Of a stretch of 36,641 nt of DNA, positions 1-36,641 are shown one piece after another (the stretch's first letter is position 1; the number at the start of each line of letters is the position of its first letter). The stretch lies in the IMG/VR virus record IMGVR_UViG_3300008114_000067, positions 1-36,641 of that record; one strand, 5' to 3'. A model generated the notes under the pieces. That model was not told the origin of the DNA. It made no database searches and saw only the letters and a list, made by a program, of their open reading frames with translations. Made by a program: the position numbers and the translations under genes. This DNA is from a virus.

Positions 1-37
1 CTAAGCGCAACCTCAATTCGCAAAAAGGAGTTCGGTA

Positions 38-628
38 ATGTTCGGAGAAGACTTCATTGAGCGCCATGCGCCCGCGCTCTTCAAGCCGCTTAACCTTGGC
101 TTCAACGTCGCTACAGTGGCGATGGCTAGGGCCGTGCTCCCTCGCGGATGGCGAGTTGAGGACTGCTATCTTTCGGCCCCTTCAAACCTGCCTGAACTTA
201 ACCGCGCTATGCGGGAGGAAGGCATGGTCGTTTGGTCCGGAGGATCAGACGAGACGATCTACGCTGATAAGGAAGTGAACTACGCTGCTCGCGCTTGGCA
301 TGACGCCGTGCACTGGCACCATCAACTCCCGTTCACTGTAGCTGGCGAGGCGGCGACCGCTTATGTCCAGATTGCCCAACTCCTCAACAGGTATGAACAT
401 GATGACGAAGTAGAGGAGTTCGCCGCCCTCATCCTGACGGAAGTTATAGGCCAGCAAATCTACAGCATCCAGCACGGGGATTTTCCGGACGATCAGCGGA
501 CATTCACTGAGTGGAACCTCGATTGCTGGCGAGGTCTCGCTGGCCGGGTGTGTATCGCCCTTGGCGATGAGCCTCTGGACCGCTACGCTCTTGACCTTGC
601 CGGCATTCACTTCGGAAAGCCCGCGTAA
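38..628 (+). CDS. Hypothetical phage protein with His-rich motif (196 aa)
   Basis: Function not recognised. The ATG has a clear ribosome binding site, AAGGAG at 25-30, seven bases upstream. The protein is soluble, with no signal peptide or membrane segment. The conspicuous part is around residues 88-105: a His-rich stretch AWHDAVHWHHQLPF followed shortly by AGE. The spacing HDxxHWHH...GE recalls small conserved proteins of unknown function in other tailed phages, and it could bind a metal, but no metallo-enzyme family can be named. It is the first of four genes that touch or nearly touch, all before the first phage promoter, so it is probably an early gene. The reading frame is convincing from its binding site and composition; the role is unknown. 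Confidence 0.85.
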   Translation: MFGEDFIERHAPALFKPLNLGFNVATVAMARAVLPRGWRVEDCYLSAPSNLPELNRAMREEGMVVWSGGSDETIYADKEVNYAARAWHDAVHWHHQLPFTVAGEAATAYVQIAQLLNRYEHDDEVEEFAALILTEVIGQQIYSIQHGDFPDDQRTFTEWNLDCWRGLAGRVCIALGDEPLDRYALDLAGIHFGKPA

Positions 629-656
629 TCCGGGTATGTCAAAAGGAAACTATCCA

Positions 657-1328
657 ATGAACACCGCGATTGAAACCCTTGTCGCTAAGTGGGCAGAGCC
701 CGACGGTATCCCGATTAAGGGCTTTCTGATCGGAGCTGACGGTTGTATGTGCGCCCAAGGGCAAGCGCTGCATTACATCGGCGGCTGGAGCCCAGAACGA
801 CTTCGTAACACGACACAAGCGTTCGCGGATATGCAGACGGGCCGTCTGCTTGGTATCAGCGTATCACATGCGATTTTGCTCCGGCTGGTTAACGACCATC
901 ACCCCGGAGCACCGTCTGTAGTTTTGACAGACCCGGCTAAGGTACTCGGGGATCAAGCCGAAACCGTGCTGGCGTTCTGGCGGCATCTTGACCGGATGAC
1001 GCCGTGGGAATGGGACACCATCCGGACCCGGACGCCGGCGGACGCCAGATTGGGCAGACCCTTCAGGAGCCCCGAACATGAAGCCCTACGGGCTAACGTA
1101 CATGACGCCAGCTTCGCCGCCGTAGGGGCAGACGCCGCAGGCAATGCATGGCAGGCTGCCGCCTCTCGGGCCGCAATAGAAATGGCGGGGCGGTCCTCGG
1201 GAGAGGCGACCAATGAAATCCAAGGCGCGCGCATCCTGCGTGAGAGCGGTCAGCCCTTCACCTTCCTGCCCATGTTCGGCTTTGCTGATCCTGAGGCTAT
1301 CCTCGCAAAGGAGGCGCAACATGACTGA
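657..1328 (+). CDS. Hypothetical phage protein (223 aa)
   Basis: Function not recognised. The start chosen is the ATG at 657 because AAGGA at 643-647 lies nine bases upstream; an in-frame ATG at 636 would add seven residues but has no such site. The N-terminal half contains a compact GADGCMCAQGQAL segment with two Cys, followed by a helical region. The middle (residues about 140-190) is Ala-rich, and the C-terminus is probably a separate short segment. It has no membrane segment. It follows the His-rich gene after 28 bases and overlaps the next gene by eight bases (ATGACTGA), so the set is probably translated from one early transcript. I cannot connect it to a known family. Confidence 0.82.
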   Translation: MNTAIETLVAKWAEPDGIPIKGFLIGADGCMCAQGQALHYIGGWSPERLRNTTQAFADMQTGRLLGISVSHAILLRLVNDHHPGAPSVVLTDPAKVLGDQAETVLAFWRHLDRMTPWEWDTIRTRTPADARLGRPFRSPEHEALRANVHDASFAAVGADAAGNAWQAAASRAAIEMAGRSSGEATNEIQGARILRESGQPFTFLPMFGFADPEAILAKEAQHD

Positions 1329-1650
1329 CTGGATCAAACACAACGGCGGACCCCAGCCAGTCGGGGATGATGTGTGGGTGGAGGTCGATGAGGGCCATAT
1401 CGACTATCTTGTCGGCCCGGCCCGCGATTTTGAATGGGACCGCGTGGAGTGGTTCCGATGGAACATTATTAACCAGCACCTGATCGACGCCGCCCGTCTT
1501 GAGGGCATCCGGCTAGGGCTGGAGGCTGCTGCAAAAGCTGCGCTCCTAAACTCTCACGCGGAGCCCTTTGACCTGAAATACATTGACGCCGTGTGGTCCT
1601 CTATCCGCGCCTTAGACCCCGCCACCATCGCAAAGGAGGCTGACCAGTGA
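1321..1650 (+). CDS. Small hypothetical phage protein (109 aa)
   Basis: Function not recognised. The ATG at 1321 is preceded by AAAGGAGG, a strong ribosome binding site, and overlaps the stop of the previous gene in the eight-base junction ATGACTGA. An in-frame start at 1213 would place 36 residues entirely inside the upstream gene and is rejected. The protein is acidic and Trp-rich in its N-terminal half (several W-F-R-W and E-W clusters at about residues 35-48), then helical and Ala-rich. It carries no recognisable catalytic motif, signal peptide or membrane span. Its end overlaps the GTG start of the next gene by four bases, suggesting coupled translation in an early operon. Confidence 0.83.
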   Translation: MTDWIKHNGGPQPVGDDVWVEVDEGHIDYLVGPARDFEWDRVEWFRWNIINQHLIDAARLEGIRLGLEAAAKAALLNSHAEPFDLKYIDAVWSSIRALDPATIAKEADQ

Positions 1651-1820
1651 ACTTCCGACGCCCTACCGCCTCAGACCTGCCCGTCCGCTTCGTCGGACAC
1701 GTTATGCCAAGTCATCCCGCCCGGCCTGTTACAGACTGGATGGAAGCGACAAGGTACCGACCGGACCAAAAGGAGCGGTCCTACGTTTGGCCGAACCTAA
1801 CACGGAAAGTTCCGTACTAA
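1647..1820 (+). CDS. Small basic hypothetical protein (57 aa, GTG start)
   Basis: A short gene supported by context: GTG at 1647 overlaps the preceding stop in GTGA, and a good AAAGGAGG site lies about eight bases upstream. The frame is open for 57 codons to TAA at 1818-1820. The product is rich in Arg and Pro (it begins MNFRRPTASDLP) and carries several aromatic residues. It shows no known motif. It is the last gene before the first phage RNA polymerase promoter at 1825, so it ends the early block. It could be a small host-takeover protein, as is common at this place in T7-like phages, but that is inference from position only. Confidence 0.65.
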   Translation: MNFRRPTASDLPVRFVGHVMPSHPARPVTDWMEATRYRPDQKERSYVWPNLTRKVPY

Positions 1821-1824
1821 CGAA

Positions 1825-1843
1825 TTGATACCATCGGGCTCAC
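1825..1843 (+). promoter_or_regulatory. Phage RNA polymerase promoter, copy 1
   Basis: Contains TGATACCATCGGGC (1826-1839), found exactly three times in the window, each time between genes and on the coding strand. Aligned with the T7 promoter at its GGG start, it shares C at -5, A at -3, T at -2 and GGG at +1 to +3. It begins five bases after the stop of the preceding gene and about 112 bases before the next start. The likely transcription start is G1836. It would serve the middle genes, and by read-through the replication genes and the polymerase itself. Confidence 0.75.
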
Positions 1844-1865
1844 GAATTCCGACATCTCGAAAGCT

Positions 1866-1930
1866 GACAGGCTGGCAACCCCGGCCTGTCTACTGTCCAG
1901 ATGGACGCCGTTCCGGGGAATAGTCCCCGG
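1866..1930 (+). other. Two RNA hairpins in the leader of promoter 1
   Basis: Two stem-loops lie between the promoter and the start codon at 1951. The first pairs 1866-1875 with 1881-1890 (10 pairs, one G-U, five-base loop CAACC). The second pairs 1913-1919 with 1924-1930 (seven perfect pairs, loop ATAG). Neither is followed by a U tract, so they are not simple intrinsic terminators. They could protect the 5' end of the message or be processing sites. The region 1821-1950 otherwise holds only the promoter and, near its end, the AAAGGAAA binding site of the next gene. Confidence 0.6.
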
Positions 1931-1950
1931 GTAACAAAAGGAAACTGACT

Positions 1951-2292
1951 ATGGCTAAGACCGTTCAAGAACAACTCGACGCCGCCTTGGCTCGCGTCGA
2001 AAAGCTGCGTGCCAAGCTTAACGCCGTGACCATCCTCGCTAACGTCGATGTGGGTAATCGCGTTGAGTTCACCTTTGGCCGCGCCGAAAAGAAGCGTACC
2101 CTGTCGGGTGTCGTTATCGCCGTTGGCGAGGATGCTAAGGCTGGTAAGCTGGCCGCTATCCAGTCCGGTGAAGGTATGGATGTCACGACCTATAAGGTCC
2201 GCTTTGCCGACATCACCACGAACTTCGACGCCCCGGAAGGCGAAGTCTCTGACGACGCCGGTATCGAGGCGGACCCGCTGTCAGAGGCGTAA
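1951..2292 (+). CDS. Hypothetical protein: coiled-coil plus small beta domain (113 aa)
   Basis: Function not recognised. The ATG is preceded by AAAAGGAAA. Residues about 1-27 (after MAKTVQEQ) form a probable amphipathic coiled coil with repeated Leu and Ala. Residues about 30-92 are predicted mostly beta: a GNRVEFTFGRAEKKR segment, then GVVIAV, a Gly-rich turn and YKVRFAD. This looks like a small SH3/KOW-like barrel. The C-terminus is strongly acidic. It is the first gene after promoter 1 and its double-hairpin leader, so it should be strongly expressed once the phage polymerase is made. The fold assignment is by eye only; a nucleic-acid or protein-binding accessory role is a guess. Confidence 0.85.
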   Translation: MAKTVQEQLDAALARVEKLRAKLNAVTILANVDVGNRVEFTFGRAEKKRTLSGVVIAVGEDAKAGKLAAIQSGEGMDVTTYKVRFADITTNFDAPEGEVSDDAGIEADPLSEA

Positions 2293-2330
2293 TCGCCTCA
2301 TATCACGACCGATATACGAACTAGAGACGC

Positions 2331-2356
2331 GCGCCCCGGCAATCCTGCTGGGGCGC
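2331..2356 (+). other. Intergenic RNA hairpin, 11-bp stem
   Basis: Bases 2331-2341 pair with 2346-2356 (11 pairs including one G-U), with the four-base loop ATCC. It sits in the 81-base gap between two middle genes. No T-run follows (the next bases are TAGCCTAAGG), so it is a stable spacer hairpin, perhaps a processing or pausing site, rather than a classic terminator. Confidence 0.55.
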
Positions 2357-2373
2357 TAGCCTAAGGACCATCA

Positions 2374-2649
2374 ATGTCTAGAACCCTCGCCGTAACTCGC
2401 GCTCTTGTGAATTACACCATCAATCTGCATTCCTCCGGTCTTCGTAAGGCCGTTGCCAAGGCGGAAGCTGTCGCCCCGGAATTCGAGCGGCGCGCTAATC
2501 GTCTGTATGACCTCATGTCGAAGATCACTGAGGAACTTTCAGCCCGTGCTGAGCAGCACGTTGACAGCGCCTATAAGGCTCGCCGTCACGCTAAGAACCT
2601 CCGGTCTGCTGCTGTTGAAGAACTGCGGCAACTTCGCCGTAAGCTTTAA
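2374..2649 (+). CDS. Small all-helical basic protein (91 aa)
   Basis: Function not recognised. The ATG follows AAGGACC about five bases upstream. The whole protein is predicted helical: two long amphipathic segments rich in Ala, Arg, Lys and Leu, ending in the very basic ELRQLRRKL. It has no Cys, no membrane span and no catalytic motif. High positive charge and helical content would suit a nucleic-acid-binding or dimeric coiled-coil protein, but no family is recognisable. It follows a stable hairpin and is followed after two bases by the next gene, within the middle-gene cluster just upstream of the primase. Confidence 0.83.
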   Translation: MSRTLAVTRALVNYTINLHSSGLRKAVAKAEAVAPEFERRANRLYDLMSKITEELSARAEQHVDSAYKARRHAKNLRSAAVEELRQLRRKL

Positions 2650-2651
2650 CC

Positions 2652-2921
2652 GTGTCCCTCAAGCACACGAACGATATGCTCCGGGGCTTGGGACTTAACG
2701 TCCCGGCTTCGGACGATGACTGCATGGTCACGAACTACGACTACCTGTCTGGACAAGAGGTTCGGTACAGCACAGACGAGGACGACCGTGCTATCATGGA
2801 TGCAGCGGGCTGGGATGTGGATAGCACCCCTGTTGACGTTTTCATGGAAGCCCCTGTGGGCATGGCCCTTGTAGTGGCGCAAGCAATGGAACGAGACAAT
2901 GACAGCCGTGATCATCGGTGA
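2652..2921 (+). CDS. Small acidic hypothetical protein (89 aa, GTG start)
   Basis: Function not recognised. The start at GTG 2652, two bases after the preceding stop, has only a weak ribosome binding site, so translation is probably coupled to the upstream gene; an in-frame ATG at 2685 is the alternative. The product is notably acidic in its middle (residues about 20-50 carry many Asp and Glu, including an EDDRAIMD stretch) and ends in a basic tail. Its end overlaps the next small gene by 23 bases. An acidic small protein in the early-middle region could be an inhibitor or DNA mimic, but nothing beyond charge supports this. Confidence 0.72.
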   Translation: MSLKHTNDMLRGLGLNVPASDDDCMVTNYDYLSGQEVRYSTDEDDRAIMDAAGWDVDSTPVDVFMEAPVGMALVVAQAMERDNDSRDHR

Positions 2922-3048
2922 TTTCATTGACCGCCGCGTTGCCCAGATGGACGCAGAAGCTAGGGCCAGAGAGTACCGCAAGAAACAACAGGACATCGCG
3001 GACAGTATGAGACCGCGTAAGCCAAAGGTCGCTAAGAAGGAAGACTGA
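2899..3048 (+). CDS. Tiny basic protein ahead of primase (49 aa)
   Basis: A 49-codon frame from ATG 2899 to TGA 3046-3048. It overlaps the preceding gene by 23 bases, and its stop shares one base with the primase start (TGATG), a typical coupled junction. The product has a short hydrophobic N-terminus, MTAVIIGDFI, and then becomes strongly basic with many Arg and Lys, ending KPKVAKKED. It is too short to assign to a family. Removing it would leave a 126-base gap in an otherwise gapless region, and the precise overlap with the primase start favours it being real. Function unknown. Confidence 0.6.
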   Translation: MTAVIIGDFIDRRVAQMDAEARAREYRKKQQDIADSMRPRKPKVAKKED

Positions 3049-3860
3049 TGCTCGATCCCGCAGGATGGCTAAGCAAGGCTCAAGCCCTGCCAGAAGGTAA
3101 GCGAAAGCGCACTACCCATGATTGCGGGCCGGGAACAGTCCTGATTGTAGACCACAAGGAAGCGGGCTGGGGCGCTTGGTGCCACCGATGCAACGAACCG
3201 GGATGGGTACCTAAACCTCCGGAGAACCTCTCCGAGAGGATTGAGCGCCTTCGTAAGCAGGCCATTGCAGAAGCGGAGATAGAGCGCGACTTGCGCCCGC
3301 CTATGCCTGCGAACTTCGTCCCAACCACATGGCCGCTGATCCCTAGGGTCTGGCTTTACAAGGCGGGCATATCCAACGAACGGATAATGCAATGCGGCTT
3401 CTACTATCACGAGCCGACAAAGCGCGTTGTCCTGCCTGTCACATCAGATGGCAAGCTTGTCTATTGGCAAGCGCGAGGCTTCGACAAAGACGGGACTAAG
3501 TACATCAACCCTGCGGTTGACCGTACAAAGCTAGTGGCTAAGTACGGAGCCGGTCCTGTGATCGTATTGACAGAGGATATTCTATCCGCCGTGCGGGTAG
3601 GCGAAGTTACTGAGGCTTGGTCTATCCTAGGAACATCGCTACCTGATCCTGTGTTGAACCAACTTATGCTGGCAGATAAGCCTGTCAGAGTGTGGTTAGA
3701 CCCGGATGCATCAGGCCGCAAAGGTTCGAGCAAGGCTGTTAAGGCTTTGCGAACTATCGGCATAGACGCTAAGCCGGTGTACTCAGAACGAGACCCAAAA
3801 TTTCATAGCAAAGAGGAGATAGCTTCTGTCCTTGGACTTGACCCTGCTGCGGCTCCTTAG
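3048..3860 (+). CDS. DNA primase (zinc-binding plus TOPRIM domains, 270 aa)
   Basis: Synthesises RNA primers for lagging-strand replication. Residues 24-48 form a zinc-binding module (H24xC26 with C45xxC48), which recognises the priming site in this family. A TOPRIM-type catalytic core follows: the acidic motif VLTEDILSAV (E176) and the DxD motif WLDPD (D218, D220). The length and domain order match the N-terminal half of T7 gp4; here, as in phiKMV-like phages, the helicase is a separate gene. The ATG has AAGGA five bases upstream and overlaps the preceding stop. The gene's 3' end overlaps the helicase frame by 29 bases. The assignment is firm from motifs and neighbours. Confidence 0.93.
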   Translation: MLDPAGWLSKAQALPEGKRKRTTHDCGPGTVLIVDHKEAGWGAWCHRCNEPGWVPKPPENLSERIERLRKQAIAEAEIERDLRPPMPANFVPTTWPLIPRVWLYKAGISNERIMQCGFYYHEPTKRVVLPVTSDGKLVYWQARGFDKDGTKYINPAVDRTKLVAKYGAGPVIVLTEDILSAVRVGEVTEAWSILGTSLPDPVLNQLMLADKPVRVWLDPDASGRKGSSKAVKALRTIGIDAKPVYSERDPKFHSKEEIASVLGLDPAAAP

Positions 3861-5121
3861 GACGCGCGAGCGTTACGAGAAGCTGATACGAGCAGTGCCA
3901 AAGCATGTGCTCGACATTAAGACCCAAACTATTCTGGATGACTTCGGTAAGTTCTACCGTGAATTCCCTGACGTTAATGCTTTCGGTCATGACGAGTTCT
4001 GGCTGTGGTTCAAGACGTTCGGGCATCCTAAGCTAAACGACGAAGCAAGGGCACTCTACGAAGGTTTGCTGAAAAAGATACACGAGCCTGTTCCGCCGGA
4101 AGTTGAGGCCGGTCTAATGAATAGGCTTATCGCCGCAGACACTGCCAGCAAGCTTGTAACTATCGCTGAGAAGTTCAACGATGGAGACGAGATCGACCTT
4201 CTGCCCGTCCTCCGCGCTACAGTGGAGCAATTCGAGCTGGACACAAACCGCAAGGTTAAGACCCCGTGGGTGCGTGACAGTATTGAGGATTTGCTTAAGG
4301 ACGACGAGAACGACAAGGGCTTTCATTGGAGGCTTGAGCCTCTTAACCTGTCTATGCGCCCCCTTAGACCCGGAGACTTCGGGATTGTAGCGGGACGCCC
4401 TGACAAGGGTAAGACCACGTTCCTGACGGATCAGCTAACGCACTTCGCTTTGCAGGTAGACACCCTGTTCCCCGGGGAGCAACGCTGTATCCTGTGGTTC
4501 AACAATGAAGGACCCGGCAAGCGCATTGTCTCGCGCATGTATCAGTCCGCGTTGAACGCAAGCACTTCTGAACTGGTTAAACTCAGCCAAGCTGGGACGA
4601 TCCGTCAGGAGTACCTTAAGGCTACAGGCGGTAGGCCAGACGTGTTGCGGGTGTTTGATATCCATGACTTCTGGAACCATGAGGTAGAGGATATCATCCG
4701 GTCAACGCCTCCCGCTATGATCGTGTTCGACATGGTGGACAACATCCGTTTCGGAGGTGCTGCAAACAACAATGGGCAGCGCACTGACCAGTTGCTTGAA
4801 GCCATGTACCAATGGGCGCGAGTTATCGCTGTGAAGCATGACTGCCCGGTGCTAGCTGCTAGCCAGATCAGCGCTGACGGAGAGAACCTTGCGTACCCGA
4901 CACTAGCGATGCTTAAGGACAGCAAGACCGGAAAGCAAGGTGCTGCTGACTTCATCCTGACTATCGGGGCTATAGACGATTTCCCTAACTCAAGGTATCT
5001 TGGTCTGACCAAGAACAAACTCGCCCGCGAAGGTGGGCCTAAAAACCCAAAAGCGGAGGTTATCTTTGATGGGACACGAGGACGGTACGTCGTGCCTTCC
5101 GAGTTTAATGGAGCACAATAA
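3832..5121 (+). CDS. Replicative DNA helicase, DnaB/gp4 type (429 aa)
   Basis: Hexameric 5'-3' helicase that unwinds DNA at the fork with the polymerase and primase. The RecA-like ATPase lies in the C-terminal half: Walker A GRPDKGKTT (residues 188-196, K194), Walker B MIVFDMVDN (D300), and a later ASQIS segment typical of DnaB-family motif H3. The N-terminal 150 residues are helical and correspond to the linker domain. The start is uncertain: no ATG exists near the junction, and TTG at 3832 is the first start after an in-frame stop at 3820; GAGGAG lies about 14 bases upstream, a long spacing. The frame is +1 relative to primase, so coupling or a frameshift fusion is possible. Confidence 0.93.
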   Translation: MDLTLLRLLRTRERYEKLIRAVPKHVLDIKTQTILDDFGKFYREFPDVNAFGHDEFWLWFKTFGHPKLNDEARALYEGLLKKIHEPVPPEVEAGLMNRLIAADTASKLVTIAEKFNDGDEIDLLPVLRATVEQFELDTNRKVKTPWVRDSIEDLLKDDENDKGFHWRLEPLNLSMRPLRPGDFGIVAGRPDKGKTTFLTDQLTHFALQVDTLFPGEQRCILWFNNEGPGKRIVSRMYQSALNASTSELVKLSQAGTIRQEYLKATGGRPDVLRVFDIHDFWNHEVEDIIRSTPPAMIVFDMVDNIRFGGAANNNGQRTDQLLEAMYQWARVIAVKHDCPVLAASQISADGENLAYPTLAMLKDSKTGKQGAADFILTIGAIDDFPNSRYLGLTKNKLAREGGPKNPKAEVIFDGTRGRYVVPSEFNGAQ

Positions 5122-5419
5122 CACAGACCCGCTGTGGCAGCGGTCGCAAAGGATACGAGGGGCTTACCTCGCTATTCGCGGTAAGTGGGACTGGAGGAAG
5201 CATCCGTTCTGCCGTATGGAGCTAACTCCTCCATCGGGTAAGGGTGGCAAGGCTTGGCTTCCGTACACCCCTGACGAAGACGTTGGCCCTGCGGTAGAAG
5301 ATGTTGTGTGCTTCTACTACTCAGAAAATACAGTGCCTGAACATGGCCTAGGCGTTACGCACGTAGAGGCGAGGGTTGTAAGCGAGGGCCGTATAGTAGA
5401 GCAGTGGGTGCTAGAATGA
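5069..5419 (+). CDS. Hypothetical protein between helicase and polymerase (116 aa)
   Basis: Function not recognised. Two starts compete. ATG 5069 has GGAGG nine bases upstream, though this lies within helicase coding sequence. ATG 5108, 13 codons later, has no visible binding site but overlaps the helicase by only 14 bases. I list the first. The core (residues about 25-116) contains many Trp, Tyr and Pro residues and looks like a compact mixed or mostly beta domain. It has no membrane span or known catalytic motif. Its stop overlaps the DNA polymerase start as ATGA. Genes of this size at this place in phiKMV-like phages are usually unnamed; a replication accessory role is inferred from position only. 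Confidence 0.78.
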   Translation: MGHEDGTSCLPSLMEHNNTDPLWQRSQRIRGAYLAIRGKWDWRKHPFCRMELTPPSGKGGKAWLPYTPDEDVGPAVEDVVCFYYSENTVPEHGLGVTHVEARVVSEGRIVEQWVLE

Positions 5420-7809
5420 CGTACCCTAACTACGTTGTTTGGGACTTAGAGACCACCATCCGGTCGTCGTTCAAGCGGAAAGGAAATCCTTTCGATCCGC
5501 TTAACTTCGTTGTGATGTCTGGCTACAAGGCCAGAGACTCGTTGCATGTTGGCGGCGATTACTTCGGACGTAACCCTAAGCCCCACGACTGGTTCACCAA
5601 GCTTCTTGGGGGCCACAAGCTGCTTGTCGGACAGAACATCAAGTTCGACATCTTGTACGCCCTTGCGGACCAAGAGCACGGAGAAGCTAACCTCCGCGCT
5701 TGGATGGCGTGGGTAGCTTCTGGCGGGCTGGTGTGGGATATCCAGCTTGCGGAGTACCTGCTTAAAGGCATGGACCCTGCCGAGAACATGCTGTCCCTTG
5801 ACCAACTTGCGCCTAGATACGGCGGGAACCTAAAGTTCGATGAGGTAAAGGCTTTGTGGGAGGCAGGTGTAAGCACAGAAGATATCGACCCTAACTTGCT
5901 TAGGCGGTACCTGTGTGGCACGTCCGCACAAGACGGAACTCCCTTGGACCACGGAGACATCGGCAATACAGAGCTTGTCTTTAGGGGCCAGCTTGACATC
6001 GCCCGGGCTTGCGGTCAGGTGAAGTCCATCCTGCTTAACATGGGCTCATTGCTCTGCACAATCGAGATGGAGCGCAACGGTATGGCCGTTGACGTTCAAC
6101 TCGGTATGGAGCAGGCTAAGAAGCTAGAAGAGAAGATAGCAGAGCTTAGCGTAGAGCTTTCCTCCTACCTTCCGCCAGACCTTCCGTTCGCGTTTAACTG
6201 GGGGTCATCAAGGCAGAAGTCTGCTATCATCTTCGGCGGGAAGGTCAAGTACCAAGCCCGGGAGCCCATCCTTAACGAAGATGGAACTCAGGCGTACCCG
6301 CAGGTTGACGCTACCGTGTATCTGACAGAGGATGGCGAGCAGGTTGCCGCAGACGATCCGCGCCTTGAGGATTTGGGATGGAAGACACTGAACCTTTCAA
6401 CCTTCAAGTCCGGCAAGAACGCTGGAGAGTATAAGACCAAGAAGGTAAAGGTTCCAGACCTGACCCGCCCCAAGAGCCGGTGGGCTGACTTCTACTACGA
6501 GTTTCCCGGAGTAACAGAGCCTAAGAAAGCTTGGCAAGGTGCAGTTGAGGGTGTGTACTCCACATCATCAGAAGTTATCGCCGCGCTTTCAAACAGGGGC
6601 ATTCCGTTCTTGGAGTCTTTAGGCAAGGTGACTAGCCTTACCAAAGACCTGACGACGTACTATATCTCGACGGACGACGACGGTGAAAGCAAGGGAATGC
6701 TGACGCTTGTGCAAGCAGACGGTATCATTCACCACATGCTGAACCATACGTCTACTGTGACGGCTAGGTTTAGCTCTTCAAATCCTAACTTGCAGAACCT
6801 GCCCAAAGGCGACAAGTCCGACGTTAAGAGAATGTTCCGGTCTAGGTTTCAGTCTGGAAAGATTATCCAGTCAGACTTCTCTTCTCTCGAAGTGTACATT
6901 CAGGCAATTCTAACGAACTGCAAACAGCTTATCGAAGACCTTAAGCAAGGCTTGGATATGCACTGCGTCCGCGTTAGCCAGTCTGAGGGAATACCCTACG
7001 AAGAGGCCCTTCGTCTCTGCGTTACTGAGGCTATCAAGGAATGGAAGATCAAGCGCACCAAGGCCAAGATTTTCTCCTTCCAGAGAGCTTACGGCGCAGG
7101 TGCCAGCCTTATCGCTGAACAAACCGGAATGTCTCTTGAAGAAGTAGAGGCGCTGATTGCAGCAGAGAACGAGCGCTATCCCGAAATCGAGGCGTTCTAC
7201 ACTAAGCTGACAGAGAAGATCAAGGCGAACTCTATCCCGACGAGCATGTTCGCAAATCATCCGGATATACCGGGCCTCAAGTGCAACTTCCGCAAGTCGT
7301 TCTACCGGACGCCAGACAACAAGCTGTACTCTTACAGGGAGCAACCCGCTCCGGAGTTTCTGGCTAGGCGTGGCACGTCTACTTCGTTCTCTCCTACCGA
7401 GATCAAGAACTACATCGTTCAAGGCGAAGGCGGAGAATGGGCGAAGGCTGCTATGTGGTTGGCCGTTCGCGCCTTCTACAGTCGGAAGAACTTCGACGGA
7501 CTAGCCCTGCTAGTCAATCAGGTTCATGACGCCCTTTACGCAGATGCTGATGATAGCGTTGCTATCGAGGCTGCTGCTTTGCTGGAGGCTTGTATGCTGG
7601 CAGCATCGGACTTCATGGAGTACTACTTCGCTTGGCCTTGCCCCGTGCCGGTTCCATCTGACACGACTTGGGGGCGAACCATGATGGAAGAAGAGAGAAT
7701 GCCGGAAGGCTTTAGGCCCAAGGTCGCTGCTTACAGGCAGCAACTTAGGGCGGAATACATGGCTGGGTACGTGCCATCCTTCGACGTACCTTCAATCAAG
7801 GATAAGTGA
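5416..7809 (+). CDS. Family A DNA polymerase with 3'-5' exonuclease (797 aa)
   Basis: Replicative DNA polymerase of the T7 gp5/Pol I family. The N-terminal proofreading exonuclease is seen in WDLETT (D10, E12) and GQNIKFD (about residue 75). The polymerase domain has motif A SDFSSLE (D487), motif B with K551 and the Y559-G560 pair, and motif C QVHDAL (D705), so both metal-binding aspartates are present. Its length is somewhat above T7 gp5 (704 aa); an insertion at about residues 260-365 sits between the exonuclease and the palm. The ATG overlaps the preceding stop (ATGA); an upstream GTG at 5404 would add four residues. Nearby genes supply the primase, helicase, ssDNA-binding protein and exonuclease. 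Confidence 0.96.
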   Translation: MTYPNYVVWDLETTIRSSFKRKGNPFDPLNFVVMSGYKARDSLHVGGDYFGRNPKPHDWFTKLLGGHKLLVGQNIKFDILYALADQEHGEANLRAWMAWVASGGLVWDIQLAEYLLKGMDPAENMLSLDQLAPRYGGNLKFDEVKALWEAGVSTEDIDPNLLRRYLCGTSAQDGTPLDHGDIGNTELVFRGQLDIARACGQVKSILLNMGSLLCTIEMERNGMAVDVQLGMEQAKKLEEKIAELSVELSSYLPPDLPFAFNWGSSRQKSAIIFGGKVKYQAREPILNEDGTQAYPQVDATVYLTEDGEQVAADDPRLEDLGWKTLNLSTFKSGKNAGEYKTKKVKVPDLTRPKSRWADFYYEFPGVTEPKKAWQGAVEGVYSTSSEVIAALSNRGIPFLESLGKVTSLTKDLTTYYISTDDDGESKGMLTLVQADGIIHHMLNHTSTVTARFSSSNPNLQNLPKGDKSDVKRMFRSRFQSGKIIQSDFSSLEVYIQAILTNCKQLIEDLKQGLDMHCVRVSQSEGIPYEEALRLCVTEAIKEWKIKRTKAKIFSFQRAYGAGASLIAEQTGMSLEEVEALIAAENERYPEIEAFYTKLTEKIKANSIPTSMFANHPDIPGLKCNFRKSFYRTPDNKLYSYREQPAPEFLARRGTSTSFSPTEIKNYIVQGEGGEWAKAAMWLAVRAFYSRKNFDGLALLVNQVHDALYADADDSVAIEAAALLEACMLAASDFMEYYFAWPCPVPVPSDTTWGRTMMEEERMPEGFRPKVAAYRQQLRAEYMAGYVPSFDVPSIKDK

Positions 7810-7810
7810 T

Positions 7811-8662
7811 ATGTACGACATTCAAGCAGCAATCGCACAAGCCGCCGCTCAAGGCCCTAACATGGCCGAAGGGCAGAAGATGGGTAGCGGGGAATTCGCG
7901 CCTCCCGCCGAAGGGTGGGGCTACTGCCGCCTCATTAAGTACATTGAACTCGGCGTTCACACCGAAGAATTCAAGGGCCAGCCTAAGAAGCGTGAGAAGG
8001 TCTATCTCGCTTGGGAACTTAGCGGTCCTCAGCATCCCGTGAAAGAAGACGGTACGCCGCATGTCATCGGCTTCACTGAGACGCTCAGCCTTGTGGATAA
8101 GGCAAACTTCTTCAAGCTGTTTAGCAGACTGAACTACGATAAGACCTGCACGCACTTCGCCCAACTTCTCGGTAAGCCCTTCCGCTGCCGCGTTGTGCAC
8201 AAGGTTGTAGGAGAGGGCGACAACCAGCGGAAGTATGCGAACCTGCGGGATGACGCGGGCTACACCATCGTTCCTCCCTTTGTGGAAGTCTTCGACGAAG
8301 CCACCGGCGCTGTTTCCAGCAAGCTGGTTACTGTCCCGGAGGCCAAGACGCCGCTGCAATGCTTCCTCTGGAACTTTGCGACGAAGGAGATGTGGGATAG
8401 CATCTTCATTGACGGTCATTGGGAAGCTAAGACCAACGACAAGGGCGAGGAAATCTCCCCGCCTAAGTCTAAGAACTATTTCCAGAACCGGATCAAGTCT
8501 GCGGATAACTTCGCTGGCTCCGTGATTGCGGAACTCCTGTTCGCTGGAGGTACTCCCGACGTTCCTGAGGCGGAAGCTCCTGCCCGGGTTGCGGCGGTCG
8601 CGCAGGCCGCACAGGACGCCAAGGTCGGCGCTGCTGCCGACCCGCTGATGGAAGAGTACTGA
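7811..8662 (+). CDS. Probable single-stranded DNA-binding protein, OB-fold-like (283 aa)
   Basis: Not a clear match to T7 gp2.5, but several features suggest the phage ssDNA-binding protein. Residues about 35-155 alternate beta-rich, aromatic segments (GYCRLIKYIELG, VYLAWELSG, the TETLSL region, then KPFRCRVVH), as in OB-fold phage proteins. The C-terminus is an Ala-rich flexible linker ending in the acidic, aromatic tail DPLMEEY, the typical partner-binding tip of phage SSBs. It is placed directly between DNA polymerase and the 5'-3' exonuclease, and no other SSB is seen. It starts one base after the polymerase stop with only a weak binding site. A hairpin follows the gene. The function is inference from fold impression, tail and position. 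Confidence 0.9.
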   Translation: MYDIQAAIAQAAAQGPNMAEGQKMGSGEFAPPAEGWGYCRLIKYIELGVHTEEFKGQPKKREKVYLAWELSGPQHPVKEDGTPHVIGFTETLSLVDKANFFKLFSRLNYDKTCTHFAQLLGKPFRCRVVHKVVGEGDNQRKYANLRDDAGYTIVPPFVEVFDEATGAVSSKLVTVPEAKTPLQCFLWNFATKEMWDSIFIDGHWEAKTNDKGEEISPPKSKNYFQNRIKSADNFAGSVIAELLFAGGTPDVPEAEAPARVAAVAQAAQDAKVGAAADPLMEEY

Positions 8663-8666
8663 TCGT

Positions 8667-8690
8667 AGGGCGGGACTTCGGTCCCGCTCT
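8667..8690 (+). other. UUCG-capped hairpin after the SSB-like gene
   Basis: Bases 8667-8676 pair with 8681-8690 (10 pairs with one G-U), closed by C-TTCG-G, an exceptionally stable RNA tetraloop. It lies five bases after the stop and 17 bases before the next start. Only a weak pyrimidine stretch (CTTCT) follows, so termination would be partial at best. It may stabilise the 3' end of the upstream message or mark an RNA processing point. Confidence 0.65.
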
Positions 8691-8707
8691 CCTTCTAAGG
8701 AGACACT

Positions 8708-9727
8708 ATGGAATACGATTTCAGAGCGGCTATCGAGGCCGCTGCTAACGAGGCACCACAGCTTCGAGAAGCTCCTGTTATGGTACCCGGCTTGACGCTT
8801 CATGTGGACGGCGATTACCTCGCCTACTTCGCTAGCGGCAACGACGAGACAACCCAAGGTCAAGCCCGAACTAACGCCGTGAACCTTCTAGAAGCCGCTC
8901 GGGTGGCTGCTGGTGCAGAGCACATCGTTGTGCACAACACGGCGAAGGGATGCAACAAGGGCGAGAGGTACCTTATCGCTACAGTCAAGCCCTATCAGGC
9001 CAACCGCAAGAGCGGTGTCAAACCTAGGAACCATAGCTTCCTCCAAGATTGGCTCATGGAGTACGAGGGTGCCGGCTTCAAGGTTAAGAACTGGCTGACC
9101 CGAGAAGCTGACGACGGTATGGCCGCTTGTCTGCATCATGCCATTGGAACACCCCAAGGGTATGCCGCAATCTTTACTGCGGATAAAGACCTTAGGATGA
9201 TCCCGGGGCTGCATGTTATCTGGAAGCATGTTAACGGCTTTCGAGAAACAGTGCGGGTATCTCCCGGGTGCTTCGAGCGGATCGGACCAGGCGGTAAGAT
9301 GTATGGTACTAAGTTCTTCTGGCTTCAAATGCTAATGGGAGACACTGCCGATAACTGCCCGGGCCTTGAGGGTCACGTAGTCCTCAACGCCAAGAAGGAA
9401 GAGTACTTCAAGCCGATGGGCGAGAAGACGGCAGAGGCGTACCTTAAGGACTGTAAGACCAACGATGACGCCTACGAGGTAGTGTCCGCATTATATCGCA
9501 AGTACTACGACCGAAAGGGTGGTAATTGGGCTGACCGCTTTTGCGAGCAGGCAGCACTACTGTGGATGCGGTGCGATGCAAAGGCGCACATACTGGACTT
9601 CGCCAATCATAGTGGCCATTCGCGTATAAGCGGAAGGTTCTGCGATGAACTCCTGTCGGCGGTGGCTCGCCTTGAAAAACGAGTAACGGATGAACGCACC
9701 AAGATTAACTCATTCTCAGATAGCTGA
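8708..9727 (+). CDS. 5'-3' exonuclease, FEN/PIN family (T7 gp6-like, 339 aa)
   Basis: Degrades host DNA and removes RNA primers. The acidic metal-binding residues of the FEN family are present in order: VDGD (D34, D36), EADDG (E133, D135, D136), TADKD (D159, D161) and GDTADN (D212, D215) followed by CPG, the start of the helix-hairpin-helix DNA-binding element. The length is close to T7 gp6 (300 aa) with an extra N-terminal segment. The ATG has AAGGAG six bases upstream, directly after the UUCG hairpin. The 3' end overlaps the endonuclease VII gene by 38 bases, linking two DNA-breakdown enzymes. The assignment is firm. Confidence 0.94.
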   Translation: MEYDFRAAIEAAANEAPQLREAPVMVPGLTLHVDGDYLAYFASGNDETTQGQARTNAVNLLEAARVAAGAEHIVVHNTAKGCNKGERYLIATVKPYQANRKSGVKPRNHSFLQDWLMEYEGAGFKVKNWLTREADDGMAACLHHAIGTPQGYAAIFTADKDLRMIPGLHVIWKHVNGFRETVRVSPGCFERIGPGGKMYGTKFFWLQMLMGDTADNCPGLEGHVVLNAKKEEYFKPMGEKTAEAYLKDCKTNDDAYEVVSALYRKYYDRKGGNWADRFCEQAALLWMRCDAKAHILDFANHSGHSRISGRFCDELLSAVARLEKRVTDERTKINSFSDS

Positions 9728-10070
9728 GGTTCGCAACGCGCAGATCGCGGCACAGGGCGGCAAATGCGCTCTCTGCCAGCTTCCCGGCGTTGCTAAGGAC
9801 CCCGTGCTGGACCATCACCACGGGACAGGCGCTGTTCGCGGGACGCTTCACCGCTCTTGCAACGCGCTTCTCGGGAAGGTTGAGAACAACGCCCCTCGCT
9901 TCGGAGTTACCAATCTCCAAGCGTTCGGACATGGATTGGCGCAGTATCTCGCCAAGCATTCCACTAACATCACCGGACTGACGCATCCGACCTACAAGAC
10001 TGAGGACGAGAAGCGTATCGCGCGTAACACTAAGGCGCGTAAGGTTCGCGCTGAAAAGAAGAAAGGCTGA
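9690..10070 (+). CDS. Recombination endonuclease VII-type HNH/His-Me nuclease (126 aa)
   Basis: Resolves branched DNA such as Holliday junctions before packaging. The His-Me (beta-beta-alpha) core is plain: C26-A-L-C29 begins the zinc site, the catalytic region reads LDHHHGTGAVRG (D41, H42-H44), and LHRSCNALLG completes it. In T4 endonuclease VII the zinc is held by two CxxC pairs; here the second pair appears as H54xxC57, a variation common in phage relatives. The C-terminal tail is very basic (KARKVRAEKKKG), suited to DNA binding. The start overlaps the exonuclease by 38 bases with no strong binding site, so translation is likely coupled. The assignment is confident from the motif. Confidence 0.92.
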   Translation: MNAPRLTHSQIAEVRNAQIAAQGGKCALCQLPGVAKDPVLDHHHGTGAVRGTLHRSCNALLGKVENNAPRFGVTNLQAFGHGLAQYLAKHSTNITGLTHPTYKTEDEKRIARNTKARKVRAEKKKG

Positions 10071-10084
10071 CTGTCATAGAAAAG

Positions 10085-11275
10085 TTGAAGCCAAGCCCGT
10101 TTACCCCGGAAGAACTTAAGGAAGCGGTAAACGAGCACGGCACTATCACCAAAGCGGCCTCTGCCCTTAGCGCACGCGGTCGCGGCAAGGTGACGACACA
10201 ACTCCTGCGCGAGTGGGTCAGTCGCCTTGACGAAACAGACTTCGGCGGCTTCGACCGCGCCCGGGAACTACAGCGTTCTCGAAACGCTATGAGCGAGAAC
10301 AACCGGCTTCGCGCCGATATCCGCGCTCTTGTAGACCGGCTTGGGACTAAGCAGGCTTTCTTCGATACCGTCGAGCGTATGGTGGCCGAACTTCCCGAAC
10401 GACCCCCGTGGGACTTCAAGAAGTTCATCGGCGCTCAAGTCGGTACTCCGATGACCGTAGAGCTTCTGTTCTCAGACCTACAGATCGGGAAGCTCTGCCC
10501 CGGGTACAGCACCCTGATTGCCCGTAAGCGTATGTTTGAATACGGACGTGCTGCCCTGTTTCAGATCGAGCAGAAGATGGCCGTTGGCTACCGGGTTGAG
10601 CGCATTGTTCTCGGTATCATCGGGGACATTATCGAGAGCGACAAGAAGCACAAGAATTCTGCCCGGGCTACGGACACGGGAACCGCAGAACAGATTTGGG
10701 ACGCGGCTTCTGGCTTGTTCGAGTTTGTGGTTGAGCCTCTGGCCCGTCTCGGAATTCAACTTGATGTCATCGCTGTAACCGGCAATCACGATTGGGACGA
10801 TCATGGTCTCAATATGTTTGAGCCCGGTAAGCAGCAACTGTCTTACCCACTCTACAAGTTCTTGGAGCTTGTGACAAAGCGGGCGGGGTACTACAACGTG
10901 ACCTTCGACATTCCGAATGGTAGCTACACTACTGCCGAAATCTACGGGCAGACTATCCTGTACGAGCACGGTGTTGGCGTTGCTGCTAACGAGGCTGCTA
11001 TGAAGGCGCACAAGATTAAGCGCGCCGAACAAGAGAAGACGCATATCACGTATTTCCGAATGGGTGATAAGCATAACGTCTGCTCTTTCAACAGCGGCAC
11101 CTTCGTGGTCAACGGGGCTTTCTTCGGCGCAACTAAGGGCGGTATCGAGTACAGCGGAATTGCTGGATACGATAGCGTACCTGCGCAATGGATGGGCTTC
11201 CATGTCAAGCGGGAAGATGATCGGCTCTCGCTGTACGATACCTTCACGATCCAGCTTGGACACATTGGAGAATAA
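10085..11275 (+). CDS. HTH-metallophosphoesterase fusion (396 aa)
   Basis: A calcineurin-like phosphoesterase. Metal-binding motifs appear in order: SDLQIG (D131), GDIIES (D181), TGNHDWDDH (N234, H235, D236) and an EHG segment near residue 299. The first 60 residues are a separate helical domain (EELKEAVNEHGTITKAASAL) that resembles a Fis-type helix-turn-helix, joined by a basic coiled linker. Such proteins occur next to DNA-metabolism genes in T7-like phages; the substrate is unknown and could be a nucleic-acid end or a cyclic or capped nucleotide. The start is doubtful: no ATG is close, TTG 10085 is the only conventional early start, and its ribosome site is weak. Confidence 0.87.
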   Translation: MKPSPFTPEELKEAVNEHGTITKAASALSARGRGKVTTQLLREWVSRLDETDFGGFDRARELQRSRNAMSENNRLRADIRALVDRLGTKQAFFDTVERMVAELPERPPWDFKKFIGAQVGTPMTVELLFSDLQIGKLCPGYSTLIARKRMFEYGRAALFQIEQKMAVGYRVERIVLGIIGDIIESDKKHKNSARATDTGTAEQIWDAASGLFEFVVEPLARLGIQLDVIAVTGNHDWDDHGLNMFEPGKQQLSYPLYKFLELVTKRAGYYNVTFDIPNGSYTTAEIYGQTILYEHGVGVAANEAAMKAHKIKRAEQEKTHITYFRMGDKHNVCSFNSGTFVVNGAFFGATKGGIEYSGIAGYDSVPAQWMGFHVKREDDRLSLYDTFTIQLGHIGE

Positions 11276-11277
11276 GA

Positions 11278-11895
11278 ATGGGCGGCAGTATCTCGTCTGG
11301 GGCAGCTAAGGCAATCAGCTTGTCGGGGCGGTCTTGCCTTAATTGTCGGCATAAGGCTTCCGCCAAGGTGTGCGGAGGGTGTGCGGAGTTCTTCTCGCCT
11401 TGGGGAGTCCCCAGCTACAGCAAGTGGGAACCGGAGCTTCCTTCTTTGGAAGACCTTAGTCTACGCCCTACTGTTCTGGAGCAAATCTACGCCCCGGACC
11501 TTCCTCCCGGAGAAGATCGCCGGATAGGGGGCACTTCACGACCAAAAACCGAAGTCCCGACGCGCGGGCTCAGGTATAACAAAGGGAAGAGGCGTTACGA
11601 CTTGCTTCCTCCGGACGCTCTGGCCGTGCTTACTGATGTTCTCACGGTTGGTGCCGAGAAGTACGCAGAGCGGAATTGGGAAGCCGGTATGCCTTACAAG
11701 GATGCTCTCGGCTCCCTTGAGCGTCACCTTCAAGCTTGGAAGGCTGGAGAAGACAACGACAAAGAAAGCGGTCTGCCACATCTAGCGCACGTCATGTGCA
11801 ACGCGATGTTCCTTCTGACTTGGCAACTCCGCAATCTCGGTGAAGACGACCGGGTTAAGGTGAGGATGCCAGATGCTCCTTCTCGCGGCAGCTAG
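11278..11895 (+). CDS. Zinc-ribbon plus MazG-like (d)NTP pyrophosphohydrolase domain (205 aa)
   Basis: Two parts are visible. Residues 20-35 form a Cys4 knuckle, CLNCRH with a second CGGC pair (C20, C23, C32, C35), of the kind often found as separate small phage proteins. Residues about 95-200 match the phage dATP/dGTP diphosphohydrolase N-terminal family (DUF5664, MazG-like all-alpha): RYNKGKRRYDLLPPDAL, then AEKYAERNWE, LGSLERHLQAW and HLAHVMCNAMFLL, with acidic and His residues suited to Mg-dNTP binding. The family reaction is hydrolysis of a dNTP to dNMP and pyrophosphate; related enzymes serve the 2-aminoadenine pathway, but no PurZ or DatZ gene is seen here. The gene begins two bases after the phosphoesterase stop and overlaps the next by 23 bases. 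Confidence 0.88.
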   Translation: MGGSISSGAAKAISLSGRSCLNCRHKASAKVCGGCAEFFSPWGVPSYSKWEPELPSLEDLSLRPTVLEQIYAPDLPPGEDRRIGGTSRPKTEVPTRGLRYNKGKRRYDLLPPDALAVLTDVLTVGAEKYAERNWEAGMPYKDALGSLERHLQAWKAGEDNDKESGLPHLAHVMCNAMFLLTWQLRNLGEDDRVKVRMPDAPSRGS

Positions 11896-12133
11896 CTTCG
11901 TTCAGGTGTTCATGCTAGGCTTTCAAAGCCGATGCGTGAACGCCGGGAACTACCTATACGCCTTCGGCTGCTCCACAGCTATAGGCTTCTCACAAGTGCT
12001 TGTTTGGAAGCACGTAATGGAAGACACTCAATCCCTGCTCGCTACTGCGGTTTACGCGCTTAGCGGGGCCTGCGCAATTTGCTGTGCGATATACGTACAC
12101 AAGCGCGTTCACAAGGAAAAGAAGCATGACTGA
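11873..12133 (+). CDS. Small inner-membrane protein, about three spans (86 aa)
   Basis: Hydrophobic throughout except for the very basic tail YVHKRVHKEKKHD. Probable membrane segments lie at residues 1-17, 25-44 and 55-75, with the Lys/His-rich C-terminus expected in the cytoplasm. Similar three-span proteins with a short basic tail occur widely in phages without a known function. It could be an auxiliary holin or a superinfection-exclusion protein; its location among replication genes argues against a main lysis role. The ATG overlaps the upstream gene by 23 bases and has GTGAGGA upstream. Its stop overlaps the next start by eight bases. Confidence 0.82.
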   Translation: MLLLAAASFVQVFMLGFQSRCVNAGNYLYAFGCSTAIGFSQVLVWKHVMEDTQSLLATAVYALSGACAICCAIYVHKRVHKEKKHD

Positions 12134-12395
12134 CACACCGGCCCATATCCCGGCTAAAGCCACTAAGCCTCCTGTAGAAACTCCCCCGTCCGCTGAGGCG
12201 GGGCAAATTGTGATCCAGACCCGCCAGCACATTCATTGGCAACTCGGGTATGACGAAGCGTTGATCGAGGGTATCAAGGATGTGTTCCCTGATGCCAGCG
12301 ATGACTTCCAAGCCAGCTTGTTCGCCCTTATCTGCGAACAGTCGGACTTTGACGCTAAGTCCGTGCAGAAGGCTATCGACGCCGCCAATGGCTGA
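12126..12395 (+). CDS. Small hypothetical protein (89 aa)
   Basis: Function not recognised. The ATG at 12126 has AAGGAAAAG upstream and overlaps the membrane-protein stop as ATGACTGA, the same eight-base junction seen at 1321. An in-frame upstream start at 12084 would add 14 residues inside the neighbour and is rejected. The N-terminal 35 residues are rich in Pro, Thr and Ala and probably unstructured; residues about 45-88 look like a compact helical domain (an LGYDEALIEGIKDVF segment, then FQASLFALICEQ and a final helix). The end overlaps the ligase start by eight bases. A small adaptor role for ligase or nucleotide enzymes is possible but unsupported. Confidence 0.8.
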   Translation: MTDTPAHIPAKATKPPVETPPSAEAGQIVIQTRQHIHWQLGYDEALIEGIKDVFPDASDDFQASLFALICEQSDFDAKSVQKAIDAANG

Positions 12396-13236
12396 GTACA
12401 TCATCCAGAAAGCAGTCGAGATTAATAAGGTAGTTAAGTCTCGTCGCCTTCGCCTTGAAGACATGGCGGTTATGTACGAGGCTCAGCCTAAGTACGACGG
12501 ATGCTGTGCTGTGATACGTGTGGACTCCGGAGAGGCATTCTCTCGTACCGGAGAGCCCAACAAAGCTCTAGGTGGGATCATACGCGAGTTGCGTACTTTC
12601 CCTCAGCTTGCCGGCACGGTGGTTATCGGAGAGGCTTGGCACCCCGACCTGCCCTTTAACGAGATCAGCGGGGCGTTCCGGAGGTTCACTGAGAGCAACA
12701 GCCTTATCCTCGTCATCCATGACGTGATCCCGGAGGCAGAGTTCCACAGGGGCTTCGACGCCACCCCCTACAGGGTCCGTATGGGCCTCACACGCGGCGT
12801 TCGTTCTCCCCGGGTACATGTGACTGCCCGGATCAATCCGGGCGACTACGGGGACCCTCAGACCGCCTGCAATGAGCTCCTCCTACGAGGGGGGTTTGAC
12901 GGCCTGATCCTCCGGGACCCTGAGGGGACTTGGACGCGCGGGAGCGGGACCACCGGAGAGATCATCAAGATCAAGCGGAAGCTGTCCTTCGACCTGCGGG
13001 TTGTAGGGACTTGGCCCGGAGAGGGCAAGCATGAAGGCCGGATAGGCTCTCTCATTGTGGACTTCCGTGGGAAGACCCTCAGGGTTGGAACCGGCCTGTC
13101 AGACGCTGATAGGGAACTTGACGACTGGATCGGACAGATCGTCGAAGTTGAGGCTATGGACTACAGTTCAGACGGCCTGCTTAGAGAGCCTAGGTTGAAG
13201 GGCCGCAGGTACGACAAACTCGAACCAGACACGTAA
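12388..13236 (+). CDS. ATP-dependent DNA ligase (282 aa)
   Basis: Seals nicks by the adenylated-lysine mechanism. Motif I is KYDGC at residues 35-39 (K35 is the expected AMP-bound lysine), followed by SRTGE (motif Ia-like), GEAW (motif III region, Glu), DGLILRDPEG (motif IV) and IIKIKRK (motif V lysines). The C-terminal 75 residues look like the OB-fold domain (a VVGTWPGEGKHEGRIGSL stretch). At 282 residues it is shorter than T7 ligase (359 aa) but has all core motifs. The start at 12388 overlaps the upstream gene by eight bases; no strong binding site is visible. A stretch around 12660-13000 is GC-richer than most neighbours. The RNA polymerase gene follows after eight bases. Confidence 0.94.
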   Translation: MAEYIIQKAVEINKVVKSRRLRLEDMAVMYEAQPKYDGCCAVIRVDSGEAFSRTGEPNKALGGIIRELRTFPQLAGTVVIGEAWHPDLPFNEISGAFRRFTESNSLILVIHDVIPEAEFHRGFDATPYRVRMGLTRGVRSPRVHVTARINPGDYGDPQTACNELLLRGGFDGLILRDPEGTWTRGSGTTGEIIKIKRKLSFDLRVVGTWPGEGKHEGRIGSLIVDFRGKTLRVGTGLSDADRELDDWIGQIVEVEAMDYSSDGLLREPRLKGRRYDKLEPDT

Positions 13237-13244
13237 GGAGCAAC

Positions 13245-15668
13245 GTGCTTACACAAGTAGAACTAGAACAGCAGATGTACGCTTTTGGTCGCTCTCGCGC
13301 TGAGAGGATGATGACCAGAAATGAGGAAGGCGGTAGGGCGAACAACAACCCTTACGCCCAAGCCATCTACAGGCGTTTCGTTCTGCCGTTGTCAGAGCTT
13401 GTCCGTGAGGATATCGCTGTCAAAAAGGCGGGTCGCCGTAAGGCACACGCAGTTCTGCTTGAAGCCCTTGACCCGGAGGCGGTCGCGTATCTCGCTGTCA
13501 GGAACACTCTGAACCTGATGATGAATGATCGTGACCCGCCTGCGGCTCGCAAGGTCGCAACAGCGGTTGGGAAGGCGTGCTATCACGAACTTCTCCTAGG
13601 ACTATTCGAGCAGGCGGACCCCGCTCTTTTCCATACGCTTGTCAATGACCTTGGCAGGCGGATGTCTAAGTCAGAGCGGCACCGCATGACCGTCTTTAAG
13701 ATGCAGGCTAAAGAGAACGGAGTACCCTTCCCTGAATGGGGGCCGGGTGGCGTCGATCAAGTCGGCGGTTATCTGCTGGACCAGCTAGAGCAGCTAGGCA
13801 TGGTAGAGACTAGGCAGGATGCTGTGCCGGGGCGAAATGGCCGGGCTGACCAAGTCAGGCAGACAATCCACATCCGTCTGACGGAGGAACTAACGGACCT
13901 TATCGGACAGATCAAGGGGCATATCGTCGAGACTACTCCCTACTACCTTCCCTGTGTAGAGCCGCCTAAAGACTGGGTCTCTATCAGCGACGGAGGCTTT
14001 CACACAAAAGCCATGCGCCGTATGCAACCGTTCGCTGTCCGTAGCTACGGCGAGAGGGACAGTTTCTATGAAGCGGACATGACTAAGCCGCTTGGAGCAA
14101 TCAACGCGCTACAGCGGGTAGCTTGGAAGATTAACGGCCCGATGCTGGACGCTATCAGGCAGGTAGCCAAGCACTTCGACATGGAAGAAATCCTGTCTCA
14201 AGCCGAGTTCCCCGCGCCTGATAAGCCGTCTTGGCTTCTTGGGGACATGACCCGCGACGATATGTCGCCGGGGCAGCTAGAAGAGTTTATCCACTGGAAG
14301 AAGGCTAAGGCCGAGTGGTTCACTCAGATGAAGCTTAGAGGCACCAAGTACGGAAGGTTCTACACAGCGACCACAGTGGCAGATAAGTTCAGGGATTTCC
14401 CTGCTATCTACTTCGTGTACTTTGCTGACTTCCGGGGACGTCTCTACGCGCAGACTACGGGAGTGTCTCCCCAAGGGTCTGATATGCAGAAGGCTCTCTT
14501 GCACTTCTCCGTGGGTAAGCCCTTAGACACTGTCGAGGCTGAACGGTGGTTCTGCATTCATGGTGCTAACAAGTGGGGATACGACAAGGTTAGCCTTGAT
14601 GACCGGGTTAAGTGGGTACATGACCGCCGGGACCTGCTTGTGCAGTTCGGCACAGACCCAATAACCTATCAGGGTTGGACAGAGGCGGACTGCCCTTTGC
14701 AGTTCCTTGCTTGGTGCATGGAGTACGCGGAGTGGGTGACTAACCCGCATACCTTCGAGAGCAGAATTCCCATCGGTATGGACGGCTCTTGCAACGGTCT
14801 GCAAAACTTCTCAGCCATGCTTCGGGACGAGGTTGGCGGCAAGGCGACGAACCTTGTTCCAGCTAGCAAGCCGAATGACATCTACCAGATGGTAGCTGAT
14901 GTCACATCTCTAAGGCTTAGGCAGGCCGCACCTGATGAAGCTGGCTTTAGGGACAGGTGGCTTGCTCACGGCATTAACCGGAAGCTGGTGAAGCGTTCCG
15001 TAATGACCTTGCCGTACGGATCAACTCGGTTCTCTTGCGCGGACTTTATCGTAGGAGACTATCTCAAGATGGGGTCCGCCCCGCAGTTTGAGAAAGAGGA
15101 GTACAGCCGCGCGGCACAGTACCTTTCGCACTTTGTGTGGGATAGCATCGGGGACGTAGTAGTTAAGGCCCGAGCGGCTATGACTTGGCTACAAGCGTCT
15201 GCCCGCACTATCATCAGGAATGGGACTGAGGTTATACGCTGGACGGTACCTTCGGGCTTTCCAGTAAGCCAAGCGTACAGCGAGCAGGCAAGCCACCGCA
15301 TTAGGACCAACCTGTGCGGTAACGCCTTCCTTCGGATTAATGTGGATACGGACACGCCAGACGCGAACCGTCACAAGAACGGGGTGGCTCCTAACTTCAT
15401 CCACTCTTACGACGCCAGTCATCTAACTCTAGTGACTGTAGCGGCTGCTGCTGAGGGAATGTCCCTCGCTATGATCCATGACGACTACGGAACCCATGCC
15501 GCAGATGCAGCTAGGCTCTATCAGTTGATACGAGAAATCTTCGTGGATATGTACGAGAGCTTCGATCCCCTTAGCGATTTTGCTGCGCTCTACGATCTGC
15601 CTACTCCGCCGGAGCGGGGTGATCTAGACCTAAGGTCGGTTATGGACAGTCCCTACTTCTTCTCATAG
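13245..15668 (+). CDS. Single-subunit DNA-dependent RNA polymerase, T7 type (807 aa)
   Basis: Transcribes middle and late genes from phage promoters. The catalytic signatures are intact: MDGSCNGLQNFSAM with D513 (T7 D537), KRSVMTLPYGS with K583 and Y591 (T7 K631, Y639, same spacing), and IHDDYGTHA with D746 (T7 D812). Just before the C-terminal APNFIHSYDASHL segment lies the region of the T7 promoter-specificity loop; its sequence differs from T7, in keeping with the different promoter found here. It is shorter than T7 polymerase (883 aa), mainly in the N-terminal domain. It starts with GTG after AAGGAG. Placement after replication genes and before structural genes is the phiKMV-like order; promoter copy 2 lies just behind it. 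Confidence 0.97.
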   Translation: MLTQVELEQQMYAFGRSRAERMMTRNEEGGRANNNPYAQAIYRRFVLPLSELVREDIAVKKAGRRKAHAVLLEALDPEAVAYLAVRNTLNLMMNDRDPPAARKVATAVGKACYHELLLGLFEQADPALFHTLVNDLGRRMSKSERHRMTVFKMQAKENGVPFPEWGPGGVDQVGGYLLDQLEQLGMVETRQDAVPGRNGRADQVRQTIHIRLTEELTDLIGQIKGHIVETTPYYLPCVEPPKDWVSISDGGFHTKAMRRMQPFAVRSYGERDSFYEADMTKPLGAINALQRVAWKINGPMLDAIRQVAKHFDMEEILSQAEFPAPDKPSWLLGDMTRDDMSPGQLEEFIHWKKAKAEWFTQMKLRGTKYGRFYTATTVADKFRDFPAIYFVYFADFRGRLYAQTTGVSPQGSDMQKALLHFSVGKPLDTVEAERWFCIHGANKWGYDKVSLDDRVKWVHDRRDLLVQFGTDPITYQGWTEADCPLQFLAWCMEYAEWVTNPHTFESRIPIGMDGSCNGLQNFSAMLRDEVGGKATNLVPASKPNDIYQMVADVTSLRLRQAAPDEAGFRDRWLAHGINRKLVKRSVMTLPYGSTRFSCADFIVGDYLKMGSAPQFEKEEYSRAAQYLSHFVWDSIGDVVVKARAAMTWLQASARTIIRNGTEVIRWTVPSGFPVSQAYSEQASHRIRTNLCGNAFLRINVDTDTPDANRHKNGVAPNFIHSYDASHLTLVTVAAAAEGMSLAMIHDDYGTHAADAARLYQLIREIFVDMYESFDPLSDFAALYDLPTPPERGDLDLRSVMDSPYFFS

Positions 15669-15688
15669 GAGTAGGGGCTTCCTGCATT

Positions 15689-15706
15689 TTGATACCATCG
15701 GGCACA
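15689..15706 (+). promoter_or_regulatory. Phage RNA polymerase promoter, copy 2 (late structural genes)
   Basis: Contains TGATACCATCGGGC (15690-15703), the same 14 bases as copies 1 and 3, and continues CACAG as copy 3 continues CACAG. It begins about 20 bases after the polymerase stop. With the start at G15700, the leader before the next gene's TTG is only about 17 bases and already contains the AGGAG binding site. It is expected to drive the virion genes as far as the terminator after the capsid gene, and beyond by read-through. Confidence 0.78.
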
Positions 15707-15716
15707 GGAGCATCTA

Positions 15717-15896
15717 TTGCCAGAAGATACCCAAACTAGATTGGTAAGACTAACTCCAGAAGTATATAAACTTCTAGAACAACAATCAGAAGCTCTATGT
15801 AAACCAGTTCCATCTACAGAATTAGAAGCAGGCTTCGCTCTAGGAGTACAGCACGTCCTGAGGCTAGTCCGAAGAGGATTAGTAGTTGATCCGTAA
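15717..15896 (+). CDS. Small AT-rich gene right after promoter 2 (59 aa, TTG start)
   Basis: A 59-codon frame from TTG 15717 to TAA 15896, with AGGAG at 15706-15710 six bases upstream of the start. By hand count it is about 42% GC and uses AGA, CTA, TTA and GTA codons that are infrequent in neighbouring genes. The product starts MPEDTQTRLVRLTPEVYKLL; the segment TRLVRLTPEVYKLLEQQ resembles the strand-helix opening of ribbon-helix-helix regulators, but the second helix is not convincing. It is the first gene transcribed from promoter 2 and overlaps the next by 11 bases. Function unknown; it may be a recent acquisition. Confidence 0.68.
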   Translation: MPEDTQTRLVRLTPEVYKLLEQQSEALCKPVPSTELEAGFALGVQHVLRLVRRGLVVDP

Positions 15897-16329
15897 AATA
15901 ACAAGACAAGACTACTATCTAATTAAGGTAGTGATGACAAAGCATCTACGAAAGATGCGGTCTTGGCCAGATCATAAAGCTTGGTTCAAATTCATAGATA
16001 TTGATACGTGCTTAGATAGCATCTACGCAAGCGATAACGCTTACATCGTTGATGATGCATTCTTGGTCGTATATGAATTAGTCACCCCTTGGTATGCCAA
16101 AGAGGATGTAGTGCTTCTTAACGAAGTCATAATCCTTAGGCTGGTACCCGGCGGTGACTTCAAGAACGTCGCTTCGTTTTTAGAACGCAAGCGCGAGGAG
16201 GCGGGCGCGAAGCTCGTGTGCGTCGGAACGGCGCTGACGCGGACTGATGCCGCGCTCGCCTCTGTTTATCACAAGTTGGGTTTTAAGACAGAGACTATCA
16301 TCCTAGTTCAAGACCCAGCACTAACCTAA
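15886..16329 (+). CDS. GNAT-like acetyltransferase-fold protein (147 aa, TTG start)
   Basis: The TTG at 15886 is supported by AGAGGA eight bases upstream and overlaps the previous gene. The C-terminal half has the look of a GNAT fold: a strand run VVLLNEVIILRLVPGGDF, a helix, then AKLVCVGTAL, and finally the A-x-x-x-VYHKLGFK signature near residues 122-132 that closes many GNAT domains. The acetyl-CoA-binding loop is not textbook. Phage proteins of this type are found beside virion genes, and the substrate is unknown. The first two thirds are AT-rich like the preceding small gene; composition returns to the phage norm at about 16140, inside the gene, which suggests a recombination joint there. 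Confidence 0.82.
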   Translation: MIRKITRQDYYLIKVVMTKHLRKMRSWPDHKAWFKFIDIDTCLDSIYASDNAYIVDDAFLVVYELVTPWYAKEDVVLLNEVIILRLVPGGDFKNVASFLERKREEAGAKLVCVGTALTRTDAALASVYHKLGFKTETIILVQDPALT

Positions 16330-16345
16330 CACAGGAAGACCAATA

Positions 16346-16987
16346 ATGGGAAACCTTTTTGGTGGGAAGAAGGCGGCCAAGCAACAAGCCGCAGCTACTA
16401 AGGCAGCGGCGGATCAAACTGCTGCCGCTACAACGGCTGCTGCCGAAGAAACTCGTAAGGCTGCCGAACTTACCGCTGCTGCTACTAGGGACGCTGCTGC
16501 CCAAGCTGCTGCCGCTGCTGAAAGGCAGGCCGCACAGATTGCAGAGAATGCTCGTGTCGCCCAAGAGTCCGCAAGGCGTCAGGAAGCGCAGTACGCAGAA
16601 AACATGCGCCTTACGCAAGAGGCGGCTGCAAACCAGAATGCTCTGATTGCTGAGAATGGCCGTCGTGCTGACGAGGCTAGTGCTAAGCAGTTCGCTTACA
16701 TGGAGCAACAAAGTCTCGCTGCAAAAGAGAGTGCTAATAAGCAGGCGCAGGATCAACGCGATGCTGCCCAAGCTAGTCAGCAAGCGCGGGAGATGGAGAT
16801 TGGCCGTCAGGCCGCTCTCGCTAAGGCGCAAGAGATGACAGAGCAGAAGAAGCAGGATAGCGTGGAAGTTACGCTCGCTTCTGACACTAAGGATCAAGCT
16901 GAGATCGACCCGGAGACAGGCAGGCGCAGGCCCGTCCGTGCTTCGTTCATGTCGAACAGCACGGCTACATCGGGAATTACCCTCTAA
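16346..16987 (+). CDS. Ala-rich helical virion protein, T7 gp7.3-like (213 aa)
   Basis: Located directly before the portal gene, as T7 gene 7.3 is. T7 gp7.3 is a virion tail protein needed for adsorption and delivered during infection. The likeness lies in position, in Ala-rich low-complexity composition, in the start MGNLFGGKKAAK, and in the C-terminus, where ETGRRRPVRAS and the Gly/Ser-containing end SGITL recall the T7 ending (GRKKAR..., GGGINI). The middle is a long helix with a clear 18-residue repeat at residues 44-133: Gln at position 18 of five units, and AEN at positions 5-7 of three. There is no membrane span. It is at least twice the length of T7 gp7.3 (about 99 aa). The ATG follows AGGAAG. 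Confidence 0.85.
   Translation: MGNLFGGKKAAKQQAAATKAAADQTAAATTAAAEETRKAAELTAAATRDAAAQAAAAAERQAAQIAENARVAQESARRQEAQYAENMRLTQEAAANQNALIAENGRRADEASAKQFAYMEQQSLAAKESANKQAQDQRDAAQASQQAREMEIGRQAALAKAQEMTEQKKQDSVEVTLASDTKDQAEIDPETGRRRPVRASFMSNSTATSGITL
16475..16744 (+). repeat. Five 18-residue helical repeats in the gp7.3-like protein
   Basis: Residues 44-133 divide without gaps into five 18-residue units. The last residue is Gln in all five (Q61, Q79, Q97, Q115, Q133), position 13 is Glu in the last four (E74, E92, E110, E128), and positions 5-7 read AEN in three consecutive units (66-68, 84-86, 102-104). Each unit can be read as an 11-residue plus a 7-residue helical block. Eighteen residues are five helical turns, so the conserved residues would form a stripe along one side of a long helix. 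Confidence 0.75.
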
Positions 16988-16996
16988 GGAGTACAA

Positions 16997-18544
16997 ATGG
17001 CCTATGCAGGAGATGCCTCAGGCCGCTGGCTCCAAATGGAGGGCAAGCGGTGTGGGTTCATAAACCGCTGTGAGAAGTATGCGGCCTTCACGATCCCGAA
17101 GCTGCTGCCACACGAGAGCTACGACCAGAACCATCACGAGTTGTCTCACGACTTTCAAGCGGTAGGCGCACAGGCGGTAAACCATCTTGCTAACAAGATC
17201 ATGCTGGCGCTGTTTGCTCCTAGTAGGCCATTCTTCCGTCTGGACGCTGACGCTGAACTAGAGGCCACATTGACGGCCCTAGGAGTAGGCAAGTCCGAGA
17301 TGGTTGAAATGCTGGCTATGGGTGAGAAGAAAGCCATTGCAGAACTTGATCGGATGTCAATTCGACCCAAGCTATATGAGGCGGTAAAGCACCTGATCGT
17401 CACGGGTAATGCCCTTCTGATCCTTGAGCCCGAAGGGGCACGAGTTGTCGGCCTTAGGAACTACTGCGTCCGCCGTTCTATGAGCGGAGCTATCTTGGAA
17501 ATTCTCCAAGCCGACAAGGTTATGTTCGACGAACTCGACCCGGAAGTACAAGCGGTCTGCTCTAAGTGGGTTGGCGGTGTGTACAAGAACAACGAGGATC
17601 GTGAAGTCTGCCTCTATCGTTGGATCAAGCGAGACGCCAATGGCGACTATCGAATGACCCAATGGGTAGACCAGCACCAACTGCCTGCTGAATTCAACGG
17701 CAGGTGGCCTGAGGATCAACTTCCGTTTCGCGTTCTCACATGGGACTTGTCCGATGACGCCGACTACGGCACAGGGCTAGTCGAGGATTACCAAGGCGAC
17801 TTTGCCGGTCTGTCCATGCTCTCAAAAGCACAGGTTATGGGAGCCATCCTCTCTTCGGAATTCCGTTGGCTCGTAAATCCCGGTGGGATGACAAGGCCGG
17901 AAGATTTCCGGGACAGTGAGAATGGTGCGGCTATCCCCGGGCAAGACGGTGACGTTACGATTATCCAGTCCAACAAAAGCGGCGACCTTCAAATCGTCAT
18001 GTCAGTTGGGCAGGAGTACATCACTCGCATTGGTAGGGGCTTCCTGCTAGGGTCCGCTGTGACCCGCGACGCAGAACGTGTTACTGCCGAAGAAATCCGT
18101 ATGCAGGCTACAGAGTTGGAAACTTCTCTCGGCGGCGCGTATTCCCGGTTGGCGGTAGACTTCCAAATTCCTATGGCCTACTGGCTAATGGATAAGGTCG
18201 GTTTTAAGCTTGGCGAAAGTCGGGTCCGACCCTCAATCGTAACGGGCCTAGATGCCCTATCTAGAACCGGCGACCTAGAAGACCTTAAACTCTGGTTGGC
18301 TGACATGGCCGGGCTGCAATCAATGCCGCCCGAACTTCTTGGTGTTCTCAATCTTGACGCTGTTGCTAAGGCTTTCGCCGCCGCACGTCGGATTAACACC
18401 GGGGAATTCATGAAGACACCGGAGCAGATCGAAGCCGAACGTCGCGCTGCAATCGAGCAGCAGACAATGGCGCTAGCCCAAGAACAGGGCGTACAGATCG
18501 CAGGCGAGGTTGCTAAGACACAAGCACAAGGAGTTCCAGCTTGA
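16997..18544 (+). CDS. Portal (head-tail connector) protein, T7 gp8-like (515 aa)
   Basis: Forms the 12-mer ring at the capsid vertex through which DNA enters and leaves. Its length (515 against 536 aa in T7), its place before scaffold and capsid, and N-terminal features typical of podovirus connectors (an RCEKYAAFTIPKLLPHE segment, then HDFQAVGAQAVNHLANK and LFAPSRPFFRL) identify it. The region near residues 350-380 (the RDAERVTAEEIRMQATELE stretch, then LGGAYSRL) is the conserved helical stem and wing part of the family. The C-terminus is Gln/Glu/Ala-rich. The ATG has AAGGAG upstream; the stop overlaps the scaffold start as TTGA, so their synthesis is coupled. Confidence 0.96.
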   Translation: MAYAGDASGRWLQMEGKRCGFINRCEKYAAFTIPKLLPHESYDQNHHELSHDFQAVGAQAVNHLANKIMLALFAPSRPFFRLDADAELEATLTALGVGKSEMVEMLAMGEKKAIAELDRMSIRPKLYEAVKHLIVTGNALLILEPEGARVVGLRNYCVRRSMSGAILEILQADKVMFDELDPEVQAVCSKWVGGVYKNNEDREVCLYRWIKRDANGDYRMTQWVDQHQLPAEFNGRWPEDQLPFRVLTWDLSDDADYGTGLVEDYQGDFAGLSMLSKAQVMGAILSSEFRWLVNPGGMTRPEDFRDSENGAAIPGQDGDVTIIQSNKSGDLQIVMSVGQEYITRIGRGFLLGSAVTRDAERVTAEEIRMQATELETSLGGAYSRLAVDFQIPMAYWLMDKVGFKLGESRVRPSIVTGLDALSRTGDLEDLKLWLADMAGLQSMPPELLGVLNLDAVAKAFAAARRINTGEFMKTPEQIEAERRAAIEQQTMALAQEQGVQIAGEVAKTQAQGVPA

Positions 18545-19335
18545 CGGACGCCGTTTCCGAAAGCGCACTACAAACCGCAAGTGAGCAGCTTCAAGACGCT
18601 GCCACTAATCCCACGCAGGACAATCCCGGACAACTGATCGTTGAGCCGAAGTCCAAAGTGGACGAAGCCGCCGCTGCTGCTAAGGCTGCTGCGGAAGGCG
18701 AACAGAAGCAGGGAGAAACTCCCGTTTACGAGTTTGAGCCTACCGGAGACCCGGGCCTTGATTTGGCTCTGGACTTCGTAGGCAAGCTCGGTATTGACGA
18801 AACTAACCCGGCCTTCGCTGCTGCCATCAATGGGGACTTCTCCCTGCTGGATGCGCTGCTGTCGAGTATGGGCGATAAGGCCCGGGGCTACGAGAAGTTC
18901 ATCGCTCTGGCCGAAAAGGCGTATAAGGAAAGCCAAGCGGCGGACCTAGCCTCTAAACAAGCCATTGCCTCCGCCGTTCATACTGCGGTGGGAGGGGAAG
19001 CCCAGTGGACTGCTATTCAGGAGTGGGCTCGTACTCAGGCAACCCCTGAGGAGAAGCAGCAACTCAACGCTATGCTAACCTCCGGACCTATTCAGGCCCG
19101 CGCGGCGGCTATGCTGATTGCTGCCCAATACGAGAAGGCTGGCGGCGTTGTCGTCAACCCCACGTCTGCCACTTCGCGTTACGGCGCGAGTGCTAACGGG
19201 AGCCCCGCTCCTCAAGCCCCGCTGACACGACGGGAAGCTGTTGCAGAAGTCAATAAGCTCGCCCGCCGTATCGGCTCCGACAATCTAAACAACTCGCCAG
19301 AGTACAAGGCCATCTGGTCTAGGGTCCGGCGCTAA
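18541..19335 (+). CDS. Capsid assembly (scaffolding) protein, T7 gp9-like (264 aa)
   Basis: Internal scaffold that shapes the procapsid and is lost on packaging. It is placed between portal and capsid genes. It is acidic and disordered at the N-terminus (many Gln, Glu, Ala, Pro in residues 1-65), helical in the middle (the LDLALDFVGKLGI segment, then FSLLDALLSSMG and the EWARTQATPEEKQQLNAML stretch), and ends in a basic helix (LARRIGSDNLN then WSRVRR) of the type that binds coat protein. The length is slightly below T7 gp9 (307 aa). It starts at TTG 18541, with AAGGAG eight bases upstream, overlapping the portal stop. The assignment is confident from position and composition. Confidence 0.94.
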   Translation: MTDAVSESALQTASEQLQDAATNPTQDNPGQLIVEPKSKVDEAAAAAKAAAEGEQKQGETPVYEFEPTGDPGLDLALDFVGKLGIDETNPAFAAAINGDFSLLDALLSSMGDKARGYEKFIALAEKAYKESQAADLASKQAIASAVHTAVGGEAQWTAIQEWARTQATPEEKQQLNAMLTSGPIQARAAAMLIAAQYEKAGGVVVNPTSATSRYGASANGSPAPQAPLTRREAVAEVNKLARRIGSDNLNNSPEYKAIWSRVRR

Positions 19336-19350
19336 ATACAAGGACGCTAA

Positions 19351-20373
19351 ATGCCTCTTTTTGACGACGCCGGCAATATTCCGGCTGCCCAGATCACCAA
19401 CCCGGCTCGTACCGTTGGTGATGCTGCGGGCACTATGAACCAGATCATCGCTGAGTACGGCGGTGTTGTGGAGCATACTATCGAGCGCCGCTCGGTTATG
19501 CAGGGTTGGGTTCCACTCCGTCCTGTTCGGGGTACTAACACTATCCAGAACTACGCCGTGGGTGAAGTGTCCCTCCAGAAGGTTATCCCCGGACAAGCTC
19601 CGGACGCCACCGTTGCGGAATTCTCCAAGGCGAACCTCGTTATCGACACCCTGATTAACGCGCGGAACACTATGGCCCTGCTGGAAACTTTCCAGACGAG
19701 CTATGATGCGCGTAAGGAAGTCGGTATTGAGCACGGTCGCCGGATCAGCAAGTTCTTCGACCAAGCCCTGTTTATTCAGGCGGCGAAGGCTTCTCAGCTT
19801 GCGCACTCGAAGTTCAACAACGGTCAAGCGGGTAAGCCTGCCGGCCACTTCGGCGGTAACGTCGTCACTCTCGGTAACGCGGGTGATCGTCAGGACCCGG
19901 CGAAGCTTTATAAGGCCATTCGCGATCTCTGCGTTCTCTTTGAGAACAAGGACGTCGTCCCGGCTCAAGACGACCTGATCCTCGCTGTCCGCCCCGAGCA
20001 GTTCTATGCTCTGGCTGACGCCGACCAGATCGTTAACGGCAACTTCCGTACTTCGGACGGTAACGACATGACCGGCGTGCCGATCTACAAGGCGCTCGGT
20101 GTTCCCGTTATCTCTAGCGTGAACATCCCGAACACGAACATCACGGCTCACGAGCTTTCCAACACCGCTAACGGTAACGCCTACAACGGCGACTTTACCA
20201 AGCTGGTTGGTCTGATGTTCTCGGCCCGGGCTCTGCTGGCTGGTGAAACCATCCCGCTGACTTCGGACGTGTTCTATGACAAGAACTACAAGATGTGGTT
20301 CGTTGACAGCCATCTGGCGTTCGGCGCTACTGCCAACCGCGCAGAGTACGCGGGCTCTATTTGGATTCCGTAA
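19351..20373 (+). CDS. Major capsid protein, T7 gp10-like (340 aa)
   Basis: HK97-fold coat protein. The length (340 against 345 aa for T7 gp10A), order after scaffold, and internal segments such as GRRISKFFDQALFIQAAK, the LILAVRPEQFYAL stretch and GVPVISSVNIPNTN are typical. Codon choice is the most biased in the window towards C-ending codons (AAC, ATC, GAC, GGT), as expected for the most abundant protein. The ATG has AAGGA upstream. A strong terminator starts 10 bases after the stop, as T-phi follows gene 10 in T7. No slippery site or in-frame extension resembling the T7 gp10B frameshift is apparent. Confidence 0.97.
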   Translation: MPLFDDAGNIPAAQITNPARTVGDAAGTMNQIIAEYGGVVEHTIERRSVMQGWVPLRPVRGTNTIQNYAVGEVSLQKVIPGQAPDATVAEFSKANLVIDTLINARNTMALLETFQTSYDARKEVGIEHGRRISKFFDQALFIQAAKASQLAHSKFNNGQAGKPAGHFGGNVVTLGNAGDRQDPAKLYKAIRDLCVLFENKDVVPAQDDLILAVRPEQFYALADADQIVNGNFRTSDGNDMTGVPIYKALGVPVISSVNIPNTNITAHELSNTANGNAYNGDFTKLVGLMFSARALLAGETIPLTSDVFYDKNYKMWFVDSHLAFGATANRAEYAGSIWIP

Positions 20374-20383
20374 TACTAGTATG

Positions 20384-20418
20384 CCCCTACCTACTTAATT
20401 GTGGGTAGGGGTTTCTTT
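20384..20418 (+). terminator. Intrinsic terminator after the capsid gene (T-phi position)
   Basis: Bases 20384-20394 pair with 20401-20411 (11 pairs including one G-U), with loop TTAATT, followed at once by TTTCTTT. This is the strongest terminator-like element in the window. In T7 the main class III terminator, T-phi, occupies the same place between genes 10 and 11, where it lowers expression of tail genes relative to capsid. Confidence 0.88.
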
Positions 20419-20435
20419 CGTTATAAGGAGCCACA

Positions 20436-21026
20436 ATGGCGTTTCTAACAGAGCTTGACGTTATCAACGACATGCTCGCTACCCTTGGCGAGAGCCCTCT
20501 CAACGCTATCGAAGACGATCATCCTATGGTTGCTGCTGGCGTTCGCTTCCTCAAGGTCGCCTCGTGGCGCGAGCAGGCTAAGGGCTGGTGGTTTAATAAG
20601 GAGGTAGTGACACTCTCTCCTGATGACGACGGGTACATTCTTACACCCGCCGACGCTATCAGCGTTGACCCCCTCAAGCCAGAAAATCTTTTTGTACAGC
20701 GCGGTAGGCGATTGTACAACACTGAGAATTCAAGCTACAAGTTCACTCAAGAAGTTAAGTGCGCTGTTACTAGGTCTATCCCATTCGAGGACCTTCCGCC
20801 TAGCGCTGCTTCTTACATCGCGCAATGCGCGGTGATGGAGTTCCAGATTAGCTACGATGCTGACGGTCAAAAGACCCGGCTTATCGAGAGGAATGTCCGA
20901 GAGGCCCTCGCTGCTCTCAACACGGAACATATCCGCAATCAACAAGTAAACCTCCTTTATCGCCCTTCCGTACAGTACGAGATGGCGAGGATGGGTTTCT
21001 TCAACCGCAACTATAGTCGAACCTAA
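20436..21026 (+). CDS. Tail tubular protein A, T7 gp11-like (196 aa)
   Basis: Adaptor or gatekeeper ring below the portal that carries the nozzle. The length, 196 aa, equals T7 gp11. The start MAFLTELDVINDMLATLGESP is the recognisable N-terminal helix of this family, followed by the region of WWFNKE and a FVQRGRRLYNTEN segment. The C-terminal half is helical (a RLIERNVREALAALNTEH run), as expected for ring packing. The ATG has AAGGAG upstream and comes directly after the capsid terminator, so it is reached by read-through. It is followed after 11 bases by the nozzle gene. Confidence 0.96.
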   Translation: MAFLTELDVINDMLATLGESPLNAIEDDHPMVAAGVRFLKVASWREQAKGWWFNKEVVTLSPDDDGYILTPADAISVDPLKPENLFVQRGRRLYNTENSSYKFTQEVKCAVTRSIPFEDLPPSAASYIAQCAVMEFQISYDADGQKTRLIERNVREALAALNTEHIRNQQVNLLYRPSVQYEMARMGFFNRNYSRT

Positions 21027-21037
21027 AGGAGCAGACC

Positions 21038-23599
21038 ATGGCGAAAGTCTCAGGCTCTTATGCCAGCGTCGTGCGAGGCGTTTCGGAGCAGGTGCCGCAG
21101 GACAGACGCCCGGGGCAGCACTTCGAGCAAGTCAACATGATCTCTGACCCTGTGCGCGGGCTGGCCCGTAGGCATGGGTCTATTCTACAAGACGAGAAAG
21201 TCGTAGCCAGTTACGTCGAAGCCACGCATACCAAATGGCTGGAAGATACGGCTAGGCACAAGGTGTTCACTTTCTTTGTTGGTGGGGTAGAGTACGACAT
21301 CGTTTATAGGGCTAGGCCTGATACTAATTCATTAGGCCAGTCGGTGTTTGCTTGGGCCTTCAACAAAGACACTCGGAAGATTGTACCTGTTGTTCTAGGA
21401 ACAGACCCGCTTATAACTAGCCTTGTTTCTGGTGGTGTGTCTGCTATTGTCAACGTGGGCAAGTACCTGTTTCTAGCGGGCAACACTGTAGTGCCTTCGT
21501 ACGCTGCGGTCGATAAGTGGGCAGAAGTTTCTAACACCAGAAAAATGGTTGTCTGGTTTCGTGGTGGTGCGTACTCTAGGAACTTCACAGTAACCCTGAC
21601 GCACACGAACGGAACGAAGGTAAGCAAGAGCTACAAGACGGTTTCGTCTTCGTATCAGACTTTGCTGTCTACCTCTGACATCCCGTCGACTGACCCTGAA
21701 TACCAGAAGAAGGTGAACGACCGGGTAAATGCGTACAACGCCGAAGTCAACAAGTGGATCGGCACAGCCGCCGCAGACATCACTCCTGAGAACATCGCTG
21801 AGAAGCTAAGAGCTTTATTCGTTGCAGAAGGAGTTGCTTGCTCTGTAGTAGCAGGCACATTGTGTTTTGATGATCTTAACTACAAGGAAGTGTCCGTTGA
21901 TGACGGCGGTGATGGATCGCTGGCGAGAGCCGTTGGAGGGCAAGTGGCCAACATTGATCTTGTTTCTGGCGTTCACTACCCGGGAAAGATTGTTAGAGTT
22001 AGGCCGAAGAAGAACAACGGCAAAGACGCCTTGTATCTTATGGCGGTAGCTAAGGACAATTCTTCTAATTGGACAGAAGTAACTTGGAAGGAAGTCGCCG
22101 GGTACGAGATGACGCCTCAGGCTGTGTTCGGTATCGGAACAGTCAAGAACGAGACCTTGTATATCGGCGGTACGTCAGCCTCGCTGACCTCGCTTACGGG
22201 CGACCCTACTCCGCAGTTCAAGGTGAACGAAGTTGGCGATGACATCACTTCGCCGCTTCCGTACTTCATGAGTAAAAAAATAGATTACCTAGGCTTGTTC
22301 CAAGACCGGCTAGTTGTCGGATCAGGCGCTGTGCTGTTCTTCTCTAGACCCGGAGACTACTTCAACTGGTTTAAGTCCTCAGTACTGTCAGTGGCAGATG
22401 ATGACCCGGTTGAACTGTACGCCCTTGGCTCTGAGGATGACACCATTAAGACGTCAACGACGTATGACCGTAACCTTTTGTTGTTTGGCCGGCGCAAGCA
22501 GTACACAGTGAACGGTAGGTCTCCGTTGTCTCCTAAGTCCGCCTCTATCGTCGTTATCTCCTCTCACGAGGACGCGGTAGACGCAGACCCGATCAACTCA
22601 GGAAACTTCGTCTTCTACTCCAAGACACGTTCTGGAGTTACCTCCGTCCATCAAATCCAAATGGGTTCTCTAGCTGACAGTCCAGAGAGCTTCAACATCA
22701 GCCAGCAACTCGACCTGTACATTCAGGGTGAGCCTGTTGAACTGGTGGCTGTGACCGCGCCTAATGCTATCCTACTCAGAACTACCGCTGCTAGAAACAA
22801 CCTGTACACTTACGCTTATCTAGACACCGCGACTGGTGCAGAGCGTCTGTTTGACAGTTGGTCTAAGTGGGAGTGGGATATACGCTTGGGCAGCATAGTC
22901 GGATTATCCAGACACGACGGGGACGTTCTGGTCTATCTTCTCAGAACAGGAAAAGATAAGGACGGAAACGAAAAAGTTTGGTTCGCTTGTGACAGGTTCG
23001 TTCTGGATACTACTCTCAGTAGTTACCCGTACGCTGACAGCCTCAGGCCAACGTCAACAGTTCTGTCTCCTAGCCCTGATAGCTTCATGAACCCGTCGTC
23101 ACAACTAGGCGACGTTATGTATTTTGTCCACGGTAAGGACCAAGGAAACAAGGCTTTCTTAGGAACCGACCTAGATCACATAACCGAGTTCATTGAGCAG
23201 TACCCTATGTCTCCAGTGCAAACATGGACCGGGGTTCGCTATAACGCTTTCGTTACTCCTACCAACCCGTATATGCGGGACAACAACGGAAACGCTATTG
23301 TTATCGGAAGGCTGACGCTTAGTCGCTTGTCGATTTCTATAGCGGAGAGTGGCGGCGTTAAAGTCGAGGTACACACACCTGCTGGGACTAACACAGTAGT
23401 TGACTTCTCGGGACGTATTCTCGGTAGGGCGTCTAACAAGGTTGGACAGGCTCCTATTGTGACTACCGTTGTTCCTGCTACGATAGGAAAGGAAGTCAGA
23501 GAATGCACCTACACTGTCAGAGCTAGAAATTTCCAACCGCTGACAATAACTTCTATTGAGTGGACGGGACAGTACTTTAACAATTCGAGAAGGGTGTAA
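21038..23599 (+). CDS. Tail tubular protein B (nozzle), T7 gp12-like (853 aa)
   Basis: Forms the hexameric tail nozzle. It is slightly longer than T7 gp12 (794 aa). Family features: the N-terminal GVSEQVPQDRRPGQHFEQVN with the phrase RGLARRHGS (structural proteins here begin similarly), the central GLFQDRLVVGSGAVLFFSRPG, and the SPKSASIVVISSHED region, all characteristic of the nozzle family. The C-terminus is beta-rich. Codon use contains more AT-rich codons than the capsid gene, in line with lower expression after the terminator. The ATG has AAAGGAG upstream. The next gene starts three bases after its stop. Confidence 0.95.
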   Translation: MAKVSGSYASVVRGVSEQVPQDRRPGQHFEQVNMISDPVRGLARRHGSILQDEKVVASYVEATHTKWLEDTARHKVFTFFVGGVEYDIVYRARPDTNSLGQSVFAWAFNKDTRKIVPVVLGTDPLITSLVSGGVSAIVNVGKYLFLAGNTVVPSYAAVDKWAEVSNTRKMVVWFRGGAYSRNFTVTLTHTNGTKVSKSYKTVSSSYQTLLSTSDIPSTDPEYQKKVNDRVNAYNAEVNKWIGTAAADITPENIAEKLRALFVAEGVACSVVAGTLCFDDLNYKEVSVDDGGDGSLARAVGGQVANIDLVSGVHYPGKIVRVRPKKNNGKDALYLMAVAKDNSSNWTEVTWKEVAGYEMTPQAVFGIGTVKNETLYIGGTSASLTSLTGDPTPQFKVNEVGDDITSPLPYFMSKKIDYLGLFQDRLVVGSGAVLFFSRPGDYFNWFKSSVLSVADDDPVELYALGSEDDTIKTSTTYDRNLLLFGRRKQYTVNGRSPLSPKSASIVVISSHEDAVDADPINSGNFVFYSKTRSGVTSVHQIQMGSLADSPESFNISQQLDLYIQGEPVELVAVTAPNAILLRTTAARNNLYTYAYLDTATGAERLFDSWSKWEWDIRLGSIVGLSRHDGDVLVYLLRTGKDKDGNEKVWFACDRFVLDTTLSSYPYADSLRPTSTVLSPSPDSFMNPSSQLGDVMYFVHGKDQGNKAFLGTDLDHITEFIEQYPMSPVQTWTGVRYNAFVTPTNPYMRDNNGNAIVIGRLTLSRLSISIAESGGVKVEVHTPAGTNTVVDFSGRILGRASNKVGQAPIVTTVVPATIGKEVRECTYTVRARNFQPLTITSIEWTGQYFNNSRRV

Positions 23600-23602
23600 C
23601 TC

Positions 23603-24919
23603 ATGGGTAGTGCTTTCCGTATTCTCAATGCGGGCAACGAGCACATCGTCAAGCAGTCGCAGATTGACGCGGCGCGGGTTGTACAGAAAGCTAGGAACGC
23701 GGCTCAGTTGAGCCTTGTCGAGAGCAAGAAGATTGTGCAGGCTGCTAACAACGCGGCTTCACAATCTTTTGCTACTGCTAGAAGGCAAGTTCAGAGCGCA
23801 AATAACTCTGCGGAAGAAGTCCTGTACGGGTCTAATGTGCGCTTGCAGAACGCGAGTAACGCTTTATCAGCAACCGTCACTTCTTCCCGGCGTCAGATAC
23901 AGGCTACCAGTAACTCGGTAGCCCGGGCGCAGATGAAGAGCAAGCTGGCCATTCAGGCTAAGTTTAACGACGAGGCTATACAAGTAGCCGAAGCTCGTAA
24001 GGTTCTACAGGCCGCTCGCAATGAGCGGGCGGCTGTGGAAACCGATGTTGCCAACTGGACGGTGTCTCTCCGAAACAAGCAGCGCACTGACGCTATGGGT
24101 AAGCAGGTTAATGCTCTACAAGAGCAAATCAACGCTGCTCTGGATAGTGCGACATTGGGCAGGGCTTTCGACCGTATCGCTAACTCCGAAACTCTCGGAG
24201 CAACAATCGCTAACGCCGCTGCTGCCGGTGTCGGTGGCTCGTCTGTGGAAGCGTTTAACAGCGCTATGTCCCTGCGGCAATCCATGCGAGAAGAACGTGA
24301 AGACCGAGAGATCGCCTCTAGAGTGCAGTTTGCCCGAAGGCAACAAGCAGACGCTATGGGCGAGGCTTACAACGGCTTTGGCGGCTTTGGTCGGGCGCAA
24401 CTAGATCGAGAAGTTATCATCGCGGAGCAGGACAACACGGCTGTCTTCGACGAGCAGAACTTCGACGCAATCCTAGACAACCAGAACTACGATCCTCTTT
24501 ATAGATCGCAGGATTATGGGGCTATCATTGCCGATCAGGACTTCGAGGTCTTTACTCCCGATCTGGACTTCACGCAGTACGTTGACCACAAGAAGATGTC
24601 TGGTTTGCAACAAGTTACCTCCTTCATCGGGGCTGGCGTTGCTACCTACTTCGGTGGCCCACAGGCGGGTGCGGCTGTTCTTGACGCCTCTATGGCTATC
24701 AATGACATGCAGAACGGGAACTTCGCTGGTGCACAGCAAGGGTTCACTAACGCCTTTGGTAACGCAACTCAAGGGTGGAAGACCTACAGAGCCGGGGCTA
24801 CCAATGGTGGTCAGGGCGCTGCTTGGGGAGCTAACCTCTTCAAGAGCAAGCCTGTCAGCGGATACAACTCAGACGTAGGCACCGTTAACTTCGGTGCGTC
24901 TTTGAAACTCGGAGGATAA
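23603..24919 (+). CDS. Internal virion (ejection) protein, gp14 position (438 aa)
   Basis: Lies between the nozzle gene and two large ejection proteins, the place of T7 gp14, which forms an outer-membrane channel after ejection. It is more than twice the length of T7 gp14 (196 aa). Residues 26-151 are seven exact 18-residue helical repeats; residues about 152-255 are further helical, low in Cys and Trp; a Gly/Phe-rich turn (GFGGFG) leads to seven 9-residue repeats at 266-328; the C-terminus (about 330-438) is Gly/Ala-rich with a QVTSFIGAGVATYFGGPQA segment that could insert in a membrane. The sequence is not clearly homologous to gp14; the role is from position and helical make-up. Only a weak GAAGGG binding site is seen. 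Confidence 0.9.
   Translation: MGSAFRILNAGNEHIVKQSQIDAARVVQKARNAAQLSLVESKKIVQAANNAASQSFATARRQVQSANNSAEEVLYGSNVRLQNASNALSATVTSSRRQIQATSNSVARAQMKSKLAIQAKFNDEAIQVAEARKVLQAARNERAAVETDVANWTVSLRNKQRTDAMGKQVNALQEQINAALDSATLGRAFDRIANSETLGATIANAAAAGVGGSSVEAFNSAMSLRQSMREEREDREIASRVQFARRQQADAMGEAYNGFGGFGRAQLDREVIIAEQDNTAVFDEQNFDAILDNQNYDPLYRSQDYGAIIADQDFEVFTPDLDFTQYVDHKKMSGLQQVTSFIGAGVATYFGGPQAGAAVLDASMAINDMQNGNFAGAQQGFTNAFGNATQGWKTYRAGATNGGQGAAWGANLFKSKPVSGYNSDVGTVNFGASLKLGG
23678..24055 (+). repeat. Seven 18-residue helical repeats in the gp14-position protein
   Basis: Residues 26-151 split without gaps into seven units of 18. Position 2 is Val, Ile or Leu in all, position 3 is Gln in all seven and position 7 is Asn in all seven; units mostly end in Lys or Arg. 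Examples are IVQAANNAASQSFATARR and RLQNASNALSATVTSSRR. The DNA of the units has diverged, so this is an old, maintained protein repeat rather than a recent duplication. As a continuous helix it would be about 19 nm long (126 residues at 0.15 nm). Confidence 0.88.
24398..24586 (+). repeat. Seven 9-residue repeats in the gp14-position protein
   Basis: Residues 266-328 form seven consecutive units of nine. The core is x-Gln-(Asp/Asn)-(aromatic)-x-x-x-hydrophobic-x; examples are EQNFDAILD and SQDYGAIIA. Gln or Leu is at position 2 and Asp or Asn at position 3 in every unit. The fold is unknown. Confidence 0.8.
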
Positions 24920-24922
24920 CTC

Positions 24923-27082
24923 TTGGCACTAGGTGATCCACGCGAGCAGTTCGCAGGGCAAGACCCGCGACAAAACTTGCGCATGGGCGTTAGTCAATCC
25001 GGTGGCGGAGTAGTTAGGGCTACTCCGCTCACTGATACGTACAATGACAACTCTATCCCGGAGTTCCTTGGTAGGCTGGTAGAGCCTTACATCAAGCGCA
25101 AGCAAGACGAGGCTTTCTACAACGGCTATATGGCGCAACAAGCCGCTGGTGCGGAAGTTGAAGCTATCGACGACGGAGGCCCGATCTCTAAGATTTGGGG
25201 TCCTGATGGCTACAGAGAAGGGGCGGCTTTCTACCGCGGTAACGCTCTAGTTACTAAGCAGGTAAGGAGCTATCTCGAAGATGTGGACAATCTTAAAAGG
25301 CTGCCTCCAGAGGAGCTTTCTAGGAAGTTTGCGGAAGACAGCCAAAAGCTGCTAACTGGTAACGATTGGACTGACGCCATTGTCCAGAAGCAGATGATGG
25401 AGCAGATGGGACCTGCTATCAACACCGTTCTCAAAGCCCGCTTTGAATGGCAGCAAGAGCAGGGTGTCGAAGCACAGGTTGAAGCTATAGCCGGTCAAGC
25501 CGGGCTTATGCAGAAGCTATATGTGGATCAGGCCCGTACCACGGAACCGTCTCAAGAACTAACCCAAGCCATTGTGCAGGGGGAAGAACAGTTCTTGGGT
25601 ACCCTGCCTATCCCGTATGGGCAGACTTCTTCTAGCTACAAAAAGGCCCTTGGCCTCGCCTCTAGGCGGATGCTTCGAGAGGGAAACTTCTACGCCTTTG
25701 AGGCGATGAAGGGCCGGGGCCTTCTCGATCTAATGGACGAGAAGGACGCCGCCGCTATCGAGAAAGCCTACGTTTCCGAAGGCGGTCGGGCTATCGAACA
25801 GGCCCGCTTCCAACTCCTGCCTCAAATCCTCGCTCTTAAAGAGGATGTGAAGTTCGAGAGGATCAGTCCGAATGCGGCGGCGGCTAGGTACCACGCTCTT
25901 AACGAGGCGGCTAGAAAGCTGACCGGCGTTAGGGACGTCGAACTGTTTGACGCCAAGGCGATTGAGGGTGGGGCTACAGACGTGATCGAATTGACACGTC
26001 AGACCGCCCTGAGGAACCAAGCCCGTCTGGACGCCATTGCAGACCGGGAGGCGAATTGGGCTCACGAAGAGCGCATGGTCCGGGAGAAGGCGGCGGCTGA
26101 GGCCGCAGTCGCCCAGACGGTATGGGCCAGCGGCGACATCAACGACGCGCTCATCAAGAAGCAAGTCGAGCCGTGGCAGATGGACGCCGTCGCCCACGAG
26201 GCGGTCAAGGCGGGGCGGGCAGAGGACCTTGCCCGGGTGTTCGTGACCAGTCGCGGGTGGCATTCCGGCAAGGTCGCGGAGCAGCTTCAATCCGGGGTCA
26301 CGACCAGCCTCACAGAAGGCTGGACCGACGAGACCGCCCGAACCTTCGACACTTGGAAGAAGCTGAACGACGTGAATGGCGGCGCTGCTGCTACGTACTT
26401 CGGGGACCAGTACCACACGGCGCTGTCTCACATGGACGACATGATCCAGACGGGTATGAACCCGGCGCTAGCTTGGACACGAGCCTTTGGGAACGTGACT
26501 GCCTACGATCAATCCATGCTTCGACAAGAGGACAGGAAAGAAGCCCGGGCGGCTGTTAAAGACGAGCTTAAGCGCATTGACGGCGGCTTCCTAGGTATCG
26601 GAAACGCAGAACTGTCTGACAGCGCAGAGGTTGTCATCTCTCGTACTATCGAGGGATACGTGGCTGTAAATCGTAAGTACGGTTCAGCAAGCGTTTCATC
26701 GCTGGCTAAACAGGGATACGATAAAGCTATCGCTACAGGTAAGCTTGAGCACTACGGAAGGTTTGCTTGGAACAATCCCAAGGGAACTCAGCCGTTGTGG
26801 CAGGCGACCGGAATTCAGGCTGACGCTTTCGGTAAGGTGTTCAACTCCGAAGTTGACGAGCGCTTCAAAGCAATGGGCGTTGGTCGCCTTAGGGAGTACG
26901 ATATCGCCCGTCAGGGTAGCCAAGTCTTTATCGCCGGTATCGACGGTGATGGAGAGACCAAGCTTATCACCTTTACAGTGAAAGACTTGGAGAGGCGTAA
27001 AGAACAGATGATCCGAAGCAAGGTTCTAAAGGGTTCTAGTGCGCCTACCGATTGGGGAGTCATTCCTCGCGGGAATAAATAA
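24923..27082 (+). CDS. Internal virion (ejection) protein, T7 gp15-like (719 aa, TTG start)
   Basis: Second ejection protein; T7 gp15 (747 aa) forms the hexameric trans-periplasmic tube with gp16. The length and position match. The TTG start is supported by GGAGG at 24911-24915, seven bases upstream. The N-terminus contains GQDPRQNLRMGVSQSGGG, then SIPEFLGRLVEPYIKRKQDEA, a pattern typical of this family. The rest is mostly alpha-helical with many Glu, Arg, Ala and Gln. Bases about 26030-26400 (residues about 370-490) are much richer in GC than the flanks: line 26161-26220 counts to 75% GC against about 47% in 26641-26700. A hairpin follows the stop. Confidence 0.93.
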   Translation: MALGDPREQFAGQDPRQNLRMGVSQSGGGVVRATPLTDTYNDNSIPEFLGRLVEPYIKRKQDEAFYNGYMAQQAAGAEVEAIDDGGPISKIWGPDGYREGAAFYRGNALVTKQVRSYLEDVDNLKRLPPEELSRKFAEDSQKLLTGNDWTDAIVQKQMMEQMGPAINTVLKARFEWQQEQGVEAQVEAIAGQAGLMQKLYVDQARTTEPSQELTQAIVQGEEQFLGTLPIPYGQTSSSYKKALGLASRRMLREGNFYAFEAMKGRGLLDLMDEKDAAAIEKAYVSEGGRAIEQARFQLLPQILALKEDVKFERISPNAAAARYHALNEAARKLTGVRDVELFDAKAIEGGATDVIELTRQTALRNQARLDAIADREANWAHEERMVREKAAAEAAVAQTVWASGDINDALIKKQVEPWQMDAVAHEAVKAGRAEDLARVFVTSRGWHSGKVAEQLQSGVTTSLTEGWTDETARTFDTWKKLNDVNGGAAATYFGDQYHTALSHMDDMIQTGMNPALAWTRAFGNVTAYDQSMLRQEDRKEARAAVKDELKRIDGGFLGIGNAELSDSAEVVISRTIEGYVAVNRKYGSASVSSLAKQGYDKAIATGKLEHYGRFAWNNPKGTQPLWQATGIQADAFGKVFNSEVDERFKAMGVGRLREYDIARQGSQVFIAGIDGDGETKLITFTVKDLERRKEQMIRSKVLKGSSAPTDWGVIPRGNK

Positions 27083-27104
27083 GGGAGGGGCTTAGGCCCC
27101 TCTC
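27083..27104 (+). other. RNA hairpin between ejection-protein genes
   Basis: Bases 27083-27091 pair with 27096-27104 (nine pairs with one G-U), loop TTAG. It starts right after the stop of the gp15-like gene. The downstream bases ACCTTTC are only weakly U-rich, so it is at best a poor terminator; it may protect or separate the messages of the two large ejection proteins. Confidence 0.6.
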
Positions 27105-27124
27105 ACCTTTCAACTGGAGACACC

Positions 27125-30100
27125 ATGAAACTATCCGATCTAAGGGGCAAGGCCCGTGCAGATCAGTTCAAGCTGGCGGCAGAGTTCGCTGGCGTGTCGC
27201 CTGAGGTCTTCCAAGGCATCTGGCGCACCGAAAGCAGCGAAGGCAAGAACATGCGCTCGCCTGCTGGTGCTGAGGGACACTTTGGTCTTATGCCTGCTAC
27301 TAGGCAGACTTGGGAGAAGCGCACCGGGGCGCAATACAACCCGAACGATTTCACTGAGAGCCTTTATGTCTCGGCACTGACTATGCGCGAGAATATGGGG
27401 CTTGCTAGGGGCAACCTGAATGACGCCCTGCGCATTTACAACGCAGGCACTGACAGGACAAACTGGAACAACGAAGAGACCCGCGCCTACGTGGGCAAGG
27501 TGCTAGGACACGACTATACCGCAGATCAGAACGCTATGGGCGCGAAGATCAAGGGCAAGACCCTTACTATGCGGGACCTTACGGACATGCCGACTGGTTC
27601 CTCTCTCGACATCGCTCCTAAGGATATGGAGAAAGCCCTGAGGTCTGGACAGGTTCGTATGCCTGAACATGCAGACAAGGACAAGCTGGTCGCTGAGGCG
27701 CTGTCTCCGTCCGCCCCTCTGAAAAGGATGACGACGAATAAGGCTGCTATCCAAGATGCGCAGAGCCGAGAGGCTGGTGCCGGGATGCAGCACTCGATTG
27801 ACAACAGCTTTTCTCCAGTACAGAAGTTCGCTCACGCTGCTGCTGATCTTACGCTTACCGCCTCTATTATCAAGCAGTTCACCAGAGACCATCCCGAACA
27901 AGAGGAAGGCTTCGGACGGTACTATGTGGAAAACTGGAAAGAGATCGAGAAGTTCGCGCAGAACGAGCATGAGGCTAGCCGTCTAAGGAGAGCCCGCAGT
28001 AAGGCTGAGTTGGCCCAAATCCAGCAAGACATCACCGAACGGCGCGGACACCAAGAGGTTTATGCCAAGAGCACGTCTGACGCGCTGATCTATGGAGGGT
28101 TGGCGTCGGTCACAGACCCGGCTGGTCTGGCCTTGGGGGCTGGAGTGGGAAAGGGTCTACAAGTCTTTGGCGTTGGCTCAAGAGTCCTGCTTAGCGGTAA
28201 GAAGGCGGTAGCGGCTGAGGAAGCCGTTGAAGCCGTCACGAAGCTCACGCCTGTGGCTCAGAAGCCTCACCCGTTCCTAACCACAGTCGAAACCTACGTC
28301 GAGAACGGTGTAACCAAGAGGCGCACTGTGCCGCTTATGGTGGGCCCTAAAAACTCTGCTGAGGTGATTACTCCCGGAAGAGCGGCAGTCGCGGCTCAGG
28401 CGGAAGTGAAGCCTAACGTGGCTGCTGGCGTAGCCTCTCTTATGGCTGAGGGTGCCGGGGCTAACCTTCTGGCAGACGCCACTCTGGACGCTTTGGGCGA
28501 CCACAAGACTACAATGGATTACGCCATTGACGGCGGGCTCGGTCTGTTTATGGGGGCTGCAGTATCTCCGTTTGTCATCAAGGGTGTGAACGACGAGACC
28601 TTGCGGAGCCTCGCCTCTAAGTTCCAACGTGAGGCGGCTGAGAAGGAATTCACGCGCTTCAAGTCTGTGCAAGACGATCTAGGTCCAGACGCTACTCCAG
28701 ACGAGATCATGGAGGAAGTCTCCAAGAGGGATGCTTGGGAGCTTAGGGATACCTTACGTATTTCTCTCGCTCCGGTTGACGCTCAGATGAAGTTCCTGCA
28801 AGACGACCCTGCGGCACATCTCACGACTAACAGCGAAGTCTTAAACGACATCAGCGCTAGGTACAACCTCGCCGCCGTGTCAGATGAAACAGAGCGTAGT
28901 GTCGTAGCTGAGTTGATCGCCCGTTCAGAGGCGATGTCTAAGGCTAACCCTGTGGACACAAAGGGGGTCACGTCCGTTCTCGCCAAGGCGAAGATGGGCG
29001 ACGACCGTGGCTGGGAAAGTACCGGCATGACGCTCATGTCGTCTAACAGTCCGGTAGCCCGTAGCGTTGGGCAGATGCTTCTAGAGGGTACCACAGGTGC
29101 CGGCGGGCGCAGACGTACTGCCGCTATGTCCCAAGTCGTACGGGAGCGTCTGTACAACCGGCATATGGTTGGCTATGACGACCTGTATCACCTGTATCGG
29201 AACGAGCGCGGCGTACATATCGCCGTTGACGCGGTCAAGGGCGACGTCCGTGCGGACTTCGGCAGGGCGGTAGCTATTGAGATCGAGAGCCGCAACCTGC
29301 CTCCTGACATGGAGCGTGTGGCCCCTCCGGCGCACCCTGCGGTGTCTGCGGCGGCTGACCTGTTTGAGAAGGGCATGGACCACATGCGTATCGAACAGCA
29401 ACACGTCGGCACGGTGGGCGCTGCTAGGCTTGGCAACACATCAACCGGGTACTTCATGCACAGGCTTGATCCCAAGGCTGTAGCTAAGCTGTCCCGGGTC
29501 CAGCAAGACAATGTGCGCAAAATCCTGTCGAACCAGTTTGTCTCGGAAATGGGTTATGACCGCAAGTTCTCTGATACGTTGGCTGCTAAGTACTTAGAGC
29601 GGGCTATCGACAAGCGGTACGGGATGGGACAAGTTCCCTTTAACCTACACGATCCCGAAGCTGCTGACATTGTCAATGACACCTTGAAGGCACTAGGAAT
29701 AGAGTCCCATGACGCCGAGAGGCTTATGGCGAAGTTCTCTCGGGGTGGCGCTGGCCATACCAAGGGACGTCTTCGCCTTGACCTGCTGGCGGACATCGGA
29801 GACGACATGAAGCTTATCGACCTGTTCAGCACGGACATTACTGCGTTGTATCGGTCCTACGCTCGTCGCGTCTCCGGGGAAGTGGCTCTGGCTCAATACG
29901 GCATTATGGGCAAGAAGGGGCTTGATGTTCTTAAGCAGGCGATGAAGGCTAGCAATGCCTCCGAAGGGGACATGGCTGCATTCGATCAAATCTCTTCCGA
30001 GTTCCTGAACCTGTCCTATGGAAGCCATAACCATAACTACATGGACAACATCCGGATTGCTACCAGTCTGTCCCGTCTAGGTGGCATGGGCTTTACACAG

Positions 30101-31249
30101 TTCGGTGAGTACGGCAACGGGCTAGCTGCTGTTGGTCTACACCGCACCTTTAACGCTATCGGGTCTATGCCCCGACTGATTAAAGAAGTCGGACAGATCA
30201 CTAAAGGTGGTCATGCGAAGAACCCTATTCTAGACAGTATCGACCTTCTCGGTGGACACATTGGTCTTGACGAGTACACGCTTACCCGTCTTTGGGACGT
30301 ACCTGATAACAGCATCAAGATGTACGGAACCGAGAACATCGGGGTTACGTCACGAGCCCTTCGCTTGGGTGGAAACTTGCAAGCTATCCTGTCCGGGCAC
30401 CGAATGATTACGGCGGTGCAGACCCGTGGTATGGCAGAACAGATCGTTCATAAGCTTATGAAGATCACCCGTGACGGTTTAGACGACGCTGCTATCAGGG
30501 ACATGGGCATTAGCCCGAAGCTCCAAGCGAAGATCAAAGCAGACCTTCCTAACATCGCAGAGTTCGACGGTAAGGGCAACCTGACTAAGCTTGACCTGTT
30601 TAAGTCTAAGATGTTGGAAGAGGATATTATGGAGATGCGAGACGCGATTGAGCGTGGTGCTTCTCAGATCATCCAGCGCACTTACACCGGGGAAACCGGG
30701 AAGTGGGCGCACAATGGCTTCCTAAAGATACTGGCACAGTTCCGGACGTTCAGCCTTACCGCTGTAGAAAAGCAGTGGGGAAGGAACGCTAGGAACTACG
30801 GGGCGCTTAAGTCCGCAATGTACCTTCTAGGCGCTATGTCGTTCGCTGCTCCCATCCATGCCGCCCGCGTTCATGCTAGGACGCTTGGTATGTCCCGGAG
30901 TGAGCGCGAGGAGTATATCCAGAAGAACATGGATGTCGGCGCGTTTGTGCGGGCTACGATGGGTTACGCCTCAGCCTCCGGCCTTCTCGGGGACATCTAC
31001 GACGTCGGTGTCGGGGCGTTCTCTAGCTGGTTCGGAGACGAGGGCCGGGACTTCGCGGAGACCATCGGCGTTCGTGGCGGCGGTCAGAACAAGTTCCTAG
31101 GAGGCGTCATAGCCCCGGGGGCTTCTCTGATCGAAGACCTGTACGCGGGAGTGCGCGGTGATCCTCACAAGCTCTTGCGAGCGATGCCGTTCAGTAATCT
31201 CCCTTATATCCAACCTCTTGTAAACTTCACAAAGCAAGAGGACGAATAA
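27125..31249 (+). CDS. Internal virion protein with lytic transglycosylase domain, T7 gp16-like (1374 aa)
   Basis: The largest protein. The N-terminal 120 residues are a soluble lytic transglycosylase domain: FQGIWRTESSEGK with the expected catalytic Glu at residue 36, GHFGLMPAT, and the later ALRIYNAGTDR segment. It cuts peptidoglycan as the ejection proteins cross the periplasm. The remainder is helical, with a hydrophobic stretch around residues 320-345 and another around 465-485 that could contact the inner membrane, as gp16 does when it pulls DNA into the cell. The length is close to T7 gp16 (1318 aa). The ATG follows CTGGAG. A hairpin and promoter 3 follow. The assignment is confident. 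Confidence 0.96.
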   Translation: MKLSDLRGKARADQFKLAAEFAGVSPEVFQGIWRTESSEGKNMRSPAGAEGHFGLMPATRQTWEKRTGAQYNPNDFTESLYVSALTMRENMGLARGNLNDALRIYNAGTDRTNWNNEETRAYVGKVLGHDYTADQNAMGAKIKGKTLTMRDLTDMPTGSSLDIAPKDMEKALRSGQVRMPEHADKDKLVAEALSPSAPLKRMTTNKAAIQDAQSREAGAGMQHSIDNSFSPVQKFAHAAADLTLTASIIKQFTRDHPEQEEGFGRYYVENWKEIEKFAQNEHEASRLRRARSKAELAQIQQDITERRGHQEVYAKSTSDALIYGGLASVTDPAGLALGAGVGKGLQVFGVGSRVLLSGKKAVAAEEAVEAVTKLTPVAQKPHPFLTTVETYVENGVTKRRTVPLMVGPKNSAEVITPGRAAVAAQAEVKPNVAAGVASLMAEGAGANLLADATLDALGDHKTTMDYAIDGGLGLFMGAAVSPFVIKGVNDETLRSLASKFQREAAEKEFTRFKSVQDDLGPDATPDEIMEEVSKRDAWELRDTLRISLAPVDAQMKFLQDDPAAHLTTNSEVLNDISARYNLAAVSDETERSVVAELIARSEAMSKANPVDTKGVTSVLAKAKMGDDRGWESTGMTLMSSNSPVARSVGQMLLEGTTGAGGRRRTAAMSQVVRERLYNRHMVGYDDLYHLYRNERGVHIAVDAVKGDVRADFGRAVAIEIESRNLPPDMERVAPPAHPAVSAAADLFEKGMDHMRIEQQHVGTVGAARLGNTSTGYFMHRLDPKAVAKLSRVQQDNVRKILSNQFVSEMGYDRKFSDTLAAKYLERAIDKRYGMGQVPFNLHDPEAADIVNDTLKALGIESHDAERLMAKFSRGGAGHTKGRLRLDLLADIGDDMKLIDLFSTDITALYRSYARRVSGEVALAQYGIMGKKGLDVLKQAMKASNASEGDMAAFDQISSEFLNLSYGSHNHNYMDNIRIATSLSRLGGMGFTQFGEYGNGLAAVGLHRTFNAIGSMPRLIKEVGQITKGGHAKNPILDSIDLLGGHIGLDEYTLTRLWDVPDNSIKMYGTENIGVTSRALRLGGNLQAILSGHRMITAVQTRGMAEQIVHKLMKITRDGLDDAAIRDMGISPKLQAKIKADLPNIAEFDGKGNLTKLDLFKSKMLEEDIMEMRDAIERGASQIIQRTYTGETGKWAHNGFLKILAQFRTFSLTAVEKQWGRNARNYGALKSAMYLLGAMSFAAPIHAARVHARTLGMSRSEREEYIQKNMDVGAFVRATMGYASASGLLGDIYDVGVGAFSSWFGDEGRDFAETIGVRGGGQNKFLGGVIAPGASLIEDLYAGVRGDPHKLLRAMPFSNLPYIQPLVNFTKQEDE

Positions 31250-31254
31250 CAACT

Positions 31255-31284
31255 AGCGGCCTGTCCTTAACGGGGCGGGCCGCT
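31255..31284 (+). other. Terminator-like hairpin before promoter 3
   Basis: Bases 31255-31266 pair with 31273-31284 (12 pairs, seven perfect at the base, two G-U inside); the loop includes TTAAC. It is followed by GCCCTTTGG, a weak U stretch. It begins five bases after the gp16-like stop and 13 bases before promoter copy 3, so it may partly end the structural transcript before the fibre transcript begins. Confidence 0.6.
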
Positions 31285-31295
31285 GCCCTTTGGAA

Positions 31296-31313
31296 ATGAT
31301 ACCATCGGGCACA
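31296..31313 (+). promoter_or_regulatory. Phage RNA polymerase promoter, copy 3 (fibre, lysis, packaging)
   Basis: Contains TGATACCATCGGGC (31297-31310), identical to copies 1 and 2, then ACAG. It lies in the 95-base gap before the tail fibre gene. T7 has promoter phi17 in the same place before gene 17. The expected start is G31307; the leader of about 38 bases carries CGGAGGAAC as the ribosome binding site of the fibre gene. Confidence 0.78.
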
Positions 31314-31344
31314 GAGTTCAACCTTAACATCGGAGGAACAGAGC

Positions 31345-32091
31345 ATGTCTCTTGACCCGATGCTGGCTACTAGCGCTAAGTTCTCCATTAACACGTTCAC
31401 CGGCGACGGTGTAAAGACTACGTGGGACTTAAACTTTTCTGGTGGCTACATCCGACGTGACCACGTCAAAGCATACTCGACTTCTCTTGCCGATGTAAAC
31501 ACGACGCAAGTGTTGTCGTGGGTTGGCCCGAACCAAGTGACTATTACACCTCCGGTTCCTAACGGCCACACTCTCACAATCTATCGTGATACTCCAAAGG
31601 ATTTGCCCGTAGCGGACTTCCTCGATGGAGCTATCATCAACGAAACAAACCTTGACTTCATCGCTAAACAGTCCGTCTTCGTTTCCGCTGAAATGGTGGA
31701 CAGACTTAACCTGTTTGCTAACGAAGCGCACCAAGCCCTGATTAACTCTGAACAAGCTATCACGTTTGCTCAGGCTACGATCAACGGGGACTTCACTTTG
31801 TTCCTTCGGGGCAACGTGGCGAATAACTGGACAGTCGGTCAGAACTTCCCTGTAGGGACACAAATCGCCGGATCAGCTATTGCTACGCAAAGCTACGTTA
31901 CGTCTGCTTTGGGCTCATACGCGACTTCTGCAAATCTCAGCGCTGCTGTTACAACGGCGGCTACGGACGCGACGACTAAGGCTACTGCTGCCCAAACCGC
32001 CGCTGCTGCGGATGCGACTAACAAGGTCAACATAGAAACTAATCGCGCTAAAAGCATGGAAGGCTTCCTTCTTTGCATAGCGCTTCGCTAA
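31345..32091 (+). CDS. Tail fibre adapter: T7 gp17-type N-terminal domain (248 aa)
   Basis: Residues about 10-120 match the tail-binding domain of T7-type fibres: NTFTGDGVKTTWDLNFSGGY, then VTITPPVPNGHTLTIYRDTP and the DGAIINETNLDFIAKQSVF stretch. This anchors fibres to the tail between the adaptor and nozzle. After about residue 190 the chain is a coiled coil rich in Ala and Thr. It then stops abruptly at residue 248 without a receptor-binding part (T7 gp17 has 553 aa), so the following genes probably supply the distal parts. The last residues (GFLLCIALR) are hydrophobic and unlike a fibre end, so a broken longer fibre cannot be excluded. The ATG has GGAGGAA upstream. Confidence 0.93.
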   Translation: MSLDPMLATSAKFSINTFTGDGVKTTWDLNFSGGYIRRDHVKAYSTSLADVNTTQVLSWVGPNQVTITPPVPNGHTLTIYRDTPKDLPVADFLDGAIINETNLDFIAKQSVFVSAEMVDRLNLFANEAHQALINSEQAITFAQATINGDFTLFLRGNVANNWTVGQNFPVGTQIAGSAIATQSYVTSALGSYATSANLSAAVTTAATDATTKATAAQTAAAADATNKVNIETNRAKSMEGFLLCIALR

Positions 32092-32100
32092 GGAATAACA

Positions 32101-32511
32101 ATGGCTAAGACGCCTAATAGCGCGATCACGCCGCAGACGCCTAAGTCGTGGACTGCGCAGAATAACAACACCGCTTACACCGGCACACTGACTGCGCCTA
32201 CAGGCTCTGGTCTGGTTACGCTGGCGACCGGCTCTCTCGACGGGGACCGGATCACTTCTCTTAAGCTTACGCCTTTCCAAGCGAACGCTACGGCGGTGCG
32301 GGTTGATCTTTGGCGTAAAGTTGGTGCCTCCTTCTTCCCGATTAACTCCGTCGTTCTGCCGGTAGTTTCTCTCGGCGCTGCTAAGCTTGAGCCAGTGGAT
32401 TTTGGGTTCTCTGAAAACAACCCGCTGTTTCTTAACTCCGGCGACCAGCTTGTGCTTGGCGCGGCAGGCGTAGCCAGCTTCGTCGCGGACGCCCAAGGGG
32501 CCAGCTACTAA
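32101..32511 (+). CDS. Fibre-locus structural protein (136 aa)
   Basis: Beta-rich small protein without membrane segments. It begins MAKTPNSAITPQTPKSW and continues with short strands (an SGLVTLATGSLDGDRITSL run, VRVDLWRKVG, LNSGDQLVLGAAG). Proteins of this size with the same opening phrase, TPNS.ITPQTPKS, are known to me beside tail fibre genes and prophage fibre loci, where they are taken as structural or decoration proteins. The ATG follows AAGGAATAAC after the fibre adapter stop. It overlaps the next gene by one base (TAATG). A connector or cap of the distal fibre is the likeliest role, by inference. Confidence 0.85.
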   Translation: MAKTPNSAITPQTPKSWTAQNNNTAYTGTLTAPTGSGLVTLATGSLDGDRITSLKLTPFQANATAVRVDLWRKVGASFFPINSVVLPVVSLGAAKLEPVDFGFSENNPLFLNSGDQLVLGAAGVASFVADAQGASY

Positions 32512-33863
32512 TGGCCCTGCTGGGAATGCCTCCGCAATCGCTGGTGTTTCCAAAGCAAAAATTAGTACGGCCCGGCGAGAGCCTGTCTGGAAGATTTAGT
32601 CTAGGAAGCTCAGCCGGGCCTGAAAGCTGGCTCTCTTTATTCCGTAAAGATGGCGGGCAGTTCACAGACGCAAAGCTCGCCGTAACACCTGCTGGTGAGA
32701 CCTACCTTTCGGTAGTATCGGACTTGTATCCTGTTAACTCCAGAGAGGTAATTACCACTAAGGTAGATCGTTTCGGTGAAGTGGTTTATTCCACTTACTG
32801 CAATGCAAACGGTTATTACGCCCCAAAGCCAGTGTTGTACGGTAGCGGTGACATTGAGTTGCCTTTGGTAATTTTGCCTAACCCTTGGTCAGCCGCCGAC
32901 CCAATAAGGACTACCTTCGTCCGACTTAACTCTTACGGGTCTATAGCCAGACAGACCTCAATAAGAGTGCAGGACAAGCCTTGGGACTTAGGAGGTGGGC
33001 TGGTTCGTGTCTTCAATAGTGCCTACTATTCAGAGGACATTTCTTTTTACGCTGCTGAGTACATCGACTTTGACAGCCCGTATACTAGGGCCTCTGTAAT
33101 CAAAGTATCGCAGTCCAGCGGTGTCCAGTGGGTGCGGGGATTTGAGTACTCTAGTTCACAGCACCCCCAAAATTTTGGTGGTGTATGTGTTGATAGTCAG
33201 GGTAACTCGTACGCTATTTCAACCGAGGGTCGAAGCATAGTAGTTAAGTTAGACCCTGCCGGCAATGTACTATTCCAAAAAAGAATAAACGGGATATATG
33301 ACCCAACGGACAATCCGTTTCGTTCTAGCGCTATTGCATTAAGTCCTAACGGAGACGTATTCATTGTCGGCCAGAACTTCGGCATTTGGGATAACGCCGT
33401 TTTATGCCTAAGCTCCTCAGGAACACTCAAGTGGGCTAAAAGCTTGGGTAGTGGGTTTCTGGCCTCCGTTGTCGTTGATCCCGTCGGGTCAGTATACGTA
33501 CTCGGGGATATGGGTAACGGGATTACTTTGGTCAAGCTGTCGGAAAGTGGCGGCTTGCTGTGGAGTAAGACTTTTATAGGAAGTTCTCTCGCTCCCAAAG
33601 ACATGGCACTATCCAAAGAGTTTATCCACTTTTCTGGAATGGGCAGTTCTAATGTCCTATTGGGTAAAATTCCGATTGATTGGGCAGGAGCAGGAACAAC
33701 TGCCGGCATAACCTACGGTGCTATAAACATACCTGTCACCAACCAAGCTTTGACTTTAAGCGACGTGTCAATCCCTAATGTTCTTAAGCCTAGCCTTAGT
33801 GCGGGAAACACCGTTAGCGCGCTTAGCTACAAGTTTGGTTCCACATCGTTAAACCCTGTATAA
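32511..33863 (+). CDS. Probable beta-propeller receptor-binding protein (450 aa)
   Basis: The C-terminal 370 residues contain repeats of the type Gly-x-hydrophobic-Trp-x-Lys in turns such as GVQWVRGF, GNVLFQKRING, GTLKWAKSLG and GGLLWSKTFIG, at about residues 203, 251, 304 and 348, with weaker copies near 87 and 141. Between them lie strands like NGDVFIVGQN and VGSVYVLGD. This is the pattern of SBBP/PQQ-like beta-propeller blades, spaced 44-62 residues. The N-terminal 80 residues are a separate domain that may attach to the preceding protein. It follows the fibre adapter, so it is a candidate receptor-binding protein. Codon use is more AT-rich than in neighbouring virion genes, suggesting exchange. 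Confidence 0.86.
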   Translation: MALLGMPPQSLVFPKQKLVRPGESLSGRFSLGSSAGPESWLSLFRKDGGQFTDAKLAVTPAGETYLSVVSDLYPVNSREVITTKVDRFGEVVYSTYCNANGYYAPKPVLYGSGDIELPLVILPNPWSAADPIRTTFVRLNSYGSIARQTSIRVQDKPWDLGGGLVRVFNSAYYSEDISFYAAEYIDFDSPYTRASVIKVSQSSGVQWVRGFEYSSSQHPQNFGGVCVDSQGNSYAISTEGRSIVVKLDPAGNVLFQKRINGIYDPTDNPFRSSAIALSPNGDVFIVGQNFGIWDNAVLCLSSSGTLKWAKSLGSGFLASVVVDPVGSVYVLGDMGNGITLVKLSESGGLLWSKTFIGSSLAPKDMALSKEFIHFSGMGSSNVLLGKIPIDWAGAGTTAGITYGAINIPVTNQALTLSDVSIPNVLKPSLSAGNTVSALSYKFGSTSLNPV

Positions 33864-33865
33864 AC

Positions 33866-34051
33866 ATGAGTACAAGAACAATGAACAACGAGTTGGGCGA
33901 GTACGCCGTTCGTGCTGGCCCAGCGCTTGCTACGAGCGGGCTGACCCTGTTTGGTCTGCCTATCGCAGATATCGTGCAGGTTCTCGTTGCTGTGTATACC
34001 ATCCTTCAAATCGGGTGGTTTATCTACAGCAGAGTAAAACAGAAGAAGTAA
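33866..34051 (+). CDS. Holin, T7 gp17.5 family (61 aa)
   Basis: Resembles T7 gp17.5, the type II holin: NNELGEYAVRAGPALATSG then a membrane helix at about residues 27-52 (LFGLPIADIVQVLVAVYT, ILQIGWFIY) and a basic end SRVKQKK. T7 gp17.5 has NNELIKAAP in front and the matching AYTVVQIG inside the span. The position between fibre genes and small terminase is that of T7 gene 17.5. It makes the inner-membrane lesion for lysis. No strong ribosome binding site is seen at ATG 33866, two bases after the preceding stop; an in-frame ATG at 33881 (MNNEL) is the alternative. The endolysin partner was not found in the window. Confidence 0.85.
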   Translation: MSTRTMNNELGEYAVRAGPALATSGLTLFGLPIADIVQVLVAVYTILQIGWFIYSRVKQKK

Positions 34052-34055
34052 AGAT

Positions 34056-34385
34056 ATGGCTGCTAATGAAGGCAAGCTGAGTGACCTTCACGAGAAAGTC
34101 GCTCACGTACTGTCAGAGGCCCTCAATGGGCAGGAACTGCCGGGAGAGATCGACGAGGAAACCGGAGAGGTCAGGGTAATCAAAATTCCCCCTTCTGCTG
34201 CTATCCTTCAAGTCGCGGCTAAGTTCCTCAAGGACAACAACATCACCTGTGCTCCTAGCGAAGACAACGCTATGGGAGAACTCAAAGCAAAGATGGAAGC
34301 TAGGGCTAAGGCCCGAGAACTCCGGAAGTCAGACGTTGTGTATGCTTCCGAAGATATGAGCTTCCTAACGGGCCTGCCTAACTAA
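34056..34385 (+). CDS. terS: Small terminase subunit, T7 gp18-like (109 aa)
   Basis: DNA maturase A; binds viral DNA and guides the large terminase to concatemers. The length is near T7 gp18 (89 aa), and it precedes the large terminase with a one-base overlap (TAATG). The sequence is helical with an acidic middle (the GEIDEETGEV segment) and the conserved-looking PSAAILQVAAKFLKDNNI, then a basic helix (ELKAKMEARAKARELRK). It starts at ATG 34056, four bases after the holin stop; only a poor AAAGA site is visible. The assignment rests on position, length and helical pattern. Confidence 0.9.
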   Translation: MAANEGKLSDLHEKVAHVLSEALNGQELPGEIDEETGEVRVIKIPPSAAILQVAAKFLKDNNITCAPSEDNAMGELKAKMEARAKARELRKSDVVYASEDMSFLTGLPN

Positions 34386-36172
34386 TGGCTAGCCGGGAGA
34401 GCGCCGAGGCTGCTCTTAAGCGTTGGAAGCAACTTGAGCTTCTACAGCAAGAGTACCGAAGCTTCGGCACATTCCTAGAGGACGCGATGGCGCACCTTGG
34501 GTTCCCTACGAGCCCGGTGCAATTCGACATTGGGAACTTCTTGGCTCACGGGCCACAGTACTCAATGATCCAAGCCCAGCGGGGCCAAGCTAAGACCACG
34601 ATCACTGCGGCGTTCGCAGTGTGGACGCTCATTCACGAGCCGCGTTCCCGAGTGCTAATCCTCTCGGCAGGCGGCACACAAGCGAATGAAATCTCCACAC
34701 TGATCGTTCGCCTCATCATGACTATGGAAGGCTTGGAATGTCTGCACCCTGATCCGACTAACGGGGACAGGACGAGCGTTGAAGCGTTCGACGTGCATTA
34801 CAGCCTCAAGGGTGTGGACAAGTCTCCTAGCGTGGCCTGCGTCGGTATTACCGGCAACCTCCAAGGTAAGCGGGCTGACCTCCTTATCGCAGACGATATC
34901 GAGAGTACGAAAAATTCTCGTACAGCGAACATGCGGGAACTCCTGCTGGACCTTACGAGGGACTTCACGTCTATCTGCGCCACGGGCCGCATTGTGTATC
35001 TCGGGACCCCTCAGTCTCAAGAGAGCATTTACAACACATTGCCGGCACGGGGCTTTACCGTCCGTATCTGGCCGGGCCGGTTTCCAAGCCCGGAGCAAAT
35101 CGAGAACTACGGAGACATGCTTGCTCCGTTTATCTCTCGGGCTCTAAAGGCAAATCCGGCTCTCGCATTTCGTGGCGGGATGCTAGGGGATCAGGGTCAG
35201 CCTATTGACCCCGGTTACATGAGCGAGGAAATCCTCCAGAAGAAAGAGCTAGACCAAGGCCCTACCTACTTCCAACTCCAGCACATGCTGAATACGAAGC
35301 TGGCGGACGCCGCGCGGTTCCCGCTCAAAGTGGAGCAACTCGTTGTCATGCCCCTAGGTAAGACAGAGTACTTCCCGCTTAAGGTTATCCGTGGGATGAC
35401 CGAAGGCAGCCTTAAAGCATATAGCGTCGGGACCGTCACATTTAAGATGGCCACCCCGCACGTCGGAAGCTCTGATGAGCCAAACGACGTGGCTAAGCTT
35501 CAAGGTATCTGCATGTATGTTGACCCTGCGGGCGGCGGAAAGAACGCCGACGAGACCGGGTATGCTGTTACAGGTTTCCTTAACGGAAACGTGTACTGGC
35601 TTGCATCGGGGGGTCTTCCGGGAGGGTACTCTGTCGAAGTTTTGGAGCGGCTGGCTAAGGTCGCTGCCGACTGGAAAGTCAATGTTGTAAAGATCGAGAA
35701 GAACATGGGTTACGGTGCGTTCCGTGAAGTGTGGCTTCCGATCCTTAGGAAACAGCATCCTACAACCTCCGTCGAAGACGACATGGTTTCAGGACAGAAA
35801 GAACTACGGATCATCGAAACCCTAGAGCCGGTTATCGCTCGCGGGTCGCTAATCGTAAACCAAGACATTGTGGATATGGACCGCGAGTGTTGCGATAGAC
35901 ACGAGATGTCTAAGCGCGCTCTATACAGCGTGTTCCATCAGATGTCTAAGATCACGCGCGAACGCAACGCGCTGATCCATGATGACCGACTGGACGCCCT
36001 TGAAGGGGCTGTCCGACATTGGGTCGCTCAGCTTGCTATCGACCAGCAACGTGCCGTCGAACAAGCACGGGCTCGTGAGCTAGCTGAGACTTTGAAAGAC
36101 CCATTAGGCCACCGACGTTATGACCCTCCGGGTCGCCGTGGTGGTTCCCTCTTTGACAAATATAGGAGATAA
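34385..36172 (+). CDS. terL: Large terminase subunit, T7 gp19-like (595 aa)
   Basis: DNA maturase B; packaging ATPase and nuclease. The ATPase domain has Walker A QAQRGQAKTT (residues 63-72) and Walker B LLIADDIES (about 165-173). The RNase H-like nuclease domain follows: VDPAGGGKNADETGYAV (first metal Asp near residue 380), VKIEKNMGYG (Glu), and HDDRLDALEGAV near residue 535 (third acidic site). The length is close to T7 gp19 (586 aa). The C-terminus is basic and Gly-rich (RRYDPPGRRGG). Translation overlaps the small subunit by one base. The assignment is firm. Confidence 0.97.
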   Translation: MASRESAEAALKRWKQLELLQQEYRSFGTFLEDAMAHLGFPTSPVQFDIGNFLAHGPQYSMIQAQRGQAKTTITAAFAVWTLIHEPRSRVLILSAGGTQANEISTLIVRLIMTMEGLECLHPDPTNGDRTSVEAFDVHYSLKGVDKSPSVACVGITGNLQGKRADLLIADDIESTKNSRTANMRELLLDLTRDFTSICATGRIVYLGTPQSQESIYNTLPARGFTVRIWPGRFPSPEQIENYGDMLAPFISRALKANPALAFRGGMLGDQGQPIDPGYMSEEILQKKELDQGPTYFQLQHMLNTKLADAARFPLKVEQLVVMPLGKTEYFPLKVIRGMTEGSLKAYSVGTVTFKMATPHVGSSDEPNDVAKLQGICMYVDPAGGGKNADETGYAVTGFLNGNVYWLASGGLPGGYSVEVLERLAKVAADWKVNVVKIEKNMGYGAFREVWLPILRKQHPTTSVEDDMVSGQKELRIIETLEPVIARGSLIVNQDIVDMDRECCDRHEMSKRALYSVFHQMSKITRERNALIHDDRLDALEGAVRHWVAQLAIDQQRAVEQARARELAETLKDPLGHRRYDPPGRRGGSLFDKYRR

Positions 36173-36177
36173 CAGGT

Positions 36178-36414
36178 ATGCAAGCTTTCTCTCTCCCTTC
36201 CCCGAACATCGGCGGACAGGGGCATCACCTGCGCCGGATCGCGGCCAAAGCGATTAGCTACATCGAAACCTCTGCCCCGTCTTACACGGGTGGCGTGGGT
36301 GTGGCTGAGAGGCATCCGTCTGCCGACGAACTCGAAGCGTTCTTCCTCGCCTGCGCGGCGGCTGTTACGCCCTTCAAGCTGGCTACGCCTGTCACTGGCG
36401 AGACTGGCACGTAA
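36178..36414 (+). CDS. Small hypothetical protein after terminase (78 aa)
   Basis: Function not recognised. The ATG has AGGAG about nine bases upstream and starts five bases after the terminase stop. The protein begins MQAFSLPSPNIGGQGHHLRR; it has a helical N-terminal half, a Gly-rich centre and a second helix DELEAFFLACAAAV, with no membrane span. Its stop overlaps the next gene as TAATG. In phiKMV-like phages lysis genes follow the terminase, but this protein shows neither holin nor endolysin features. Its pairing with the beta-rich next gene suggests a small virion protein. Confidence 0.8.
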   Translation: MQAFSLPSPNIGGQGHHLRRIAAKAISYIETSAPSYTGGVGVAERHPSADELEAFFLACAAAVTPFKLATPVTGETGT

Positions 36415-36641
36415 TGCAAAACGTTTCCGTAGTTCCCGCTGTAACGCGAACGTCAGTAGGAGACATGTTTGTTCTGGACGTGAGCGACAGGGAAGCTGTC
36501 CTTGTCAACATCACGTCTATCGGCGGTGGCGGTACCCTTGTCTTTGAGGGTACCATCGACAACACAAACTGGTTTTCTGTTCTCGCTGCGCCTATGGGCG
36601 CAACGGGTGGCGTTACTTCTACTACCGCAGTCGGGGCGTTT
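36414..36641 (+). CDS. Partial virion-type beta protein at the window end (at least 76 aa)
   Basis: The frame opens at ATG 36414, overlapping the preceding stop, and is cut by the window edge with no stop. Visible residues are beta-rich: VSVVPAVTRTSVGDMFVLDV, then AVLVNITSIGGGGTLVFEGT followed by IDNTNWFSVLAAP. The phrase (hydrophobic)EGT-(I/L)D-x-x-N-W is common in phage surface and fibre-associated proteins with an Ig or jelly-roll-like domain. It lies after the terminase, away from the fibre genes. A capsid decoration or second adsorption protein is likely by inference; the full length is unknown. Confidence 0.72.
   Translation, partial: MQNVSVVPAVTRTSVGDMFVLDVSDREAVLVNITSIGGGGTLVFEGTIDNTNWFSVLAAPMGATGGVTSTTAVGAF

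Follow-up and report, generated by a model that had tools for sequence, protein, structure and literature searches.

CcrM, whose GANTC methylation marks alphaproteobacterial chromosomes, is usually regarded as a regulator of the cell cycle and of transcription. Among the phages of these bacteria, roughly half of the pelagiphages are depleted of GANTC; most of these are Autographivirinae, and they cluster on the phage tree, a pattern whose cause was left open (Seong et al. 2022, Microbiome 10:157, PMC9516812). A parallel case is GATC, against which enterobacteriophages have been selected (McClelland 1984; Deschavanne & Radman 1991, as cited in PMC5014478). There too, phages without an enzyme of their own avoid the word that an orphan adenine methyltransferase of the host modifies. 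Both the pelagiphage depletion and the corresponding argument for GATC are thus already published. Other phages have adopted the opposite solution to the same host mark: vB_OspM_OC p213, pCB2051-A, DSS3-P1, and phiLM21 encode CcrM-like GANTC methyltransferases (PMC7139368, PMC5537653), which protect sites, whereas the T7-like phages described here delete them.

The present case shares with the pelagiphages the word, the phage group, alphaproteobacterial CcrM hosts, and clustering on the phage tree. It differs in concerning a separate freshwater and soil lineage (phages of Caulobacterales and Sphingomonadales) plus phages of Rhodobacterales and Hyphomicrobiales, and in adding three elements: a preference for losing GAWTC; a contrast between phages with and without a methyltransferase; and a control set of phages from gamma- and betaproteobacteria.

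The starting point is a window of 36,641 nucleotides, the whole stretch of DNA analysed. It is a phage, as the first-pass annotation had proposed. An RNA polymerase gene that follows the DNA ligase gene, T7-like structural genes, and a single coding strand place it in the Autographivirales (Percyvirus/Lullwatervirus-like). Its close relatives are podophages of Caulobacter and Brevundimonas, and its host is probably a Caulobacter-like or other Caulobacterales bacterium. The main features are these:

1..36641, no strand: the window, an incomplete T7-like phage genome with GANTC at 0.07 of expectation throughout
9690..10070, plus strand: endonuclease VII-like gene, the main endonuclease named from sequence, present in every undepleted relative compared
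13245..15668, plus strand: T7-type single-subunit RNA polymerase, 73% identical to that of Caulobacter phage KSC, which places the phage
34385..36172, plus strand: terminase large subunit

Exonucleases are encoded as well. Comparison with contig L001 indicates that about 5.36 kb is absent between the end and the start of the window; this segment holds three further GANTC sites, all GASTC.

Nine GANTC sites occur in the whole window, each at the position first reported. The first-pass annotation had put the chance expectation near 140 and had discounted base composition as the reason. Both judgments hold: base composition predicts 140 sites, and first-order, second-order, and maximum-order Markov models predict 157, about 122, and 97, so that observed/expected ratios lie at 0.06–0.09 (0.07 for the second-order model; Poisson P about 1e-40 to 1e-30), far from 1. 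Nor are unrelated pentamers of similar make-up equally scarce. GANTC ranks first by depletion among the 256 words of the form XYNZW, with the runner-up at 0.64; the remaining XYNyx palindromes all stand at 0.65 or above, and four-base palindromes at about 1.

Coding constraint likewise falls short. Shuffling synonymous codons, with protein and codons preserved, yields 87.8±7.3 sites against the nine observed (z −10.8), and serine codons after Asp or Glu are skewed accordingly (TCN:AGY 5:48, versus 411:172 elsewhere; P 9e-19). GANTC is therefore the most depleted word, beyond what composition and coding explain, as avoidance of a methyltransferase site predicts. Because the depletion survives the synonymous shuffle, selection acts on the sequence itself, at the synonymous level. 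The scarcity runs through coding sequence rather than being confined to promoter regions. All 12 one-base neighbours of GANTC are raised about equally, so sites have escaped without preference for any one substitution, which argues against mutational bias.

The nine residual sites, listed without strand, are:

5536..5540: GACTC, DNA polymerase gene, in-frame Asp-Ser codons
6613..6617: GAGTC, DNA polymerase gene, Glu-Ser codons; also in contig L041
11405..11409: GAGTC, MazG-like gene; common to four near-identical contigs
12523..12527: GACTC, DNA ligase gene; common to four near-identical contigs
16565..16569: GAGTC, hypothetical gene 16346–16987; common to three contigs
20364..20368: GATTC, the only GAWTC of the window, in the final major capsid codons; GATCC in contigs L041 and L051
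27057..27061: GAGTC, end of the internal virion protein gene 24923–27082; lost (GAGTA) in contig L006
28182..28186: GAGTC, large internal virion protein gene; lost (GAGTA) in contigs L002 and L006
29702..29706: GAGTC, large internal virion protein gene; common to four contigs

The suggestion that these remaining sites might matter functionally fared less well: all nine lie in coding sequence, and neither codon mapping nor comparison of near-identical contigs gives a sign of a role. Three of them (20364, 27057, and 28182) are lost in near-identical contigs, two of which have an additional site at 11614. On this comparison the sites look like leftovers of mutation and selection.

The depletion extends well beyond the window. 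In an RNA polymerase tree the window belongs to a clade of 32 members (support 98), all depleted, whose sister group consists of undepleted gamma- and betaproteobacterial phages; isolates within the clade carry 0–3 sites per 42–45 kb. Relatives infecting Xanthomonas, Stenotrophomonas, Burkholderia, Pseudomonas, and Vibrio are undepleted (114 observed/108 expected in a Vibrio relative). Depletion also marks T7-like phages that infect Paracoccus, Agrobacterium, Rhizobium, Bradyrhizobium, Stappia, and Pelagibacter, among them independent lineages: ParMal1 (1/121), Paso (4/110), SI01 (6/124), and Atu_ph02 (14/110), along with the pelagiphages HTVC019P (1/71) and HTVC011P (1/85), measured again here. 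Nearly all alphaproteobacterial T7-like phages examined avoid GANTC, and depletion tracks phage lineage together with host class, as expected of methyltransferase-site avoidance. This bears out the earlier proposal of selection in an alphaproteobacterial host. The lone "alpha" exception among the T7-like phages examined, P14 (152/143), has a host range that takes in a betaproteobacterium. No methyltransferase of its own was found in P14, so broad host range explains its normal GANTC better than a phage methyltransferase does.

The avoidance is uneven between the two forms of the word. Across the window's clade GAWTC stands at 10/446 and GASTC at 87/453 (P 1.6e-16), a skew in the residual sites that is apparently new. 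Stronger avoidance of GAWTC also appears in Sansa and RHEph08, the opposite tendency in OH, and neither in Atu_ph02. Host DNA is mildly depleted of GANTC, at about 0.3–0.5 of expectation (0.34–0.50 in well-sampled orders), and lacks the skew. As in other lytic phages that avoid restriction sites, six-base palindromes are scarce across the whole group (0.2–0.6), CTCGAG among them, and many T7-like phages lack any methyltransferase; the difference is that no restriction enzyme cognate to GANTC was found in the hosts. A mirror image is provided by the T7-like Vibrio phage 1.204.O, with GATC at 1/118 and normal GANTC. One locus combines both depletions, versus 46 and 5 with one or the other, an exclusivity that is suggestive, not significant.

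Phages that carry a GANTC-type methyltransferase behave differently. Five such alphaproteobacterial phages, some of them related, keep 0.70–1.06 of the expected sites (pooled 0.89), versus 0.19–0.44 for the others, a contrast that draws on few phages and on different families. Non-T7-like alphaproteobacterial phages without a PF01555 methyltransferase pool at 0.37, and the Caulobacter phages phiCbK and Sansa, also without one, stand at 0.44 and 0.34. The weak depletion in carriers is apparently new. No GANTC methyltransferase occurs in the T7-like phages examined.

These patterns are best accounted for if unmethylated GANTC is damaged in CcrM-marked alphaproteobacterial hosts, a reading to which we give about an even chance. 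Strong purifying selection would act on the phage lineage because a restriction-like or methyl-directed nuclease would cut incoming or newly replicated phage DNA at non-methylated GANTC, while sparing the CcrM-methylated chromosome. A small, fast T7-like phage without a methyltransferase would escape by keeping its genome nearly free of sites, and larger phages by bringing the enzyme. We infer that the hazard is unmethylated rather than methylated GANTC, and that the damage is cleavage. The near-universal avoidance by T7-like phages suggests that the untagged word is dangerous inside alphaproteobacterial cells; the palindrome avoidance of the group and the mirror-image GATC loss in Vibrio point the same way.

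The host side fits less readily. CcrM was present in all six alphaproteobacterial genomes checked and is widespread in a 249-genome sample of the phylum. A search through partners of CcrM-like methyltransferases found no GANTC-specific nuclease: the plasmid hits examined were DpnII-type systems, as were genomic hits apart from a pair of methyltransferase and PD-(D/E)XK nuclease, the latter encoded at L217:3343–3894. This nuclease family, a candidate for GANTC specificity, occurs in 6 of 385 alphaproteobacterial genomes, all small. MutH, to which enterobacteriophage GATC avoidance is partly attributed, is essentially absent (2 of 190 genomes, both small), so a different agent is needed. Moreover, type II restriction-modification systems are reported to be missing from C. 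vibrioides CB15 (PMC11053796), yet the phages obtained on this strain rank with those that have the least GANTC; SAR11 is likewise reported without restriction-modification (PMC9516812). That phiCbK and Sansa grow on Caulobacter at their intermediate densities also counts against a hazard from unmethylated sites.

The same evidence bears on the alternatives. Classical restriction alone is a narrow form of the explanation just given: HinfI- or TfiI-type enzymes would be common among the accessory genes of wild Alphaproteobacteria, harmless under CcrM protection. The differing preferences for GAWTC and GASTC among phages resemble enzymes of differing specificity, and avoidance of other palindromes, together with P14's scarcity of CTNAG (14/121), agrees; but the enzyme is putative, its one candidate family is rare, and the reports on CB15 and SAR11 weigh against it, leaving this version improbable. 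Regulatory interference, in which GcrA together with the host RNA polymerase, or other proteins that read the mark, would bind CcrM-methylated phage sites and disturb the phage programme, we consider unlikely to a similar degree. That GcrA binds methylated GANTC is established (PMC3667746). An agent as universal as CcrM would account for a pattern spanning the class more readily than a single restriction enzyme does. Against this, depletion reaches beyond promoter regions, phiCbK holds sites at host-like density, and the skew does not fit the GcrA promoter motif YGAKTCG. Methyltransferase carriers retain many sites, which disfavours a regulatory effect of methylated ones. The choice between CcrM and HinfI-type enzymes, which the first-pass annotation had not made, is settled only in part.

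Two further accounts fare worse. T7-like phages degrade host DNA, and the window encodes nucleases, so a GANTC-cutting enzyme of the phage's own could impose self-protection. This is very improbable: no annotated gene is shared by every depleted relative and missing from every undepleted one; the families seen in the depleted set alone are shadow frames on the opposite strand; the endonuclease VII-like gene occurs in 13 of 13 phages compared, undepleted relatives included, and is rejected as the cause; and the idea would leave unexplained why siphophages, Sansa for one, show depletion linked to the host. Host mimicry, codon or protein constraint, and mutation bias can practically be dismissed. 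Hosts are themselves depleted, but the phages, at 0–0.1, lie far below them and show a skew that host DNA lacks; the Markov controls, synonymous shuffle, and evenly raised neighbour words rule out the rest.

Extending the hazard of unmethylated GANTC to the whole class is a more tentative step. Alphaproteobacteria might possess, class-wide, one or more defence or repair nucleases that attack unmethylated GANTC, GAWTC hardest in some lineages, and that recognise self by its CcrM methylation, as a functional counterpart of MutH and Dam. The skew toward GAWTC loss serves as a signature that every proposed agent has to reproduce, and uncultured T7-like phages can be attributed to alphaproteobacterial hosts by their GANTC density. 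Moreover, the disappearance of GANTC from T7-like phages across the class, eased in phages that carry a methyltransferase themselves, suggests that CcrM's mark serves as a signal of self and non-self too.

The nine GANTC sites that the first-pass annotation had located were recovered exactly, in number and in every coordinate. Expected counts are 140 (base composition), 157 (first-order), 122 (second-order), and 97 (maximal-order Markov). At 0.07, the observed/expected ratio (O/E) is the lowest among the 256 XYNZW words in the window; the second lowest is 0.64. Four-base palindromes, including GATC (143 observed), occur near expectation. The depletion is therefore specific to GANTC.

The window is an IMG/VR virus record, and its gene content is that of a Percyvirus/Lullwatervirus-like member of the T7-like phages. 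All identified genes lie on the plus strand, and their predicted products include primase, helicase, DNA polymerase, exonuclease, endonuclease VII, ligase, and a MazG-like protein; a second exonuclease/metallophosphatase and T7-type RNA polymerase; and portal, scaffold, capsid, tail, and internal virion proteins along with terminases. (Several early genes, at 38-2921, match only families of unknown function or have no PHROG match.) The nearest annotated RNA polymerases belong to Caulobacter phages KSC and Percy (72-73%), followed by Brevundimonas and Sphingomonas phages, so the host is probably a member of the Caulobacterales. A contig, L001, bridges the window end to its start across about 5.36 kb (10876-16235 of L001), which makes the complete genome about 42 kb. 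This bridging segment holds three more GASTC sites; the part absent from the window carries lysis genes in relatives.

GANTC loss reflects selection, not constraint. Synonymous-codon shuffling of the well-supported window genes (31.6 kb) yields 87.8±7.3 sites, with a minimum of 65 in 1000 shuffles, versus 9 observed. Codon switches around would-be sites are a visible escape route: serine codons TCN:AGY stand at 5:48 after Asp/Glu versus 411:172 elsewhere (P 9e-19), and NTC codons number 3 of 44 after an xGA codon versus 925 of 2420 elsewhere (P 5e-6). All 12 one-base GANTC neighbours rise slightly and near-equally where the word is depleted, an outcome expected if GANTC is selected against and not expected from a mutational bias. 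Host mimicry fails because the phages lie far below host DNA: in 80 stretches around ccrM, O/E is 0.50 for Caulobacterales (GAWTC 0.49, GASTC 0.50), 0.34 for Hyphomicrobiales, and 0.36 for Rhodobacterales. Phage phiCbK, at 0.44, is at host level. The remaining sites give no sign of the function that the first-pass annotation had entertained: all nine are intragenic, those at 20364, 27057, and 28182 are absent from some near-identical contigs, and one at 11614 is gained in two.

Depletion extends well beyond the window. GANTC is absent from the whole genomes of KSC, Percy, Cd1, Brevundimonas AA, and Babayka (expected 111-131); Lullwater has 3/136 (observed/expected) and Sphingomonas Scott 1/128. 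Related phages of Xanthomonas, Stenotrophomonas, Burkholderia, and Pseudomonas stand at O/E 0.77-0.92, and 80 uncultured relatives are distributed bimodally. On the RNA polymerase tree, every row of the window's 32-member clade (support 98) is depleted and neighbouring rows are undepleted; MedPE-C56 and HTVC011P, both on long branches, are separately depleted. (L093, outside the clade, has 2/12, a fragment too short to weigh.) One contig, L010, with TerL 59% identical to the window's, has GANTC enriched 1.5-fold (36/23), top-ranked of 256 words.

A second T7-like lineage is also depleted, with counts of 1/121 in a phage of Paracoccus, 4/110 in one of Bradyrhizobium, 6/124 for Stappia, 14/110 for Agrobacterium, and 32/110 for Rhizobium. 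HTVC019P has 1/71 and a Vibrio relative 114/108. Only P14, an Aquamicrobium phage, departs from the pattern of the two lineages (152/143); it is described as also growing on a betaproteobacterial Alcaligenaceae strain (PMC5295034) and is therefore not confined to CcrM hosts. The most depleted word in P14 is CTNAG (14 versus 121 expected), which suggests that the hosts of P14 have a DdeI-like enzyme.

O/E is 0.70, 0.71, 0.91, 0.92, and 1.06 in phages that encode a relative of the GANTC-specific methyltransferase; specificity was shown experimentally for vB_OspM_OC p213 (PMC7139368) and is assigned here only by homology. Non-T7-like alphaproteobacterial phages that gave no PF01555 methyltransferase hit are lower (phiCbK 0.44, Sansa 0.34, OH 0.19, SIO1 0.43). 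None of the T7-like phages compared was found to carry a GANTC-type methyltransferase. This contrast suggests that the hazard lies in the unmethylated site, although the phages compared are few, some of them are related, and phylogeny confounds the comparison.

Enterobacteriophages offer the closest precedent, in their counterselection of GATC; one cause put forward for it is MutH cleavage of under-methylated GATC (Deschavanne and Radman 1991, discussed in PMC5014478). MutH was found in only 2 of 190 alphaproteobacterial genomes, so the alphaproteobacterial agent would have to be another. Vibrio phage 1.204.O (NC_048123), with one GATC versus about 118 expected and normal GANTC, mirrors GANTC loss as its Dam counterpart. 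GATC is also depleted in L286, L288, L315, L317, and L280 of the compared loci, and enriched fourfold in L290, an uncultured T7-like phage contig (387 versus 92, first-order model).

Six-base palindromes at 0.2-0.6 of expectation across the whole T7-like group mark restriction avoidance as its apparent general habit. (Cd1, AA, and Scott stand at about 0.2, the window at 0.5, and KSC at 0.54.) A search of alphaproteobacterial genomes did not find a GANTC-attacking enzyme, and gave one rare candidate family: a PD-(D/E)XK protein of ~180 aa paired with a CcrM-like methyltransferase in 6 of 385 genomes, all small. The pair stands in:

L217, 2429-3894: CcrM-like methyltransferase adjoining the candidate
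L210, 1869-3266: the same arrangement
L219-L223: the same arrangement

The candidate has a GG[IA]GG-x-T-x-TG motif and no match in NCBIfam or PADLOC; full-length CcrM is also present in three of the six genomes. A type II system is reported absent from CB15 (PMC11053796) and R-M from SAR11 (PMC9516812), so past or other hosts may carry the enzyme, or the agent may not be a classical restriction enzyme. Pelagiphages HTVC011P and HTVC019P, whose hosts reportedly lack R-M systems, lack GATC entirely (expected about 80), as well as CCNGG and GGNCC, and have almost no GANTC.

GANTC depletion is already published for Autographivirinae pelagiphages (PMC9516812), and the window phage is a further case. 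The present additions, for which no earlier report was found within the open-access literature searched, are the class-wide spread, the account of P14 by its host range, the contrast with methyltransferase carriers, and a skew between GAWTC and GASTC.

Within the window's clade, the remaining sites comprise 10 GAWTC (446 expected) versus 87 GASTC (453 expected; P 1.6e-16). Three complete genomes show the same: L045, 1/72 versus 30/62; L049, 0/52 versus 23/83; and L055, 1/71 versus 15/67. So do the unrelated Caulobacter siphophage Sansa (10/96 versus 56/96) and RHEph08 (8/63 versus 24/47); Atu_ph02 has no skew and Ochrobactrum OH leans the opposite way. We know of no earlier report of this skew. 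Host DNA around ccrM shows none in Caulobacterales or Hyphomicrobiales; Rhodospirillales and Sphingomonadales, both thinly sampled, lean the same way as the phages. The pattern suggests agents with a lineage-specific preference at the central base of GANTC.
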